From contig NC_011894.1 in assembly GCF_000022085.1 (NCBI RefSeq), forward strand, positions 894,501 to 958,500: DNA of 64,000 nucleotides, in the 5' to 3' direction. Below, piece after piece: positions 1 through 64,000 of this stretch. How positions within the stretch are numbered: position 1 is the first letter of the stretch; every line of letters starts with the position of its first letter. The notes under the pieces were generated by a model. It was given only the letters and a program-made list of their open reading frames with translations. It ran no database searches and was not told the DNA's origin. The position numbers and the translations under genes are program-made. The stretch comes from Methylobacterium nodulans ORS 2060. Lineage in GTDB: Bacteria > Pseudomonadota > Alphaproteobacteria > Rhizobiales > Beijerinckiaceae.

Positions 1-408
1 GACGGCGAGCGCCGCCTGCTGGCCGTTCCGCGGCGTCGCCTGGGACCGGAAGCGCGTGGTGCCATAGCCCCGCAGATACGGGATGATCACGCGATAGCCT
101 GCAGCCGCGAGGGCCGGCGCAACGTCGACGTAGCTATGGATGTCGTAGGGCCAGCCGTGGAGCAGCAGGACGGGCGCTCCGGTCGCCGGCCCGGCTTCGG
201 CATAGCCGACGCTGAGGTCTCCCGCATCGATCTGCTTGAGCGCACCGAACGAGGTGTGCGTGCCCGCCTCGATGCTTGGAAGACCAGCGGACGCGCCACG
301 ACCGGAACGCGCGCTGGCTGTTCCGATGAATCCGAGACCGGTCGCCGCAAAAGCTCCCGTCGCTGCTGCGACCAGCCGCCGACGCTGCAGATCGATCGTT
401 TCAGCCAT
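1..408 (-). CDS. Alpha/beta hydrolase with Tat-type signal, partial at window edge
   Basis: Reading leftward, 136 codons are open from an ATG at 408 to the window edge. The start is preceded by a strong ribosome site (AGGAGG-like, 5-6 bases upstream). Residues about 8-35 form a twin-arginine type signal (RRRLVAAATGAFAATG), so the protein is probably exported folded to the periplasm. The mature part begins an alpha/beta hydrolase fold with an oxyanion-loop motif LLLHGWPYD and the strand-helix VIIPYLRGYG, as in epoxide hydrolase and haloalkane dehalogenase relatives. The nucleophile elbow, acid and histidine lie outside the window, so the substrate cannot be named. It points the same way as the DipZ-like gene upstream but is separated by about 150 bases that contain a GGATAC/TGATAC pair. 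Confidence 0.8.
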   Translation of the reverse strand, partial: MAETIDLQRRRLVAAATGAFAATGLGFIGTASARSGRGASAGLPSIEAGTHTSFGALKQIDAGDLSVGYAEAGPATGAPVLLLHGWPYDIHSYVDVAPALAAAGYRVIIPYLRGYGTTRFRSQATPRNGQQAALAV

Positions 409-560
409 GTGCTCCTCCTGACCGTTTCGACGATGTCGGGACAAAGCCAGCGTGGCGTATCGCAATGATGTGCCCGCGCGGGGAAAGTGAAAGCGGATGT
501 AGGCATCTGCCGGTCCGGATACAGGCTGATACAGAGCGGATGGCACCGCGGCGGCCCGCC

Positions 561-2330
561 TCACCCGAAGGTGAAGGCGAACGCCTCGACTCCGGGATCG
601 AGGAAGCGGATCGCGAAGGTGCGCTCCCCGACATCGCCCGTCTGGCGCACGAGCTGGTAGAGCCGAGCCTCCGAGACGACGCCATGGCCGCTGCGGTCGA
701 CATCGGCGCCATGGTCTGCACCCGGCGCTTCGCCGTCCAGCGTCACCACGAAGCGAACCGGCCTCCCGGCTGGGCCGGGGCCGAGCACCAGATGAAGATC
801 CCGTGCCCTGAAGCGATAGGTGATCGCGCCGCCCGCGCGGTTGAGCCCGGCCTGTTCCGGCAGGACGGTCCAGTTGCCGGCGAGACTCCATTCGTTCAAG
901 CGCGGCTGCCCTGACGTGTAGTCCCGCGCGGCGTCCGGCTCGACACCCTCCGGCGAGACGAAATTCTCCGCCTTCGCGTGTCCGAGGTAGGTTTCCCCGG
1001 ACCGGAGACGCCTCAGATCGGGCGCGAGCTCGGCTCCATGGGCGCCCGGCGCGGTCAAGCGCGCGTCGGCGTTCCGATGCCCGGCCGCCTCGGCAAGGAG
1101 GTCCTGGATGACGCGCTCGGATCTCGCGTACTCGCCCTCTCCAAAGTGATGATGCCTGACGCGGCCCTCCGCATCGATGAAATACAAGGCTGGCCAATAG
1201 CTGTTGCGGAACGCGCGCCAGAGCCTGAAGTCGTTATCGACCGCCACGGGATATGAGAGACTGAATTTCTGGATTGCGCTCGATACGTTGTCGAGGTTCC
1301 GCTCGAACGCGAACTCGGGCGCATGAACGCCGATCACGACGAGTCCCTTGTCCCGATAGGTCTCCGCCCAGGCTCGGACAAAGGGGATGGTCCGGATGCA
1401 GTTGATGCACGAGTAGGTCCAGAAGTGGACCAGGACCACCTTGCCGCGGAGCTGGTAGACCGTCTGCGGCCCGCCGTTCAACCACTGGACGGCGCCGTCG
1501 AGGGACGGGAAGCGGCCCTCAACCGGCAGGCGGCTGCGATAGCGCCCGGGCGTCGCATCCGCCGACCGCGCGGCATCGGCATCCTGTACGGCGCCGGTCG
1601 ACGCTGTGGCGCCGCCCAGGCCATCCACGAGCGCTTGTTCGAGCTTGGTCGTTGTCGCGAAGGACAAGCGGGCCAGAAGACCGGTATCGGAGCCGAGCGC
1701 GACGGCGGCGAGGGCTGCCAGCATGGCCAGACCGAGTCCCTGTCGGAGGCGCTCGCCGACCCCGAGCCATCGCTTCATGGCGGCCAGAACCGATCCACCC
1801 GCGAGGGCTGCCACCGCCAGCGAGGTCGCGGCGCCCGCCGCATAGGTGGCGAGAAGCAGAGTCGTCTCCACATCGGCGCCGCGCAGAGCCGCGCCCGTCA
1901 GAACGAGGCCGAGGATCGGTCCCGCACAGGGCGCCCAGAGGAGCCCGGTGGCCATCCCGAGCAGCAGCGAGGACCCCGCAGCGCCGGCGGCCTGCCTTCC
2001 GGCTCGGTCGGACAGGTCACTGCCCAGCCTCACGACAGGAGCGGTGAGAACCGCCGCGGCCCGCCGCGACAGCAGGGTCACGGAAAACAGCGCCAGCAAC
2101 GCCAGGGCCACGGCGCGACCCGCCTCGTTGACATGAACCGCCCAGCTTCCGCCGACGGCGGCCAGCGTTGCGATGCTGGCGAAGGTCGCGACCATCCCGA
2201 TGAGCATCGGCAGCGTGCTCCTGGAAAACGGCTGGTCCGAACGTGCGAAGACGAAGGGCAGGACTGGAAGGATGCAGGGGCTGAGGATGGTCAGCACGCC
2301 GGCCAGATAGGAGATGACGAACAAGGTCAT
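561..2330 (-). CDS. DipZ-like protein: CcdA/DsbD membrane domain fused to thioredoxin-like domain
   Basis: This 589-residue protein combines three parts. Residues about 1-225 are a CcdA/DsbD-type membrane domain with paired cysteine motifs SPCILPVLPF and APCAGPILG, which in this family pass electrons across the inner membrane. Residues about 270-420 are a TlpA-like thioredoxin domain with the redox motif C308-I-N-C311. Residues about 430-589 form a beta-rich C-terminal domain like that of mycobacterial DipZ. The expected job is moving reducing power to periplasmic thiols. An ATG at 2330 fits the first membrane helix and has GGGGAG upstream; an in-frame TTG eight codons earlier is less likely. 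The gene is divergent from a response regulator/kinase pair, which suggests but does not prove control by it. Confidence 0.88.
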   Translation of the reverse strand: MTLFVISYLAGVLTILSPCILPVLPFVFARSDQPFSRSTLPMLIGMVATFASIATLAAVGGSWAVHVNEAGRAVALALLALFSVTLLSRRAAAVLTAPVVRLGSDLSDRAGRQAAGAAGSSLLLGMATGLLWAPCAGPILGLVLTGAALRGADVETTLLLATYAAGAATSLAVAALAGGSVLAAMKRWLGVGERLRQGLGLAMLAALAAVALGSDTGLLARLSFATTTKLEQALVDGLGGATASTGAVQDADAARSADATPGRYRSRLPVEGRFPSLDGAVQWLNGGPQTVYQLRGKVVLVHFWTYSCINCIRTIPFVRAWAETYRDKGLVVIGVHAPEFAFERNLDNVSSAIQKFSLSYPVAVDNDFRLWRAFRNSYWPALYFIDAEGRVRHHHFGEGEYARSERVIQDLLAEAAGHRNADARLTAPGAHGAELAPDLRRLRSGETYLGHAKAENFVSPEGVEPDAARDYTSGQPRLNEWSLAGNWTVLPEQAGLNRAGGAITYRFRARDLHLVLGPGPAGRPVRFVVTLDGEAPGADHGADVDRSGHGVVSEARLYQLVRQTGDVGERTFAIRFLDPGVEAFAFTFG

Positions 2331-2825
2331 GGCTGCTCCCCGGGGCGAGATCAATGCGCGCTCCGCGCCGACTCGCCCTTGAACTCGGCCCGTTCAACCC
2401 ACTGAAAGTGTCTGCCATGTTTTCGGATCGCGGAGATCTGTAACGGCGTGTAGGCGTGCCGACGCCACCGCCATCCCGGGCGAGACGTGATTCCAACGGC
2501 CCAGGCTGCTGACGCAGCGGGTCGTTGACCCAACTCGAATTTTCGACACCAAGCCAAAGGCTTGGCGAAAATCCGAGAACGGAACCAACGGTCATTTTCA
2601 AGGCCCGTTGGTATGATACACCCCGCCCGCGTCTTGCCGGCGGAGGCGCCGCCCTGGGCAGAGGAGACGTCGAGACGGCCGTCGGCATGGATTCTTGATG
2701 GGCTTCGCCGTATCCGCAACAGCCGGATACCCGGATACAAAGAAGGATACGAATTTCTCGTCCCGAGCTGGTTCGATCGGTGCTCCGCACCGCTATCCGG
2801 GGACGACAAGCCGAGGGCCGTCCGG
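2331..2825. promoter_or_regulatory. Divergent intergenic region with a GGATAC repeat cluster
   Basis: About 495 bases separate the DipZ-like gene and the response regulator. No convincing gene is seen. At 2710-2750 lie one inverted (GTATCC, 2710-2715) and three direct copies of GGATAC (2725, 2733, 2745), spaced 8 and 12 bases. Such an array just upstream of an OmpR-type regulator is a candidate for its own binding site. A GGATAC/TGATAC pair at 517-532, upstream of the exported hydrolase, may be a second site. Both are inferences from repeats only. Confidence 0.4.
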
Positions 2826-3566
2826 ATGGACCATGTCGACCATGTTCTGATCGTCGACGACGATCGCGAGATCCGTGAGCTGGTCTCCGGATATCTGAAG
2901 AAGAACGGATTGCGGGTGACCGTCGCCGCGGACGGGCGGCAGATGCGGTCCTTTCTCGACGCCGACCGTGTCGACATCATCGTCCTCGACATCATGCTGC
3001 CCGGGGATGACGGCCTCGTGCTCTGTCGCGAACTGCGCGCCGGCAAGCACAAGACGACGCCCATCGTGCTGCTGACGGCACGAAGCGACGAGACGGACAG
3101 GATCGTCGGCCTCGAGATGGGCGCGGACGACTATCTCGTGAAACCATTCGCAGCGCGCGAGCTGCTCGCCCGGATCAAGGCCGTGCTCCGTCGGACCCGA
3201 ATGCTGCCGCCCAATCTGCAGGTCACCGAGGTCGCCCAGTTGCTGACCTTCGGGGCATGGCAGCTCGATACCACCGCCCGGCATCTGCTCGACGCGACGG
3301 GAACCGTGGTGGCACTGAGCGGCGCGGAATACCGGTTGCTGCGGGTGTTTCTCGACCATCCCCAGCGGGTCCTGTCGCGCGACCAGCTCCTCAACCTCAC
3401 GCAGGGCCGCGAGGCGGAGCTCTTCGACCGGTCCATCGACCTGCTGGTGAGCCGCTTGCGGCAGCGCCTCCGGGACGATGCGCGCGAGCCGACCTACATC
3501 AAGACGGTCCGGAGCGAGGGCTACGTCTTCGCGATGCCGATCACGATCGCGAAGACGCGAAGTTGA
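2826..3566 (+). CDS. OmpR/PhoB-family response regulator
   Basis: A 246-residue two-domain regulator. Residues 1-120 are a receiver domain with the acidic pocket VDDD (11-13), phospho-acceptor D55 in VLDIMLPGDDG and K106 in VKPFAA. Residues about 145-240 are a winged-helix DNA-binding domain (LSGAEYRLLRVF, SRDQLL, VSRLRQRL, YIKTVRSEGYVF). The ATG at 2826 places the receiver domain correctly; the reading frame extends further upstream without domain content. The kinase gene follows after five bases, so the two form an operon. The target is unknown; the divergent DipZ-like gene is the nearest candidate. Confidence 0.93.
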   Translation: MDHVDHVLIVDDDREIRELVSGYLKKNGLRVTVAADGRQMRSFLDADRVDIIVLDIMLPGDDGLVLCRELRAGKHKTTPIVLLTARSDETDRIVGLEMGADDYLVKPFAARELLARIKAVLRRTRMLPPNLQVTEVAQLLTFGAWQLDTTARHLLDATGTVVALSGAEYRLLRVFLDHPQRVLSRDQLLNLTQGREAELFDRSIDLLVSRLRQRLRDDAREPTYIKTVRSEGYVFAMPITIAKTRS

Positions 3567-3571
3567 GCCCA

Positions 3572-4903
3572 ATGGAGACGTTTCGACGAATCCGAGCCTG
3601 GACACGGAGCCTGCGAACCCGGCTGTTCCTGATCCTCCTGGCGGGTTTGGTGGTCGCGCACGGGCTCTCCTTCGCGGTCCTTTTTCTGGAGCGCTATGTC
3701 TCGGCGCGAGCGGTGATGCTGACCACGTTGCAGCGCGATGTCGCGGTATCGATCGCGCTGCTCGACAGGCTGCCGGCTGCCGAGCGGCCGGACTGGATCC
3801 CGATGCTGGATCGGCGGACCTACCGGTACGAGCTCGGCCCCGGCCTGCCGGGGAAGCCGGAGCTCTCCGCCCGGGCAGGCGCCATCGCCGACGAGATTCG
3901 CCAAGCGGTCGGTCCGCGCTTCGCCGTCCGGATCGAAGCCATTCCGGGACATCGTGAGCGGCTCCAGGCGCATGCTGTCCTGAGCGATGGCGCGCCCGTG
4001 ACGATCGACGTCACGCCCGAGCTGATGCCGCTGGCGTTTTGGCTTCCCGCCGTGCTGCTTGCCCAGCTCCTGTTGCTGATCGGATGCATCTGGTTTGCCG
4101 TCCGGCTCGCGATCAGGCCGTTCATGCAGTTCGCCGACGCGGCGAATTCATTCGAGCCGGGCGGGAAACACGCGCGCTTCGCAGAGCGCGGGCCCATCGA
4201 AGTGGTCCGGGCGGCGACGGCCTTCAACGCCATGCAGGATCGGATCGCCCGTCATCTGGACGAGCGCGTCCGGATCCTCGCCGCCATATCGCACGATCTC
4301 CAGACGCCGATCACCCGCATGAAGCTGCGCGCTGAAATGGCGGATGACAGTTCGGAGAGAGAGCTTCTCCTTCGGGATCTCGGTGCGATCGAGGCATTGG
4401 TTCGCGAGGGCATCGCTTATGCGCGCAGTGTCCATGGGGAGGTCGAACAGCCGGCCCGAATCGACATCCGCGCGTTCGTCGAGAGCATCGTGTTCGATTA
4501 CCAGGATTCCGGGCAGGACGTTGCGTCCCTGGCGACGCAAGAGGCGACGGTCGTGACACGCCCGCACGCGCTGCGCCGCATCCTCACCAACCTGATCGAC
4601 AACGCTCTCAAGTTTGCCGGCCGGGCCGAGGTCGACCTGGAGGCAGCCGACGGCAAGATCGTCATCTCGGTCCTCGACAGGGGGCCGGGAATCCCGCCCG
4701 ACAAGCTCGATGCCGTGCTGCAGCCCTTCGTCCGCCTGGAGCAGTCGCGCAACCGCGACACGGGCGGCACCGGCCTCGGTCTTGCCATTGCCCACCAACT
4801 CACGATGGCCATCAATGGATCTCTCAGCTTGCAGAACAGAGAGGGTGGCGGCCTCATGGCCAAGGTGATGTTTCCCTCTGGGAGCGTTAGCCGACCGGTC
4901 TGA
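3572..4903 (+). CDS. Membrane sensor histidine kinase (HAMP, HisKA, HATPase)
   Basis: A 443-residue sensor kinase. A first membrane helix lies at about 18-38 (LFLILLAGLVVAHGLSFAVL), then a periplasmic sensor segment of about 110 residues, then a second helix at about 155-180 and a HAMP domain. The dimerisation domain carries the phospho-accepting histidine H241 in AISHDLQTPITR. The ATP-binding domain has N (NLIDNALKF), G1 (DRGPGIP), F (LQPFVRL) and G2 (GGTGLGLAIA) boxes, all intact. It starts five bases after the response regulator stop. Its last 17 bases overlap the 3' end of the oppositely oriented nitronate monooxygenase gene. The stimulus is not evident. Confidence 0.93.
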   Translation: METFRRIRAWTRSLRTRLFLILLAGLVVAHGLSFAVLFLERYVSARAVMLTTLQRDVAVSIALLDRLPAAERPDWIPMLDRRTYRYELGPGLPGKPELSARAGAIADEIRQAVGPRFAVRIEAIPGHRERLQAHAVLSDGAPVTIDVTPELMPLAFWLPAVLLAQLLLLIGCIWFAVRLAIRPFMQFADAANSFEPGGKHARFAERGPIEVVRAATAFNAMQDRIARHLDERVRILAAISHDLQTPITRMKLRAEMADDSSERELLLRDLGAIEALVREGIAYARSVHGEVEQPARIDIRAFVESIVFDYQDSGQDVASLATQEATVVTRPHALRRILTNLIDNALKFAGRAEVDLEAADGKIVISVLDRGPGIPPDKLDAVLQPFVRLEQSRNRDTGGTGLGLAIAHQLTMAINGSLSLQNREGGGLMAKVMFPSGSVSRPV

Positions 4904-5957
4904 TCCCAATCGCGCCGGCAAGCAGCCGCGTCAGCGCAGCCGCGGACATCGGCCTTGAGAGCGGGAAGGACTGCCCGGCCCAGAGCTGGCTGAAGTCGTC
5001 GCGACCCGCAGCCTCGGCAGCTTTCCGCAGCGGTCCAAGCGCCGTGCCGGCCGTCGGGAAGGCCGGAGCGAGATCGGACAGGGGGCCGAGATCCGCCATC
5101 AGCCGAGTGACCAAGCCTCGCGCCGGCCGGCCGGTGAACAGGTTGGCGATCGCCGTCGGTCTGTCGGGCGCATGGAGCGCCCTGCGATGGATCTCCGAGA
5201 TCTTCGCCTCAGGTGTGAAGAGATCGGCGGTGCCGACCTGCACGGCGGCTGCGCCCAGCGCGAAGGCCGCCTGGACCCCGCGTCGATCGGCGATGCCGCC
5301 GGCGGCGATGACCGGGACGGACACGGCATCGACGACCTGCGGGACGAGCGCGAGGGTGCCGATCTGCTGAGACATGTCTTCCGTCAGAAAGCTGCCGCGA
5401 TGCCCACCCGCCTCCGCTCCCATCGCGATGACGGCGTCGACCCCACGCTCGGCGAGCCAGCGTGCCTCGGCCACAATGGTCGCAGAGGCGAGAACCTTGG
5501 CCCCTGTACGCTTCACCCGATCGAACAGCGCAGCATCGGGCAGCCCGAAATGAAAGCTGACGACCTCGGGCCGATACGCTTCCACGACAGCGCAGGCCGC
5601 GGCATCGAACGGCGTGCGTCCGCTCTGCGCCTTCGGCATTCCCGGGTCGAGACCGGCCTCGGCATAGTACCCGGCGAGACGCGCAAGCCAGGCGGATTGC
5701 CGTGCGGCATCCTCGGCCGGGTTCGCATGGCAGAAGAAGTTGAGATTGATCGGCCTTCGGGTGCCGGCGAGAACCCGGTCCAGGGCCGCCCGGAGATCGA
5801 CCTCCGTGTATTGCGCGCTCGGCAGCGAACCGAGACCGCCGGCCTCACTCACCGCGATGACCATCTCGGGCGTCGTTGCACCCGCCATCGGCACCTGGAT
5901 GACCGGCAGCTCGATGCCGAGGAGATCCAGAAGTCTCGACTGACTGACGCTCGTCAT
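4887..5957 (-). CDS. Nitronate monooxygenase / 2-nitropropane dioxygenase family
   Basis: A 356-residue FMN-dependent TIM-barrel enzyme of the nitronate monooxygenase family, which oxidises alkyl nitronates to carbonyls and nitrite. Family hallmarks are the N-terminal substrate loop PVIQVPMAGATTPEM, the FMN-binding GAEAGGHRG and AAGGIADRRG. I choose the ATG at 5957 because the AAAGGG ribosome site stands six bases before it; an ATG two codons earlier would touch that site. The gene follows the tautomerase by about 60 bases and points the same way, so it probably ends a run with the SDR and tautomerase. Its 3' end overlaps the kinase gene tail to tail. Confidence 0.9.
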   Translation of the reverse strand: MTSVSQSRLLDLLGIELPVIQVPMAGATTPEMVIAVSEAGGLGSLPSAQYTEVDLRAALDRVLAGTRRPINLNFFCHANPAEDAARQSAWLARLAGYYAEAGLDPGMPKAQSGRTPFDAAACAVVEAYRPEVVSFHFGLPDAALFDRVKRTGAKVLASATIVAEARWLAERGVDAVIAMGAEAGGHRGSFLTEDMSQQIGTLALVPQVVDAVSVPVIAAGGIADRRGVQAAFALGAAAVQVGTADLFTPEAKISEIHRRALHAPDRPTAIANLFTGRPARGLVTRLMADLGPLSDLAPAFPTAGTALGPLRKAAEAAGRDDFSQLWAGQSFPLSRPMSAAALTRLLAGAIGIRPVG

Positions 5958-6016
5958 GACCATCCCTTTCGCAAGTCACAGTGGTCGAACTCGCGGATCG
6001 GGCGGTGGATGAGCCT

Positions 6017-6247
6017 TCACCGGGGTCGCCGCTGCTTCCGGAACTCGGCCACCGGCAGGCCGCCCCAGCCCCAGTTCTCCAGCTCGACCTCCTCGATCAC
6101 GACGAAGGTCGAATCGAGGGGCTTGTGCAGAACGTCGAGCAGAAGCTGACTGACACCGGCGATCAGCGACGCCTTCTCCTCAGCCGTCACGGACGAGCGG
6201 CCTGGAGCGGAGCCTTCCCTGGTGACCTGGATGGTGACGATCGGCAT
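6017..6247 (-). CDS. 4-oxalocrotonate tautomerase family protein
   Basis: A 76-residue protein starting MPIVTIQV, so that the catalytic N-terminal proline of the tautomerase superfamily is exposed once Met is removed. The ATG at 6247 is preceded by AGGAGG about six bases upstream; an extra GTG directly in front is not needed. The length is slightly above that of classical 4-oxalocrotonate tautomerase. It lies 21 bases after the SDR gene and 60 before the nitronate monooxygenase, in the same direction. This suggests a small catabolic or detoxification operon, but the substrate is unknown. Confidence 0.85.
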   Translation of the reverse strand: MPIVTIQVTREGSAPGRSSVTAEEKASLIAGVSQLLLDVLHKPLDSTFVVIEEVELENWGWGGLPVAEFRKQRRPR

Positions 6248-6268
6248 CACGGCCTCCTGCAGCTTGCC

Positions 6269-6979
6269 CTAGCGTCCGGCGCTCTGGCCGCCATCGACGT
6301 GCAGGATTTCGCCGGTCACGAAGCCGGCGGAGTCCAGGAACATGATGGCGTCCACGATGTCCTTGATCTCACCCATCTGCTTCATCGGATGGAGCGCGGC
6401 CAGGAACTCGTGGGCCTGCGGTGAATGCATCGGTGTCTTGATGATACCGGGAGCGACGGCGTTCACGCGGATGCCCTTCGTGGCGTACTCGATCGCCAGG
6501 GCCTTGGTTGCCGAGTTGATGCCGCCCTTGGTGAGATTGGCGAGCACGGTCGGCACGCTGCTGGTTGCCTGATCGACGAGGCTCGTCGTGATGCTGACGA
6601 TGTGGCCGGAACCCTGCTTCAGCATCTCGGCCGCGACCCGCTGCGTGATGTAGAAGAAGCCGGCGAGGTTGGTCGCGATCTTGCTCTCGAAGTCCTCCGC
6701 CGTGTACTCGGTGAACGGCTTGGCGATGAAGATACCGGCGTTGTTGACGAGCGTGTCGATCCGTCCGAAGCGAGAGATCGCCTCCCGGGTCACGGCCTCG
6801 GCGGTCTCCGGATCGCCGATGTCGCCACGGACCGCCACGATATCGGGGTCGCCGGTCTGCTGGATCGAGCGAGACGTGGCAATGACGCGGTAGTCGCGAT
6901 TCCGAAACGCCGTGACCAGACCGGCTCCGATACCTTGCGACGCGCCTGTGACGATCGCGACTTTCCGATCGGTGCTCAT
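6269..6979 (-). CDS. SDR-family oxidoreductase lacking the catalytic tyrosine
   Basis: A 236-residue classical short-chain dehydrogenase fold. The cofactor motif TGASQGIG is near the N terminus, NNAG follows at about 84, and the C terminus has the usual VNAVAPGIIKTPM and GGQSAGR. The active-site stretch reads SITTSLVDQ then VLANLTKGG: the lysine of YxxxK is present, but the tyrosine position is alanine (codon GCC). Either the protein uses another proton relay or it is not a normal dehydrogenase. The ATG at 6979 has GGGAGA eight bases upstream; an ATG six codons earlier is the alternative. It is first in a run with tautomerase and nitronate monooxygenase. Confidence 0.88.
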   Translation of the reverse strand: MSTDRKVAIVTGASQGIGAGLVTAFRNRDYRVIATSRSIQQTGDPDIVAVRGDIGDPETAEAVTREAISRFGRIDTLVNNAGIFIAKPFTEYTAEDFESKIATNLAGFFYITQRVAAEMLKQGSGHIVSITTSLVDQATSSVPTVLANLTKGGINSATKALAIEYATKGIRVNAVAPGIIKTPMHSPQAHEFLAALHPMKQMGEIKDIVDAIMFLDSAGFVTGEILHVDGGQSAGR

Positions 6980-7129
6980 AGGGTGATCTCCCGTCATTCT
7001 CTCGGCCGCCCGATTGCGGCTGGCAGACCGTCTTGGTCTGCGGGAATGATCTTGAGGCCCTGGCGAAAGAACTGAATGGCCGCTGTTCGGCAGGCATTCT
7101 TGCGGCAGCCGGAAGAGTGGCCGCGTCGG

Positions 7130-8065
7130 TCAGGGGGTCGGCGCAACCGCCTCGGCGGACAGCCTGGCGAACTCCGCGCGCAGGCGGGGAGCCGCGAAGT
7201 CGATGAAGGCGCGCACCTTGGGGACGGACATGCGCCCTTGCGGCATGAGAAGATTGACCGGCATGGCCGGCGGCTCGGCATCCCGCAGCAGCCGCTGCAA
7301 CGACCCGTCATGGACGCGCTCGGCCACGTGGTAGGTGTACAGCCGCGTCACGCCGAGCCCGCCGACCGCCGCGCCGAGCGCCGCACGCACGCTGTTGACC
7401 ACCAGGCGCGGCTTGAAATGGATCGACCGACCGATCGGGCTTCCCGCTGCAGGCGGAAACACCCAGGCATCCTGCCCAAAATGTGCGGTGGTCACGATGC
7501 GATGTTTGGCGAGGTCGCTCGGCTGCTCGATCCGCGGATGCATGGCGAGATAGCGCGGAGACGCGACGACGACACGCTTCACGCCGCCACCGACGCGCAC
7601 GGCCACCATGGAGGAGTCCGGCAGCTCGGCGACGCGCAGTGCGACATCGATCCCTTCCTCGACCAGATTGGCGTTTCGGTCGAGCAGGAGGAGATTGACC
7701 GATACGGTCGGGAAAGCTTCGAGAAAGGCATCGACGATGGGGCGCAGGATCTCCTCGCCGCTGATCGGGGGCGCCGTGATGGTCAAGGTCCCCCGCGGCG
7801 CGGCTTGCTCGCCCGCGGCGACCATCTCGGCCTCCTGCAGATCGACGAGAACACGGCGGCAGGCGGCCGCATAGCGCTCACCGATCTCGCTCAGCTTGAT
7901 GGCGCGGGTGGTGCGGTGAAGCAGAGGAGCGCCGACCTGCCGCTCGAGGAACGCAATGGCCCTGCTGACCGCTGCGGGCGATCGGCCGAGCAGCCGCCCC
8001 GCCCCGGCGAGACTCCCCTCATCCAGGGCGGCGACGAAGACCCTCATGGCATCGATCCGATCCAT
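7130..8065 (-). CDS. LysR-family transcriptional regulator
   Basis: A 311-residue regulator. Residues about 1-60 carry the winged helix-turn-helix of LysR proteins (FVAALDEGSLAGAGRLLG, SPAAVSRAIAFLE, LLHRTTR). Residues about 90-300 form the substrate-binding domain (RGTLTITAPP, LRVAELPDSS, ASPRYL). It most resembles the CrgA/DsdC-like group that often controls nearby oxidoreductases. It lies upstream of and in the same direction as the SDR gene, about 150 bases away. That is unlike the usual divergent layout, so the link to those genes is only suggested by proximity. Confidence 0.92.
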   Translation of the reverse strand: MDRIDAMRVFVAALDEGSLAGAGRLLGRSPAAVSRAIAFLERQVGAPLLHRTTRAIKLSEIGERYAAACRRVLVDLQEAEMVAAGEQAAPRGTLTITAPPISGEEILRPIVDAFLEAFPTVSVNLLLLDRNANLVEEGIDVALRVAELPDSSMVAVRVGGGVKRVVVASPRYLAMHPRIEQPSDLAKHRIVTTAHFGQDAWVFPPAAGSPIGRSIHFKPRLVVNSVRAALGAAVGGLGVTRLYTYHVAERVHDGSLQRLLRDAEPPAMPVNLLMPQGRMSVPKVRAFIDFAAPRLRAEFARLSAEAVAPTP

Positions 8066-8292
8066 GCAGCATCAACCGCCTCGCGGGACGCCCAAGTTCG
8101 GATAGTTCCCGCCTTCGTTCAAGCGCGGTCGATGGCGAGGATGGCCTCGGCGAAGGCCACGGATGCCCGACCGTCGTCACTCCTCCGGCCCATCCGAAGT
8201 GACACCGCATCAGCCGTAATCGCCGCTCGATCCGTAGGAGCTGCTGATAACCTGAGGGCCTAAGTCCGAAGAAATTTCAAAGGGAGAGCCCA

Positions 8293-8541
8293 ATGGGTAG
8301 CTATCGCGGCATGACGCTGGGCCTGATCATCACCTTGGCCACGGCGTCAGCGTCCCTGGCGCAAACGGCCGTGCCTGCATCCAGCTCCGCACTCGCGCCG
8401 CCGAAAACGCCGTCCAAGGACGAGTCGACAGGAACGACGCCTGTCCAAGCTGCTTCCAAACGGCACGAGCTCACCCTGACCAAGGCCCGCGTCCCGGAGA
8501 TGCGACCCGTTACGAACATTTGCATCGGGTGCAACCCATAG
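8293..8541 (+). CDS. Small secreted protein, function unknown
   Basis: An 82-residue protein with a clear signal peptide (GMTLGLIITLATASASLAQ, cleavage probably after ASA or LAQ). It is followed by a Pro/Ser/Thr-rich, charged mature part of about 60 residues ending in a CIGC pair. A strong ribosome site (AAAGGGAGA) stands just upstream of the ATG. The paired cysteines could form a disulphide or bind a metal or cofactor. No family is recognised. It is divergent from the LysR gene, with about 230 bases between. Confidence 0.6.
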   Translation: MGSYRGMTLGLIITLATASASLAQTAVPASSSALAPPKTPSKDESTGTTPVQAASKRHELTLTKARVPEMRPVTNICIGCNP

Positions 8542-9172
8542 AACGCAGCCCGCAGCAGGAGAACCGGCTACGACGACGGCCGCAGCCTGCCCACCCTGTC
8601 GAGGGTCGCGGCATGACGGAGGCCGTTACCGCCGTGATCTGCGCCCACACGTAAGGAGCGCTGGGCGGACATCCGGGTGGCCGTGGACTCCCTCCGCGGA
8701 CCCAGGCGCATGGACGCCATCGGCACTGGCGCGGTTCGCCTCGTTCAGCCCAGCAAGCTTCCGCTCGCGCCTCTTCCCTCTAAATCGAAACCGACCTGCG
8801 TGGCAGCCGCCCCGCTCCTCATGCTGAGGTGCAGGCGATCGAAGATCGCACCGCAGCATGAGGGCGGTTGAGGGTGCCATCGGAGGGAGGGGCGCTCAGT
8901 CAGCCGCGGTGTCATCCGCCGGGGTCGGCCCGGCACTGTTTGGCTGGGCATCTTTCCTCTCCGTGATTTCTTGTGGGTCAGCCAGACCTGGACCTTCAGC
9001 TGCAAGTATTCGTCTCGGCTCTGGTCAGGCTCGAGCCCCACGGCTGTGAGGCGGGAGGTATTCTGTTCGGAACAGGCAGGATCGACTGCGCGACCTTCGG
9101 AAACAGCGCGCCATCCCCATCCATCCTATGCGGTCCGGCAGCGTCACGGCGCTTGCGCTAGGCCAGCCGACC
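8542..9172. other. Intergenic region with one REP-like palindrome
   Basis: About 630 bases without a convincing gene; short open frames on both strands show no recognisable protein. The only structure noticed is the palindrome at 8817-8863, listed separately. Confidence 0.5.
8817..8863. repeat. REP-like palindromic hairpin
   Basis: The outer arms CCTCATGCTG (8817-8826) and CAGCATGAGG (8854-8863) are perfect complements. An inner GCGATC-GAA-GATCGC stem sits between them. The shape resembles the dispersed extragenic palindromes of Rhizobiales that begin CCTCATG. Only one copy is seen here. Confidence 0.55.
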
Positions 9173-11077
9173 TCAGCGACGATCAAGCAGGAACCGTCCG
9201 AAGAAGGCGGCGAGGTCGTCGTGCGCATCGAGCGGGAGCACGTTCGCCACGTGCTGGTCCGGACGGACCACCACCATCGCTCCGGTCCCACGGTCGATGC
9301 CGCGCAGGTCGAAGATGTCGGGGCCGGTCTTGAGGTCGGGCGTGTAGGCCTTCTCGTAGTCGATCAGGCCGAACCGTCCCTTGCGCGGGAGCAGCAGCGC
9401 GGGCAGCTCCTCGACCTTCAGATCGCGATGGCCCTGCTGGAAGATCGCCCGCACGTCGATGACGCTGTCGATGCTCGCCCCCTCCGGGGTGAACCGGCGG
9501 ATCGGCGAGTTTTCGGACTCCGCGAGGAAGCGCATGAGCGCGCGCACCCGCTGTCCGCTCGCGTCGGCGAAGGCGTAGATGCGCCAGGCGCCATCGGCCC
9601 GGGCCGCGTGGCCGAGCTGCATCGGCCTGGCGTCGGCGAGGCGCACGACGGGCGCCGAGTGGAACCGCATGCCGACCGGGAAGCCCGCGGCAAGCGCCTG
9701 GTGGGTCGCCGCGGCGGTGAGAACGGTCGCCGGCGGATAATGCGTCGCCACCCCGGCCGTGTACCGGCCCGACTTGACGAAATAGGCCTGCAGCTCCGCA
9801 GGGTCGACGCCGCCGAGCTCCGGATGCGCCGGATCCGTCGGCGGCGAGGCCATGATCTTCGACCATTCCTTGTCGAAGTCGATCAGGCCCTGAGCGATCG
9901 CGTGGCGCTCGGTGGTGTAGGTGCGAAGGAGCTCCGGCTTGGCGCGCCCCTCGAGAACCGCGATGAGCTTCCAACCAAGGTTGAACGTGTCCTGCATGGA
10001 CACGTTCATGCCCTGGCCGGCCTTGGCGCTGTGGGTGTGGCAGGCATCGCCCGCGATGAAGACGTGGGGCAGGCGAGATCCGGCCTCGTCCGCCGGGACA
10101 TCGTCGAACCGGTCGGTGACGCGCTGGCCGACCTGGTAGACCGCGAACCACGCGACATCGCGTACGTCCAGCGTGTACGGGCGCAGCACGCGTTGGGCGG
10201 TCTCGATCACCATCTCCTGCGTATTCAGCCGGAACGCGTCGCGATTGTTCGGGTCGATCTCGCCGAGATCGACGTAAAGCCGAACCAGGTAGCCGCCTTC
10301 GCGCGGGATGAGGAGGATGTTGCCCTCGTCCGCCGACTGGATCGCGGCCTTGAGCCGGATATCCGGGAAGTCGGTGACGGCGAGCATGTCCACGACGCCC
10401 CAGGCGTGGTTGGCGAAGTCCCCGCGCGGCTCGGCGCCGATCGCATCCCGCACGCGGCTGCGCGCGCCGTCGCAGCCGACGACGTAGCGGGCGCGGATCG
10501 AGGTCTCCGCCCCGCTGCCCACGTCACGCACCGTGACCACGACCGGGTAATCGCCCTCGGGTTCGATCGTCAGCGTGACGAACTCCAGGCCGTAATCAGG
10601 CACCAGTCGCGTCGGCGCCTTCAGCATGTAGTCCGACAGGTGCTGCAGCAGGCGGGCCTGGTTCACGATCAGGTGGGGAAATTCAGACAGGCCGTCCTCG
10701 GTGTCCTGCACGCGACCGGTGCGCGTGATTGTGGAGCGGTCGTCCGGCGAGGGACGCCAGAACACGGTTTCGTTGACCCAGTAGGACTCGCGGACCAGCT
10801 TCTCGCTCAGGCCGAAGGCTTCGAACATCTCGACCGTGCGGCACGCCACGCCGTCTGCCTGCCCCACCTGGAGCGGACCGTCGCGGCGGTCGATGATGCG
10901 CGTGCTGATGCTGGGGAAAGTCGAGAGTTGCGCGGCCAGCAGCATCCCGGCCGGGCCGGCGCCGACGATGAGGACGTCGACGGTCTCGGGCAGACCCGCC
11001 GGTTGGTTCTCGGCGCCCGGTGCGGCGGCGAGAATGTCGGGGTCGCCAGGATTGTAGCCGTCGAGATAGAACTGCAT
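9173..11077 (-). CDS. FAD-dependent aromatic hydroxylase, 3-hydroxybenzoate 4-monooxygenase-like (MobA type)
   Basis: A 634-residue flavoprotein monooxygenase of the phenol 2-monooxygenase / MobA family. Visible parts are the FAD-binding VIVGAGPAGM at about 36, the substrate/FAD motif VVGCDGARSRVRDAIG, the second FAD motif FIAGDACHTHSAKAGQGMN, and the C-terminal thioredoxin-like domain typical of this group (ending VVRPDQHVANVLPLDA). The length matches Comamonas MobA (about 640). The reaction expected is NAD(P)H- and O2-dependent ring hydroxylation, with 3-hydroxybenzoate a plausible substrate. It is divergent from a MarR regulator. Its promoter appears to carry a palindrome over the -10 box, consistent with repression lifted by an aromatic effector. 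Confidence 0.88.
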   Translation of the reverse strand: MQFYLDGYNPGDPDILAAAPGAENQPAGLPETVDVLIVGAGPAGMLLAAQLSTFPSISTRIIDRRDGPLQVGQADGVACRTVEMFEAFGLSEKLVRESYWVNETVFWRPSPDDRSTITRTGRVQDTEDGLSEFPHLIVNQARLLQHLSDYMLKAPTRLVPDYGLEFVTLTIEPEGDYPVVVTVRDVGSGAETSIRARYVVGCDGARSRVRDAIGAEPRGDFANHAWGVVDMLAVTDFPDIRLKAAIQSADEGNILLIPREGGYLVRLYVDLGEIDPNNRDAFRLNTQEMVIETAQRVLRPYTLDVRDVAWFAVYQVGQRVTDRFDDVPADEAGSRLPHVFIAGDACHTHSAKAGQGMNVSMQDTFNLGWKLIAVLEGRAKPELLRTYTTERHAIAQGLIDFDKEWSKIMASPPTDPAHPELGGVDPAELQAYFVKSGRYTAGVATHYPPATVLTAAATHQALAAGFPVGMRFHSAPVVRLADARPMQLGHAARADGAWRIYAFADASGQRVRALMRFLAESENSPIRRFTPEGASIDSVIDVRAIFQQGHRDLKVEELPALLLPRKGRFGLIDYEKAYTPDLKTGPDIFDLRGIDRGTGAMVVVRPDQHVANVLPLDAHDDLAAFFGRFLLDRR

Positions 11078-11236
11078 GACTGTCCTCCCAAATCTCTTAT
11101 TGGCTGAGATGAACTCTCGCTGCGGCGCAGAAGATCTCTCGCTTCTCTACGAGATTGTCGCTGGGAACAGCCCAGCGCGCAGCCCGCGCCGCGAGGGCGG
11201 CCTGTCGGATCGCGCGACGCCCTCTCGCCAAAAAGA

Positions 11237-11265
11237 CCGTATACGGATAATATGTATGCTGTCAA
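11237..11265 (-). promoter_or_regulatory. Candidate promoter of the aromatic hydroxylase with overlapping operator
   Basis: On the minus strand TTGACA (11265-11260) is followed after 16 bases by TATACG (11243-11238), a good sigma-70-like pair about 160 bases before the hydroxylase start. The perfect 10-bp palindrome CCGTATACGG (11237-11246) covers the -10 box. This is the expected placement for a MarR-type repressor site, and a MarR gene is divergent next door. The rest of the 11078-11549 spacer shows no gene. Confidence 0.55.
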
Positions 11266-11549
11266 TATCGGCTCGCGGCGGGGTGCCGCCTTTCTGGGGT
11301 GGGGAGGACTGTGAGGACGCGGCTTGGCTCGAAGGCGCTCGCGTCACGGCCGTAGCAGGCGCTGCCACGCACCTCGCCAGCGAGCGTGAGGCTCTCTCGC
11401 CGCCGCTGGATTGGCAGGATCGCGCAGCGATGCGAGGCTGGCCGCGTCCGACGCCGGCAGCCGGAGTCGGAAAGGCGTCAAAGTACGGACGAATCGGCAG
11501 ATTCCGCCGGCTCGCTATAAGCTTAGATCAGATGCCCTGCCAGGAACCC

Positions 11550-12002
11550 ATGAGCGATCTCTACTCGATGCCCGGCCACTTGTTCCGCCGTATTCACCAG
11601 ATTTCATCGGCGATCTTCGCCGAGGAATGTGCCGCGTCCGGTCTGACCTCGGTTCAGTACGCCGCGCTGACCGCGATACGCGAGAACCCCGAGGTGGATG
11701 CCACGCGGTTGTCGTCCCTGATCGCGTTCGACCGCTCGACGCTCGGTGACGTGCTGGAGCGCCTGGAGGCGAAGGGCTGGATCCTTCGCAGCCCGAGCCC
11801 GAGCGACAAACGGGTCAAGCTGCTGCGCCTCTCGCCGGCCGGCCTGCAGGTGCTCAGCGACGTGGAACCCGCGGTCCGTCGCGTCCAGCAACGGCTTCTC
11901 GAGCCGCTCGATCCCAGCGAGAGAGCCAAGATGGTGCGGTTGCTCGCGCAGCTCGTCAATCTGCACAATCACGTGACGGGTACGCTGGACGCGGCGAAAT
12001 AG
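11550..12002 (+). CDS. MarR-family transcriptional regulator
   Basis: A 150-residue winged-helix regulator. Its core reads LTSVQYAALTAIRENP, ATRLSSLIAFDRSTLGDVLERLEAKGWI, then the wing SPSDKRVKLLRLSPAG, which is the standard MarR arrangement. Long helices at both ends serve dimerisation. The ATG at 11550 has AGGA just upstream; an ATG at 11532 lacks a ribosome site. It is divergent from the MobA-like hydroxylase and probably represses it, with the substrate or product acting as inducer, as for many aromatic-degradation MarR proteins. Its 3' end runs into a degraded IS6-type transposase on the other strand. Confidence 0.9.
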   Translation: MSDLYSMPGHLFRRIHQISSAIFAEECAASGLTSVQYAALTAIRENPEVDATRLSSLIAFDRSTLGDVLERLEAKGWILRSPSPSDKRVKLLRLSPAGLQVLSDVEPAVRRVQQRLLEPLDPSERAKMVRLLAQLVNLHNHVTGTLDAAK

Positions 12003-12009
12003 GGCTCAT

Positions 12010-12500
12010 CGTCGCGGAACCGAGTGTGGTTCTGCTCGCGCACGGTCCAGACACCCGAGAACCCGAAGCCCTTGCGCAGCCATAGCATGGCTTTGACGCC
12101 CTGGATCGTGCGCCGCGCCGTGTGGAACGATCGGAACCCGCCCACTCGTGGCATCGGCCGCTTGATCCGGAAGGGGTCGCTCTCGATCCCTTGCTGCAGG
12201 GGCTTGGTGACGTGGTGGATGGGCATGCGCGGCAGCAGACCGTCCTCGTGGCTCTCGGCGATCGCCGGCGGATAGGGACCAGCGCCATCGGTGCCGATCC
12301 GATCCGGGGCGAGCAGCGGCTCGGCCGAGAGCATCTTGCGGAAGAACCGCTTGGCGGCATCGAGATCACGGTGGGCGGCGAGGAGGAAATCGACCGCCTC
12401 ACCGTGCTTGTCGATGGCCCGGTCAAGGCAATGCCACTGTCCCCGGATCCGGATGTCCGTTTCGTCCACGCGCACCGACCGACAATGCGCTCAGCTTTCT
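12010..12500 (-). pseudogene. IS6-family transposase remnant
   Basis: A leftward reading from about 12475 to 12029 gives VDETDIRIRGQWHCLDRAI, AKRFFRKML, RIGTDGAGPYPPAI, QQGIESDPFRIKRPMPRVGG and VKAMLWLRKGFGF...TVREQN. This matches the catalytic and C-terminal part of alphaproteobacterial IS6 (IS240-like) transposases with the DDE context DET/DGA/ESD. The N-terminal third is missing or out of frame: a stop codon lies just before the preserved part. The last few residues after TVREQN are not IS sequence. It is a dead fragment between the MarR gene and the next hydrolase. Confidence 0.75.
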
Positions 12501-12671
12501 CGATGAAAGATCCAGATCCTTTGCGCCGGCTGGTCATCCGCCCAGCGCCGGCCTGCGTCCCCGGCGCTCTGCCAAGAGCGCTCCAAGTCGTTGCGGCCGC
12601 CAACGAGGTCTCGCGCCAGACAGCAAGGAGTTGCAGGGTGTCAGATTGGCGGCGAGGAATACGAGGTCGTT

Positions 12672-13766
12672 TCAGTGCCGCGCGCAAACGGGTGAAGCCA
12701 GCCACGCCGGCACCTGTCGGCTGACCACTTCCATAAAGGCCTCCGGCTCCTCGAAAGGCGGATTGTGAGCCGACCGCTCGAACCAGACCAAGCGTTTGCA
12801 GGGGGCCGCAATGGTCTCGAAATAGGCCACCCCGACGCTGGCTGGCACCTGCCTGTCATGCCTGCCAAGAAGGAAGACGATCGGCGTTGCGAATGTGGTC
12901 AGCCCGGTCAGCCGGAGGTTTCGCATCTCCGGCCAGAGGTGATCGAGCGAGAAGCGATTGCCGCGGCCGAACAGGACGAGGTCCCACAGCGTTACCTCAC
13001 TCGTTCGCAGTGCCGCCCAGATGAGCGCACCCGTCGAGAGGCCGCCGTGGAACGAGCCGCCGAAGCGCTCGACCCACCTTCGGGAGGTGAGCATGGCGGC
13101 AACATCGTGCGGCGGCGGGCCAATCCGCGTCAGCGCGGCGATCGCCCGGTCGCTGCCGCGCATCTGTGCCTGTGCCAGCGCCCACTCCCAACCAATCCGT
13201 TCGGCAGCAGGAACATCCGCCACCTGGGCGATGCCGACGTAAGCAGCAACCCGTTCCGGGTGGCGGTGGGCGTAGAGCAATCCGATCACCGTGCCCCAGG
13301 AATGAGCGAGCAATATCACGCGCTCGTGCCCAAAGCGCTGCAGCACATAGGCAATCAGCTCGTCGAGGTCGGCGACAAGCCGATCGATGGTCATGCTCTG
13401 CGGGGGAATCGCGGGAGAGAACGAGCGGCCCGCGCCGCGCTGGTCCCAGTAGACGACGAGAAAGCCTGCCTCCAGCTGCGGCACGAAGGCCCGGAAGAGC
13501 GCCGACTCGCTTGTACCCGGACCACCGTGTAGCAGAACGAGCGGCGGGTTACTTGTGCTCGCGCCCCTGAACCAGACCGCCTGTGGGATATCGCCGATCG
13601 GGATGGTGGTCATCTCGGCGATGCTGCCCGGAAGCAGCCGCCCCGCAGAATCCGTGAATGGTGGAGTGCTCGGACGGTCAGCGAGGGCGAGGACGAGAAG
13701 GAACAGGACGAGCGCCCCCACGCTCCTCACCGCCCACAAGAGGATCCGCCCGATCAGTGGCGCCAT
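12672..13766 (-). CDS. Membrane-anchored alpha/beta hydrolase, proline iminopeptidase-like
   Basis: A 364-residue hydrolase with an N-terminal hydrophobic helix (residues about 8-28) that anchors or exports it. The alpha/beta hydrolase core has the oxyanion motif LLHGGPGTSE, the strand VVYWDQRGAGRS, the nucleophile elbow LLAHSWGTVIG (Ser), the acid in LLGRHDRQVP and the histidine in ERSAHNPPFEEP, so the catalytic triad is complete. HGGPG and DQRGAGRS are typical of the proline iminopeptidase / S33 group, although many members have other substrates. The start has GAGGA a few bases upstream. No operon partner is evident. Confidence 0.85.
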   Translation of the reverse strand: MAPLIGRILLWAVRSVGALVLFLLVLALADRPSTPPFTDSAGRLLPGSIAEMTTIPIGDIPQAVWFRGASTSNPPLVLLHGGPGTSESALFRAFVPQLEAGFLVVYWDQRGAGRSFSPAIPPQSMTIDRLVADLDELIAYVLQRFGHERVILLAHSWGTVIGLLYAHRHPERVAAYVGIAQVADVPAAERIGWEWALAQAQMRGSDRAIAALTRIGPPPHDVAAMLTSRRWVERFGGSFHGGLSTGALIWAALRTSEVTLWDLVLFGRGNRFSLDHLWPEMRNLRLTGLTTFATPIVFLLGRHDRQVPASVGVAYFETIAAPCKRLVWFERSAHNPPFEEPEAFMEVVSRQVPAWLASPVCARH

Positions 13767-14064
13767 TCCTCAAACCGTCAAGGATGCGCGCACACTGCGC
13801 CGGGCTTGATCACATTCCGCGCAACCCGCATTCGCTGATGAAGGAACAGCGATGGGCCGCGGGTCAGCTGTTCGACCGCCACCTGCACCATGTTGCGGGA
13901 GCGGGCGAGTCGTGCGCGTTCGTGCCCCACACGCCCTTCGATCGCTTTCTCATCATCGACCATGTCGTAAGTCCATCATTGCAGGTTCCCGCGCTGGCCT
14001 GTTGCACCGCTCCGCAATTGACTTCGAGAGCAGACCGAACCGCGCTTCCGGCACCGTCGCTGCA
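13767..14064. other. Spacer without a recognised gene
   Basis: About 300 bases between the hydrolase start and a dispersed repeat. Short open frames exist on both strands but none has a recognisable protein or a convincing ribosome site. Confidence 0.4.
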
Positions 14065-14163
14065 CTAGAGCAGGATCCGTTCATGGTGGAACGGATCCTG
14101 CTCCAGGCCTTTGCCGCATTTTCTGCGACGGACCGGCGTCCACTTCGTCGGAAAATACTCTAG
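14065..14163. repeat. Dispersed CTAGAG repeat, copy 1
   Basis: A 99-base element with ends CTAGAG and CTCTAG. The left half is a perfect hairpin (arms GAGCAGGATCCGTTC and GAACGGATCCTGCTC, six-base loop). The right half is the conserved core, reading TTTGCCGCATTTTCTGCGAC then GGACCGGCGTCCACTTCGTC. Related copies are at 18065, 33803, 38624, 44985, 45046, 46953 and 54523. It abuts the stop codon of the VOC gene and may also act as a terminator. Confidence 0.8.
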
Positions 14164-14559
14164 CTACTCGAGGTTCAGTTGCCAGGACACGCCGTAGCGG
14201 TCCTTGAACCATCCAAATTTGCGGCTGAAGCCGTAATTCCCGAGCGGCATCAGGACCTCGCCCCCGGCCCCGAGCGCCTCGGCCAGCCGAACCAGGTCCT
14301 CCTCGGAGCCGCAATTGACGAAGAGCGAAATCGAGGGCGTGAACGTGAAGGAATGGGGGACCGGACTGTCAGTGCACATCAGGACCAGGCCGCCTATGGA
14401 GAAACGCGCCAGCTTGACGGAGCCTTCGGCGCCCGGGCCATCCGCCCCGTACCGTTCTATCTCGATCAAACGACTGTTCGGGAGTGTTGAAGCGTAAAAA
14501 CTCAGCGCCTCCTCGGCCTTTCCCTCGAACATCAAGAATGGCGTCACGGTGCAGATCAT
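14164..14559 (-). CDS. VOC-family protein (PhnB-like)
   Basis: A 131-residue protein of the vicinal oxygen chelate superfamily, PhnB-like (3-demethylubiquinone methyltransferase-like) branch: TPFLMFEGKAEEALSFY near the N terminus and YGFSRKFGWFKDRYGVSWQL near the C terminus are typical. These proteins are compact beta-alpha-beta-beta-beta repeats; the role of most PhnB-like members is unknown, and glyoxalase or resistance functions are not shown here. It is last in a four-gene run with SRPBCC, ArsR and DUF1428 genes, 48 bases after the DUF1428 stop. Such sets commonly co-occur as ArsR-controlled stress operons. Confidence 0.88.
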   Translation of the reverse strand: MICTVTPFLMFEGKAEEALSFYASTLPNSRLIEIERYGADGPGAEGSVKLARFSIGGLVLMCTDSPVPHSFTFTPSISLFVNCGSEEDLVRLAEALGAGGEVLMPLGNYGFSRKFGWFKDRYGVSWQLNLE

Positions 14560-14607
14560 GCACTATTCCCCATGGTAACCGGAAAGTGCTGTGCCGTCTC
14601 AATCGCT

Positions 14608-14958
14608 CTACGCTTCGACGAAGACCTCGAACCCGCCGTAGATCATGCGCTTGCTGTCAAAGGGCGCGTCGGCGGTCGGCTTCATGCGCGGATCGGCGAA
14701 GACCTTGGCGTTCCCCGCGTCGCGTGCCTCACGCGAGGGCCAAAGCACCCATGAGAACACCACCGCCTCATCCGCCTTGGCCTTGACCGCCATCGGAAAG
14801 GAGGTGATCCCCCCATCGGGCACGTCATCACCCCAGGATTCGATGACGCTCAAGGCGCCGTGCTCCTTGTATACGTGGGCGGCGACGACGGCCATCTTCT
14901 CATAGGTCTGCCGGTTCGCATGCGGCACGGCGAGTGCGAATCCTTCGACATAGGCCAT
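14608..14958 (-). CDS. DUF1428 family protein
   Basis: A 116-residue protein with the DUF1428 pattern: MAYVEGFALAVP, then a central VIESWGDDVPDG and the C-terminal KRMIYGGFEVF. The fold is a ferredoxin-like dimeric alpha/beta barrel; no biochemical role is established for the family. The ATG at 14958 has AGGAGA about six bases upstream. It lies 17 bases after the ArsR stop and before the VOC gene, all on the minus strand, so it is probably co-transcribed. Confidence 0.9.
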   Translation of the reverse strand: MAYVEGFALAVPHANRQTYEKMAVVAAHVYKEHGALSVIESWGDDVPDGGITSFPMAVKAKADEAVVFSWVLWPSREARDAGNAKVFADPRMKPTADAPFDSKRMIYGGFEVFVEA

Positions 14959-14975
14959 CTCGTTTCTCCTGCTGG

Positions 14976-15317
14976 TCAGACTTCGACAAAGCTTTTCAGG
15001 CGCCATAGGGCGTCGTCCCACTGCTCCGATACGCGGTCGAGGTAGCGCCGGGCCGTGACGATCGCCTCTGGCCGGACCGCGAAGCGGTGCTCGCGGCCGA
15101 CGCGCCGGCTGGCAACGACGCCGGCTCGCTCTAGAACAGTCAGGTGCTTGGCCACACCCTGTCGGGTCAGCGCCAGCCCTTCCGTAAGCTGAGCGATCGA
15201 GCGCGGCCGGCCGTCGGCGAGGCGTGACACGATCTCTAGCCGCGTCGTGTCGCCGAGTGCCGCGAAGAGCAGCGCGGCATCGGCAGGCGCCTGCCGAGAC
15301 GACTCAAGCGGTGACAT
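14976..15317 (-). CDS. ArsR-family transcriptional regulator
   Basis: A 113-residue winged-helix protein: FAALGDTTRLEIVSRLADG, then the recognition region LTEGLALTRQGVAKHLTVLE and wing RRVGREHRFAVR. There is no obvious metal-binding cysteine cluster; it belongs to the ArsR group that pairs with AHSA1/SRPBCC partners. Its start overlaps the SRPBCC gene end by 14 bases, showing translational coupling. It probably autoregulates the four-gene operon, with the ligand handled by the SRPBCC partner. That last point is inference from the common pairing. Confidence 0.92.
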   Translation of the reverse strand: MSPLESSRQAPADAALLFAALGDTTRLEIVSRLADGRPRSIAQLTEGLALTRQGVAKHLTVLERAGVVASRRVGREHRFAVRPEAIVTARRYLDRVSEQWDDALWRLKSFVEV

Positions 15318-15759
15318 GCTGGGCGATGTTGCCGGCCTGGATGTCCCAGCCTTTCCGGTTGCTGCGCAGTGCCTCCAGCCGGCGAGGATCGGTCAACGCG
15401 GCGAAACCCGACTCGGTGATGGTCAGCCGTGTTCCGGTCGCGATCGGCTCGAGCCGAAACTCGACGAGGGTTGTCGGCTCGGCCGAGACGTCGATAGTCG
15501 CGTCCACGTCGAACGGATGCCAGGAGAAGGCGAACAGGCGCTCGCGGTCCATGCGCTCGACCTTGGCCGCCCAGGCCACGCCCTCGTAGCCGGGATAGGT
15601 GATGCGGCCGCGGGTGATCTCCCCGGGTCTGAACGGCCCGTCCAGCTTGACGCGAAACCAATGGCCGAATTCCACGTGGTCGGTGAGCGCGCGCCAGACC
15701 CGCGATACCGGCGCGGCGAGTTCCACAACCTTCGAGATGCAATCCTCCGCGTCGTCCAT
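15304..15759 (-). CDS. SRPBCC (AHSA1-like) domain protein
   Basis: A 151-residue START/AHSA1-type helix-grip protein: VVELAAPVSRVWRALTD at the N terminus, then FGHWF, the central RGRITYPGYEG, LFAFSWHPF and a C-terminal RRLEALRSNRKGW helix. Such proteins bind small hydrophobic ligands; the ligand is unknown. The ATG at 15759 has CAGGAGG upstream. It heads a minus-strand operon with ArsR, DUF1428 and VOC genes and overlaps ArsR by 14 bases. Confidence 0.9.
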   Translation of the reverse strand: MDDAEDCISKVVELAAPVSRVWRALTDHVEFGHWFRVKLDGPFRPGEITRGRITYPGYEGVAWAAKVERMDRERLFAFSWHPFDVDATIDVSAEPTTLVEFRLEPIATGTRLTITESGFAALTDPRRLEALRSNRKGWDIQAGNIAQHVTA

Positions 15760-15946
15760 GCGCAACCTCCTGGTTGCCCGACCGTAGACACATCCTGGGC
15801 GGAAACGCAACCCATGAGTTGCTTTTCTCGGAGGCGAGAGCCGGGCTACAGGGAGGAAGCCAGGGTCAAAACCCAATCAGCTTTATCGCAACAGGACAGC
15901 GCCGGCCGGTCATAGGCAGGTGCATGCCTGTCACGGATCACCTTCC

Positions 15947-16396
15947 ATGCCCGACGCCCGCCCTGCCCTCCCTTCCGATCTGCCATCTCTCCTCTCGCTC
16001 TTCGCCGCATCGGAGGTGAGCGCGATGGTTCAACCGCCGGAGCGCGCCGAGAACATCTGGCGGGAGATCATGGGGGAGCAAGCTATCCGTGTCTTTGTCT
16101 CTGAAGCGCACGGCCGCCTCGCTGCGACCTGCATGCTCATCACTGCGCCGAACCTGCTCCGTGAAGGGAAACGCCATGCCTTCCTGGAGAACGTCGTCAC
16201 GCACCCCGAGCTACGAGGGCGGGGTCACGGTAGGGCCGTCGTTCGGGCTGCTCTGGCGCACGCCTGGGAGACGGACTGCTATCACGTGCTGATGCAAAGC
16301 GGCCGGACAGATCCCCGGGTGCACGCCTTCTACGAGGACTTGGGCTTCAAGCCGGGGCTCAGGACAGCCTACGTCGCTACGCGCCCAGCAACATGA
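15947..16396 (+). CDS. GNAT-family N-acetyltransferase
   Basis: A 149-residue GNAT protein: DLPSLLSLFAASEVSAM at the N terminus, then strand FVSEAHGRLAATCMLI, the acetyl-CoA site LENVVTHPELRGRGHGRAVV (motif A, RGRGHG), and the C-terminal HAFYEDLGFKPG. The substrate is unknown; similar proteins acetylate small amines or amino acids. The ATG at 15947 matches the usual GNAT start; a GTG at 15920 is possible. It is divergent from the SRPBCC-ArsR operon. Confidence 0.88.
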   Translation: MPDARPALPSDLPSLLSLFAASEVSAMVQPPERAENIWREIMGEQAIRVFVSEAHGRLAATCMLITAPNLLREGKRHAFLENVVTHPELRGRGHGRAVVRAALAHAWETDCYHVLMQSGRTDPRVHAFYEDLGFKPGLRTAYVATRPAT

Positions 16397-16453
16397 ATGA
16401 GCGGCCGCATGCCGGCATCTCACGGTCAAGTTGATTGAGTCTGGACCCTAGCA

Positions 16454-16802
16454 TTACAGTTGCGACTTGCGCCTCAGGTGCGCGCGTTGAGCGGCCGCCT
16501 GGTGGGCACGCCGCCATGCGGACCAAGCCAGAACGAAGGCCGGCTCAATGCGCCGCTGCGCCAGCTGCATCGCCCCGCGCCGGATCTCCTGGATCGACCA
16601 GGGCACCAGAGAGCGTGGCGACGAGCGCCGTTTTTGAGGGAGCGCCATTCGCCAGCCGGCGCACCCGGGCCAGCAGGGCGAAGGCCAGCACCACCAGCGA
16701 GACGTGCCGGTGCCAGCCATGCCAGGACCGGCTCTCGTTGGGGGCCAAGCCGAGTTCCGTTTGGGCGGTCTCAGAGGCGTCCGCGACCGCCCAGCGGCGC
16801 AC
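16454..16802 (-). pseudogene. IS701-family transposase, frameshifted C-terminal remnant
   Basis: Two leftward frames together give the C terminus of an IS701-type transposase: NESRSWHGWHRHVSLVVLAF from about 16740 down, and then, after a frame change, WSIQEIRR and AWSAWRRAHQAAAQRAHLRR, ending at about 16454. The N-terminal catalytic part is absent. It is a dead fragment in a region of other remnants. Confidence 0.75.
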
Positions 16803-16810
16803 GAGGCGAT

Positions 16811-16894
16811 CACTACCAACTCACGGCCGAGGAGGTGCGGGCGCTCGTCGGCTGCTGCGAGCTGCTGGACTGCCGGGGCAAGCGCTACCTGTGA
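16811..16894 (+). pseudogene. Remnant of a small protein ending LLDCRGKRYL (copy A)
   Basis: This 28-codon tail reads YQLTAEEVRALVGCCELL then DCRGKRYL and a stop. It matches a second tail at 19806-19894 at both DNA and protein level. No start codon or upstream gene body is visible because the IS701 remnant abuts it. The parent protein is not recognised. Confidence 0.4.
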
Positions 16895-17113
16895 TGGTCG
16901 CGCTCCGCAGCACCCACCGCAGCCGCCCGACAGTCCCGACCGAGATGCCGAGGTCTTCCGCGATATCCGCCCGCGGCCGGTCCGCCAGGATCACCGCCGC
17001 CACGTCCGGCGCCCGCTACCAGCCGGCCGGGCGCAGCGATGGACCGAAGAGGGCGGTCCGGACCCGGGAGGCACCTTCCGGGTGTCGGCACGCTCGCCTA
17101 TCCAGGCGAAGCC

Positions 17114-17236
17114 TCAGGAACCAAAAAGGTACTTGAGCAGGACAGCAATCGCGAGGACCAGCAAAAGAAGGACGAGCAGGCCGAACAGGGCCATGCCGCC
17201 CATCATCCCGCCCATGCTGTCCATCATGTCGTGCAT
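17114..17236 (-). CDS. Met-rich 40-residue membrane peptide
   Basis: A small protein of 40 residues: an N-terminal stretch MHDMMDSMGGMMGGM with seven methionines and one histidine, followed by a single strong membrane helix (ALFGLLVLLLLVLAIAVLL) and a short KYLFGS tail. It lies 60 bases after the Met-rich EF-hand protein on the same strand. Met/His-rich segments of this kind often bind copper or silver; that is inference. Longer starts up to 17296 exist but add no recognisable sequence. Confidence 0.55.
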   Translation of the reverse strand: MHDMMDSMGGMMGGMALFGLLVLLLLVLAIAVLLKYLFGS

Positions 17237-17296
17237 CGTGGGATCGGTTTCCGTTCCGCCCCGGAAGGCGACTGCGGGCGTTGACGTGCGTTTCAA

Positions 17297-17704
17297 CTAT
17301 TGCCCTCGGAGGAATTTCTGAAGCTCTTCAGGGGTCACCTTGCCATCCTTGTTGGCGTCGATTGCATCGAAGATGCGCTTATGAATGGCTGTCACCTCGT
17401 CGAACGAGAGGGCCCCGTCACCATTCACATCGGCGATTGCGAACATCATCCTCATCCTGAGGCCGCCATCCATCATTCCCTGGTTCATCCCGCCCATCAT
17501 GCGGCCCATCATTCCACACATGCCACCCTGGCCCATCCCTCCCATGCCGCTCATCATGCCCGGCATGCCGGGCTGAGTAGGCTGGGCGCTTTGGCCCGGC
17601 GTGCTCATCGGAGCCGTTGATGTCTGGGCGCTTGCGCTGGAGATTGCGCCGGCAGCGAGAATGGTGGTGAGAGCAGTCACGCGCACCAGTGTAGTGAGGG
17701 CCAT
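17297..17704 (-). CDS. Secreted Met/Gly-rich EF-hand protein
   Basis: A 135-residue exported protein: signal peptide at residues 1-26 (ending ISSASA), a low-complexity Ser/Thr/Pro linker, then a Met/Gly-rich block (residues about 45-75, repeated GMMxGM), then two EF-hand loops, DVNGDGALSFDE and DANKDGKVTPEE. Both loops keep the calcium-binding residues. The ATG at 17704 has GAAGGAGGAGG upstream. The Met-rich block could bind a soft metal such as copper, and the EF-hands calcium. The 40-residue Met-rich membrane peptide follows directly, so the two probably work together. Confidence 0.8.
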   Translation of the reverse strand: MALTTLVRVTALTTILAAGAISSASAQTSTAPMSTPGQSAQPTQPGMPGMMSGMGGMGQGGMCGMMGRMMGGMNQGMMDGGLRMRMMFAIADVNGDGALSFDEVTAIHKRIFDAIDANKDGKVTPEELQKFLRGQ

Positions 17705-18064
17705 GGCCTCCTCCTTCGGCTGAGTCTGGAGGCTAACGCCCTTCATCATGACAAGATTTGGGGCGCGGCAATGGATCGCTCCGAGGGCCCTCGCGCCGGC
17801 TTTTTGCGCGGGAAGTGAGCCGCAGGCCGCCCAGGAGAGGAGTAGAACCGTCCGCCCTCACCGAAGCCAGGAGGGCCCTCCCAGAACCCCAAAACGGTCA
17901 AGGAAGCCCATGGGCTCCCGGTCGCGGAGACCACGCCAGACCACGCCAGCCTAGATCCCCGCCGCCGCTGGGCGGCCTCTGGGCGGCTCCCGCCGGCCAT
18001 CGCAGCGCGGTTCACGCCCGGCGAGATCGCGGTCCTCGCAGTTGTGGCCCAGCCGCTCTCCCGG
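17705..18064. other. Spacer without a recognised gene
   Basis: About 360 bases. Open frames exist but carry no recognisable protein. A minus-strand frame is Gly/Pro-rich and looks like non-coding high-GC sequence. Confidence 0.4.
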
Positions 18065-18170
18065 GCTAGAGCGCTCCCCGCCGAAGTGGAGGCCGGTTCG
18101 GCACAAGGGAGCGCGAAAAATCAAAGACTGAAGAGCCGTGCCCGTTTCAACCGAAACGGCCACGGCTCCA
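18065..18170. repeat. Dispersed CTAGAG repeat, copy 2
   Basis: Starts CTAGAGCG, has a variant core (AAGTGGAGGCCGGTTCGGC), and ends with a hairpin whose arms are GAGCCGTG / CACGGCTC plus CCGTTTC / GAAACGG. It is closest to the copy at 45046-45144. Confidence 0.65.
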
Positions 18171-18188
18171 GGGCGAGCGCAGGCCACT

Positions 18189-18473
18189 TTAAGAATGTTG
18201 CCCACCGTCACGCTTCACCCCGACCTCGGCAAGCAGAATCGCGGTCCTCACCGCCATGCGCCGTTGCGCCTCGGGTGCATTCTCCCATGCGAGCACCTCG
18301 CGGGCGTAGGGACGGGCCAGCACGACCGCGGCGACATCGAGACCGACGCCCTCTGCAATCAGCCGTATGCCGGGCGTCGGGTCGTCCTGGGAGTCATGGG
18401 CGGCCGCATCGATCTGCTCGTCCGTGACGTGCTTGAGCTTGAACAGCTCGCCGATGGTGGGGGTGTCGGGCAT
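18189..18473 (-). CDS. Small protein of unknown function, paralogue A
   Basis: A 94-residue protein starting MPDTPTIGELFKLKHVTDEQ and containing DDPTPGIRLIAEGVGLDVAA, VVLARPYAREVLA and EAQRRMAVRTAILLAE. It is predicted mostly helical and soluble, with no membrane segment. An 85-residue relative at 22904-23161 shares the whole length except the last few residues, which supports both as real genes. No function is recognised. Confidence 0.65.
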   Translation of the reverse strand: MPDTPTIGELFKLKHVTDEQIDAAAHDSQDDPTPGIRLIAEGVGLDVAAVVLARPYAREVLAWENAPEAQRRMAVRTAILLAEVGVKRDGGQHS

Positions 18474-18712
18474 GCCGGTTATGCAGAGCGATCAGCTATT
18501 GCTGCGGACGTGCGCCACGGGTCGGATGGACTACTCCGGCCAAGCTGAGATGCGGACCGCGCCGGCAGCCCTGATCACGCTCGACCGGTGAGGGTAACAT
18601 CCCGGTCCGCATCTCAGTCACGCTTGCCAGCGGCTACAGCTAGGACGCGATTTCGACGCTGGGACCGATACTCGCTGCCGCGCGTTCCCCTTCTGAAGTT
18701 GGGAGTTGCGTT

Positions 18713-18877
18713 ATGGCAAGCATAACCACAATCTCTGCTGCCGATCGGCGGATATTCGCGCGAGCTGGGCTGGCGGAGCTGAATGCTGCACTGGCTAAAT
18801 TGCCACCCTCTGAGCGCAAGGCATTCTGGATAGCCATTCAAGGCTACTACGAACCTGCGTCAGAGGATAAGCAATAA
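18713..18877 (+). CDS. 54-residue protein of unknown function
   Basis: An ATG at 18713 with GGGAG about ten bases upstream opens a 54-residue frame (begins MASITTISAADRRIFARAG, then LPPSERKAFWIAIQGYYEP). It is acidic to neutral and helical. Its base composition is less GC-rich than the surroundings. It overlaps the opposite-strand frame at 18795-19013, so at least one of the two may not be expressed. Confidence 0.4.
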   Translation: MASITTISAADRRIFARAGLAELNAALAKLPPSERKAFWIAIQGYYEPASEDKQ

Positions 18878-19013
18878 CGATCTTGGGCCGGAACAGCTCA
18901 TCACAGGTCGCGACCTCGGTTGTGTGCCTGTCCCGCTGCGGCTCGCCGAGTGTGAGCGGCGGGGTCTTCCGGCCGTTCTCGTCATAGGCCCGGCGCGGGT
19001 TGCGGCGCCTCAT
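18795..19013 (-). pseudogene. Remnant of a small RRRNPRRAYDENGR protein
   Basis: The start MRRRNPRRAYDENGRKTPP, behind a strong GAGGAGG ribosome site, matches the N terminus of a small alphaproteobacterial family that normally continues with a zinc-ribbon-like Cys region. Here only one cysteine remains (VATCDELF) and the rest, about 35 residues, shows no similarity to that pattern. It is probably a truncated or decayed member. Confidence 0.35.
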
Positions 19014-19156
19014 CACCTCCTCGCCAGTATGATCACGATCAGCGCCGCCTGTCGGAGGCAGCGCCCCTTCTCAATGACATGCCAGCCAGCAAGAGCGAAA
19101 TGGTCGAGCGGAGGGAGTTGCTGATCCGAGGCCGGGCCCGCACTCTCCTGCGCCGT

Positions 19157-19360
19157 TCATGCGGAGCGGACCTGGACGAGGGCGCGGAGGCGCACGTGCA
19201 GGCCGACAAGATTCCGCTCGATCATCGTAAGAAGGCGTTCGGCGCTGGAGGTATCCCGGCCCGACCGCTCCATGAGATTAATCGAGACCACCATACGGGT
19301 GCGGCAGCGCTCCAGGCAGGCAATGCTACTCTCGGTCAGAGCAATCACGTCAGGGCACAT
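19157..19360 (-). CDS. 67-residue helical protein of unknown function
   Basis: Starts MCPDVIALTESSIACLERCR behind AGGAGC at a good distance, and continues LMERSGRDTSSAERLLTMIE with a C-terminal VGLHVRLRAL. It is amphipathic-helical throughout, with no signal or membrane segment. No family is recognised. The opposite strand is also open, so coding is judged from the ribosome site and protein-like composition only. Confidence 0.45.
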   Translation of the reverse strand: MCPDVIALTESSIACLERCRTRMVVSINLMERSGRDTSSAERLLTMIERNLVGLHVRLRALVQVRSA

Positions 19361-19805
19361 GGCGAGCTCCTGAGTTCCGATAAGAGAGCGTATCGGAACC
19401 CAGAACCCGGTTCACGGCCCCGGTCCGCGCCCTGTGCAGGCCACGTGCGGATGCTGTGACTGCCCAGGCCCCGTTCGGCCCGCCCCTCTGGCGATCCGGC
19501 GGGTGTGAGGACAGCATGCAGCGATGCCTCATCTCCGCGCGGATCGCCACACCCTCCATCCTCTCGCTCCAAAGGGCGAGGACAACGAAGCGGAGCGCCT
19601 TCAGCAGTTCGTGCTGCTGTTCGAGGAGGCACTGGCGCTCCCGCTTGAGCGCTTGAGCGTCGTTCAGGACGGCTTTGGGATCGCGTGCGCCAGGGTCGAT
19701 CATGCCGGCCTGATGCACCCGATCCGCGGTCGCGTCGTTCAGCTGGGTTACTTCGCCCCGGGCGGTCCGATCGGCGGCAGTGGCTATGCCGGCCGGTGCA
19801 TCGCG

Positions 19806-19894
19806 CACAGCCTCACGCCCGACGAGGTGCGGGCGCTCGCCGGGCGCTTCCAGCTGCTGGACTGTCGAGGGAAGCGCTACCTGCAGCGGACCTG
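19806..19894 (+). pseudogene. Remnant of a small protein ending LLDCRGKRYL (copy B)
   Basis: Reads HSLTPDEVRALAGRFQLL then DCRGKRYLQRTW, similar to 16811-16894. The frame is open on both sides but no clear start or gene body is seen. Together the two tails point to a lost small-protein family in this accessory region. Confidence 0.35.
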
Positions 19895-19978
19895 GCGCCC
19901 AGATCAGAGGCGCCGACGCGGTTTAGCTGGCTGCTAGGCAAGGATCTGGCAGTGCCTCTCGGCCTACGATCGCGCCCC

Positions 19979-20110
19979 ATGTGCAACCTCTACAGCCTCT
20001 CCCGCTCGCCCGACGAGATCCGCCGCACCTTCGGGGTCGTGCGCGACGAGACCGGCAACCTGCCGCTGCTCCCCGGTACCTTCCCCGACCAGATGGCGCC
20101 GCCTGTTCGA
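19979..20110 (+). pseudogene. 5' remnant of an SOS-response-associated peptidase (SRAP/YedK)
   Basis: From ATG at 19979 the frame reads MCNLYSLSRSPDEIRRTFGV then LPGTFPDQMAP, the hallmark start of SRAP (HMCES/YedK) proteins. Their Cys2 becomes the catalytic residue that crosslinks abasic DNA. After about 40 codons the SRAP sequence stops and the frame runs, by chance or fusion, into the small protein at 20159. A complete SRAP is about 220 residues, so this is a truncated gene. Confidence 0.65.
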
Positions 20111-20158
20111 GGGCGCATGGGTTGGCTTTGCCAGCCCGAACGTGCGATGCTTCCCGCA

Positions 20159-20368
20159 ATGACCGACGAAAACAGCCTCCACCCTTTCGCCATTGAGATC
20201 TCATCGCTGACATCGCCGAAGGGCACGTTCGGCTGGGCGATCCGCAAGCACGGCAAACTTCTTGAGCGGTCGGACCGGCCGCACCACACCGAGGAGAAAG
20301 CCTACGCCAGCGCTCTTGCAGCGGTGGAGCGTGCGTTCCGCGCGGCGGCAGAAATGCGGCGGCGCTGA
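20159..20368 (+). CDS. 69-residue protein of unknown function
   Basis: Begins MTDENSLHPFAIEISSLTSP, continues GTFGWAIRKHGKLLERSDRP and ends in a helical ASALAAVERAFRAAAEM. It has the look of a small soluble alpha/beta protein. The same frame is open upstream into the SRAP remnant, so a 129-residue fusion is formally possible, but the internal ATG gives a self-contained protein. Confidence 0.5.
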   Translation: MTDENSLHPFAIEISSLTSPKGTFGWAIRKHGKLLERSDRPHHTEEKAYASALAAVERAFRAAAEMRRR

Positions 20369-20466
20369 TCACATCGGCGGAGAGCGCTCCCGCGCCCTTC
20401 TGCGATTTTTCGGACGCGGCGGGCAAACCGTGTCATGGTGGCCCTGGAAGCAGACAGGCAGGGCCG

Positions 20467-20844
20467 ATGACGGACCGCTCGATCGAACTGGACGAGCGGC
20501 GCGGGATGGCCGCTCAGAAGGCGACGAATCTTCGCCGCAGACGCGCTGAAGTCGAAGCCCAACATGCCGCGCTGGCTGCGCGTCAGCAGGCTCTTGAAGC
20601 CAATCTGTTCGCGGCAGAGGCCGCGACGTGGCCCGAGGCTGCAGCCAGAGCGCGCTACCTGCTTGAGCGCTTCGCCGCTTCGTTTGCCTGCGAGGATCCT
20701 CGCCTGCAGAGCATGATTGCCGCCGTGCTTGCCGACTTCGCACGCCTATCAGCGACCACCGAGCCCGATGGACGGGACGTGAAGGCCAACCTACCGGATC
20801 AGGGAGACCCTCATGAGCAGCGATCGCAAGCGCGGGAACCGTGA
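20467..20844 (+). CDS. 125-residue coiled-coil protein of unknown function
   Basis: A charged helical protein: residues about 5-60 form a likely coiled coil (LRRRRAEVEAQHAALAARQQ), then YLLERFAASFACEDPRLQSM and a low-complexity tail. No signal or membrane segment. Its last 32 bases overlap the start of the 43-residue lysine-rich gene, so the two may be co-translated. No family is recognised. Confidence 0.5.
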   Translation: MTDRSIELDERRGMAAQKATNLRRRRAEVEAQHAALAARQQALEANLFAAEAATWPEAAARARYLLERFAASFACEDPRLQSMIAAVLADFARLSATTEPDGRDVKANLPDQGDPHEQRSQAREP

Positions 20845-20944
20845 AGCGAAAAAGCCGAAGAAGGAGAAGCCCAAGACCATCGCGGCTGCCCCGAGCACCA
20901 AGGGACAGATCGTAACAACTGCCAGGCTGAGCACGAAACGCTAA
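20813..20944 (+). CDS. 43-residue lysine-rich protein
   Basis: An ATG at 20813 with AGGGAGA just upstream gives MSSDRKRGNREAKKPKKEKP then TIAAAPSTKGQ and a stop at 20944. Short, strongly basic proteins with the start RKRGNREAKKPK recur in Rhizobiales genomes as conserved hypotheticals. A nucleic-acid-binding role is possible but not shown. The start lies inside the preceding gene. Confidence 0.6.
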   Translation: MSSDRKRGNREAKKPKKEKPKTIAAAPSTKGQIVTTARLSTKR

Positions 20945-21257
20945 CTCATTCAGTCTCTTGCGCGTACTCGCTTGGCCATGCGGGTCACCGGACCTGACTG
21001 TGGATCAAGCCCTCCTGCCCCTCGCGGCCGCCGGAACAGAAGGGCGCCGAGATCTTTTGGCCTGGGCGCCTTGCCATCAGGGCTGAAGCGGCCCATACTA
21101 AATCTATCGATCTTTGGCCGGACTTTCGGGCCCTCCGCCCCGCTTTCGCTGGGCGCACGCTCTGACACTCTCTCCAAATCTATCGATGAGCCGAGACTTG
21201 GCGGCGCTGAGCGCGCGCCAAGCTCATGCGCACACATGCGAAACTATAGGTACGACT
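20945..21257. promoter_or_regulatory. cspA leader region with a 12-bp direct repeat
   Basis: About 310 bases without a gene. The word AAATCTATCGAT occurs at 21100-21111 and again at 21178-21189. Long leaders are usual for cold-shock genes, where mRNA folding changes with temperature. The repeats may be regulator sites or part of such a leader. Confidence 0.4.
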
Positions 21258-21467
21258 ATGAGCATCGGAACCGTGAAGTGGTTCAACGGCCAGAAGGGCT
21301 TCGGTTTTATCCAGCCGGATGACGGCGGCAAGGACGTATTCGTCCACATCTCCGCCGTTGAGCGGTCGGGCCTGCACACCCTGTCCGAGGGCCAGAAGGT
21401 CTCCTACGAGCTCGAAACTGACCGCCGCAGCGGCAAGCAGTCCGCCGGTAATCTCCGGGCGGCGTAG
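21258..21467 (+). CDS. cspA: Cold-shock protein (CspA family)
   Basis: A 69-residue cold-shock domain: [20 protein letters not shown] carries RNP1 (KGFGFI), and [14 protein letters not shown] carries RNP2 (VFVHI). It binds single-stranded RNA/DNA and is expected to act as an RNA chaperone. The ATG at 21258 gives the exact family start. A perfect hairpin terminator follows 14 bases after the stop. The leader contains a repeated AAATCTATCGAT word. Confidence 0.95.
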
Positions 21468-21480
21468 CCTGTCCGCAGCA

Positions 21481-21506
21481 GGATGCAGGTGTCACCACCT
21501 GCATCC
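21481..21506 (+). terminator. Hairpin terminator after cspA
   Basis: GGATGCAGGTG and CACCTGCATCC form an 11-bp perfect stem around a TCAC loop, followed by a pyrimidine-rich CTCTTCTGCTCTTC tail. This is a good rho-independent type terminator, with a weaker T run than usual. Confidence 0.75.
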
Positions 21507-21554
21507 CTCTTCTGCTCTTCGCGAGCGGCCTTGAGTTCTAATAGGCGAAATTGA

Positions 21555-21776
21555 GTGAATTTTACCTTTATTCCTGATTCAAATCGTCAACCTGCGGCAA
21601 TCGAACCAGCGACCTTTCAGGTGCGGCAGATCTGGCAGCAGCTCGACAACGACCGAGTCGATGTCAGCCATCTGATTGACCGGACCTATGGCTACCATTC
21701 GGTGCGGGAGTTGCGCTGGCACCTCGCCGACCGGTTCTCAAGCCCGGTTCGCTCTCTCAGCCTGAGCCGGATCTAG
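21555..21776 (+). CDS. 73-residue protein of unknown function
   Basis: Starts at a GTG (MNFTFIPDSNRQPAAIEPAT), continues VRQIWQQLDNDRVDVSHLID and ends RELRWHLADRF with a basic tail. It lies three bases before the DUF6481 gene, which suggests co-transcription. No family is recognised, and no strong ribosome site is seen. Confidence 0.4.
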   Translation: MNFTFIPDSNRQPAAIEPATFQVRQIWQQLDNDRVDVSHLIDRTYGYHSVRELRWHLADRFSSPVRSLSLSRI

Positions 21777-21779
21777 CCC

Positions 21780-22142
21780 ATGAGCAAGTTCAAGGAAGAG
21801 CCGTTCGGCACCAGGCTGAAATCAGCCGCCGACGCGAAACAAGCCATGCTGGCCCGCTTTCAAACGCGGTCTACGGGAGACGACGCTGCCCTGGCGTCGC
21901 GCCGTGCCGAGCGGCAGGCGATCGTCGAGGCGCGCAACATTCGGCTGGCCGAGCGGGAGGCCGCCCGCCGGGCAGAGGCAGCCCGTGTGGAGACCGAGCA
22001 GGCCCGTGTGCGCGAGCAGGAAGCGGCAGATCAGGCGCGCGACGCCGCCGAGGCCTCGGCCCGTGCGCTGGCGCTTCAGGCCGAGCAGAAGGCCGCGCGT
22101 GATGCCCGGTATGCGGCCCGCAAGGCGCGCAAACGCGGCTGA
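21780..22142 (+). CDS. DUF6481 family protein
   Basis: A 120-residue, almost entirely helical, Ala/Arg/Glu-rich protein: MSKFKEEPFGTRLKSAADAK at the start, then repeated EAxRAAER-type heptads and a basic end KAARDARYAARKARKRG. This fits DUF6481 proteins common in Methylobacterium and relatives; their function is unknown. The long coiled coil and basic tail suggest a structural or nucleic-acid-associated role. Three bases separate it from the upstream small gene. Confidence 0.75.
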   Translation: MSKFKEEPFGTRLKSAADAKQAMLARFQTRSTGDDAALASRRAERQAIVEARNIRLAEREAARRAEAARVETEQARVREQEAADQARDAAEASARALALQAEQKAARDARYAARKARKRG

Positions 22143-22213
22143 CTGCCCAGTGCCGTCCAGGCATGCCCCAGGGACCGGCCCACCATCGCTCACGTTTCGG
22201 AGATATTCATCCC

Positions 22214-22411
22214 ATGTCGCACAAGTTCAGGCTTCATCAACGCGTACAGATGGTGCGAGCCGGGTTCTCTGATGCCCAGGCGCCCAGCGGGGAGATCTAC
22301 GAGATCGTGCGATTGATGCCGGAGGACCGCAGTGGGGAAGCCTCTTATCGCATCCGCTCTCGCATGGCCGAACGGGCGGTTCGGGAGAGTGAAATCGCTC
22401 CCGTCCGTTGA
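22214..22411 (+). CDS. 65-residue conserved small protein
   Basis: Begins MSHKFRLHQRVQMVRAGFSD and ends SYRIRSRMAERAVRESEIAP. The pattern of a short basic beta-rich domain followed by (E)RxVRESE is shared with a small hypothetical family frequent in alphaproteobacteria. It could be an SH3-like barrel. Function unknown. Confidence 0.6.
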   Translation: MSHKFRLHQRVQMVRAGFSDAQAPSGEIYEIVRLMPEDRSGEASYRIRSRMAERAVRESEIAPVR

Positions 22412-22529
22412 GCGTTCGTCTGAAGGCAGCCTGAAGAGGACATCGGTCTTCGCCTAAACGGCTCCCATTCACGCCAGCCCGCCTCCCGGTCACGGGCGTT
22501 TGATCGGGCAATTCGAAAAGAGACCAGCT

Positions 22530-22721
22530 ATGGCCAAGAGCCCTATCACCGGCGCAGCCCGCAGCCCCTCTGATGAGGAGTTCAAGCAGCGCCTGGCGCG
22601 GCTTGCGCCAGCGCCGGTCAAGACTGCCCTGGAAGCCGCTCCTCGGTCCTCTGGGGGCAAGTCGGTCCACAGGCCGAGATCCACTGAGACATCGACCCAG
22701 GATGCTTCCGACGAAGCGTGA
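22530..22721 (+). CDS. 63-residue protein of unknown function
   Basis: Reads MAKSPITGAARSPSDEEFKQ then a helical RLARLAPAPVKTALE and a Ser-rich tail. No family is recognised, and the ribosome site is weak. It is listed because it continues the run of short same-strand genes from cspA onward. Confidence 0.3.
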   Translation: MAKSPITGAARSPSDEEFKQRLARLAPAPVKTALEAAPRSSGGKSVHRPRSTETSTQDASDEA

Positions 22722-22903
22722 CGCATCAGCGCAGGTGCTGACCCGAGACCGGCGTGACATATCCCGGCTGTGAGGTTTGCGATGCATCCCGGCACGCTCA
22801 CTTCCACGAGTGAGCCCCGGTCGCAATATGTGCGCTGTCACATTCTCGCAGGTGGGCGTGCCCGTGAGCACGCCCCGGTGCAGGGTACAAGGCCCTATCG
22901 ATG

Positions 22904-23161
22904 CTACACTGGCCTCGCCAGCAGAATCGCGGTCCGCACCGCCATGCGCCGCTGCGCCTCGGGCGCACTCTCCCGAGCGAGCACCTCGCGGACATAGGGG
23001 TGGGCCAGCACGACCGCGGCAAGGTCGAGAGCGATCCCCTCCGCGATCAGCCGCATGCCGAGCGTCGGGTCATCGAGGTACTCACGGGCGGCCGCGTCGA
23101 TCTGCTCGTCCGTGACGTGCGTGAGCTTGTACGGCTCGCCAAGGGTGGGTGTGTCGGGCAT
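22904..23161 (-). CDS. Small protein of unknown function, paralogue B
   Basis: An 85-residue protein, MPDTPTLGEPYKLTHVTDEQ, then DDPTLGMRLIAEGIALDLAA and EAQRRMAVRTAILLAR. It aligns along nearly its full length with the 94-residue protein at 18189-18473. Conservation of both reading frames after duplication argues for real coding. It is a soluble helical protein of unknown role. Confidence 0.65.
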   Translation of the reverse strand: MPDTPTLGEPYKLTHVTDEQIDAAAREYLDDPTLGMRLIAEGIALDLAAVVLAHPYVREVLARESAPEAQRRMAVRTAILLARPV

Positions 23162-23275
23162 GCGCTCACTGTAAATAGACCTGTGCGCGTCTCGACGGAG
23201 CTACTATTCCTGGTAGCCTACTGTGACGCATAGGCCCGCGATGTCGTATTTCGAGCGACCCGCGCACAGATCTCA

Positions 23276-23488
23276 TTATATGATCCATCCCACTACCGTG
23301 GCGGCGGTGCCGACCGTCATACCGATCGTGGCGACCAGGATCAGACGGGCTGCGACCCCGGGCGGCAGGGGATTGTCATTGCTCGGGCGCGGCAATGTCC
23401 GGGGCCAGCGGCGCCATTTCCGCACCGCCGAGGGCGCAGCTGCAATCTGGACAGCAGCCGGCGTGGCGAACTGATGGCGGCAGGACAT
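23276..23488 (-). CDS. 70-residue single-pass membrane protein
   Basis: An ATG at 23488 with AGGAGG six bases upstream gives a basic N-terminal half (SAVRKWRRWPRTLPRPSNDN), then PLPPGVAARLILVATIGMTV and GTAATVVGWII as one membrane helix at the C terminus. The basic half should stay in the cytoplasm. Small tail-anchored proteins with this RPSNDNPLPP pattern recur in Methylobacterium, as I recall; role unknown. Confidence 0.55.
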   Translation of the reverse strand: MSCRHQFATPAAVQIAAAPSAVRKWRRWPRTLPRPSNDNPLPPGVAARLILVATIGMTVGTAATVVGWII

Positions 23489-23707
23489 CGACGGCCTCCT
23501 GGGCAAATCAGTCCGATCAAGGTAAGCTTAACAATACGCGGCAGGCAACTCGTCTGCCGGAGGGCTTTGATCAGCCCCCACGGGGTGGTCGGTTTGGAAT
23601 GTTAGTGGACCGTGGGTCTTCCCACCACGGGAAGCTTGGCTTGCCAGGCGATTGGACGAGCGCTGCCGGCCAAGCGGTTAGGGCAGGGATGAACACCTCC
23701 GGGGCAG

Positions 23708-24739
23708 TCAACCAAGATCCGGGCACAGGACCAGCTTGCCCTCGAGACTGCCCGCTTCGAGACGGCGATGCGCCTGGGTGACCCCGTCAAAAGAGATCCG
23801 CTCGGCCACGCGCGGCCGGATGGTGCCGGCCGCTAGCAGCCCGAAAAGCCGCTCCAGGTCCTCTCGGAACCAAGCGGGATGTCGCGCTCGCATCAGATTG
23901 ATCGAGTACAGGCGGATGCGCTTTCCACCAGGCAGCCACCCCAGCAACAACCTCCAGAGATACAGACGCGACATCCAGAGCGACATGGTGAACAAGCGGC
24001 GCTGCGGCTGCACCATTGCTGTGTAGCCGTAGGCGCAGACCAGACCGCCGCGCCGGAGCGCCGCGAACGAGCGGCGATAGCTGTCCTCGCCGATCCCGTC
24101 GAACACGACATCAAACCCGCCCGGCAGGACGCGCGTGAAGTCCTCGCGTTGGTAGTCGATCGGCCGGGCGCCGAGTTCACGGACGAGCCCGGTGTGCTCG
24201 CCGCGTGCGGTGCCCCACAGCTGAAGTCCGGCCATCCTGCCGAGCGTCAGCAGTGCCTGACCAACAGCACCGGCAGCTCCCTGCACGAGCACGCGCTGGC
24301 CTCGCTGCACCCGGGCCGTGCGGTGAAGGAGCTGGTAAGCGGTCGTCCAGCTCAAGGTCAGAGCGGCCGCTTCTGCCGCGTCGACCCCCGGCGGCACACG
24401 GGTGAGGTCGTCGGCCCGGAGCGTGCGATAAGCGGCGTTCGAGCCGACGACCGTCATATCGGCCACGCGATCGCCAAGCTGGAATCCCCTCACGCCATCA
24501 CCGAGCTGATCGATTTCTCCGACCACGTCGTAGCCCAGCACGAACGGCGGCCGGAGGTGCATCGTTTGCGGGTAGAGATGACGCCGGATCGTGACGTCGG
24601 TGTATTCCAAGCCCGAGGCGAGCACGCGCACCCGCACCTCGCCCGGGCCGGCCGTCGGCATGGGAGCATCGACCACTTCCATCTCGTCGGGACCGCCGAA
24701 GCGCCTGACGCGAACGACCCGATTGCGCGGCTCCCTCAT
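23708..24739 (-). CDS. Zinc-binding-dehydrogenase-like quinone oxidoreductase (MDR family)
   Basis: A 343-residue medium-chain dehydrogenase/reductase. The N-terminal GroES-like domain has EVVDAPMPTAGPGEVRVRVL and FVLGYDVVGEIDQLGDGVRG. The Rossmann domain has the NADP motif VLVQGAAGAVGQALLTLGRM. Catalytic zinc ligands are not evident, so it belongs with NADPH:quinone oxidoreductase / VAT-1-like enzymes. The insert around VQPQRRLFTMSLWMSRLYLW suggests loose membrane contact. The ATG at 24739 has GGAGGA upstream. It stands alone between accessory small genes and an IS graveyard. Confidence 0.85.
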   Translation of the reverse strand: MREPRNRVVRVRRFGGPDEMEVVDAPMPTAGPGEVRVRVLASGLEYTDVTIRRHLYPQTMHLRPPFVLGYDVVGEIDQLGDGVRGFQLGDRVADMTVVGSNAAYRTLRADDLTRVPPGVDAAEAAALTLSWTTAYQLLHRTARVQRGQRVLVQGAAGAVGQALLTLGRMAGLQLWGTARGEHTGLVRELGARPIDYQREDFTRVLPGGFDVVFDGIGEDSYRRSFAALRRGGLVCAYGYTAMVQPQRRLFTMSLWMSRLYLWRLLLGWLPGGKRIRLYSINLMRARHPAWFREDLERLFGLLAAGTIRPRVAERISFDGVTQAHRRLEAGSLEGKLVLCPDLG

Positions 24740-24932
24740 GGGCGTCCTCCTTGCAACCTCATGACCCGGTGCAAGGACGCGAAAAGCATCCATGAACTCC
24801 CCACCGACGGTATCATCGCCATACCGAATGGCGGGGACTCGAGCAGCATCCTAATTTGTTCGCCTGCAAAGCCGCTTTGATCCTAATCAAACCAGCCTAT
24901 TCATGCTGACCCGCACCTAGAGCGGCGCCCGA

Positions 24933-25043
24933 TCAGGTTGAAGCGCAAGCATCGTCCTCGTATCCGGCGGCCGCGAAGGAGTTGCGGCCCTCCTCGGGCG
25001 AGAAGTGCGTGAAGGCTTGGCGGATCGCCTGCCATAGTCGATG
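24933..25043 (-). pseudogene. IS630-family transposase 3' remnant
   Basis: The leftward frame LWQAIRQAFTHFSPEEGRN then SFAAAGYEDDACAST and stop matches the C-terminal end of IS630 transposases (LWxxIRxAFxxxxPxExxNxFAAxGY). Nothing of the catalytic core remains. Confidence 0.6.
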
Positions 25044-25070
25044 GCCTCCAGCGCGCTGATCTCGCCGTGC

Positions 25071-25345
25071 TCAGCGCCGGAGCTGGTCGTTCAGGTCCTC
25101 CAGGTTGCGGCAGGTGCGCGCCAGGAAGAAGTCCTGGCGGATGGAGCGGAAGGGACGCTCGACCTTGCCCGTGGTCTTGGCCCGGTCAGCCTGGCAGGCC
25201 TTCGGGTGGAAGCCGTAGTGGCGCGCCAGGCCGATGAGGCTGGAGTTGTAGACAATCCCGCCCTCGTCGCCCTCGCCAACGACCGCCGTCTTCATGCGAT
25301 CGTAGAGCAGGGTGCGAGGCGCCCCGCCGAGAGTCTCAGGGCATC
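25071..25345 (-). pseudogene. IS21-family IstA remnant
   Basis: The leftward frame gives LGGAPRTLLYDRMKTAVVGE, YNSSLIGLARHYGFHPKACQ, AKTTGKVERPFRSIRQDFFL and LEDLNDQLR. This is the rve catalytic C-terminal part of IstA, including the E of the DDE triad in GKVERPF. It is truncated at both ends. Confidence 0.75.
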
Positions 25346-25620
25346 GGAGCGCCGCTGCAGGTAGGAGACCGCCAGGAGCGCGAGCGCGAGCAGCCCCCAC
25401 GGACCGTAGTCCTTGAGCAGACCGGCGAGTTCGAGGGCCGTCACGGCTCAGCGCTTCACCACGCTCGGCAGGATGGCGCTGAGTTGCGCGTCCTTCTGCT
25501 GGCTGGAGCGCGACGAGCCGAGCCAGAAGGCGATGGCGGTGCCCAGCGCGAGGTTGGCTGCGCCATAGGCTTGGCTCAAGAGCTGGTAGACCGCTCGGGG
25601 ATCTCGCCCTGGATGAAGTA
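25346..25620 (-). pseudogene. Phage-like small membrane protein remnants
   Basis: Two leftward frames are readable: AVYQLLSQAYGAANLALGTA with IAFWLGSSRSSQQKDAQLS and a stop at 25448, then a GTG at 25444 starting TALELAGLLKDYGPWGLLAL and ALLAVSYLQRRSDA, which runs into the IS21 remnant. Adjacent short genes each with one or two membrane helices are typical of phage lysis or accessory modules. The first is frameshifted near 25590. Phage origin is inference. Confidence 0.4.
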
Positions 25621-25640
25621 GAGTGTGCGTCAGCCCAGGG

Positions 25641-25731
25641 CGAAGCGGACGCGCGCACGGTGGTGGCCACCGCCGCCGTTCAGTCCAAGGCGAGCCCCTT
25701 CACCACCCTGCTCAGCACCATCACCGGCTGA
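25641..25731 (+). pseudogene. IS66-family transposase 3' remnant
   Basis: The reading GEADARTVVATAAVQSKASP then FTTLLSTITG and a stop matches the last 30 codons of the larger IS66 fragment at 29659-30411 (GEADVRTVIATAALQTNAPA...). Only the 3' tip survives. Confidence 0.65.
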
Positions 25732-26120
25732 CAGCCGCCCCTCTCAGACCAGAGCTACGTTCACGAGGTCAGCGGAGGACCGATATGGGACTGGGCTTGG
25801 AGAGCAGAATGCCGCGGGAGTGGCAGCTCACGCGCAGAGGTGCTGGGTAGCGCTGTTACCCGTAGCGTACCCCGGCGCGAGTGCTGGGATCGTCAATTTA
25901 AGCTAAGTCTTTGATTTGATTGGTGGTGCTGCCAGTCAGCTGCAAACCAATCTGGTCGACCAAAACACGGAAAACGCGGAAATTCGGTCAAAGTGGCGCG
26001 TGATCGCCAGCCGCCAGCACCGGGAATTTTCGCGACGTCAGAGACTTAGATTGTAATCCAGGGCGCAAGAGCGTTCTCAGAACAGCCACGGAACAGCGAG
26101 CGCCGAGAGCGAAAGGCATC
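25732..26120. other. Spacer without a recognised gene
   Basis: About 390 bases with moderately lower GC (for example around 25905-26000). No gene or strong repeat recognised. Confidence 0.4.
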
Positions 26121-26457
26121 TCATCTGCGAGGTTCGGTGATGGGGAACGTGGGTTCAGATGGAGGCCGGCTGCGGCAAAGGCCAGGCTCAGCCCCCTCCC
26201 CCATCGGATGCATCGCTTCCTTTCGCGGCTCCGGCGTTTGGCAGTCTTCCGGCCAAGTGGGCGAGGCTGACCTAAAGCGACCCCTCGCAGCGCATGTTAG
26301 CCCGCGTCCGGCAAGGTGCCGCCTGAGCGTCTTGTAGGGCTTGCCGTCCTCCAAGCTGATGATGGCGTCCGGGGTCACGCTCCCGCAGGTCTCCCAGGTG
26401 CGCTCTCATGTAGAGTTCCGCCAAGCGCGTTAACGGTTTGTTAACAACTTCATGCAT
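26121..26457 (-). pseudogene. MucR/Ros-family regulator remnant
   Basis: The leftward frame VTPDAIISLEDGKPYKTLRR with HLAGRGLT is the core of MucR/Ros zinc-finger regulators (usually VTPDAIISLEDGKxYKxLKRHL...GLTPDEYR). After GLT the sequence no longer matches, so the DNA-contact tail is lost. Upstream of the frame change, near 26375, another frame (MHEVVNKPLTRLAELYMRAH) may carry the decayed N terminus. MucR regulates EPS and motility in rhizobia, but this copy cannot be functional. Confidence 0.6.
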
Positions 26458-26469
26458 TGTATCATGGCA

Positions 26470-26529
26470 GCGGAGCGCTGGATGCCTGACTGGGTCGGGC
26501 CGGAGGCAACGCCTTGGTCAGCGCTCCGC
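26470..26529. repeat. 60-nt hairpin repeat, copy A
   Basis: Arms GCGGAGCGCTG (26470-26480) and CAGCGCTCCGC (26519-26529) pair perfectly. Copy B at 27543-27602 has the same 60-nt span, and its arms differ at two positions that change together on both sides. The inner part shares GATGCCTGAC and GCCTTGGT. It sits just downstream of the NarL-type regulator at 26565. Confidence 0.6.
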
Positions 26530-26564
26530 CCTTCATAGGCCCAGTTGGTATCCGAGTGCTTGGT

Positions 26565-27263
26565 TCAGGCTTCGGGCACTGAGCTACCGGACTCGGTTCT
26601 GAACCAGCCCTGCGCCATAGCGTACTGCACAATCTTCGCACGCGTGCGAATGTCGAGCTTCTCGCTCGCTCGCGTCCTGTAAGTCTCAATCGACTTCGCC
26701 GTGATGCCGAGCTTGCCCGCGATCTCTTTGTTGGTGAAGCCCAGCGCGATCAGCCGGATGACCTCGCGCTCGCGGTTCGTGAGACTCGCCGAGAACCCGT
26801 CAATTCCGCTCGTCCGCGTCGCTGGCGGGCCGCCTGCTGGCACAAGCTGCCCGGCAATGGTGGGATCCAGGTACAAGCCGCCGGTGCGCACCGCCCGGAT
26901 CGCGTGGAGCAACGTCTCCGGTGCCGAGCGCTTGAGCACGTAGCCGCACACACCGGCCGCTAAGGCCCGCTGGGCACAGATGGGCTCCTCCGTCCCGCTC
27001 AGGATGATAACCCGCGTGCCGGCGGCCCTTTCGGCGAGCCGTTGGCGGATCTCGCTCCCATGCAGGCCGGGCAAGGCGACGTCGAGTATAGCAATGTCAG
27101 GTTGCAAATCGCTGGCGAGACGCAGGGCTTGGGCGCCCGATATGGCTTCGCCGATGATTGAGAGATCGGGTTCGTGCCGCAGTAAGTGCTGCACACCGCG
27201 AAGTAGAAGAGGATGAGCATCTGCTACCAGGACGCGAGTACAGCTGTTTTCTTGCAATGTCAT
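26565..27263 (-). CDS. NarL/LuxR-family response regulator with altered acidic pocket
   Basis: A 232-residue regulator. The receiver domain (1-120) has phospho-acceptor D61 (IAILDVALPG) and the lysine in YVLKRSAPE. The usual second acidic-pocket aspartate is alanine (VADAHP instead of ADDHP). Residues about 160-220 form the LuxR-type HTH (LTNREREVIRLIALGFTNKE, ITAKSIETYRTRASEKL). It is a close paralogue of the regulator at 31546-32217, but no kinase gene is beside it. Loss of one metal-binding acidic residue may weaken phosphorylation; this is inference. Confidence 0.9.
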   Translation of the reverse strand: MTLQENSCTRVLVADAHPLLLRGVQHLLRHEPDLSIIGEAISGAQALRLASDLQPDIAILDVALPGLHGSEIRQRLAERAAGTRVIILSGTEEPICAQRALAAGVCGYVLKRSAPETLLHAIRAVRTGGLYLDPTIAGQLVPAGGPPATRTSGIDGFSASLTNREREVIRLIALGFTNKEIAGKLGITAKSIETYRTRASEKLDIRTRAKIVQYAMAQGWFRTESGSSVPEA

Positions 27264-27678
27264 CCCGGTCTCCTCGCCGTCGTGAGAGCCGCACCCAACA
27301 GTGAGCAGGCAAGCCCGCTCTGATTAACAAATGTTAGACGCGTTCAGGATGGGCCATGACCTGCATGTAGATTGCATCTAGTCTGTTCTCACTGCACTGC
27401 AGCATGAACCCTATGCCGACGTCAAGTGCTGGACGAGGATTACAATTGCGAGAGATCTCAGGCGCGCCGTCAAGCGCAAGCCGATCGGGAGCAATGATGT
27501 GCCTAAGTTGATTTCCATCGGACTCGTGCTAGATGCACGGGCGTGGAGCGCCGGATGCCTGACGCAGTTGGGCCAGAGGCAGCGCCTTGGTCGGCTCTCC
27601 ACTTCCTAATCTGTAGCCACCGAAGTGAAACTGGCTCTCCTGCATTTCGAGTTTGGTGGCGAATTCGGTGCGGCTCAG
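27264..27678. other. Spacer between the NarL-type regulator and IS1182
   Basis: About 415 bases. It holds the hairpin repeat copy B (27543-27602) and presumably the promoter of the regulator. No gene seen. Confidence 0.45.
27543..27602. repeat. 60-nt hairpin repeat, copy B
   Basis: Arms GTGGAGCGCCG and CGGCTCTCCAC pair with one mismatch. Relative to copy A, two base pairs are replaced by different complementary pairs. It lies just downstream of the IS1182 transposase stop. Confidence 0.55.
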
Positions 27679-29343
27679 TCAGGCCGCGAGTGGATGCAGC
27701 CGCGCAAAGGCTGAGTGCCGTGTTTGCGCCTTCGGTTCGTCCGCCAGCCACCGCAGCAATCGCGCCAAGTTCATCACCGCTGCCGTCATGAGGTGGGCGA
27801 GGTGCGTCTTTGCGTGCCCGAAGTACGGCGTCCGCCGAAGCCGAGATGACCGCACGCCCTGCGCAATCGTGCCCTCGACGCCGGCCCGCCGCGCGTACTC
27901 GGCTGCGAAGTCCGCGGTCTGCTCCCGCGCCCGCCCGACGCGTAACGCCTCGTGTTGGGCCTCGGGGCGGATCGTGATCGCCCGGCGTGCCGAGGTCGAG
28001 CGCGTGCACTGCGGCCGGAGCGGGCACGCCTGGCAGTCGGCGACTGCGAACTTGATCTTGATCACCGGCGTCGTGCCGCGGGCGAGCGCCAGCGTCCAGC
28101 TTTGGCTCCCCTTGCCGGCCGGACACGTCGCACGCTGCTGAGCGAAGTCGATGGCGAAGTCCCGCGCGGCGAACCCGGCGCCGGCCTGGACCTGCCACGG
28201 TCGGTCGCCGCGCGTCGGGCCGATCAGATCGACCCCGTAGCGCTCCCGGGCGTCAACGAACAGCGCCGCGTTCACGAAGCCGGTGTCGGCGATGGGGGTC
28301 TTCGGGAGCAGGTCCCGTGCGTCGAGCGCCGCGTGGATGGTCGAGGGCGTCGCGTCGTCCGAGACCGCGGCGGTCGTCGTCTCGACGTTGGTGATCAGGT
28401 TCGGGGTGCCCTCGTCGCACGTCTCGGTCAGCTGCACCTTGTAGCCGCTCCACACCGTCGCGCCCGTGGTCGCGTAGCGCGCCTCCGCGTCGTCCGGCGA
28501 GCCAATGGACCGACCCGACGGCGGCCCCTGATCGTTCGTGCGCCAAGCGACGCGGGGGCCCTCCGGCCCGTGCTCAACGAGGAAGTTCTGCACCCAGACT
28601 TGTCGCACAGTCTCGAGGGCAGCGACGTCCCGCAGGGCGGGCGGCGCGCCGTCCGCCGTGGCGAGAGCCAGCAACGTGAACCCATCGACGCCGGTCTGCA
28701 CCGCCCACGCCCGACGCCCGGCCTCGCTCTTCGGCAGCCGGAACTCGCTCGCCCGAAGCCCGTACCGTTCGACCCACGTCGGGGTCGTGCACGCGCGCAG
28801 CCAGTCGGGCGCCGCCGTCGCCAGCGCGTTCAGCGCGCGGCGCAATGTTTCCCCGACGACTTCGAGCCGGCTCATGGTGCGCATCGCCCCGAGGACGTGC
28901 GTGGAGTCGCTGCGCTGGCGTCCGCCGCCCTTCAGCAGCCCGCGCCCTCGCGCCAGTTCGAGGGTCGCGTCGAGGAGCCGGCTTTCCGCCCCGTGCGCAA
29001 GAAGGCGCGTGCGGAACTCGCTCAAGACGGTGTGGTCGAAGCCGACGTCAGCCAGCTCCTGGCACAGCAGATACTTCCAGTCGATCCGCGTGCGGACCGC
29101 GTCAGCGGCTGGCCGGTCGGTCAGCCCCTCCCTGAACTGCAGGAGCGTCGCGAGCGCGAGCCGGACCGGCGCCTCTGCGGGCCGCCCCCGGGCCGGGAAC
29201 AGGTCGGCGAAGTCGCGATCCTCAACGACCATGTGCAGGTCGTCGTACAGGCGCATGACCGGAGTGCCAGTCGGAAAGAGCGCCCGCGCGACCTGCGCGG
29301 TCTGGTCCGGCACGACGTACGTGCGCGTCGTGTCGAGCGACAT
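27679..29343 (-). mobile_element. IS1182-family transposase, apparently intact
   Basis: A 554-residue DDE transposase. The N-terminal DUF772-type domain reads DFADLFPARGRPAEAPVRLA then DRPAADAVRTRIDWKYLL and VLSEFRTRLL. The catalytic part has RQRSDSTHVLGAM (first Asp), PIADTGFVNAALF (second Asp), and a Cys-rich block (CQACPLRPQCTRS) before the C-terminal helices. All are IS1182 features. The ATG at 29343 (MSLDTTRTYVVPDQ) has AGGGG upstream and matches the family start, although the frame is open further. The ends of the element were not defined. It sits among IS remnants. Confidence 0.85.
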
Positions 29344-29465
29344 CACCCACCCCTGGCTGGCTTGGGGCCGCATCGTCGCTGAGATGCGGCGCGCGAGCCG
29401 TCCTCTCATCGCAGGAGCCGCGCCGAATTCGCCACCAATATCATTTCTGATGCAGGCACGGCGGT

Positions 29466-29537
29466 TCGCGCGGCGAGCACGCGGGCGCGGAGCAAATCGA
29501 GCTTGGCTCGCCCGTACATGGTCCGCTTCAGCGAGTT
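29466..29537 (-). pseudogene. ISL3-family transposase 3' remnant
   Basis: The leftward frame SLKRTMYGRAKLDLLRARVL resembles the conserved tail of ISL3 transposases (LKRQMYGRAGxxLLRxRVL). Only about 25 codons survive between IS1182 and the IS66 fragment. Confidence 0.5.
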
Positions 29538-29658
29538 GCGCGCCGCCCTGAACGAGCGCGGCATTGGCATCGACCAGAGTTGACCTACCCACTCAGCCCG
29601 CCGCGGCGAGCCGTGTTGTGTCGGATGCCTGTCTGAATTTCCCGCATGGGACCCCGCG

Positions 29659-30411
29659 TTGATTTTAGGCACGGGCCAGATGGCCAGTGTCGCCGCCGGC
29701 GGTGAGGCGGCACTGGCCAAACTGCGGCAGGCCGAGGTGGTGACCTGCGACGAGACCGGCGTGCGGATCGAAGGGAGCACCAGCTCCCACTGGGTGTTCC
29801 GCTGCGAGGAGGCGGTGGTGCATCACGCCGCGCCGACGCGGGCGGCTTCGGTGGTGCGCGAGGTCATGGCCGGGCATCGGCCGGCGGCATGGCTCTCTGA
29901 TCGCTACTCGGCCCAGCAGGGGCATACGGACCGCCAGCAGACCTGCCTGGCGCATCTGGCGCGCGACGTGACCTACGCGCTGGAGACGGGCAGCGATCCG
30001 GTGGCGCTGCGGCTCAAGCTGTGGCTGGAGAAGGCCTTCGCTCTGGCGCGCGACATCACGCGGTTGGCCACCTCCACCGTGTCCACCAAGCGCCGACAGC
30101 TAGAGCGAGCTCTGGCCGAGATCCTTGGCGCTCCGGTGACCTGCGATCTGGCGCGCGAGATCCAGGCCAAGATGCGCCGCGCCCGCGATCAGCTGCTCAC
30201 CTTCGCCGCCTTCCCCGGCCAAGTCGCCGCGACCAACAATGCCTGCGAGCGCGATCTGCGGCCAGCGGTGATCCAGCGCAAGGTGACGAACGGCTACCGG
30301 GCGATGTGGTCGGCCAAGGGCGAGGCGGATGTGCGCACGGTGATTGCCACCGCCGCCCTCCAGACGAACGCGCCCGCCTTTGCCACCCTGCTCACCACCA
30401 TCACCGCCTGA
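29659..30411 (+). pseudogene. IS66-family transposase, 5'-truncated
   Basis: About 250 codons match the catalytic and C-terminal part of IS66 TnpC: VVTCDETGVRIEGSTSSHWV, AAWLSDRYSAQQGH, QTCLAHLARDVTYALE, ATNNACERDLRPAVIQRKVT and GYRAMWSAKGEADVRTVIAT. Full-length TnpC is usually over 450 residues, and the leucine-zipper/zinc-finger N terminus is missing here. No accessory TnpA/TnpB genes are seen. Its upstream edge is the ISL3 remnant. Confidence 0.8.
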
Positions 30412-30769
30412 CCGCCCTCAACCTCACCCCGCCAGCATGAAGGGCGGCGCCCCCGGCCGTGCACCCTGCAAAATCCCCTGAGTAATTACCTTATTTTGTC
30501 TCACCGCCGAGAAATGCAGTATCGTTTCCCTTGGAGGAGGCTTTTCCACACGAGGAATGCAACAGCACGCCCCCGAATATGGGTGGCATTGATTGCGCTT
30601 CGCAGCAGCGGTATTAACGCCGAGCGGTGGTCGCGTCGGAATCACAGGAGAGCTGATTGCAAAAGATCATGTGCAGTATGACACGGCTTACTTCACGAGC
30701 AGGTCGGCTGCCGTGCCGACCTCGCGCGGGCAGCAGCATTGATCTGCCGGTTCTATCGGACCGGCCGGC
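30412..30769. other. Spacer upstream of the DesK/NarX-like kinase
   Basis: About 360 bases. The first part is the end of the IS66 element. The middle (30480-30560) is less GC-rich and may contain the kinase promoter. No gene recognised. Confidence 0.4.
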
Positions 30770-31549
30770 GTGCGCTCCTGTTCTGGCGTGACTCTCGCGA
30801 CCCAGCGCCTGCTCAGGCAGCGAAAACGCCTGCGCCGGCAGCTTCGGCAGATGGCGGGAATCGTCGACGTGCTTCGCCAGGATCGCGCCGCGGCTCTCCA
30901 GTGCGCGGCATGCATCCGGGAGGAAGAAAGGGTTCGTCTGTCCCGTGAGCTGCACGATCAAGCAGGCCAGGGGATCGCTGTTCTCAAGCTTACGCTCACG
31001 CGGCTCAAGCAGCGCCTTCCGCCGGAAGCCGCAGGAAGCCTCGACAGCGCGATCGATCTCGCGGACCAGCTCGCGCGGGATCTCCATCGAGTCGCGGCGG
31101 GGCTTCGTCCGGCGGTGCTCGATCATGTTAGACTCGTGCCGGCGTTGCGCGCCCTGATCTCCGACTGGGAGGTCGCCAGCGCATGTCGGGTTGCATTCAC
31201 GGTTACGACCTGCGACGTGCCGCTCGCTCCAGCCGTAGAGACGGCACTCTACCGGGTCGTGCAGGAGGCCCTCACGAACATTACCAAACATGCATTGACG
31301 GTTGATCAGGTATCCGTCACGGTGCGTTGCACAACAAGATGCATAGCCGTAATGATCGAGGACAACGGGGCAGGTTTCACATCCGCGGCTGTTAAAAAGG
31401 GGGCAAATCGAGGCCAGTCAGATGCACACGGCCTCACTGGAATGAACGAGCGAATCGCGGATCTTCAAGGACGGCTGGAGATTGAGACTCGACCGGACGG
31501 AGGGACGCGAGTTGTGGCGCGAGTTCCTTTGAAGGGACACCTGACATGA
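30770..31549 (+). CDS. NarX/DesK-type histidine kinase (HisKA_3)
   Basis: A protein of up to 259 residues. H62 in VRLSRELHDQAGQGIAVLKL is the phospho-acceptor of the HisKA_3 family. The ATP-binding domain has VVQEALTNITKHA (N box), VMIEDNGAGF (G1) and HGLTGMNERIADLQGRLEI (G2). There is no membrane helix or recognisable sensor domain, so the input is unclear and the protein is probably cytoplasmic. The start is uncertain: a GTG at 30770 is used, and an in-frame stop 30 bases upstream limits longer forms. It overlaps its response regulator by four bases (ATGA). The EPS locus begins downstream. Confidence 0.85.
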   Translation: MRSCSGVTLATQRLLRQRKRLRRQLRQMAGIVDVLRQDRAAALQCAACIREEERVRLSRELHDQAGQGIAVLKLTLTRLKQRLPPEAAGSLDSAIDLADQLARDLHRVAAGLRPAVLDHVRLVPALRALISDWEVASACRVAFTVTTCDVPLAPAVETALYRVVQEALTNITKHALTVDQVSVTVRCTTRCIAVMIEDNGAGFTSAAVKKGANRGQSDAHGLTGMNERIADLQGRLEIETRPDGGTRVVARVPLKGHLT

Positions 31550-32217
31550 AGCTCTCTGCCGACAAGTACGTACGGGTACTTCTCGCTGATGATCATCCGG
31601 TGTTTCTAGGCGGCGTTCGCGCTCTGCTAGAAGACGCAGCCGATGTTACAATCGTGGGCGAGGCGACTTCGGGATCGCGCGCGCTGCGCTTGATCACCGA
31701 GACGCGGCCCGACGTGGCCGTGCTCGATGTGGCGATGCCCGAGATGCACGGGATCGCCGTGGCTCAGCATCTCGCAGCTGAGGTCTCCCCAACTCGCGTC
31801 GTCATCTTGAGCGTGCACGAGGATCGCACCTATGTGCGCGAAGCTCTGATAGCGGGGGTCCGGGGTTATGTGCTGAAGCGCTCCGCGGGCGAGAACCTGG
31901 TCCAGGCCGTCCGGGCAGTCAGCGGGAGCGGCCTCTATATCGACCCCGCCATCGCCGATCGCTTCGTTTCGACAAGCGACATCATGCCGCGCACAGGAGC
32001 GCGCACGGTCCCGATGCTCACCGACCGAGAGCGGGAGGTCGTGCGGCTGATCGCCCTCGGATTCACCAACAAGGAGGTCGCGAGCAAACTCGGTGTCACG
32101 GCAAAGTCCGTCGAGACCTACAAGATGCGCGCGACCGAGAAGCTCGATATTCGTACTCGCGCCAAGATCGTCCAGTACGCGATGCTGCAGGGTTGGTTTC
32201 AGTCGCCGATGCAATGA
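31546..32217 (+). CDS. NarL/LuxR-family response regulator
   Basis: A 223-residue regulator. The receiver domain has the complete acidic pocket (LLADDHPVF), D61 (VAVLDVAMPE) and the lysine in YVLKRSAGE. The LuxR-type HTH lies at about 155-215 (LTDREREVVRLIALGFTNKE, VTAKSVETYKMRATEKL). It is coupled to the kinase by an ATGA overlap. It is a close paralogue of the regulator at 26565-27263, whose receiver pocket is altered. Its nearness to the ExoX-like/exoY pair makes EPS control possible, but no site was identified. Confidence 0.93.
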   Translation: MKLSADKYVRVLLADDHPVFLGGVRALLEDAADVTIVGEATSGSRALRLITETRPDVAVLDVAMPEMHGIAVAQHLAAEVSPTRVVILSVHEDRTYVREALIAGVRGYVLKRSAGENLVQAVRAVSGSGLYIDPAIADRFVSTSDIMPRTGARTVPMLTDREREVVRLIALGFTNKEVASKLGVTAKSVETYKMRATEKLDIRTRAKIVQYAMLQGWFQSPMQ

Positions 32218-32426
32218 TCTCAGTTAGAGAAACGACGCACGGGAAGACATAATTGCGATGTTGATACGCATTGCTCTCGGACACGTCAGTGTTCAGCGCT
32301 AACGGCTGATCTGAGAGCGAGTTGTTCGCATGGCAGCGTGACAAAAGGCAGCGGCATTTCGCGAGCTTGGTCCAGAGATCTCTCTGCGACACGCGTCCAA
32401 ATAAGCGGACCTGTGCCCGACGAAAC

Positions 32427-32729
32427 TCATTGGTTCCGGGTCTCGTCCTGTGCCGACTGCTGGGTGACGTCGGCCGACGGCTCCTTAAAAAAACGCATCA
32501 GACTGGCACGCAGGATGACGCCCAGCCCGTAGCCCACCTGCAGAGCGACAACCGCCACGATGAGGTTGACGGGGAGCGGATGCGATGTGTCGAGGCCAAC
32601 GAGCGGAAGCCCGCTCGCCGCGACGATGGCCAGCAGGGTCAACCCGAGCACCGCCAGGAGCGCCGGCACGCGGGCGAAGATGCTGAGGGTCGCGCCCGCG
32701 AGGGTAAGGCAGACCGCAAACGCCAGCAT
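32427..32729 (-). CDS. Small membrane protein, possible ExoX-like EPS repressor
   Basis: A 100-residue protein with two or three membrane helices (MLAFAVCLTLAGATLSIF, LLAVLGLTLLAIVAASG, VNLIVAVVALQVGYGLGVIL) and a charged C-terminal tail. Rhizobial ExoX/PsiA proteins are about 100 residues, have the same size and helix layout and a QVGYF-type motif in the last helix, and reduce EPS synthesis by acting against ExoY. Here the gene is divergent from an exoY gene about 400 bases away, as expected for such a pair. The assignment is tentative because sequence similarity is short. Confidence 0.5.
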   Translation of the reverse strand: MLAFAVCLTLAGATLSIFARVPALLAVLGLTLLAIVAASGLPLVGLDTSHPLPVNLIVAVVALQVGYGLGVILRASLMRFFKEPSADVTQQSAQDETRNQ

Positions 32730-33128
32730 CCTCAACTCCGACTTCCCGCGATCGGGCTCGCAGGCCTGCGGTCTGCCCGATCGAGACGCCCCCGCGGACC
32801 ACTCATACCGCACCGCGCGCCGGAAACCCAAGAGGAGCAGACTTCGCCTTCGTCCGCTGCCCATCTTCCGACGCCGTCAGGAAAACCCCGACAGATTGAC
32901 CAATCTAACCTTACACCAAGAACCCCGAAATAGGCTGGGCAACAATCTCCCCCTTTGATAGTTAATTTGTTGCTAACGCACAACACAGCGCGTGAAGCCT
33001 GCCCGACCGGGAAACCAACACCTGAACCGCAGCGCCGGTCCGGCCGGCTGCGCGGCTCGTTTCGGATCAGGCCTCGGGCTCTGCCGGGCGGGGGGTACCG
33101 GCCATTCGGCGTGGAGGACTGTCTGCTC
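32730..33128. promoter_or_regulatory. Divergent spacer between the ExoX-like gene and exoY copy 1
   Basis: About 400 bases without a gene. From 32833 onward it is part of the 1,102-bp duplication, so both exoY copies share about 296 bases of upstream DNA. That includes an AT-rich stretch (32955-32975) with GTTA and TAAC half-sites nine bases apart. Confidence 0.45.
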
Positions 33129-33806
33129 ATGAAAAGCATGCCCGAGTCTTCGGCTGTCGAAGCGGCGGGGCTGCCGCGCTCCGCGGCCACGCCTGCGGCT
33201 CACCGCCTGAAACGGGCGGTCGACGTCGTGGCGGCGACGCTCGCCCTGGTCCTGTTGAGCGTCCTGCTCGCGATGACCGCCCTGGCCATCCTGATCCTGG
33301 AAGGGCGACCGATCCTCATCCGGCACCAGCGCATTGGCCGCAACGGCGCCCGCTTTGCGTGCCTGAAGTTTCGCACCATGGTGGTGAACGCGGACGAGGT
33401 TCTGACGCGCCATCTCGCCGAGGACCCAGCCGCTCTGTGCGAATGGCACGCCCGGCGCAAGCTCACGCGCGATCCCCGCGTGACCCCGCTCGGGCGCGTC
33501 TTGCGCGAGACCAGTCTCGACGAGCTTCCCCAACTCATCAACATCCTTCGCGGCGAGATGAGCCTTGTCGGTCCACGCCCCATCGTGGCCGAAGAAATTC
33601 CGCGCTATGGTGCCGCTTTCGCCGACTACAAATCCGTCAGGCCGGGCCTGACCGGCTTGTGGCAATGCAGCGGACGGAATGACGTCAGCTACGAGCAGCG
33701 GGTGAAGCTGGATCGAGCCTACGTCCGGACATGGTCCCTGATGCAGGACATTCGGATCATCTTGCGGACCATCCCGGCCGTGATCAGCTCGCGTGGGGTC
33801 TACTAG
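33129..33806 (+). CDS. exoY: Undecaprenyl-phosphate sugar phosphotransferase (ExoY type), copy 1
   Basis: A 225-residue bacterial sugar transferase that adds the first sugar phosphate to undecaprenyl phosphate at the inner membrane and so starts EPS repeat-unit assembly. Features: one membrane helix (VVAATLALVLLSVLLAMTAL), then the catalytic domain with KFRTMVVNADEVL, LTRDPRVTPLGRVLRETSLD, ELPQLINILRGEMSLVGPRP and PGLTGLWQ. All family blocks are present. The ATG at 33129 has GGAGG upstream; the frame is open earlier without conserved sequence. It is identical to the gene at 53849-54526. The stop codon lies inside the CTAGAG repeat. Confidence 0.93.
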   Translation: MKSMPESSAVEAAGLPRSAATPAAHRLKRAVDVVAATLALVLLSVLLAMTALAILILEGRPILIRHQRIGRNGARFACLKFRTMVVNADEVLTRHLAEDPAALCEWHARRKLTRDPRVTPLGRVLRETSLDELPQLINILRGEMSLVGPRPIVAEEIPRYGAAFADYKSVRPGLTGLWQCSGRNDVSYEQRVKLDRAYVRTWSLMQDIRIILRTIPAVISSRGVY

Positions 33807-33906
33807 AGCAGAAGCCAGTCAGAGTGGACCGGCTTCGGCTCCAGGCGTTTGAGCTTGCCGCGTTGTCTGCGACGAACCGGCATCCTCGTCGTCGGAAAAT
33901 GCTCCA
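33803..33906. repeat. Dispersed CTAGAG repeat, copy 3 (inside left duplication)
   Basis: Starts CTAGAGCAGAAGCC, has a hairpin GAGCAGAAGCCAGTC / GACCGGCTTCGGCTC-like arm pair and the core TTGCCGCGTTGTCTGCGACG then AACCGGCATCCTCGTCGTCG. It overlaps the exoY stop and may serve as terminator. Confidence 0.75.
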
Positions 33907-34364
33907 GGCAGGACCACAGATGATCCGCGGCAGCGGCGTCCTTGCGCGGCGGGGCCGGTCGGGGAGCAGAACAGTTCAGAGCGGGAGCGTTTCGACATGC
34001 TCGAAATTGATCCCTCGCCCCCGATCCAGCTCGGGAAGCAGCCGAGGGGGCCAGGCGACCGACCGGCGCATTCCGTGGGCCTCCTGGCGATCAGCCGGGC
34101 ACTCGGAACGATCGCCGGCTTTGCCTGGGTCTATGGCCTCGACGCGGGCATGCGGACGATCGCGTGGCTCAACGCGCAACGGTGCGAGCGCACGCCACGT
34201 CAACTCCGCTCCCGCTCCGCACTGCCCTGGAGCCCTATCCCGGCCAACGATCGTGGAAGCCCCGCGACGGTCGCGGGGCTTCCACGTGCGAAAGCGGGCG
34301 TGGGCAGCCCCGTGGCCCGCGTGGACACAAAGGCCGACGCGGCGCTTCGGTCATCGGAGGGATC
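33907..34364. other. Leader region with a perfect 15-bp hairpin
   Basis: About 460 bases. An open frame at 33997-34368 has no recognisable protein. The perfect hairpin at 34253-34285 (listed separately) is about 80 bases before the glycosyltransferase start. Confidence 0.4.
34253..34285 (+). terminator. Perfect 15-bp stem hairpin before the first glycosyltransferase
   Basis: GTGGAAGCCCCGCGA and TCGCGGGGCTTCCAC pair perfectly around a CGG loop. There is no T run, so it may be a factor-dependent terminator, an attenuator or an RNA-stability structure in the leader of the EPS operon. Confidence 0.5.
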
Positions 34365-35519
34365 ATGAAGGTTGCGATCATCCATTACTGGCTCGTCGGG
34401 ATGCGGGGCGGGGAGAAGGTCCTCGAGGCATTTTGCCAGATGTATCCACAAGCCGACCTCTTCACGCATGTCGTGTCCCCGGACAGCATCACGGATGAGA
34501 TCAAGGCCCACCGCATCCGCACATCCTTCATCTCCCGGCTGCCGCAACCGGCGCGGTGGTACAAGCGTTACCTTCCGCTGATGCCGCTCGCGCTCGAACA
34601 CCTCGATCTTCGCGGTTACGACCTCATCCTCAGCAGTGAATCCGGACCTGCGAAGGGCATCGTGCCGCCCCCCGGTTCTATTCATATCTGCTATTGCCAT
34701 TCACCCATGCGGTACATCTGGAACATGTATCATGATTACAGGAATGGTGGCGATTTTTTTTCCAGAATAGCGATGCCTGTTCTTTCACATTATATGCGGA
34801 TGTGGGATGAAAGCTCGGCCGCTAGGGTCGACGGATTTGTTGCGAACTCCCGCAACGTGGCGGAACGGATCCGCCGCTACTATCGCCGCGAGGCGCAGGT
34901 CGTGCATCCGCCGGTCGACGTGGACGCGTTCGAGCTGGCCCCTCCCCAGGAGGTCGGCGACGAGTACCTGATGGTGGGCGAACTCGTCCGCTACAAGCGC
35001 CCCGACCTCGCCGTTGAGGCCTTCAACATGTCAGGCCGGCGCCTCACCGTGATCGGTGGCGGGGAGATGCTCGGCGAACTCAAGCGGCTTGCTGGTCCAA
35101 ACGTCACGGTCCTGGGCCCGCAGCCTTTCGGGGTGCTCCGCCATCATTACGCCCGTTGCCGCGCCCTGATCTTCCCCGGCGAGGAGGATTTCGGGATCGT
35201 CCCAGTCGAGGCGATGGCCAGCGGCCGGCCGGTCGTCGCCTTCGGCCGCGGCGGCGCCCTCGAGACGGTGATCGATCGGGTGACGGGCATTCTGTTCCAT
35301 CGGCAGAGCGTCGAGAGCCTGAACGCGGCGATCGACACGCTCGATGGCCTGTCCTTCGAACCCTCCGTTCTGCGGACCCATGCCAACCGGTTCACGATCG
35401 GCCGCTTCAAGCAGCAGATGCACGTCGCGATCGACCGCTACGCCAGCCTGGAGAGAGGGGTCGTCCAGAACGCGGCATCGATGCCGCCTGAAGCCGGCTT
35501 GGGCCGTGCCTTCGCGTGA
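34365..35519 (+). CDS. Family GT4 glycosyltransferase (WbaZ/mannosyltransferase-like)
   Basis: A 384-residue GT-B enzyme: N-terminal MKVAIIHYWLVGMRGGEKVL, acceptor-side loop YCHSPMRYIW, then VDGFVANSRNVAERIRRYY and the C-terminal nucleotide-sugar domain with GGGEMLGELKRL and the E-x7-E motif FPGEEDFGIVPVEAMASGRP. It is closest to GDP-mannose-dependent WbaZ-like transferases, which agrees with the ManC gene further on. The ATG at 34365 has GGAGGG upstream. It is the first gene inside the duplicated borders. Confidence 0.88.
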   Translation: MKVAIIHYWLVGMRGGEKVLEAFCQMYPQADLFTHVVSPDSITDEIKAHRIRTSFISRLPQPARWYKRYLPLMPLALEHLDLRGYDLILSSESGPAKGIVPPPGSIHICYCHSPMRYIWNMYHDYRNGGDFFSRIAMPVLSHYMRMWDESSAARVDGFVANSRNVAERIRRYYRREAQVVHPPVDVDAFELAPPQEVGDEYLMVGELVRYKRPDLAVEAFNMSGRRLTVIGGGEMLGELKRLAGPNVTVLGPQPFGVLRHHYARCRALIFPGEEDFGIVPVEAMASGRPVVAFGRGGALETVIDRVTGILFHRQSVESLNAAIDTLDGLSFEPSVLRTHANRFTIGRFKQQMHVAIDRYASLERGVVQNAASMPPEAGLGRAFA

Positions 35520-35634
35520 CACCCTGCCGCTCGTCTCCCAATCATGGGGGCGCGTCTGCCGTCAGCCACCCCCCTGCTTCGTAGCGTAGCCGCCCCGGCC
35601 TTCGAACGCCCCGAAGGCTCGCAAAGGACATCCG

Positions 35635-36948
35635 ATGCTGCACCGTTTCGCTTTCGCGCCGCTCCTTCTGCTCGGATGGCTTCCTGCACACGCCGCCGAG
35701 TATCGCCTCGGTCCACAGGACAAGGTTCGCCTCATCGTGTTCGAGTGGCGCGCGTCGCGCGCCGAGACCTATTCCTGGGCGGCCCTCAACACCGAATTCA
35801 CGATCGGCGCCTCCGGCCAGCTCTCGCTGCCGCTGGTCGGCAACATCGATGCGGAGGGAATGACGCCCGAACAGCTCGGCAACGCAGTCTCCGAGCAGCT
35901 GCAGAAGCGGCTCGGCCTTGTGGAGCGCCCCGTGGCGGCTGCGGAAGTGTCGCGGTACCGGCCGTTCTACATCACCGGCGACGTCGCCAATCCCGGCGAG
36001 TTCCCGTTCCGTCCGGGCCTCACCGTGCTTCAGGCCGTGGCGATCGCGGGGGGCGCGTACCGCCCCCTCGGCGCAACGGCGGCCGGGCTCGAGCGCGACG
36101 CGACGTTGGCGCGAGGCGACCTCCGGGTGATGCGCGCCGAACAGGTGTCGCTCACCGCCAAGCAGGCACGCCTCAAGGCCGAGGCGGACGATCAGGCCCG
36201 CATCGACTTTCCTAAGGACCTCCTGAACCCGATCGCCGCTCCGGAAGCCGGCGACGCCGTTCGCGAGGAGCAGCTCATCTTCGAATCGCGGCGCAACTCC
36301 GTCTCGTCGAAGATCGAGAATCTGACGCAGGGCAAGGTCCTGCTCGACAAGGAGGTCGCCGCCCTCAACGCGAAGGATGCGGGCCTCGAGCGTCAGCTCA
36401 CCCTCGCCCTGAGCGAGCGCGACAACGTTCGGGCGCTTGCCAGCAAGGGACTCGCCATCGGGACGCGCCAGCTCACGACGGAGCAGACGGTGGCGCAGAT
36501 GGAGACCGCGCGGCTCGACATCGGCATTGCCCGCGTGAGGGCGGAGCAGGAGCGCGCCCGGCTCGAACGCAACATCTTGGAACTGCGGGACCAGCGGCGG
36601 GCCGAGATCCTGATCGAACTTCGCCAGGTCGAGGCCAAGCTCAACGAGCTGCGGGAGCGGATCGTGACCGCCGACCGCCTCGCCTTCAATGCTGAGGTGT
36701 CCGGCCCCGAGGCCGAGGAGGCTACGCGGGAAAGCACGGCGAACCTCCAATTCAAGATCGTCCGCGCCGAAGCCGCGGGAGCCGCCACCCGGGACGCATC
36801 CGACAGCACGCCGCTCGAACCGGGTGACATCGTCCAGGTCAGGCGGCGCCGGGCGCCGCTCACGCGGGCGAGCCAGCCCATGGCGTCGCAGAATCTCGCG
36901 CCGCGCAGCGGCAGCGCCAGAGCCATCGCGGATGCCGCGACGCAGTGA
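35635..36948 (+). CDS. exoF: Polysaccharide export protein, ExoF/Wza family
   Basis: A 437-residue secreted protein: signal peptide (residues 1-20, ending HAA), the polysaccharide export domain (EYRLGPQDKVRLIVFEW, GQLSLPLVGNIDAEGMTPEQ), an SLBB domain (YRPFYITGDVANPGEFPFRP, LTVLQAVAIAGG), then a long coiled coil (about 200-380) and a C-terminal LEPGDIVQVRR. This is the layout of rhizobial ExoF, which forms the outer-membrane export path with ExoP. It lies in the middle of the EPS cluster, 68 bases before the ExoP-like gene. Confidence 0.9.
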   Translation: MLHRFAFAPLLLLGWLPAHAAEYRLGPQDKVRLIVFEWRASRAETYSWAALNTEFTIGASGQLSLPLVGNIDAEGMTPEQLGNAVSEQLQKRLGLVERPVAAAEVSRYRPFYITGDVANPGEFPFRPGLTVLQAVAIAGGAYRPLGATAAGLERDATLARGDLRVMRAEQVSLTAKQARLKAEADDQARIDFPKDLLNPIAAPEAGDAVREEQLIFESRRNSVSSKIENLTQGKVLLDKEVAALNAKDAGLERQLTLALSERDNVRALASKGLAIGTRQLTTEQTVAQMETARLDIGIARVRAEQERARLERNILELRDQRRAEILIELRQVEAKLNELRERIVTADRLAFNAEVSGPEAEEATRESTANLQFKIVRAEAAGAATRDASDSTPLEPGDIVQVRRRRAPLTRASQPMASQNLAPRSGSARAIADAATQ

Positions 36949-37016
36949 CCACCGCGTCCAGAGACGTCACGGTCGGCTTCCTCCGAGGCATCACCCTTCA
37001 GGATCAGAACTGACTC

Positions 37017-38627
37017 ATGCTGCAGATTAGCCCTAGAATTCCGCTGTCCGAACTGTCTGGGGCGATCTCGCCGGTCGACCAGCGCCTGAGCCCGCGCGAT
37101 GTCATCTCGTTCTGGCGCCGCTACGTTTTGCTCATCATCTCGTGCATGGCGTGCTGCGTCGCTCTCGGCGAAGCCTACGTCCTGGTCACGCCCTCGACCT
37201 ACGCCGCCGCCTCGCAGATCCTGATCGAGTCGCGCCGCGCATCCGGCTTCGCGGCGACGTCCGACGTCAGCTACGCGCAATACAGCCTCGACAGCAGCCA
37301 GATCGAGAACCAGATCCAGATCATCAAATCCGAACAAACCTCAAGACGCGTCGTCAGAGCGATGCAACTTGACGAGAATCAAAATCAAGAGAAGCTGAAA
37401 GCTTCGGTGCTTTCAAGCTTGCGTGGCTACATCCTGGGCAACGGGGATGTGGCCACCCCGCCCGATCGCACGACGATGGCGATGCGGGACTTGCTAGACC
37501 GCCTCCAGGTGCGGCGTATCGGGCAATCCTATGTCCTCGAAATCTCCTATTGGTCGGAGGATCCGGTCGCCGCGGCCCGCATCTGCAACGCGATCACGGC
37601 TGCCTACTTTCAGGATCTGCTCGGCTCCAAGATCGATGCGGCGAAGAATGGCAGCGAGCTCCTCGAGCAACGGATCTCCCTTCTGAGAGATCAGTGGGCG
37701 ACCGCGGACGAGGCGGTCCGGACCGGCACGCTGGACGTGACGAAGTTGGCCACCCCGGAAGCCCGCGTGATCACGATGGCCGCGCTGCCGTCGAAGCGGA
37801 GCTGGCCTCATCAGTCGCTGATTCTGGCCTTCTCCGCGCTCCTCGGCCTGTTCGTTGCGCTCGTGAGCGCGGCCGTCCATCGCAGCCTGGACACCTCGAT
37901 CCGGACGCTGGGTCAAGTCGAGCGCGACCTCTGCCTCAACGTCCTCGGCGTCCTTCCCAACCTGCGGTTCCGCTGCTGGCCCTCGATCGCCAACGAATTC
38001 GCGCGCAACCCGCTCTCTCCGTTCTCGATGGCGGTACGACAGATCAAGACGAGCATCCAACTCCAGCAGACGGGCGGCCCGCTGGTCTGCATTGGCGTCA
38101 CGGCGGTCACCAGCCGAGAGGGTCGGACCACCGCGATCGCGAATCTCGCCCGGGCCTTCGCCGCCTCGGGGTCCCACACGCTCGTCATCGATGCCGACCT
38201 GCGCCACCGCCGTCTCACCCGCGCGCTGCAGCGGACCGTGAATATGGGCCTCTACGAGCTGCTGAACGAGGAAACGACCCTCGAGCAGGTCCTGATCCGT
38301 GGCGCTCCGGGTCAGCCGGACTTCATCCCGGCCTCCCGGAGCCCGACCGCCGGCGCGTCCGAGGATCTCGTCGGCTCCAAGCGCATGAGCGAGCTCCTGG
38401 GAACCTGCCGGAAGTTCTACAGCGTGGTCCTGATCGCGCTTCCGACGCTAGAGGAGGCCCCCGACACGCGGGCGGTCGCCGGCCATCTCGATGGCATCGC
38501 AGTCGTGATCGGCTTCGGCCGCCTGCCATCCTACCGGATTGCGACCGCCCTTCGGAGTTTCGACCGCTCGAACGTCAAGATCCTCGGCGTCATCATTAAC
38601 AAGGGCCGACACGTCCTCACTCATTAG
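37017..38627 (+). CDS. exoP: ExoP/Wzc-like co-polymerase with degenerate kinase motifs
   Basis: A 536-residue inner-membrane protein. There are helices at about 37-57 and 265-288 (LILAFSALLGLFVALVSAAV) around a Wzz-type chain-length domain, with the usual proline-rich approach to the second helix. The cytoplasmic BY-kinase domain is unusual: Walker A reads TSREGRTTAIAN, with arginine (R370) instead of the catalytic lysine; Walker A' is kept (VIDADLRHRRL, D392); and Walker B reads VVLIALP, with isoleucine where aspartate is expected (about 473). There is no C-terminal tyrosine cluster. It is also shorter than rhizobial ExoP. It may control chain length without kinase activity. Confidence 0.85.
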   Translation: MLQISPRIPLSELSGAISPVDQRLSPRDVISFWRRYVLLIISCMACCVALGEAYVLVTPSTYAAASQILIESRRASGFAATSDVSYAQYSLDSSQIENQIQIIKSEQTSRRVVRAMQLDENQNQEKLKASVLSSLRGYILGNGDVATPPDRTTMAMRDLLDRLQVRRIGQSYVLEISYWSEDPVAAARICNAITAAYFQDLLGSKIDAAKNGSELLEQRISLLRDQWATADEAVRTGTLDVTKLATPEARVITMAALPSKRSWPHQSLILAFSALLGLFVALVSAAVHRSLDTSIRTLGQVERDLCLNVLGVLPNLRFRCWPSIANEFARNPLSPFSMAVRQIKTSIQLQQTGGPLVCIGVTAVTSREGRTTAIANLARAFAASGSHTLVIDADLRHRRLTRALQRTVNMGLYELLNEETTLEQVLIRGAPGQPDFIPASRSPTAGASEDLVGSKRMSELLGTCRKFYSVVLIALPTLEEAPDTRAVAGHLDGIAVVIGFGRLPSYRIATALRSFDRSNVKILGVIINKGRHVLTH

Positions 38628-38726
38628 AGCCTTGTCCGACGAAATGGATGCCGGTTCGTCGCAGACAATGCGGCAAACTCAAAGGCCTGGGGCAGAAGCC
38701 GGTCCACCGTGAACGGATTCTGCTCT
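38624..38726. repeat. Dispersed CTAGAG repeat, copy 4 (reverse orientation)
   Basis: Reads ATTAGAGCC, then the core in reverse (CGACGAAATGGATGCCGGTT, CGTCGCAGACAATGCGGCAA) and ends with the hairpin half finishing TGCTCT. It starts within the ExoP-like stop codon. Confidence 0.7.
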
Positions 38727-38915
38727 GGGACGCTGCGCCCCCGACCGGCGCAGACCACCGCCGATCGATCTTCGCGTTTGATGCTGCCGGACAGTGCACG
38801 GCGCAGGTTTCCGATCGGCCGAGCTGGGGTGAGCGACAGCGGCGATCATGTCACGGAGGGATATCGCGCTCTTGGTGTTGACCCATCCCCTGACCTGGGC
38901 ACGAGGCGGATTGCG

Positions 38916-40061
38916 ATGACACGGTACTGGACGGTGAATGGGCGCTTTCTCACCCAACGCATGACCGGGGTCCAGCGCTATGGGCGCGAGACCGTCCTGG
39001 CCCTCGACCGGCTGATCCATGAAGGACATCCCCTGGCGCGCGACCTTGCGGTTGAGATCCTGGTGCCTGCCGGGGCGGCTCCCCTTCCGGATTTGCGCGC
39101 GATTTCCGTTCGCGAGGCCCAGGGCCTCTCCGGCCACCTCTGGGAACAGATCGTCCTGCCGCTCTGGTCAAGGGGCCGCATTCTCAGCCTGTGCAACACC
39201 AGCACGGTGATCGGCCGCAGGCAGATCGTGTGCATCCACGATCTGAACGTCTTTCTCTTCCCGCAAAGCTACTCGCGCGGCTTCCGGCTTCTCTACCGGT
39301 TGCTGCTGCCGCTGCTCGGGCGGGTCAGTCGGACGATCGCCACGGTCTCGCACTTCTCCGCGGAGCAGATTGCGCGGGCCCGGATCACGGGCCCGGACAA
39401 GATCGTGATCGCACCGAACGGGCATGAGCACGCTCTGCGATGGGGGCCGGGCGCGCCCGTCACGGCCGAGGGCGACCGGGATACCGTCGTCGTTCTCGGC
39501 AGCCTGGCCCCGCACAAGAACATCGCGACGCTCCTCAAGATCGCGCCGGACCTGGCGGCGAGCGGGCTGCGCCTGGCGATCGTCGGGAACAAAGAAGCCC
39601 ATGTCTACGGCGATGCCGGGCTTGAACGGAACGCCGCCGGAGCGGTCTGGATGGGCAGCCTGTCGGACCAGGAACTTTCCGCCCTGTTGGCCCGCAGCCT
39701 GTGCCTCGCCTTTCCGTCCTTGACGGAAGGCTTCGGCTTGCCGCCGTTGGAGGCGATGGCGATCGGCTGCCCGGTGGTCGTCTCGGACCGCGCCAGTCTG
39801 CCGGAGGTATGCGCCGATGCGGCACTCTATGCGCCGGCCCTTTCGCCCGATCGATGGTACGAGGCGATCATGAGGCTGCACCGGAATCCGGCGCTCCGGG
39901 CCGAGATGGTCGAGCGCGGCCGCCTCAGGGCGACGCATTTCTCGTGGCAGCGATCGGCCGAAATCTACCTCGACGCCATGGCGCAGGCCGACGGCATCGT
40001 GCCGGTGCGGCGCCCCGCCGAGGAACGGGCCGACGCTCGCGCCGAACTCGCGCCTGGGTGA
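38916..40061 (+). CDS. Family GT4 glycosyltransferase
   Basis: A 381-residue GT-B enzyme: FLTQRMTGVQRYGRETVLAL at the N terminus, IVCIHDLNVFLFPQSYS in the acceptor domain, and a C-terminal domain with VVVLGSLAPHKNIATLL and the E-x7-E motif LTEGFGLPPLEAMAIGCPVV. TGVQRYGRE is typical of mannosyl- or rhamnosyltransferases of EPS clusters. The ATG at 38916 gives the expected N terminus. About 290 bases upstream hold a CTAGAG repeat. Confidence 0.9.
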   Translation: MTRYWTVNGRFLTQRMTGVQRYGRETVLALDRLIHEGHPLARDLAVEILVPAGAAPLPDLRAISVREAQGLSGHLWEQIVLPLWSRGRILSLCNTSTVIGRRQIVCIHDLNVFLFPQSYSRGFRLLYRLLLPLLGRVSRTIATVSHFSAEQIARARITGPDKIVIAPNGHEHALRWGPGAPVTAEGDRDTVVVLGSLAPHKNIATLLKIAPDLAASGLRLAIVGNKEAHVYGDAGLERNAAGAVWMGSLSDQELSALLARSLCLAFPSLTEGFGLPPLEAMAIGCPVVVSDRASLPEVCADAALYAPALSPDRWYEAIMRLHRNPALRAEMVERGRLRATHFSWQRSAEIYLDAMAQADGIVPVRRPAEERADARAELAPG

Positions 40062-40156
40062 TGGGGCCGTGCGGCGCCTGTCCGATCCACACCCCGGCTC
40101 ACGAATGCGGGTGACGCGTCGCGCCCCGGATCGTGACAGCCTGAGAAGGACGTCCC

Positions 40157-42685
40157 ATGTCGATCGAGCCGATCGGTCTGATCACCATCCTGGCAGGCTT
40201 CGCCTGTCTCGCGCTCGGTCCGTCTGCGACCATCGCGATCTTCATGTGCTTCGCGCTGCTCGGGGCCGCGGGCGCGGCCTTCCTGACCGCCCTGGGTGGC
40301 GCGAATATCCAGCCGTCCCACATGCTTCTCGCCTTCATCGCCCTGGACCTCGTCCTGCGGCCCGCCCTGGCCCGCGAGAGCCTGAGCACCGTGCGCTTTC
40401 CGAGCGCGGGCTTCTGGCTCCTTCTCACGGTCTGCTACGGAATCGGCGTCACCATCATCATGCCCCGCCTCTTCGCCGGCGCGACTTACGTCTTCTCGCC
40501 GGCTCGGGCGGATAACGGGGTCTCGACCATCCTCACGATCCCGCTCGCTCCCACGGCGGCAAATCTCACACAAACCATCTACTTCGTCGGCGACGCGATC
40601 TGCTTCCTTATCTTCAGCGCCTATGCCTGCCGGCCCGGCGTGGCGCACGAGATCGTGCGCGCGATCATCTGGTGCAGCTTGGTTAATTTGCTTTTCGTCC
40701 TCGCCGATCTCGCGACTTACTACACGAGCACGACCGATCTATTATCGTTCATCAGAAATTCAGCCTATCGGATGCTCGACGACACGGAGGTGAACGGGCT
40801 GAAGCGCATCGTCGGCTCCTTCACGGAGGCCGGGGCCTTCGCCTACACGACATTGGCGCTGCTGGCCTTCAATCTGCGGCTGTGGAGCGAGGGGATCGCC
40901 CCACGCGCGACCGGCCTCCTCGCCCTGCTGTCGCTGATTGCGATCACGTTCGCCACCTCGTCGACCGGCTATGTGGGCCTGTCGAGCCTGCTCGCGCTCC
41001 AGTTCGTGCTCGGGACGTTCCGCCTTCTGAACGGGCGCGCGACGGTCAACATCGTCATGCTGCTCGGTCTCGCGCCCGCGTTCCTGGCCCTCCTGGTCGC
41101 CGCCATCCTGCTCAATCCGGAGGTCAGCAGCAGCGTCAACGACATGATCCAGGCCACGCTGTTCAACAAGCTGTCGTCGGATTCCGGGATCGAGCGCAGC
41201 GCGTGGAACAGGCAGGCGATCGTGGCGATCCGGGACACGCTGTGGCTCGGAGCCGGCATCGGCAGTCTGCGCGCATCGAGCTGGCTGATAGCGGTGCCGG
41301 CCAGCATCGGCGCGTTCGGGGCGGCCGGCTATGGCGCCTTCGTTCTGGCCGCGCTCTTCAAGCGGGGCGATGCGGATGACACGGTGGCGCGGGCGGTGAG
41401 ACTGGGCGCCCGGGATGCCTGTATCGTCCAGGTGATCGCGGCGTCGGTCGCCGGCGCTTTCATCGACCTGGGTCTGAACTTCTTCCTCTACGCGGCCATT
41501 GCGGCCGGCGCGCTCCCTTCGGCGCTGCCGCGCCGCGCGGGGGCCCGGTACCGGCCATTCACGGCGCCCCGCTGCGACTCAGTGGGCGATCCGGCCGGCT
41601 TGACCACTCCCGGTGCCGAGAGTGCCCCGGCGGCCGCAGCCGGCTCCGCAACACGCGCGTCAGGATCCAGGATGCTTAGGAGCGTCGAAAGCGGTCTGGT
41701 GGCACCGGTTCCGGGCACCTTGCGCGGGGCGAGTTCGGATCGGCGAGGCTGCGTGACGACCGGGAACGACGGGATGAGACCGGCCGCTTCGTCGGTCGGT
41801 TCGGTACGGACAACGGAGTTTCGCATGGTCGCCGGAATGTACAAGCGATGCGTCGTGCTGGCCGCGCTGCTGTTGACCGCCGGCGGGACCTGCGCGGCGA
41901 AAGGCCTGACCCGGGATGAAAGGGAGGCCTGTGGCCTGACGCCGGTGTTCACGGATGATTTCACGACCGAAAGCATCAGCGCGCGGGAGCTCGGCGCCAC
42001 CCGATGGACGGCCCACACGCCTTGGAATGGGGATTTCGGCGATGCCATGTTCTCCGATCCGGGACCGGGCGGTCCCTTCGCGGTCGCAGACGGCATCCTG
42101 CGCATCACCGCGAAGCGCAACGAGGACGGCCGGTGGCGCTCGGGACTGATCGCCGCATCCGATTACACGGGTGCAGGGCGCGGCACTCAGTACGGCTACT
42201 TCGAGGCGCGGATGAAGCTGCCGCCGGGACCTGGCACTTGGCCAGCATTCTGGCTCACCACCCTTCGCCCGGCCGATGCCAAGGGGACGTCCGTCGAGAT
42301 CGATGTGCTTGAATACTATGGACATGAGCCCAGGGCCATGCAATCGGCCCTTCATGTGTGGTCCGGCGACCCGAACATTGCGCAACATCTGATCAAGACG
42401 ACGAGTTTACCGCCGGAAGCGCTGGTGAATGACTTTCACACCTACGGGGTGTGGATCTCGCGCGAGGATATCACCTTTTATCTGGATCGCGCTGCGATCT
42501 GGCGGGTTGCGACGCCCAAGGCTCTCGATCTCCCGATGTACCCGCTCGTGAATCTCGCCCTCGGGTCCGGCTTCTCGATCGAGAATACCCCCGATCCATC
42601 GACCCTCCTGGTGGATTATGTCCATGTCTACGCGGCCGCGCCGGCCACACGTCCGGAGACGTGTTGGCCGCTCGGCGGCAAATGA
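40157..42685 (+). CDS. In-frame fusion: Wzy-like EPS polymerase plus GH16 glycanase
   Basis: One uninterrupted 842-codon frame. Residues 1-455 are a multi-pass membrane protein (about 10-12 helices) like ExoQ/Wzy polymerases. Residues about 455-555 are a Ser/Ala/Gly-rich linker. Residues 557-842 are a complete GH16 glycanase with its own signal-like helix (CVVLAALLLTAGG) and the active site E714-I-D716-V-L-E719, as in ExoK beta-glucanases. An internal ATG at 41825 has GGAG six bases upstream, so the glycanase may also be made alone. Polymerase and glycanase are normally separate genes; here no stop codon divides them. Its stop overlaps the FkbM gene start (ATGA). Confidence 0.8.
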   Translation: MSIEPIGLITILAGFACLALGPSATIAIFMCFALLGAAGAAFLTALGGANIQPSHMLLAFIALDLVLRPALARESLSTVRFPSAGFWLLLTVCYGIGVTIIMPRLFAGATYVFSPARADNGVSTILTIPLAPTAANLTQTIYFVGDAICFLIFSAYACRPGVAHEIVRAIIWCSLVNLLFVLADLATYYTSTTDLLSFIRNSAYRMLDDTEVNGLKRIVGSFTEAGAFAYTTLALLAFNLRLWSEGIAPRATGLLALLSLIAITFATSSTGYVGLSSLLALQFVLGTFRLLNGRATVNIVMLLGLAPAFLALLVAAILLNPEVSSSVNDMIQATLFNKLSSDSGIERSAWNRQAIVAIRDTLWLGAGIGSLRASSWLIAVPASIGAFGAAGYGAFVLAALFKRGDADDTVARAVRLGARDACIVQVIAASVAGAFIDLGLNFFLYAAIAAGALPSALPRRAGARYRPFTAPRCDSVGDPAGLTTPGAESAPAAAAGSATRASGSRMLRSVESGLVAPVPGTLRGASSDRRGCVTTGNDGMRPAASSVGSVRTTEFRMVAGMYKRCVVLAALLLTAGGTCAAKGLTRDEREACGLTPVFTDDFTTESISARELGATRWTAHTPWNGDFGDAMFSDPGPGGPFAVADGILRITAKRNEDGRWRSGLIAASDYTGAGRGTQYGYFEARMKLPPGPGTWPAFWLTTLRPADAKGTSVEIDVLEYYGHEPRAMQSALHVWSGDPNIAQHLIKTTSLPPEALVNDFHTYGVWISREDITFYLDRAAIWRVATPKALDLPMYPLVNLALGSGFSIENTPDPSTLLVDYVHVYAAAPATRPETCWPLGGK

Positions 42686-43548
42686 TACGAGCATCGAGCA
42701 TGACCATCATCAGCCTGAGAACCATCCACAGCTATCGGAAATTGCTGTCCACTCTGGGTCTTGTGCGGGGTGTCGAAGCGGCGTCGAAGAAGTTCCTCGC
42801 CAAAGCTGCCGGCCATAACGCCAAGTGGTCTGCCTCGTCGGTGACCTTAAAGGGATATGACCACCCCATATTCCTTCGTGTATCGACAAGCGACTGGTCT
42901 GTCTTTCACCAGATTTTCGTCGACAAGGAATATCTTGAGCGCTCCGCCGAGCACGCCGATCAGCTGAGGTCATTCTACGATACGGTCGTGCAAGCAGGAA
43001 AGACACCCGCCATCATCGATTGCGGCGCCAATATCGGGCTCGCCTCGTTGTGGTATTCATTGCAGTTCCCGAAAGCGGCGATCGTGGCGATTGAACCAGA
43101 GCCGAAAAACTTTGCTGTTCTGAAGAAGAACACAGCTCCATATGAAAATATCATACCGGTCAATGCAGCGATCGCGAACCGGAGAGACAAGGTTTCACTC
43201 TCCAATGTATCCGACGCGCCCTGGGCCTGGGAGACCGTCGAGAGCAACGCCGGGCAGACCGACACGATCACCGTCAGGGATGCCCTCGGTCAGGTGCCGA
43301 ACACCGTCCCGTTCATAGCCAAGATCGACATCGAGGGATTCGAGACCGCCTTGTTCCGGTCGAACTACGACTGGGTGGAAGCGTTCCCCCTCATCGTCTT
43401 CGAGCATCACGATTGGCTGTTCGCCTGGAAGGGAACGGCGCATGCCATATACAGGGCTCTGATCGATTCCGGCCCTCGCGATTACGTCCATGCCGGCGAG
43501 AACGTTTTCAGCTACTCGCATGATCTGCTGAAGCGCCCGACCACCTGA
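42682..43548 (+). CDS. FkbM-family methyltransferase
   Basis: A 288-residue SAM-dependent methyltransferase. The AdoMet site reads IIDCGANIGLASLWYSLQFP with IEPEP after the next strand. The FkbM signature is completed by FIAKIDIEGFETALF and a C-terminal IVFEHHDWLF. Such enzymes O-methylate sugars in polysaccharide loci. The ATG at 42682 overlaps the preceding stop (ATGA), showing translational coupling; an ATG at 42700 is an alternative. Confidence 0.88.
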   Translation: MIRASSMTIISLRTIHSYRKLLSTLGLVRGVEAASKKFLAKAAGHNAKWSASSVTLKGYDHPIFLRVSTSDWSVFHQIFVDKEYLERSAEHADQLRSFYDTVVQAGKTPAIIDCGANIGLASLWYSLQFPKAAIVAIEPEPKNFAVLKKNTAPYENIIPVNAAIANRRDKVSLSNVSDAPWAWETVESNAGQTDTITVRDALGQVPNTVPFIAKIDIEGFETALFRSNYDWVEAFPLIVFEHHDWLFAWKGTAHAIYRALIDSGPRDYVHAGENVFSYSHDLLKRPTT

Positions 43549-43787
43549 CGGGCCCGTGAAAACGGGCATTGGGTCGCGAAGGATCCTCGCTCGGTGACGA
43601 ACTCGTTGAGCGCCACGGCCCCGCCCGCCTCGTCAAGTGCCCGATTGCCGGACAAATCCGGCGGCCTCAAACCGATTGGAGTATTCGCGAAAGCTACGGC
43701 AAGCTGGCTTGACACCGACCCGGGATTCCTTGGGATCCTCAAGACGGCACTGCGTATAGCAGTCCATGAATGCTTGACTAGGGATTC

Positions 43788-44486
43788 ATGACGATGCGGC
43801 AAATCTACGAGACCGATCTCTACAGCAATCGCAACCCTACTTGGCACGAAGAGGATGCACCTTGGAAAGCCAGCCATATTGAGAAAATCATACACCGAAA
43901 TCAACTCTCATTCAAAAATATTTGCGAGGTCGGATGCGGAACCGGCGATATTTTGCTCAATCTGTCGAACGCGTTTCCGGGGGTTGATCTTTGCGGATTC
44001 GAGATCGCGCCGCAGGCCTATGCCCGCGCGAAAGCAAAGGAGCGTGATCCGGTCCGATTCTTCCTCAAGGACTTTCTGCAGGATTCCGAAGATCACTATG
44101 ACATCATCCTGCTGATCGACGTTATCGAACACGTCGAAGATTATAATGCATTCCTCAAAGCCATCAAAAGCAGAAGCCAGTACAAAATCTTTCATGTCCC
44201 ACTCGACCTGTCGGTCCAATCACTGCTGCGAGGGTGGCCGATCATGAACCTGCGCGCCAATGTCGGTCATTTGCACTATTTCTACAAGGACAGCATCCTC
44301 GCAACGCTGAAGGACTGCGGATACCGGATCATCGATCATCATTACACGGCAAGCCGCTTGGAGTTGCCGAACCAGGCCGTCACCAGCCGGCTCATGCGCC
44401 TGCCGCGTCGGCTGTGCTACGCGGCGAATCGCGACTTGGCGGTTCGCGTCCTCGGCGGCTACTCCCTGATGATCCTGGCGTCCTGA
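43788..44486 (+). CDS. Class I SAM-dependent methyltransferase
   Basis: A 232-residue methyltransferase: FKNICEVGCGTGDILLNLSN (motif I), FEIAP (motif II), and YDIILLIDVIEHVEDYNAFL (motif IV), followed by a C-terminal basic region. It is probably a sugar or lipid-linked-intermediate methylase of the EPS pathway. Codon use and the stretch upstream (43860-44200) are visibly less GC-rich than the neighbours, which hints at separate acquisition. Confidence 0.85.
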   Translation: MTMRQIYETDLYSNRNPTWHEEDAPWKASHIEKIIHRNQLSFKNICEVGCGTGDILLNLSNAFPGVDLCGFEIAPQAYARAKAKERDPVRFFLKDFLQDSEDHYDIILLIDVIEHVEDYNAFLKAIKSRSQYKIFHVPLDLSVQSLLRGWPIMNLRANVGHLHYFYKDSILATLKDCGYRIIDHHYTASRLELPNQAVTSRLMRLPRRLCYAANRDLAVRVLGGYSLMILAS

Positions 44487-45335
44487 TTGATGGGTTCGGA
44501 GCGCGGGCCATCGCGCCGCGGACATTGGGGCGCCCTCTCGCGCCCTCGGAACCGGGCACCGGGGGCCGATCGGGCAGAATCCGCGGCGGGACGCCGGCCC
44601 GGCCAGGGCCCGTCCGATGCTGCGTCCGGCCCGCAGACAGCGCCCGCCGCGGGGCTGAGGACGGGGTCATGCGTCGTCACGGCGCCCCTCTTGGATTGAG
44701 GATTCGGAGGCACGCGGGGCGATTCTGCCTAGTCCCAAGCCGCCAGCCTGTCAGGTTAATACCTGATGGCGACGCCTTATCCAGGCTGATAGAGCTTAGA
44801 ACATATGCTCTTGGCTGATCGGAAGGCGGTGGTATATCAAATGTTGTGGGAGATGCTTTTCCGAGATCACGAGATGAATGAGAAGCGGGAAGACCGCACC
44901 GCATTTCGCGGTTCCGGCGAAGTCTGGCATGCAGTCAATCGGCAGGGAGGGTATGGGCATGCACCGATGTCGCAGGGTAAGGCCAGAGCATTTTTTGACG
45001 AAGTGGGTGCCGGTTCGTCGCAGAAAATGCGGCAAAATCAAAAAGCTAGAGCGCTTCCCGTCGGGAGGCCGGTTCGGCGTCAGAGAGGCCACATCAAAGC
45101 TTTAGAGCTGCCGACCGGATGCAATCAGGTCGGGAACGGCTCTAAGGGCGGCAATGGACGAGGCGGGCCGGACACGATCCTCGCCCCCCCTGACGCCGAT
45201 GCGGCCCGGGGACATCGTGGCGAACAGCATCCCACGAGTCGCTCGTCGCAACGGTCCGTCGCCGCCGAGCCGATCTTACGTCGACGCCGGAGCTGGCGCT
45301 GCAGCACAAAACAACCAGAAGCAGGGATCAAATAG
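44487..45335. other. Gene-free stretch with two CTAGAG-type repeats
   Basis: About 850 bases. 44487-44700 is very GC-rich with no credible gene; 44760-44930 is AT-richer. Two tandem dispersed repeats occupy 44985-45144. An 849-base gap inside an otherwise compact EPS cluster suggests a lost gene. Confidence 0.45.
44985..45144. repeat. Two tandem CTAGAG-type repeats (copies 5 and 6)
   Basis: The first (44985-45051) reads AGAGCATTTTTTGACGAAGT then GGGTGCCGGTTCGTCGCAGA, the reverse core without its hairpin half. The second (45046-45144) starts CTAGAGCGCTTCCCG and ends in a hairpin finishing GGCTCT; it resembles the copy at 18065. The CTAGAG end is shared between the two. Confidence 0.7.
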
Positions 45336-46010
45336 ATGGAGAACGTCTGCGATAGCGGAGATGCGGGCTTTCTTGTGAGTTTCGTCCGCTCGCGGCCGGC
45401 CCTGAAGCAGCTCCTCCGGAGACCGCTCGAGCGGGTTGGATTCGGCACCACGGACTGGGTCCGCGAGGTGATGTACGAGGAGTGCTTCGCCTACTTGAAC
45501 CGGCTGGGACCGCAGAATCTCGAGGTTCTCGAAATTTCCGCCGGCCCACAGTGGCGGCAGAATTTCTCGTTCCGATCTTACGCCGAGACGCAGTTTCCGG
45601 AATTCGATATCTGCTCGCAGGCGTTGCCCCGGACCTTCGACGTCATCATCGCCGATCAGGTGTTCGAGCATCTGCCCTGGCCGTACCGGGCCGTGAAGAA
45701 CGTGCACGCGATGCTGAGGCCGGGCGGGGTCTTCATCATCGCAACCCCGTTCCTGGTGCGGGTTCACAACGTTCCGATCGACTGCAACCGCTGGACGGAG
45801 ACGGGCCTGTCGCACCTCCTCCAGGAAGGCGGGTTCCTGCCCTCGAACATCGAGACGCGCTCCTGGGGGAACAGGGCCTGTGTGGTCGGCAACTTCAAGC
45901 GGTGGCGCAAGCGCGGCTTCTTCGGCTCGCGCTGCAATGAGGCGAACTTTCCGGTCATGGTCTGGGCCTATGCGCGGCGCGCCCCGGACGACGGAGACGG
46001 GAGGCGCTGA
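45336..46010 (+). CDS. SAM-dependent methyltransferase-like protein
   Basis: A 224-residue class I methyltransferase fold. Motif I is degenerate (LEVLEISAGPQWRQNF instead of a GxGxG loop), but FDVIIADQVFEHLPWPYRAV then RPGGVFIIATPF match the post-I and later strands of Methyltransf_11-like enzymes. It may bind AdoMet weakly or act in another way. Its stop overlaps the next gene start (TGATG), so the two are coupled. Confidence 0.75.
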   Translation: MENVCDSGDAGFLVSFVRSRPALKQLLRRPLERVGFGTTDWVREVMYEECFAYLNRLGPQNLEVLEISAGPQWRQNFSFRSYAETQFPEFDICSQALPRTFDVIIADQVFEHLPWPYRAVKNVHAMLRPGGVFIIATPFLVRVHNVPIDCNRWTETGLSHLLQEGGFLPSNIETRSWGNRACVVGNFKRWRKRGFFGSRCNEANFPVMVWAYARRAPDDGDGRR

Positions 46011-46903
46011 TGCCGGCGCCCAACGGTTCCTTGACGATCGCCATCGGGATCGCAACGGCCGGCCGTGCTGCCATCCTATGCGAGACGTTGGCGACGCTCC
46101 GGGAGCAGGTCCGTCCCCCCGATCGCGTCGTCGTCTGCGCGCCCAGCCCGGCCGATACCGTCGGAGCCGCGCAAACGGCGCCCGGCGTCGAGACCCTCTA
46201 CGGCGTGCGAGGCTCCTCCATTCAACGCAACGTCATCATCGATGCCTGCCGCGACTGTGAGATCATCCTGTTTCTCGACGATGACTTCATCATGGACCCG
46301 GAATACATCCTGAAGCTCGATGCGCTGCATCGGCTTCATCCGGACATCGCGATGCTGACCGGCCTGGTACTGCTCGACGGCGTGACGACGGGCGGCGTCG
46401 CGGTCGAAGCCGCTCGCGCGGCCATCCGCGCGGCTGCGGCGGCGCCACGGGGCGGCGCGATCGACGACATCTACAACGGCTACGGTTGCAATATGAGCGC
46501 CAGGATGGACTTGGTGCATCGGTACAACATCCGCTTCGATGAGATGCTCCCCCTCTACGGCTGGCTCGAGGACGTCGATTTCAGCCGGTGCCTCGCCAAG
46601 TATGGCCGCATCGCCCGCGCGACGGAGCTCCGGGGCGTTCACCTCGGCGTGAAGGCCGGCCGGCAGACAGGCACGCGACTGGGCTACTCACAGATCGCCA
46701 ACCCGATCTATATCCTGCGGAAAGGCAATTTCACGCTCAGGCGCGCCCTCGCGCAGATCAGCCGCAACGTGTCGGCGAATCTTCTGCGAAGCCTGTTCCC
46801 GGAGCCCTATGTGGACCGGCGGGGTCGCGTGATCGGCAATCTGCTCGGTCTCATCGATCTGCTGCGCGGGCGGTTGCAGCCCGAACGCGTCATTCGTCTC
46901 TGA
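46010..46903 (+). CDS. Family GT2 glycosyltransferase
   Basis: A 297-residue GT-A enzyme: SLTIAIGIATAGRAAILCET and VRPPDRVVVCAPSP at the N terminus, the metal-binding IILFLDDDFIMDPEY, and the acceptor-side YGWLEDVDFSRCLAKYG with the catalytic D of the ED motif. The C-terminal part (RGVHLGVKAGRQTGTRLGYS) recurs as a broken remnant at 54660-54945. The start overlaps the upstream methyltransferase stop. Confidence 0.9.
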   Translation: MPAPNGSLTIAIGIATAGRAAILCETLATLREQVRPPDRVVVCAPSPADTVGAAQTAPGVETLYGVRGSSIQRNVIIDACRDCEIILFLDDDFIMDPEYILKLDALHRLHPDIAMLTGLVLLDGVTTGGVAVEAARAAIRAAAAAPRGGAIDDIYNGYGCNMSARMDLVHRYNIRFDEMLPLYGWLEDVDFSRCLAKYGRIARATELRGVHLGVKAGRQTGTRLGYSQIANPIYILRKGNFTLRRALAQISRNVSANLLRSLFPEPYVDRRGRVIGNLLGLIDLLRGRLQPERVIRL

Positions 46904-46952
46904 GGCCACATGACGCCGTCGCGAAGGGATGTACGCGCCGCCCATGACCGTC

Positions 46953-47057
46953 CTAGAGCCGTGACCGATCACGTTGGATCGGCCACAACCCTAGGTATTT
47001 GTTTCGTCGCGCTTTTTGACGACGAACCGGTGTCCACTTCATCGAAAAGCGCTCTAG
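46953..47057. repeat. Dispersed CTAGAG repeat, copy 7
   Basis: CTAGAGCC at the left, hairpin GTGACCGATC / GATCGGCCAC, then the core ACGACGAACCGGTGTCCACT with end GCTCTAG at 47057. Confidence 0.75.
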
Positions 47058-47198
47058 CACTACAGCCGGAGATCGTACAGCGAAGCGTCCGTGCCCTTCG
47101 GGATCCGACGGCGGAGCGCGACTGGTAGGACTGGCTCCCGAAGGGAGTTTCGGCAAACCCGACTGTAGTACTAGCGCGCCCGTGCCGACCGTAGATGG

Positions 47199-48209
47199 AT
47201 GGGTGAACCTGATATGAGTACCGAATATCCGGATAACGAGATCAGTCTCTCCGTCCTGATCTGCACGCGCAATCGCGCAAGATCGCTTGAAAGAACCCTC
47301 GCCTCGCTCGTGCGTGCCAAGAAGCCGGAGGGTTTGGCCTGGGAGATCGTCGTCGTTGATAACAACAGTAACGACGAAACCCAGTCGGTCGTTCAAAGCT
47401 TCGTTTCATCCCTGCCCCTCCGCAGCGTCGTCGAGAGCCAGCCCGGCCTCTCCCATGCACGCAACCGCGGCGTGCTCGCCGCTCGGGGCCGGAATCTGGT
47501 CTGGACGGATGACGACGTCGAAGTCGACGGCAATTGGCTGTGCTCCTATGCTGATGCGTTTCGCAACCATCCGGGTATGAGCCTCTTTGGTGGAGGCTCG
47601 GTCGCCGTCCTGGAAGAGCCCGCCATCGGCTGGTTTCGCGCCAACACGACAGTCCTGCGTGACCTGCTCGCCGTGCGCAATTTCGGGCCGGATCCGGTGC
47701 CCATATCTCTTGCGCGCGGAGCAGTTCCGTTCGGCTTGAACTATGGCGTGAGGGCTGAGGTGCAGCGTCGCTTCCTCTACGACCCCGAACTAGGGGTGGC
47801 GCCCGACCGGCGCATCGGTGGCGAGGAAGTCGACTTCTACGAAAGGGTGCTGAAAGCAGGCTATGCCGGGCTGTGCCTGCCGGATCCTATCGTCTACCAC
47901 CATATTCCGCTGGCACGCCAGACGCTGGACTACGTCCTGTCTTATTACGACAGCGCCGGCGTGACCTCCGCGGTTCTCCTGTTCCGGCACCGGCAACCGA
48001 CGACGCGCGAATACAGCTCGATCCGGCTCAAATGCGTCGTCGCCGGAGCGCTGACCATGGCGACATGGCCGATTCCAAGGGCGCTCCGGCTTCGGACGAT
48101 GATCAGGAACGCGTTTCACAGCGGGCGGTTTCGGCGCCTCCGGCAAATGCACCAGCCCCTTGCACGGCCGGTGACGCCCTTCGCGGGCGAGGCCGTCTCG
48201 AAGAACTGA
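47199..48209 (+). CDS. Family GT2 glycosyltransferase
   Basis: A 336-residue GT-A enzyme: ISLSVLICTRNRARSLERTL, then IVVVDNNSNDET, ARNRGVLAARGRNLVWTDDD (metal-binding DDD) and a C-terminal GGEEVDFYERVLKAGYAG (ED catalytic motif). These are classic for GT2 EPS transferases. The ATG at 47199 is used; a second ATG at 47214 is possible. It precedes the flippase gene. Confidence 0.9.
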   Translation: MGEPDMSTEYPDNEISLSVLICTRNRARSLERTLASLVRAKKPEGLAWEIVVVDNNSNDETQSVVQSFVSSLPLRSVVESQPGLSHARNRGVLAARGRNLVWTDDDVEVDGNWLCSYADAFRNHPGMSLFGGGSVAVLEEPAIGWFRANTTVLRDLLAVRNFGPDPVPISLARGAVPFGLNYGVRAEVQRRFLYDPELGVAPDRRIGGEEVDFYERVLKAGYAGLCLPDPIVYHHIPLARQTLDYVLSYYDSAGVTSAVLLFRHRQPTTREYSSIRLKCVVAGALTMATWPIPRALRLRTMIRNAFHSGRFRRLRQMHQPLARPVTPFAGEAVSKN

Positions 48210-48373
48210 TACGGTGAGATGAGGACTCGCAGGCACTATGCAGGACGGAAGGCGGAGGCACCAAGCATCCCTGACGAGGCCGTCGGAGGGCGAATGCCGG
48301 CGCCGTCCCTGCGCGCGGGCCATGCGGCAAGGGCACGACGGAAACCCGGCCTGACGATCGAATCCAGAGAGCC

Positions 48374-49903
48374 ATGTTGGAACGCTTCGCACGAAATACC
48401 CTCTATGGTGTGCTGGCCGCCCTTTCGGGATCGTTGGGAAGCTTCGCGACGACGATCGTCGTGGCGCGCCTGCTCGGGGTGGCGGAAACGGGCGTCTTCA
48501 ATTTCGCACTGTGGGTGATGTCGCTGGCGACGGCGGCGACCGACCTCGGCGCCTATGCGAGTCTCGCCCGGTATCTTCCGGAACTGACGCGATCCGGGCC
48601 GTCCGCAACGGCCCAGCGGCTCGCGGGCTACCTTCTCGTCCCCTTCGCGACCGTTACGATTCTGGGTCTGCTGGCGTTCATCGTCCTGGCGATCTACGTT
48701 GACGTCGATCCCGCGACGGCAGCGCGGTACGAGATCGGCCTGCATCCGAGCCAATGGGTCATCGTCGGTGCCCTGTATGTGGCGCAGGCCTTCTCGAACT
48801 TCACCGTCGGCTATTTTCAAGGTTCACAGCGATTCGACATCGCGGCGAAGCTCGCCGTCTACACCGCCGCCGTGCGCCTCACGGCGACGACGATCGGCTG
48901 CTACTGGTTGGGCGCCACTGGGGCGCTGCTCGGCTACGTCGTCGGACTGGCCATCTCGGCGCCGATCCCGTTCGCCGTCAGCCGCTACGGCGGGACGCTT
49001 TCGCCGGACCTGCGTCGGCGAGTGCGCCGCTACTCCCTGTTCGCCTGGGCCAGCACTCTCGCCTCGGCCCTGATCGTGGCCCGGCCCGAGGTCGCGATCC
49101 TCAACTACTTCCACGGCAAGGAGGCGGTCGGCTTGTACTCGACGGCGTTCACGCTCGCCAACCTCGCCATCCAAGGGCCGCTCCTCCTGACGGCCGGCCT
49201 GGTCCCTTACTTCTCCGAACATGCCGGTACCGGAGAACGCCCGCTGCTCGAGAAGATGATGTCGTCCGGCACGCGCCTCATGGCGTTCATGATCCTGCCG
49301 ATGGCGTTCGGAACGGCGGCGCTCGCCCCGGAGCTCGTGCCGCTTCTCTTCGGTAAGGCCTTCGGCGAGGCGGCCGATCCAGCCGTCATCCTGATCGCCT
49401 CGTCCTGCCTGGGAGGCAACTCGATGCTGTTCGCCGGGCTGATCATCGGCATGGAGCGGAGCGATTTTTCCTTCTATCTCAATCTCTCGGGCGCCGCTCT
49501 GACCCTCCTGATCGGGTTCCTGCTGATCCCGCATTTAGGGACGGTCGGTGCGGCCTTCGGACGGGCGCTCGTTCAGCTGTACCTGTTCGTGCTGAGTGCG
49601 TGGTTCGTCCTGCGGCGCCTGAGCTATCCGATCCCGTTCGCGCATCTCTCGCGCCTGCTTCTCGCCGCGATCGGATGCGCCGTCTGTGCGCGACTGATCC
49701 TCCAGGTGAATCCCGGCATCGCCGGGATGGTGAGCGCGGTCTGCGTCGCGGCCGCGGTCTACTTCCTCCTCGTCCGTCTGCTCAGGGGTCTCGAGCACAG
49801 CGACGTGGACCGCCTGAGATCGCTGCTCAACAGCGCGCCTGGCGTCCTGCGCGTCCCGATTACCGCCATGTTCATTCATCTCGCGTCGAAACCACAAACC
49901 TAG
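48374..49903 (+). CDS. wzx: Wzx-like oligosaccharide flippase
   Basis: A 509-residue polytopic membrane protein with about 12-14 helices. It belongs to the MATE/MVF-like polysaccharide transporter group: N-terminal LYGVLAALSGSLGSFATTIV, VARLLGVAETGVFNFALWV, and later GLYSTAFTLANLAIQGPLLL and TVGAAFGRALVQLYLFVLSA. It moves undecaprenyl-linked repeat units from the cytoplasmic to the periplasmic face for polymerisation. It is the only flippase gene in the cluster, so it is the partner of the Wzy-like domain at 40157. Confidence 0.88.
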   Translation: MLERFARNTLYGVLAALSGSLGSFATTIVVARLLGVAETGVFNFALWVMSLATAATDLGAYASLARYLPELTRSGPSATAQRLAGYLLVPFATVTILGLLAFIVLAIYVDVDPATAARYEIGLHPSQWVIVGALYVAQAFSNFTVGYFQGSQRFDIAAKLAVYTAAVRLTATTIGCYWLGATGALLGYVVGLAISAPIPFAVSRYGGTLSPDLRRRVRRYSLFAWASTLASALIVARPEVAILNYFHGKEAVGLYSTAFTLANLAIQGPLLLTAGLVPYFSEHAGTGERPLLEKMMSSGTRLMAFMILPMAFGTAALAPELVPLLFGKAFGEAADPAVILIASSCLGGNSMLFAGLIIGMERSDFSFYLNLSGAALTLLIGFLLIPHLGTVGAAFGRALVQLYLFVLSAWFVLRRLSYPIPFAHLSRLLLAAIGCAVCARLILQVNPGIAGMVSAVCVAAAVYFLLVRLLRGLEHSDVDRLRSLLNSAPGVLRVPITAMFIHLASKPQT

Positions 49904-49954
49904 TTTCCTGGCCGGCTGCCGTCCCGGCCCTCCCCTTGCGCAAGGGCGTCGTGT

Positions 49955-52042
49955 ATGTCTGCCATGAGTTATCGCCCCGATATCGACGGGCTGCGCGGAA
50001 TCGCAGTCCTGGCGGTCGTCCTGTGCCATGCCGAGATCGGCGCGGCATCGGGCGGATACGTCGGCGTCGACGTCTTCTTCGTCATTTCGGGCTTCTTGAT
50101 CACGGAGATCATTCTTCGCGAGATCGATGCGGGCCAATTCTCGCTGGCGGCCTTCTATCATCGCCGGATCACACGGATTCTGCCCGCCTTCGCGGTCATG
50201 ACGACGGTGACGATGGTGGTCGGGGCATTGATCCTGACCCCGGGCGATCTGCGCAGCCTCGGTCTGAGCGCCGTTGCGGCCGCGCTCTCCCTGTCGAACG
50301 TGGCGTTCTGGCGCTCGGCCGGTTACTTCGACACCGACTCGGCCGAGAAGCCGCTGCTGCACACCTGGAGCCTCGGTGTCGAGGAGCAGTTCTACCTCGT
50401 CTTCCCCGTCTTCGTGCTGGCCCTGACGCGCCTGTCCCCGCCGCGGAGGACGGCCGTAATCGGAGTCGTGCTGGTCGGCTCGGCGCTTCTGTCGTTCGTC
50501 GCGGTTCTGGCCTCGCCGAAAGCGGCTTTCTACCTCGTTCCGACGCGCGCCTGGGAATTGCTGGTCGGAAGCATGACGGCGATCTTCATGCGGTCCGGCC
50601 GCCCTCCGTCGCTGGCGCCCAACGCGCTCGGCCTCGTCGGCCTCGCCATGATCGTCTGGCCAATCCTGCGCTATGACAGCGAGACGCGGTTTCCCGGCCT
50701 CGCCGCCGTGGTGCCGACCCTCGGCGCGGCGCTCGTCATAGTCGGCAGTGCCAGGGCCGGCTCCCCGATCAACCGCCTGCTCTCCGCCGCGGGTCTGGTC
50801 TTCATCGGCAAGATTTCCTACTCGCTCTATCTGTGGCACCATCCCATCTTTGCTTTCTACCGCTACGTGACGCAGGAGGAATTCAAACCCGGCGCACAGG
50901 TGACTCTCATCGCGGCCTCGTTCGCTGTCGGCGCCGCGTCCTGGCGCTGGGTGGAGGTTCCCTTCCGCAGGTCGTACGCCAAGGCGAGGCACAGCGTGGT
51001 CTTCGTTGGGGGCGGAGCGGCCTCGTCCCTGGTCTGCGCCCTCGGTCTCGGCCTCTTCGCGAGCGGTGGCCTCCCGCAGCGGTTCGAGCCTGGGAGGCGC
51101 CAGTTCATCGCCGACAACGAGGCGATCGCCGGTGAATGGCCCTACCCGGCGGCCTGCGGCAACTATTCGCTCAGTGCTTTCGCGGCGGGTGGTCCGATCC
51201 GGTACTGCCGGCCCGGCGTCTCCGCAATGTCATGGGCGGGCGCGAACAGCCCACCCGACCTGCCGAAACGAGGGCTCATCCTCGCCTGGGGCGACTCCAA
51301 CCTGGAGCAACTCTACCCGGTCTTTCAGAGATGGAACGCCGCCGACCCGCCCGGCGGCCGGCAGGTGATCATGGCGACCTATGGGGGCTGCCCTCCCCTG
51401 CTCGGCTTGAACTCGCGCACGCCCGGCTTTCATTGCGGAGAGTTCAACCGTTCTGTCCTGCAGCGCGCGCTCGAGGCGGATGTGGAGACCGTCGTGCTTG
51501 GCGCGTCCTGGACGGGATGGATCGACGGATGGTCCGCCCGTCACGGCGACAACAATCTCTGCTCCTGGCCGGGGGCCTGCACATCGACGCGGTCGCTCGA
51601 GGAGAGGCTTCGGCTGTTTCGGGAGGCTTTCGGCGCGTCGCTCGGCCCAATCCGTCGCACCGGCAAGCGCATCGTGATCATCCTGCCCTTCCCCACCTTC
51701 AGCAAGGCGGTCGCACCCTACGTCGCACGCGCGGCGGCGCTGGGCTGGACGGGAGGCGAGCGCCTCTCCCAGGAGGGCTACCGGCAGGCCTTCGGCCACG
51801 CGCGTTTCCTGCTCGAGGAAGTGGCCCGGGAATACGGCGCGGAGGTCGTCGATCCGTCTTTGATCTTATGCGAAGGACTGTCGTGCCCGATCACCGATGG
51901 CGGCCGGTCGAGCTACCGCGACTCGAACCACCTCTCGGTGGCCTCATCGCTCCTCCTCGAGGGCGCCCTCTCCGCTGCCCTCGCCGGACGCGAACTCCCT
52001 CCAAGGACGGGCCTGTCGAGCAATATCGGGGCGATGAAGTGA
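49955..52042 (+). CDS. Acyltransferase-3 membrane protein with SGNH domain (OafA/ExoZ type)
   Basis: A 695-residue protein. Residues 1-370 are the acyltransferase-3 membrane domain: PDIDGLRGIAVLAVVLCHAE (catalytic His), FYHRRITRILPAFAV and LLHTWSLGVEEQFYLVFPVF. Residues about 440-690 are a periplasmic SGNH esterase-like domain with GDSN (Ser block) and DSNHLS (D-x-x-H block). Such two-domain proteins O-acetylate cell-surface polysaccharides. Here it is expected to decorate the EPS. Start ATG at 49955. Confidence 0.9.
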   Translation: MSAMSYRPDIDGLRGIAVLAVVLCHAEIGAASGGYVGVDVFFVISGFLITEIILREIDAGQFSLAAFYHRRITRILPAFAVMTTVTMVVGALILTPGDLRSLGLSAVAAALSLSNVAFWRSAGYFDTDSAEKPLLHTWSLGVEEQFYLVFPVFVLALTRLSPPRRTAVIGVVLVGSALLSFVAVLASPKAAFYLVPTRAWELLVGSMTAIFMRSGRPPSLAPNALGLVGLAMIVWPILRYDSETRFPGLAAVVPTLGAALVIVGSARAGSPINRLLSAAGLVFIGKISYSLYLWHHPIFAFYRYVTQEEFKPGAQVTLIAASFAVGAASWRWVEVPFRRSYAKARHSVVFVGGGAASSLVCALGLGLFASGGLPQRFEPGRRQFIADNEAIAGEWPYPAACGNYSLSAFAAGGPIRYCRPGVSAMSWAGANSPPDLPKRGLILAWGDSNLEQLYPVFQRWNAADPPGGRQVIMATYGGCPPLLGLNSRTPGFHCGEFNRSVLQRALEADVETVVLGASWTGWIDGWSARHGDNNLCSWPGACTSTRSLEERLRLFREAFGASLGPIRRTGKRIVIILPFPTFSKAVAPYVARAAALGWTGGERLSQEGYRQAFGHARFLLEEVAREYGAEVVDPSLILCEGLSCPITDGGRSSYRDSNHLSVASSLLLEGALSAALAGRELPPRTGLSSNIGAMK

Positions 52043-52204
52043 GTCCGGAGCGGGCATATTTCGGAACGGACAAGCAATTCTCATGACCGCGAGGCTCAAT
52101 TTGATACGTTTTCCGCATGACCCATTCGGAAGACCGATCGAAAACCCGCGCGGTACTTGAGCGAAGCCGAAATCCACGTCGCCGAGCGATCTATCGGATT
52201 TCGC

Positions 52205-53356
52205 ATGAGAGAAACTCTCGCGGTGCAGGAGCCGGCCGTGCGCATCATCCACATTCTCAACCATTGCAATCATGGGCACGGCAACGCACACGTCGCGATC
52301 GACTTGGCCTGCGCGCAAGCCGAGAACGGTTGCGACGTGGTCTATGCGAGCGCGGGCGGCGACTACGAAGGTCTGCTCAAATCAAAGGGCGTTAAAGTCG
52401 TCCATATTACCCAAAAATCTCACAATCCGGCCGTCATAGCCCTCAACCTGCTTAAGCTGATTCGCTTATGTCAGAGATTTAGACCGGACATCCTGCACGC
52501 ACACATGATGACCGGCGCGGCTATTGGCTATATTGCCTCACGGCTGTACAGAACAACACTTATCACAACCGTTCACAATTCTTTCGATCCGCATTCCTTG
52601 TTGATGCGGCTCGGCGACCGCGTGGTGGCCGTGAGCGAAGCCGAGCGGCGCTCGCTTATCGCCCGCGGGTTCAAGGCCGACCGGGTCGAGGTCGTCCTCA
52701 ACGGGCCGAATCTGTCTCCACGCGAAGAGTGGTTGGAGGAGATGCCGTCCGCTCCCGACGTTCGGCGCCCCTGCATCGCCACGGTTTGTGGCCTCCATCG
52801 GAGGAAAGGCGTTCCTGATCTTCTCAGGGCCTTCAAGGAAGCCTGCGCGACCAGCGCGGACTGGACGCTGAACATCGTGGGCGAAGGCCCCGACAGGGAG
52901 GATCTAGAGCAGTTGGCGAGCGAGCTGGGATTGGATGGCAAGGTCCGGTTCCTCGGGAGCATCCCGCGGCCGAAAGCGATCCTGCGGCAGACCGACATCT
53001 TCGTGCTGGCCTCCTACGCCGATCCGTGCAGCCTCGCCTTGGCGGAGGCGCTGTTCGCCGGGTGCGCAACGGTCGCGACCGCGGTCGGCGGCACGCCCGA
53101 GCTTCTCGGCGGCGGCGCCCATGGCGTGCTCGTGCCGCCCGGCCGGCCCGACGCCCTCGCCGCCGCGCTGAGCCGGCTGATGTCGGATCCCGCCGAGATG
53201 GCCAGCCGGCGCAGCCAAGCCCTCACGGCAGCCGGAAAGCTTACGATCCACCGCGTGCGCCAAGAGTACGATGCCCTCTATCGTCGTGCGATCGACAAGG
53301 CGCTCTCGAGCGACGGAAGGGGTTTTTCGGAAGCGGGAGCGACGAGGCGCTCGTAG
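52205..53356 (+). CDS. Family GT4 glycosyltransferase
   Basis: A 383-residue GT-B enzyme: RIIHILNHCNHGHGNAHVAI, RPDILHAHMMTGAAIGYIAS and TTVHNSFDPHSLLMRLGDRV in the acceptor domain, and CGLHRRKGVPDLLRAFKEAC and the C-terminal YADPCSLALAEALFAGCATV in the nucleotide-sugar domain. The first glutamate of the usual E-x7-E motif is an aspartate here (D-x7-E). The stretch 52380-52600 is lower in GC than the surroundings. The ATG at 52205 is chosen; a TTG at 52157 is possible. It is the last gene before the right-hand duplication. Confidence 0.85.
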   Translation: MRETLAVQEPAVRIIHILNHCNHGHGNAHVAIDLACAQAENGCDVVYASAGGDYEGLLKSKGVKVVHITQKSHNPAVIALNLLKLIRLCQRFRPDILHAHMMTGAAIGYIASRLYRTTLITTVHNSFDPHSLLMRLGDRVVAVSEAERRSLIARGFKADRVEVVLNGPNLSPREEWLEEMPSAPDVRRPCIATVCGLHRRKGVPDLLRAFKEACATSADWTLNIVGEGPDREDLEQLASELGLDGKVRFLGSIPRPKAILRQTDIFVLASYADPCSLALAEALFAGCATVATAVGGTPELLGGGAHGVLVPPGRPDALAAALSRLMSDPAEMASRRSQALTAAGKLTIHRVRQEYDALYRRAIDKALSSDGRGFSEAGATRRS

Positions 53357-53848
53357 CAGCGCGTGGCCGCCTCTTGGTCGTTCTTCGCGTGGCCGGGCGG
53401 CTTCGCACCCGACCGCCGTCCGGCATCATCCCTGCGCAATCCGGTGCGGAAGCGGCTGCGCCGTCTCGTGACCCCACCGCCGGCCTTGGCCAACCCTTCG
53501 GGCGACGTCCTGCTCGCTACCGTCCAAGGGCCATTCGATCGGCGCTCCGCACAGGAGCAGACTTCGCCTTCGTCCGCTGCCCATCTTCCGACGCCGTCAG
53601 GAAAACCCCGACAGATTGACCAATCTAACCTTACACCAAGAACCCCGAAATAGGCTGGGCAACAATCTCCCCCTTTGATAGTTAATTTGTTGCTAACGCA
53701 CAACACAGCGCGTGAAGCCTGCCCGACCGGGAAACCAACACCTGAACCGCAGCGCCGGTCCGGCCGGCTGCGCGGCTCGTTTCGGATCAGGCCTCGGGCT
53801 CTGCCGGGCGGGGGGTACCGGCCATTCGGCGTGGAGGACTGTCTGCTC
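53357..53848. other. Spacer and right-copy promoter region
   Basis: 53357-53552 shows no gene. From 53553 the sequence is the right copy of the duplication and carries the same exoY upstream region as 32833-33128. Confidence 0.5.
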
Positions 53849-54526
53849 ATGAAAAGCATGCCCGAGTCTTCGGCTGTCGAAGCGGCGGGGCTGCCGCGCT
53901 CCGCGGCCACGCCTGCGGCTCACCGCCTGAAACGGGCGGTCGACGTCGTGGCGGCGACGCTCGCCCTGGTCCTGTTGAGCGTCCTGCTCGCGATGACCGC
54001 CCTGGCCATCCTGATCCTGGAAGGGCGACCGATCCTCATCCGGCACCAGCGCATTGGCCGCAACGGCGCCCGCTTTGCGTGCCTGAAGTTTCGCACCATG
54101 GTGGTGAACGCGGACGAGGTTCTGACGCGCCATCTCGCCGAGGACCCAGCCGCTCTGTGCGAATGGCACGCCCGGCGCAAGCTCACGCGCGATCCCCGCG
54201 TGACCCCGCTCGGGCGCGTCTTGCGCGAGACCAGTCTCGACGAGCTTCCCCAACTCATCAACATCCTTCGCGGCGAGATGAGCCTTGTCGGTCCACGCCC
54301 CATCGTGGCCGAAGAAATTCCGCGCTATGGTGCCGCTTTCGCCGACTACAAATCCGTCAGGCCGGGCCTGACCGGCTTGTGGCAATGCAGCGGACGGAAT
54401 GACGTCAGCTACGAGCAGCGGGTGAAGCTGGATCGAGCCTACGTCCGGACATGGTCCCTGATGCAGGACATTCGGATCATCTTGCGGACCATCCCGGCCG
54501 TGATCAGCTCGCGTGGGGTCTACTAG
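53849..54526 (+). CDS. exoY: Undecaprenyl-phosphate sugar phosphotransferase (ExoY type), copy 2
   Basis: Residue-for-residue identical to the 225-residue protein at 33129-33806, with the same 296-base leader, so it should have the same activity and initiate repeat-unit synthesis. Unlike copy 1 it has no ExoX-like gene divergent from it: its left neighbour is a GT4 gene on the same strand. The identity of both genes and leaders implies a recent duplication or continuing gene conversion. Confidence 0.93.
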   Translation: MKSMPESSAVEAAGLPRSAATPAAHRLKRAVDVVAATLALVLLSVLLAMTALAILILEGRPILIRHQRIGRNGARFACLKFRTMVVNADEVLTRHLAEDPAALCEWHARRKLTRDPRVTPLGRVLRETSLDELPQLINILRGEMSLVGPRPIVAEEIPRYGAAFADYKSVRPGLTGLWQCSGRNDVSYEQRVKLDRAYVRTWSLMQDIRIILRTIPAVISSRGVY

Positions 54527-54626
54527 AGCAGAAGCCAGTCAGAGTGGACCGGCTTCGGCTCCAGGCGTTTGAGCTTGCCGCGTTGTCTGCGACGAACCGG
54601 CATCCTCGTCGTCGGAAAATGCTCCA
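54523..54626. repeat. Dispersed CTAGAG repeat, copy 8 (inside right duplication)
   Basis: Identical to 33803-33906. It overlaps the exoY stop codon. Confidence 0.75.
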
Positions 54627-54659
54627 GGCAGGACCACAGATGATCCGCGGCAGCATGGA

Positions 54660-54945
54660 TTGTGTGCGTGCGGGCGCGCTTCGCAGCGCGCATCTCGGTA
54701 CGAAGACCGGGCGGCAAAATCCGGAACGCGACTCGGCCACTCACGGATCGCCAATCCGATCTTCATTGATCGCGGGGGCGATCCGTCGCTCGCCCGCTCA
54801 CCGTTGCAGTTTGGAGGGAGCATGACGGCAACCTCGCGCGGCCGCCGCGGCCGGGACCGTTCGTCGATCGCGCGGACGGTGGCGGGGCAATGTGATCGGC
54901 CTGAGGGACCTCGCGACCGGACGCCTCATGGCCAACCCTGCGCCG
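54660..54945 (+). pseudogene. GT2 glycosyltransferase remnant
   Basis: In shifting frames the sequence reads ALRSAHLGTKTGRQ, then GTRLGHSRIANPIF and, further on, PFVDRADG, NVIGLRDLATGRLM. This parallels the C terminus of the GT2 protein at 46010-46903 (LRGVHLGVKAGRQTGTRLGY, PYVDRRGRVIGNLLGLIDLL). It begins within a few bases of the right border of the duplication, so a GT2 gene was cut there and has since decayed. Confidence 0.6.
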
Positions 54946-55397
54946 CATCATCGAGCGGCGGCCAGGGCCAGCCGACCGAATACACGACCGGCTGGCCATC
55001 GCCGTCCGGCCAACAAATGTCATCTCAGTCGCTTTCGAGCTCTGTACGGAAAATCCTGACATTCGACCTGGGCCGAGCCAAAGCTCTTCGGTAGACAGAA
55101 GCCTTCACTGAAGGCATGTAGACTTAGGCGCAATTCGCCAGCATGACGTTTCGCGAGCAGCCGATGCGACTGCGAGACCCTTGTATATGCGCCAAATGAA
55201 ATCATGGCCGGCGAGCCATTTGGCGCTAGCAATGTTTGCGCTCATGGATCTGCCGACACGAAGTTGGTCGAGTTCATTGTAGGGAGTCGGATGATCGCGC
55301 CACGACCGCCGCGGCGCACGACACTGCGGGTGTCGAGCATCCCTGATCGCTCAAGGAGCTTTTCGGCAGCAGAGGCGCCGTGATGAGGAGGCATGGG
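54946..55397. other. Spacer upstream of the epimerase
   Basis: About 450 bases with no gene recognised. The section 55080-55230 is slightly AT-richer and may hold the promoter of the epimerase-aminotransferase-manC run. Confidence 0.4.
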
Positions 55398-56357
55398 ATG
55401 CGCGTATTGATCACAGGTGGCGCGGGTTACATCGGAACGAGCTTGATCACCCATCTGCTCCACCAGGGTCACGAGGCGGTCTGTCTCGACCCGCATGCCC
55501 ACGAACTTCCGGCCCTGCTCGACTTCCCGGAGCCCAACGCGACGAATATCGAAGCCGTGGTTGGCTCGGTGCTGGACGGCGATCTGGTCGCTAGGCTCGC
55601 CAGAAGCTGCGATGGCATCGTTCACCTCGCTGCCCTCGTCGGGGCGCCCGCGTGCGACGCGGATCCCGAGCAGGCGCGGCGGCTCAACATCGACGGCACA
55701 CGCTCTCTCGTCGCGGCAGCCCCCAGGGACATCCCGCTCGTCGTGGCCAGCACCTGCAGCGTGTACGGACGGGTCCGCGCGGCGATCTGCACGGAGGAGG
55801 AACCGACTTCCCCCCTCTCGCTCTACGCGGAGACCAAAGCCGTTGCGGAGCGTCTGGTGACGGAACGGGGCGGAGTCGCTCTGCGCTTCGTCACCCTCTA
55901 CGGCGTCTCGCCGCGGTTCCGATGGGATTTGTTGCTGCACACCTTCCTGCGGCTCGCCGCGCGAGGGGAGCGTCTCGATCTTTTCGATCCTGGGGCCTAC
56001 CGCCCGCTGCTGCACGTTCATGATGCGGCAAGGGCCCTGTTGTTCAGCCTGGAGCAGTTCCCGCGCTTGAGCGGCTCGATCTTCAACGTCGCGTGTACCG
56101 CCCCGGCTCTGACCAAGCTCCAGCTTGCCGAGAGCATCCGCCGTTTCGTTCCTTTTGAAATCAATATGGACGCACAAAATTTCGATCCAGATCAGCGTGA
56201 TTACAGGGTGTCTTCTGAAAAGATTGAGGCCATGGGTTACTGGTGGACTGTCGATTTCGATCGCGCTTTGCCCATAATCTTCGACAGGGTGTGCCGCAGT
56301 CTTGGACAGGAGAACCAGATATGGCCATTCGAGTACCGCTGTCGACGGTCAGCCTGA
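55398..56357 (+). CDS. NAD-dependent epimerase/dehydratase (UDP-glucose 4-epimerase-like)
   Basis: A 319-residue extended SDR: MRVLITGGAGYIGTSLITHL (NAD motif), HLAALVGAPACDADPEQARR, the active site STCSVYG plus YAETKAVAE (Y-x3-K), and the C-terminal YRPLLHVHDAARAL. It should interconvert or dehydrate a nucleotide sugar for EPS. An AGGAGG site stands seven bases before the ATG at 55398; a GTG six codons earlier is less likely. It overlaps the aminotransferase gene by 37 bases. Confidence 0.88.
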   Translation: MRVLITGGAGYIGTSLITHLLHQGHEAVCLDPHAHELPALLDFPEPNATNIEAVVGSVLDGDLVARLARSCDGIVHLAALVGAPACDADPEQARRLNIDGTRSLVAAAPRDIPLVVASTCSVYGRVRAAICTEEEPTSPLSLYAETKAVAERLVTERGGVALRFVTLYGVSPRFRWDLLLHTFLRLAARGERLDLFDPGAYRPLLHVHDAARALLFSLEQFPRLSGSIFNVACTAPALTKLQLAESIRRFVPFEINMDAQNFDPDQRDYRVSSEKIEAMGYWWTVDFDRALPIIFDRVCRSLGQENQIWPFEYRCRRSA

Positions 56358-57421
56358 GCGAGCGCGAACATCTCTACGTACGCGAAGCGATGGAGAGTTC
56401 GATGATCTCGTCGGCCGGGCCAGCGGTGCGGGCCTTCGAGGCTGCGCTCGCCAGCCGTCTCGAGGTCGCTCATGTGGTGGCAACCTCATCCGGAACCTGC
56501 GCACTCGAACTTGCGTTGCGTGCGCTCGCGGTCGGGCCGGGCGACGAGGTGCTCGTCCCGGCGCTGACCTTCGCGTCGCCTGTTGCGGCCGTGCTTCTCG
56601 TCGGAGCAACGCCCATCCTCGTCGACGTGAGCGAAGCGACATGGACCATCGACCCGGTCGAGGCCCGACGCCATCGCACCCGGCGCACGAAGGCCATCAT
56701 CGCCGTCGACGTCTTCGGGCATCCGTCCGACTACGACGCTCTCGCAGCGCTGGACCTGCCGATCATCGAGGATGCCGCCGAGGCCGCCGGTGCCCGCTAC
56801 AAAGGCCGCCCGGTCGGATCTCTGGGGGACATCGCGATCCTGAGCTTTCACGCGAACAAGGTGATCGCGACGGGCGAGGGAGGCTGCGTGGCGACCAACG
56901 ATCCGCTCCTCGCCGAGCGCGCGCGCTGCCTTGGAAATTTCGGGATGAGTCCCGCACTCCGATACTGGCACGAAGTCCCGGGTCACAATCACCGCATGTC
57001 CAACCTCGTGGCGGCGGTCGGCCTCGCCCAGACGGAGCGATGGGACGAGTTGATCGCAGCGCGCGCGGAGGTCGCGCGGTTCTACGATGCGGCGCTCGCG
57101 GGCACGCCGGTGACGCGCCGGCCCGTGGCGGACTGGGCCGAGGAGGCGACGTGGCTCTACACGATCGCCTCCGAGCGCCGCACCGAGATCCTGGACGCCT
57201 GCGCGGCCGCGGGGATCGATGCGCGCGCGATCTGGCCGGCCGTTCCTGATCAGCCGGCGTTCCGGGCCTTCGCGCAAGGGCACTACCCGGTCGCCCGATG
57301 GCTGAGCGGGACCGCGCTGTGGCTTCCCACCAGTGCATCGCTCTCGATTGCCGATCTCGGCGAAGTGGCGGCAGCCGTCTTTGGCGCTCTCGCCTGTGAA
57401 CCTGCCGCTGCCCACGCCTGA
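56321..57421 (+). CDS. DegT/DnrJ/EryC1-family sugar aminotransferase (perosamine synthetase-like)
   Basis: A 366-residue PLP enzyme: GPAVRAFEAALASRLEVAHV, VATSSGTCALELALRALAVG, GDEVLVPALTFASPVAAVLL, IIEDAAEAAGARYKG (PLP ring Asp) and LSFHANKVIATGEGGCVATN with the Schiff-base lysine. Members convert keto-sugars to amino-sugars; with ManC next door, GDP-perosamine is plausible but unproven. The ATG at 56321 has AGGAG upstream and lies inside the epimerase 3' end, so translation is coupled. Confidence 0.9.
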   Translation: MAIRVPLSTVSLSEREHLYVREAMESSMISSAGPAVRAFEAALASRLEVAHVVATSSGTCALELALRALAVGPGDEVLVPALTFASPVAAVLLVGATPILVDVSEATWTIDPVEARRHRTRRTKAIIAVDVFGHPSDYDALAALDLPIIEDAAEAAGARYKGRPVGSLGDIAILSFHANKVIATGEGGCVATNDPLLAERARCLGNFGMSPALRYWHEVPGHNHRMSNLVAAVGLAQTERWDELIAARAEVARFYDAALAGTPVTRRPVADWAEEATWLYTIASERRTEILDACAAAGIDARAIWPAVPDQPAFRAFAQGHYPVARWLSGTALWLPTSASLSIADLGEVAAAVFGALACEPAAAHA

Positions 57422-57655
57422 TCTCGCTTCCGGCTGTCTCGCACGGAGCCCAGAGGCCACGCTTTGTGTTCGCCCGGCGGGAAGGGCTTACGAGCGCGCA
57501 ATCGCGTCTTTAAGCCGATTGAAGCGCTCGATGTTGTGCGGATGGCAGAGTTGCCTGTCCGAGCGGGCCACGCAGGGACGCGCTCCCGATCCGGCTGGAC
57601 CGCTCCTTTCTCGGGGAAGCCGGCCGATCCACCAACCCGAGACGATGGAGACACC

Positions 57656-59092
57656 ATGGGCGATCTCATCCATCCCGTGATCCTGTGCGGTGGATCGGGC
57701 ACCCGGCTGTGGCCCGCCTCGCGCGAGTGTCACCCCAAGCAGTTCATCCCGCTCGCGGAGACGGACCGGTCGTCCTTCCAGGCCACCGCCCTGCGCTTGG
57801 CGGATGCGGGCGTCTTCGCGCGCCCGACCGTCATCACGGCGCAGGACGCGCGCTTCATCGTGGGCGAGCAGCTCGCGGCGGTGGGCGTCAGGGCGGACAT
57901 CCTGCTCGAGCCGCAGCGCCGCGACTCGGCCGCCGCCGTCGCGGTGGCGGCGCTCTACGCCGCGCGGTCCGACCGCGAGGCTCTGGTGCTGATCCTGGCG
58001 GCCGACCACGTGGTGGGCGACACGGAGGCCTTCGTGGCGGCGGCCCGCACCGCCGCGGTCGCGGCCCGCGACGGCCACATCATGACGCTCGGCATCACGC
58101 CGACCGGCCCCGCCACCGCCTACGGCTACATCCAGCCCGGGGATCCGCTGCCGGGCCGGGCCGGGGCGGAGGGGGCCTACGCCGTCGCGCGCTTCCTGGA
58201 GAAGCCGGACGCCGCCCGCGCGGCCGGCCTGATCGCCGAGGGCGCGCTGTGGAACAGCGGCTACTTCCTGTTCCGGGCCGACGTGATGCTCGACGAGCTG
58301 CGCGCCCACGCCCCGGCCGTGCTGGAGGCCGCGGAGCACGCCCTCGACCAAGCCAGCCGCGATCTCGACTTCGTGCGCCTCGATCCGGCCGCCTTCGCGC
58401 GCGCGCCGCAGATCTCGATCGACTACGCGGTGATGGAGCAGACCCGCCGCTCGGGCGTGCTGCCGGTGCGCTTCCCGTGGTCGGACATCGGCACCTGGGG
58501 GGCGCTGTGGGAGGTGTCGGCCCGGGACGCGGCCGGGAACGCCCTGCGCGGCCGGGTGGCGGTGCGGGAGACCCGCAACAGCCTCGTGCACAGCGCCGGC
58601 GACGTCCTGACGGCGGTGGTCGGGCTCGAGGACGTGGTGGTGGTGACGACGCCGGATGCCGTGCTGGTGACGACGCGGGACGGGGGCGGGGCGGTGAAGG
58701 CGCTGGTGGAAGACCTGCGCGCCCGCGGCGAGCCGGAAGCGGACGCGCACCGGCTGATGTACCGGCCCTGGGGCTCCTACCAGCGCATCGACCTCGGCCA
58801 GCGCTTCCAGGTGAAGCGGATCACCGTCAAGCCGGGCGGGCGGCTGTCGCTGCAGAAGCACTATCACCGGGCGGAGCACTGGGTGGTGGTGCGCGGCACG
58901 GCGGAGGTGACGGTGGACGAGCGGGTGACGCTGGTGCACGAGAACGAGGCGATCTACCTGCCGATCGGCTGCGTGCACCGCCTGGTCAATCCCGGCAAGA
59001 TCCCGCTGGAGCTGATCGAGGTCCAGGTCGGCAGCTACACCGGCGAGGACGATATCGTCCGCATCGAGGACGTCTACGGCCGCGGCGGGTAG
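57656..59092 (+). CDS. manC: Mannose-1-phosphate guanylyltransferase / mannose-6-phosphate isomerase
   Basis: A 478-residue bifunctional enzyme that makes GDP-mannose. The guanylyltransferase domain shows PVILCGGSGTRLWPASR, HPKQFIPL, LILAADHVV, FLEKPD, LWNSGYFLFRADVML and FPWSDIGTWGALWE. The C-terminal type II isomerase domain is a cupin with metal ligands in LSLQKHYHRAEHWVVVRGTA and ENEAIYLPIGCVHRL. Full length for the ManC/AlgA family. The ATG at 57656 gives the canonical start. It supplies GDP-mannose to the GT4 transferases. Confidence 0.95.
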   Translation: MGDLIHPVILCGGSGTRLWPASRECHPKQFIPLAETDRSSFQATALRLADAGVFARPTVITAQDARFIVGEQLAAVGVRADILLEPQRRDSAAAVAVAALYAARSDREALVLILAADHVVGDTEAFVAAARTAAVAARDGHIMTLGITPTGPATAYGYIQPGDPLPGRAGAEGAYAVARFLEKPDAARAAGLIAEGALWNSGYFLFRADVMLDELRAHAPAVLEAAEHALDQASRDLDFVRLDPAAFARAPQISIDYAVMEQTRRSGVLPVRFPWSDIGTWGALWEVSARDAAGNALRGRVAVRETRNSLVHSAGDVLTAVVGLEDVVVVTTPDAVLVTTRDGGGAVKALVEDLRARGEPEADAHRLMYRPWGSYQRIDLGQRFQVKRITVKPGGRLSLQKHYHRAEHWVVVRGTAEVTVDERVTLVHENEAIYLPIGCVHRLVNPGKIPLELIEVQVGSYTGEDDIVRIEDVYGRGG

Positions 59093-59343
59093 GGGCCGCG
59101 GCCGGGAGGGCACCGGGAGAGCCGGGCGGTGGACCTGGCCGATCCCGGATGACGTGCGTGGAGCCCTCAGCAGCCCTCATGCTGAGCAACCATTAGCTTG
59201 AGGGCTGAGGGAAATTTTGTGGCCAGCGGGATGGGGCGCGGCTGGGGACGGCGGGGACAAGGCTGCGCCTTGCCCGCAGCCGCCCCCAGCAGCAGGCGCC
59301 GCAGGCTTGGCCTGCTCGTCTGAGGGCTGCGGCGCAGCGGCGC

Positions 59344-60255
59344 TCAGGCGGCCGCCTCCGGCTCGGGCGTGTGCCGCCAGGGGGTGCCGCGCGCCAGCAC
59401 CGTGTTGGCATAGATCAGCAGCTTGCGCGCGCAGGCCACCAGGGCCGGGTTCCAGCGCCAGGCCGCCGGCAGGGCCGCCGCGTAGAGCGCCGTGCGCACC
59501 CCCGCGCGCCCGCCGGCGATCCGCCGCGCGCCCTGGTGCTTGCCCGAGGAGTGGTCGAACGGCGCCAGCCCGGCCAGGCTGGCCGCCTGCGCCCGGCTCA
59601 GGCGGCCCAGCTCCGGCAGGCTCACCAGCAGCGTCACCGCCGTGCGGGCGCCCAGGCCCGGGATGCTCAGCACCAGCTCCAGGCGCGCCGCCAGGTCCGG
59701 CTCCGCCCGCAGCCGCGCCAGCAGCTCCGTGAACGCCTGGGCTCGCCATACCCGCAGGCGGGCGATCTCCTCGGCCAGCCGCGCCTGGATGGCCGCGTCA
59801 CGGGAGGCCGCACGGCGGGTCTTGAGGCGGGCCAGATCGAGCTCGATCTGCTGCAGCAGGCGCAGCGGCTCGGCCAGAGCCGCCAGGCGCGGGTCGGGCG
59901 GGGTGCGCACCGGCCCCTCGTGCGCGGCGGTGCAGGCGGCGATCAGGTGGGCGTCGAGCCGGTCGGTCTTGGCCCGGCGCAGGCGATCGGTGGCATAGGC
60001 GCGCACTTGCCGGGGCTGGAACAGCACCAGGTCGAAGCCGGCCCGGTGCAGAACCGCGCAGACGGCGCGCTCATAGCCGCCGGAAGCCTCCAGGCCGATG
60101 CGGCGGACCGCGTGCTCGGCCAAGTGCGTGATCAGGGCGGCGTGGCCGTCCGGGGTGTTGGCGAAGCGCCAGGAGGCGGGCTGGCCGGTGAGGGCGAGAT
60201 CGAGGCTGTCCTTGCCGATATCGAGACTGGCGCTGGGTGTGGTAGCGTGTGCCAT
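59344..60255 (-). mobile_element. IS110-family transposase, apparently intact
   Basis: A 303-residue DEDD transposase. SASLDIGKDSLDLAL (Asp), RIGLEASGGYERAV (Glu) and KTDRLDAHLIA (two Asp) form the N-terminal catalytic set. The C-terminal Tnp_20 domain has LELVLSIPGLGARTAVTLLV, LAGLAPFDHSSGKHQGARRI with the conserved serine, and VRTALYAAA. The ATG at 60255 (MAHATTPSASLDIGKD) fits the family start. Inverted terminal repeats are not expected in IS110. It lies about 250 bases beyond manC in the opposite direction. Confidence 0.88.
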
Positions 60256-61196
60256 CGTCGTCGACCCTGCCTTGCGAAGCGAACCCTGGGTTCCGGCAAC
60301 CATCCGGGTCCGAGGACGAAGGCCGGTCGCGATCAGGCTCAGCAGCAGCCCACAAGGCTGGGGTGCCGACGATCCGTCGACCGGCCGCCCCACCCTGGAT
60401 GGCCGTCCAGGGTGGGGCATTCCTCAGCGGAACAACGCCACCTTACTCCACCTTTCAAGCGACATCCGGAACTGGACCCTTGGCGTCACGGAAAACTGGA
60501 CCCCTTTCGCCGTTAGATCGCTGATGGGGCAGGCGTGACCGCAGCCTGGACTTGAACGAACGCCTCCAACGCCTGATTCGCCAGCCAATTGGCGATCACG
60601 ACAGTGTCCACCACCTTATGGTTGAGTGCGTTCCGTATGCGCCGCTTATGCGAAAGGGGTGAGGGTCGGAGGTCAGCGGGCTTTCGAGAGGTCCGCTGCA
60701 ACGTGACGAGCCGCAATCCCGGTGGCATTGATCCAAGCTCCGTAGGTGGTGCAGCCCGGCCGCCGGGTGCGGGCGTGGTGCACATTTGCGACACGCCTCC
60801 AAACGATCTTTGCACTCGAACAAAGCACGAACACGACCCCTTCCCTTGCGGCTCAACCTCCGCCACACACCTCGCGTGCAGCGGGCCGGCGCGACGGCAG
60901 TGCGATCAGCAAGCGACTCACAGGGCGGTGCCCTCGGAACAGAGCTGACGCAAAATCCAATCCGCGAGCAGGTGCTGCACCGTTGCCAAGAGCTCCCCGC
61001 CGGAGGGAGATCTGAGGATCGCACGACCCGCAGAGGCTAGCCGGCTCCGACCGCGCGACGCCCATATGCCCGGACAGGACGGGGCGAACCGACGGCAGCA
61101 CCAACCCTCAGGAGCAATCCCGAGGGGTGCTGGCGCTCGCTCGTCTCTCACAGCGATCCGCGCACCGGCACCTCTCTCCACGAGAAGGCGTCCCTC
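60256..61196. other. IS flank and gene-free stretch before the methyltransferase
   Basis: About 940 bases. 60420-60520 carries two GGAACTGGACCC / GGAAAACTGGACCCC-type words, the look of an IS end. The rest shows short open frames on both strands but nothing recognised. Confidence 0.4.
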
Positions 61197-62591
61197 ATGG
61201 GCTCGCGAACCACGTCGAAGTCGAAGACCACCACGACCACTGCCCCGAGCCTCCAGCACGGCGTCGAGCTGCGCCGCGTCGAGGATCTGCGGCCCTACGC
61301 GCGCAACGCGCGAACCCACTCCAAGAAGCAGGTCCGGCAGATCGCCAGCTCCATCCAGGAGTTCGGGTTCAATAACCCCGTCCTGATCAGCGACGAGCAC
61401 GAGATCATCGCCGGACACGGCCACGTCGAGGCCGCCAAGCTCCTGGGCCTGCAGCAGGTGCCCACGCTTCGCCTGTCCCACCTCTCGCCCGCCCAGCGAC
61501 GCGCCTACGTGCTGGCCGACAACAAGCTCGCACTGAACGCAGGCTGGAACCAGGACCTCCTCGCCGGCGAGCTCAAGGCGCTCCAGGAGCTCGAGTTTAG
61601 CCTCGAGCTCACCGCGTTCTCCACCGCCGAGATCGATCTCGCCTTCGAGGCCGCCGGCGAGAAGGCGCCGGAGCCGCCCGGGCCGGAGGACGCCGTGGTC
61701 GAGCCCGGCGATGAGCCAGCCGTGACCCGAGAGGGCGATCTCTGGCGGCTCGGGCCCCACCGTCTGCTGTGCGGCGACGCCCTCGCGCTTGAGAGCTACG
61801 CCGCCCTGTTGCAGGGGGACCTCGCCGACCTCGTGTTCACTGATCCCCCGTACAACGTGCCGATCGAGGGCCACGTCTCGGGCCTGGGCGCCACCAAGCA
61901 TCGCGATTTCGCTATGGCCTCCGGCGAGATGAACGAGGCCGAGTTTACCGCCTTTCTCGCCCGCTTCCTCGATCTCGCGCGAGCGCACTCCCGCGACGGC
62001 TCCATCCACTACGTCTGCATGGACGCCGCCCACGCCCTCGAGCTGCTCACCGCCGTTCGCCAGGTCGGGCTCTCGCTCAAGACCACCTGCGTCTGGGCCA
62101 AGAGCAACGGCGGCATGGGCTCTCTGTACCGCCAGCAATGCGAGTTCGTGCACGTGCTCAAGAACGGCGAGGCGCCGCACGTGAACAACGTCGAGCTGGG
62201 CCGGCACGGGCGCAACCGCACGACGCTCTGGCAGTACGCGGGCGTGAACAGCTTCCGGCGCGGACGGATGGAGGAGCTGAGCCTCCACCCGACGGTGAAG
62301 CCGGTGGCCCTGGTGGCGGACGCGATCAAGGACTGCTCGAAGCGGCGTGGGGTGGTGCTGGACCCGTTCTCGGGCTCGGGCACGACGCTGGTGGCGGCCG
62401 AGAAGACCGGGCGGGTGGCGCGGGTGCTGGAGCTCTCGCCGGCCTACTGCGACGTGGCGATCCGGCGTTGGCAGGCACAGACGGGGCGCCAGGCCGTGCT
62501 CTCCGCGACGGGGCAGATCTTCGAGGAGGTCGAGGCCGAGCGGCTGCCCGAAGTGGCCGAACAGCCCACGCATCTGCGCAGCGCGGCGTAG
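61197..62591 (+). CDS. ParB-domain DNA adenine methyltransferase of phage/mobile-element type
   Basis: A 464-residue protein. The N-terminal ParB-like nuclease-family domain reads RVEDLRPYARNARTHSKKQV, INPVLI-type FNNPVLISDEHEIIAGHGHV and LRLSHLSPAQRRAYVLADNK. The C-terminal N6-adenine/N4-cytosine methylase has DLVFTDPPYN (DPPY), HPTVKPVALVADAIKDCSKR and LDPFSGSGTTLVAAEKTGRV (AdoMet loop). Such fusions are common in prophages, GTA-like and integrative elements. No restriction partner is seen, so it is a solitary methylase. A DUF5681-like gene follows. Confidence 0.9.
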   Translation: MGSRTTSKSKTTTTTAPSLQHGVELRRVEDLRPYARNARTHSKKQVRQIASSIQEFGFNNPVLISDEHEIIAGHGHVEAAKLLGLQQVPTLRLSHLSPAQRRAYVLADNKLALNAGWNQDLLAGELKALQELEFSLELTAFSTAEIDLAFEAAGEKAPEPPGPEDAVVEPGDEPAVTREGDLWRLGPHRLLCGDALALESYAALLQGDLADLVFTDPPYNVPIEGHVSGLGATKHRDFAMASGEMNEAEFTAFLARFLDLARAHSRDGSIHYVCMDAAHALELLTAVRQVGLSLKTTCVWAKSNGGMGSLYRQQCEFVHVLKNGEAPHVNNVELGRHGRNRTTLWQYAGVNSFRRGRMEELSLHPTVKPVALVADAIKDCSKRRGVVLDPFSGSGTTLVAAEKTGRVARVLELSPAYCDVAIRRWQAQTGRQAVLSATGQIFEEVEAERLPEVAEQPTHLRSAA

Positions 62592-62693
62592 TCCCCCTCC
62601 TACGTGACCTCCGGCCGGCGCGATCCGGCGCCGGCCTGATTGCACCTGGCGCACCACCGAACACCCGACACTTCCACACTGGAAAGCCAAGCT

Positions 62694-63224
62694 ATGACCC
62701 GCAAGACAGCACAGGCCACCGAGGCCGCGACACAGACCGACACCTCCGGCACCACAGCTCCGCGCCGCCGCGGCCCGGGTCGGCCGTTCCAGAAGGGCCA
62801 GAGCGGCAATCCCAACGGGCGCCGGCGTAAGATGCGCCCCATCGCCGATTTCCGCGAGATGGTCCTGGCGGAGTTCGAGCGGGAGCTGACCATGAACGAG
62901 AACGGCAAGCCGATCAAAGTCACCGCCTTCGAGGCGGTGCTGCGCAGCACCATCGTCTCGGCCGTCAAGGGCAACTCGCGCTCGCAGCGCCAGGCGGCCG
63001 AGCTGTACATGCAGGTTCAGCGCGAACACAGGAAGGCGGCGGACCAACTGCTGACAGCAGTGTTCCTCGACAACATGACCTTCGAACAGGCGCAGGCGAA
63101 GGCAAAGCGTCTGAGAATCCGATTGGGGTCGTTTAGGTCAAGCTGCTCGTTGTGGTTTCTCCGGCTTGTGTCGCCCCGTGGGTCACACGCTTCTCTTCGC
63201 GGTCGGCGCTTGGCCGCCGCATGA
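62694..63224 (+). CDS. DUF5681-like protein, 3' end replaced by IS sequence
   Basis: A 176-codon frame. RRRGPGRPFQKGQSGNPNGR then RPIADFREMVLAEFERELTM, EAVLRSTIVSAVKGNSRSQR and MQVQREHRKAADQLL are typical of DUF5681 proteins, often beside phage-type ParB methylases. From about residue 145 (near 63130) the sequence (FRSSCSLWFLRLVSPRGSH) no longer fits and looks like IS flank read in frame. An IS110-type element inserted at about 63130 probably truncated or altered the C terminus. Confidence 0.7.
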   Translation: MTRKTAQATEAATQTDTSGTTAPRRRGPGRPFQKGQSGNPNGRRRKMRPIADFREMVLAEFERELTMNENGKPIKVTAFEAVLRSTIVSAVKGNSRSQRQAAELYMQVQREHRKAADQLLTAVFLDNMTFEQAQAKAKRLRIRLGSFRSSCSLWFLRLVSPRGSHASLRGRRLAAA

Positions 63225-63396
63225 TGGGGTCAGGAGGGCGAGGCGTCTCAATCTGTTTCACGACCTTGCGGGTTTGCACCCGCAGGTTCTGGACTCTCAA
63301 CGAGATCGCCAGGCCCATCGTCCCCACGGGAACGATCCGGTTCACCCTTTCGGGTTCATGCGTGGTGTTTTGCCCTCCTGTTTCGCGGTGACGGCG

Positions 63397-64000
63397 TCAT
63401 CCTGCGAGCGTGGCACCCTCTGCGGGCTCCTTACCCCAGCGGAACGCGGTGCCGTCGCTCCACATGCGATGGAGGATGACGGCGAGCTTGCGGGCGACCG
63501 CGACGCGGGCGCGGGCCATGCCGCGACGCCTGGCGATCTTCATCCCCCAGGCGCGCAGGCTCGACCATTTCTGGCTCCGCACCAGCAGCGTATGCGCCGC
63601 CTCGTAGAGCGCGGTGCGCGCGAGTTCGTCGCCGCAACGGCTGATCTTGCCCTGGATGTCGGTCTCGCCGGACTGGTAGCGCGCCGGCGTCAGACCGAGA
63701 TGGGCGCCGACGTCGCGCGAGCGCCTGAACCGGTCGGGCCGGTCGATCGTCGCCCGGAAGGCAAGCGCGGTGATGGGGCCGACGCCCGGCACGCTCATCA
63801 GCCGCTGGCAGACCGCCTCTTTCTTGACGAGATCCATGACCTGCTTCGTCAAGCCGGCGAGTGCGGTCAGCATGCTGGCCAGCACCTCCAGGAGCGGTTC
63901 GACGAGCTGCGTCATCAGGGGCACGCCCTCGGCCAGTTCGCGTACGCGGCCGGCGAAGGCTGCACGGCCAGGCGTGCCGAGCTTGAGCCCGGCTTCGCGC
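63397..64000 (-). mobile_element. IS110-family transposase, partial at window edge
   Basis: At least 201 codons are open leftward from the window edge. CQRLMSVPGVGPITALAFRA, ADVGAHLGLT-like RDVGAHLGLTPARYQSGETD and GKISRCGDELARTALYEAAH are the C-terminal Tnp_20 domain of IS110 transposases. This one differs from the IS110 at 59344. The N-terminal catalytic residues lie beyond the window. 63130-63396 is probably its 3' non-coding end, which interrupts the DUF5681-like gene. Confidence 0.85.

What the first reader, a model, noticed from the sequence alone, without database searches (positions are those of the whole stretch)
32833..54654. Exact 1,102-bp direct repeat with identical exoY genes brackets a 19.6-kb EPS module
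32833-33934 and 53553-54654 are in the same orientation, offset exactly 20,720 bases, and I could find no mismatch. Each copy contains a complete exoY, about 296 bases of leader and one CTAGAG repeat. Between them lie the export, polymerisation and flippase genes, most glycosyltransferases and the decorating enzymes. Homologous recombination between the copies would delete or amplify one 20.7-kb unit and leave a single exoY. This could work as a reversible EPS phase-variation or gene-dosage system.
Basis: seen in the sequence. Interest (0 to 1): 0.85.

Follow-up and report, generated by a model that had tools for sequence, protein, structure and literature searches.

The report
Twin exoY genes bracketing sugar-polymer module
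A Methylobacterium genome carries two identical copies of the gene that starts exopolysaccharide synthesis, one at each end of a 19.6-kb polymer-making gene block; relatives suggest that such copies recombine with each other, but on/off switching is not shown.

Summary
Observation confirmed: 32833-33934 and 53553-54654 are identical (0 of 1102 mismatches), same orientation, offset 20,720, no homology beyond either end; the full unit occurs twice in the genome. Copy 1 has the ancestral left flank: a two-component pair and a divergent small membrane gene that resembles rhizobial exoX, an inhibitor of ExoY, in position and motif but fails its family profile. Copy 2 lies between the intact module and a decayed glycosyltransferase remnant. 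Each of the 10 other genus genomes with this exoY lineage shows one copy; nine are drafts. The repeat doubles exoY but not the exoX-like gene. Near-identical exoY copies recur: in 7 of 22 multi-copy genomes the best pair is about 95-100% identical; in G007 two copies at sites shared with a sister species are more alike than either is to its orthologue, a mark of gene conversion. Best reading: a recent, recombination-born exoY duplication that changes gene ratio and leaves a 20.7-kb unit open to RecA-type deletion or amplification. Reversible phase variation is unsupported; module deletion would be one-way.

The parts
32833..33934 (+). Direct repeat copy 1: 296-bp leader, exoY, CTAGAG element, 24-27 bp beyond it
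   Evidence: (0/1102 mismatches with copy 2)
53553..54654 (+). Direct repeat copy 2, identical to copy 1
33129..33806 (+). exoY copy 1, initiating polyprenyl-phosphate sugar-1-phosphate transferase, 225 aa
   Evidence: PF02397 8.4e-63; best NCBIfam WbaP_sugtrans 2.9e-87, below its curated cut-off
53849..54526 (+). exoY copy 2, identical
32427..32729 (-). Small protein, 100 aa, three hydrophobic stretches, divergent from exoY copy 1 and 104 bp outside the repeat; exoX-like by position and a Q.GY motif, family membership unproven
30770..32217 (+). Histidine kinase (30770-31549) and LuxR-type response regulator (31546-32217)
   Evidence: upstream of exoY also in L064 and L067
34365..35519 (+). 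GT4 glycosyltransferase
   Evidence: scanned from 34164; start chosen by inspection
35635..36948 (+). Wza-type export protein
   Evidence: Poly_export 6.5e-15
37017..38627 (+). Wzc-type chain-length/AAA protein
   Evidence: Wzz 27.9 bits, AAA_31 27.5 bits, just above cut-offs
38709..40061 (+). GT4 glycosyltransferase
40157..42685 (+). One ORF: N-terminal multi-TM part (Wzy-like, inferred) plus GH16 glycanase (possible separate start at 41837)
42451..46010 (+). Methyltransferases: FkbM-type (42451-43548), 43788-44486, 45336-46010
46010..48209 (+). Two GT2-type glycosyltransferases (46010-46903, weak; 47199-48209)
   Evidence: the first is just under its Pfam cut-offs
48374..49903 (+). Wzx flippase
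   Evidence: genus relatives at most 42% aa identical
49955..52042 (+). AT3-SGNH acyltransferase
52157..53356 (+). GT4 glycosyltransferase, last gene before copy 2
   Evidence: best genus relative 58% aa
54667..54927 (+). Frameshifted C-terminal remnant (about residues 203-289) of a second GT2 of the 46010 type
   Evidence: 46% aa over 39 residues, 35% over 88; with L067's homologue pieces fall in three frames; E-values are for a 1-kb target; DNA matches
55380..59092 (+). Nucleotide-sugar epimerase, DegT aminotransferase, GMP/PMI (57464-59092), outside the bracketed unit
33803..33907 (.). CTAGAG-type dispersed element (second copy 54523-54627; full or partial others in the window near 14065, 18066, 38627, 44986, 46953)
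27679..30411 (.). IS1182 transposase (27679-29592, -) and IS66 transposase piece (29659-30411, +) left of the locus
59344..60420 (-). IS110-type transposase right of the locus

Best explanation
The repeat is a recent duplication (or a recent gene-conversion copy-over) of exoY with its own leader, in direct orientation. Copy 1 stands in the ancestral site beside the HK-RR pair and a divergent exoX-like gene. Copy 2 stands where the intact EPS module meets the decayed remains of another module. Both copies have the same leader, so both can be expressed alike (inferred). Shown: two identical exoY and one exoX-like gene; a conserved left flank for copy 1 only; within-genome homogenisation of exoY in several other species of the genus. 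Inferred: the 2:1 ratio raises EPS initiation relative to its inhibitor; the direct repeats let RecA duplicate and collapse the 20.7-kb unit (dosage) or delete it once and for all (EPS loss, leaving one exoY without its glycosyltransferases). The pair most likely arose when a module carrying its own exoY joined the resident locus by homologous recombination at exoY, the resident module then decaying; a simple ectopic duplication is nearly as likely.
For: Exact identity also in non-coding leader and tail, so purifying selection on the protein does not explain it. Left flank of copy 1 aligns with 4 of 9 relatives examined, two of them weakly, while the 196 bp between the last glycosyltransferase and copy 2 has no match better than E 0.1. 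Decayed GT2 remnant directly right of copy 2. One copy of this exoY lineage in each of the 10 other genomes that have it. No TSD. Within-genome exoY pairs of about 95-100% in 7 of 22 multi-copy genomes; in G007, A-B 100% while orthologues A-A are 97.5% and B-B 95.6%, with upstream flanks of A and B shared with G063. Control genes wza and GT34164 in 9 genomes show no such twins. A small membrane gene divergent from exoY also in rhizobia, there ExoX, and the exoX:exoY dosage effect is in print (PMC3233446, passages).
Against: No other genome seen has this pair, so duplication and conversion cannot be told apart here. Nine of the 10 single-copy genomes are drafts, in which identical repeats can collapse (though none of those copies lies within 1.5 kb of a contig end). 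The exoX-like gene has no Pfam or NCBIfam family, its profile match to ExoX is 78% over 30 columns, and a search of 5.8 billion proteins found one homologue besides itself. 38 of 57 exoY copies in multi-copy genomes are closest to a copy in another genome, and G063 A is closer to its G007 orthologue (97.5%) than to G063 B (96.1%). The module-import scenario has no donor. The 9 control genomes were chosen because they have exoY pairs.
Confidence: 0.6

Rival explanations
1. A true EPS phase-variation or bet-hedging switch: RecA recombination between the copies keeps a mixed population of deleted, single and amplified forms, selected for that purpose.
For: 1.1-kb exact direct repeats around a module; exoY-bracketed EPS-type segments recur in G007 (direct, 8.45 kb) and G123 (direct, 16.4 kb); RecA-dependent duplication between two IS copies is described as bet-hedging in Burkholderia thailandensis (PMC12124856, abstract in the listing and passages).
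Against: No variant form could be looked for or was seen; deletion is not reversible; G021 and G063 have inverted pairs whose matching inner stretches keep one orientation; the inversion in G007 did not end in exoY.
Confidence: 0.12
2. Neutral recent duplication: an accident of recombination with no effect on EPS, caught before decay.
For: Identity means recent; a decayed gene adjoins copy 2; IS elements flank the locus.
Against: Recurrence of homogenised exoY in other species, not seen for wza and GT34164 in nine genomes, suggests that something favours keeping exoY copies.
Confidence: 0.22
3. Assembly artefact: one real copy placed twice, or two diverged copies given one consensus.
For: Exact identity over 1.1 kb; short reads cannot span it.
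Against: Closed-looking assembly (8 contigs, 7.77-Mb chromosome); different flanks on all four sides; similar twins in other genomes of one or two contigs (G064, G007, G123).
Confidence: 0.04
4. exoY unit as a mobile element that inserted a second copy by transposition.
For: Repeated unit with sharp ends, ending near a dispersed element; a 15-nt, 87% inverted pair lies about 30 bp inside both ends.
Against: No TSD and no inverted repeat at the ends themselves; the subterminal pair is one of 11 short pairs listed there, so chance-like; no transposase inside; right end 24-27 bp beyond the CTAGAG element; no third full copy.
Confidence: 0.02

Closest known systems
RecA-dependent 208.6-kb duplication between two near-identical IS elements, Burkholderia thailandensis E264 (PMC12124856, abstract and passages)
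   Same: Long near-identical direct repeats around a block; homologous recombination can add or remove units
   Different: There the repeats are IS elements and duplication was observed; here the repeat is the pathway's own initiating gene and nothing has been observed
Loss of wzb between repeats in the Vibrio vulnificus capsule operon (PMC7247339, passages)
   Same: Probable deletion between direct repeats inside a polysaccharide locus; the deleted form is phase-locked, not reversible
   Different: Short repeats (octamer arrays) around one gene, not a 1.1-kb gene-bearing repeat around a whole module
ExoX-ExoY dosage control of EPS I in Sinorhizobium meliloti (PMC3233446, passages)
   Same: Small membrane gene beside exoY; copy ratio predicted to matter
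   Different: The Methylobacterium small protein is not recognised by the ExoX (SyrA) profile; natural exoY duplication
Concerted evolution of prokaryotic paralogues by gene conversion (PMC6053082, abstract and passages)
   Same: Paralogues within a genome closer than orthologues between species
   Different: The main text has no occurrence of 'polysaccharide', 'Methylobacterium' or 'sugar transferase'; here the pattern is seen inside one genus

Membership tests
Bacterial sugar transferase / ExoY-WbaP type (PF02397) | Catalytic domain above the curated cut-off | tested here: met
   211.6 bits against 27; the NCBIfam models listed are below their cut-offs, the protein matching mostly only their C-terminal part
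RecA-type direct-repeat amplification/deletion unit | Long near-identical direct repeats in the same replicon | tested here: met
RecA-type direct-repeat amplification/deletion unit | Duplication or deletion junctions observed | not testable with these tools
   no reads, one genome per species
Programmed phase-variation locus | Linked site-specific recombinase, invertible segment or long simple-sequence tract | tested here: not met
   Direct, not inverted, repeat; no site-specific recombinase among the locus ORFs scanned (some ORFs had no hit and not every ORF was scanned); tandem arrays in 30-60 kb are short, best score 52, 2-4 copies
Composite transposon / mobile unit | Terminal inverted repeats, target duplication, transposase within | tested here: not met
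   a short subterminal inverted pair is chance-like
Concerted evolution by gene conversion (genus-level exoY) | Paralogues closer than orthologues at loci that predate the species split | tested here: met
   G007 A and B against G063 A and B; clear in G007, weak or absent for G063 A and G021 A; 19 of 57 copies nearest to an own-genome copy
Concerted evolution by gene conversion (this window) | Same, for this pair | tested here: inconclusive
   no other genome of 111 holds two copies of this lineage
ExoX / SyrA exopolysaccharide repressor (PF11089) | Match to the family profile | tested here: not met
   window protein no hit at E 10; three other Methylobacterium small proteins no SyrA hit; the rhizobial one hits at 2.7e-18
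ExoX / SyrA exopolysaccharide repressor (PF11089) | Small membrane protein divergent from exoY | tested here: met
ExoX / SyrA exopolysaccharide repressor (PF11089) | Remote profile similarity | tested here: inconclusive
   hhalign 78%, 30 columns

The most novel reading that the evidence does not exclude
In Methylobacterium the EPS-initiating gene exoY (often with an exoX-like gene) behaves as a self-homogenising recombination handle: ectopic gene conversion keeps copies alike at several EPS loci, and these copies serve as homology arms by which whole EPS modules are captured, lost or multiplied while the exoY:exoX ratio sets output.
Probability: 0.22. Interest if true: 0.68.

Novelty: new variant of a known kind. 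Interest (0 to 1): 0.45.

Why it matters
EPS loci are among the most changeable parts of plant-associated bacteria (general knowledge). If the initiating gene itself is the recombination handle, module exchange, copy number and regulation are coupled, and that can be tested in culturable Methylobacterium species. It also warns that short-read assemblies may hide exoY twins.

Tried and rejected
Mobile-element origin (no TSD, no inverted repeat at the ends; a 15-nt subterminal inverted pair is chance-like). RNA element in the leader (no Rfam match at gathering cut-off, 26-62 kb). Simple-sequence switch (only short arrays). exoY-mediated inversion as the cause of the G007/G063 difference: the inverted segment lies to one side of exoY A and takes exoY B with it (my reading of the coordinates). 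Contig-end enrichment as a sign of hidden twins: 11 of 68 draft exoY within 1.5 kb of an end against 6.3 expected by my simple estimate, too weak to claim. Naming the organism through a plasmid search failed (own records may be hidden) and a paper search gave nothing; replicon lengths 7,772,460 and 487,734 fit Methylobacterium nodulans ORS 2060 from recall only. Close relatives of the module at E 1e-60: wzx at most 42% and the last GT at most 58% aa in 111 genus genomes. Literature: by the titles listed, none of the searches showed a paper on exoY twins or exoY gene conversion (one search listed 15 of 475 papers, 12 of 19; most subscription papers are not held). Only PMC3233446, PMC6053082, PMC7247339 and PMC12124856 were opened, as passages.
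Full report
WHAT IS THERE. The two stretches are identical over 1102 bp and differ at once outside. The complete unit is present twice in the 8.84-Mb genome; of 40 matches scored (of 298 candidates) the other 38 concern its CTAGAG-type tail (36) or diverged exoY-like genes (2). Each copy holds a whole exoY (225 aa, PF02397), 296 bp of leader and a dispersed element of about 105 bp that begins at the exoY stop codon. By protein the genome holds five more, clearly diverged exoY-like genes (40-47% aa).

WHAT IT BRACKETS. Wza, Wzc, a multi-TM Wzy-like part fused in frame to GH16, five glycosyltransferases, three methyltransferases, Wzx and an AT3-SGNH acyltransferase. The Wzy call rests on hydropathy only, and the glycosyltransferase at 46010 is just under its Pfam cut-offs. 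Outside the unit lie the regulators on the left (HK-RR, exoX-like) and the nucleotide-sugar genes on the right (epimerase, DegT, GMP/PMI). IS1182, IS66 and IS110 transposases flank the whole locus.

WHICH COPY IS OLD. Of the seven long loci L062-L068, HK-RR lies upstream of exoY in L064 and L067, and the response regulator alone, in opposite orientation, in L068. DNA of the small gene left of copy 1 aligns with 4 of 9 distinct relatives: L039/L147 and L064 well, L067 and L068 weakly. The 196 bp just upstream of copy 2 have no match better than E 0.1 there. So copy 1 has the ancestral flank. Right of copy 2, 54667-54927 is a frameshifted tail of a GT2 like the one at 46010, 46% identical to it over the best 39 residues and 35% over 88. 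It is therefore no trace of a recent tandem copy of this module but probably of another, older one. A crossover at exoY between a resident locus and an incoming exoY-module would give this layout; so, with more steps, would other paths. This scenario is inference.

ONE COPY IN RELATIVES. In 111 genus genomes (own included), 56 have an exoY at E 1e-60, 91 genes in all. Twelve of the 91 form the window's lineage: its two copies and one each in 10 other genomes (quick tree). Nine of these ten are drafts (contig numbers), so collapse is possible, but none of the ten genes lies within 1.5 kb of a contig end.

HOMOGENISED exoY IN THE GENUS. Of 22 genomes with two or more of these genes, 7 have a pair at about 95-100% core identity: G000, G007, G064, G063, G123, G021, G115 (G115 94.9% there, 95.6% by blastn). 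Some pairs bracket EPS-type segments: G007 direct, 8.45 kb, 99.9% over 1337 bp; G123 direct, 16.4 kb, 96.6%; G021 and G063 inverted, 93% and 91%. Others lie far apart or on other contigs with the alike tract confined to 588-736 bp, roughly the gene (G064, G115, G063, two further G007 copies). G007 and G063 share the upstream flanks of both loci A and B, yet G007 A-B are 100% while A-A is 97.5% and B-B 95.6%; that is best read as gene conversion in the G007 line. G115 A resembles its distant paralogue (95.6%) more than its G119 orthologue (90.9%). Over the tree, genome labels cluster (36 changes, shuffled mean 48.1, 0 of 200 as low), but near-copies alone make that happen.

AGAINST THE PATTERN. 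38 of 57 copies are nearest to a copy in another genome, and 4 of the 19 that are not are in genomes without a near-identical pair (G062, G082, G110). G063 A-B (96.1%) is less than G063 A-G007 A (97.5%); G021 A is as close to G112 A as to G021 B (95.1% each). Pairs in G002, G119, G118 and others are diverged. Controls in nine genomes, chosen because they have exoY pairs: wza 19 matches and GT34164 15 matches; judged by identity to the query, no genome has two similar copies.

exoX-LIKE NEIGHBOUR. The 100-aa gene at 32427-32729 has three hydrophobic stretches. Among 56 small multi-TM ORFs found beside 38 of the 91 exoY genes, 7 in other genomes match it (E 1e-24 to 1e-5 in that small set), five upstream and divergent, two downstream. 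A search of 5.8 billion proteins gave one homologue besides itself (it needs shared 5-residue words). In 16 of 28 non-Methylobacterium (mostly rhizobial) exoY loci a small membrane ORF with a Q.GY motif, on which I filtered, lies in the same divergent place; the one scanned is SyrA/ExoX. The Methylobacterium protein itself fails that profile, and the profile comparison is suggestive only (78%, 30 columns). The repeat begins 104 bp upstream of its start codon, so the gene is not duplicated. In S. meliloti the exoX:exoY copy ratio is reported to be important for the EPS I level (PMC3233446, passages). In the G007 unit a 76-aa small ORF lies inside the repeat; if it is exoX-like too, which is untested, the ratio there stays equal.

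MECHANISM. Shown: identical direct copies, a 2:1 gene ratio, and signs of recombination among exoY in relatives. Inferred: more EPS initiation; RecA duplication and collapse of the 20.7-kb unit; one-way deletion that leaves exoY without the glycosyltransferases of this locus, which may tie up carrier lipid (recalled from this pathway type). Phase variation in the strict sense is not supported.

VERDICT. A real and clean feature, new as an instance, built from known processes; the homogenisation of exoY in the genus is the more interesting lead. The organism name (M. nodulans ORS 2060) is recalled from replicon lengths, not from a call.

Noticed in passing
33803-33907, 54523-54627, near 14065, 18066, 38627, 44986, 46953: CTAGAG-type dispersed element of about 105 bp; at least 36 further matches in the genome (capped). 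At exoY its TAG is the stop codon, and another copy ends at the wzc stop.
   Followed up: partly
54667-54927: Decayed C-terminal remnant of a second GT2-type glycosyltransferase right of copy 2, probable trace of an older EPS module.
   Followed up: yes
40157-42685: Single in-frame ORF joining a multi-TM polymerase-like part with a GH16 glycanase; could be two genes (second start near 41837).
   Followed up: partly
42000-45000: Dip in G+C (0.56-0.61) around the methyltransferase genes, against 0.60-0.70 in most of the module; possibly of foreign origin.
   Followed up: no
L142 (G007), L143 (G021), L144 (G063), L145 (G123): Near-identical exoY units bracketing EPS-type segments in other Methylobacterium species, direct or inverted.
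   Followed up: yes
L186-L188 against L202-L204 (G007 and G063): Inversion of a segment plus loss of about 8-9 kb between sister species; the loss starts within about 100 bp of the exoY B unit.
   Followed up: partly
61197-62591: DNA methylase of the N6/N4 type with a weak ParB-like N-terminus right of the IS110 element, phage- or plasmid-like.
   Followed up: no
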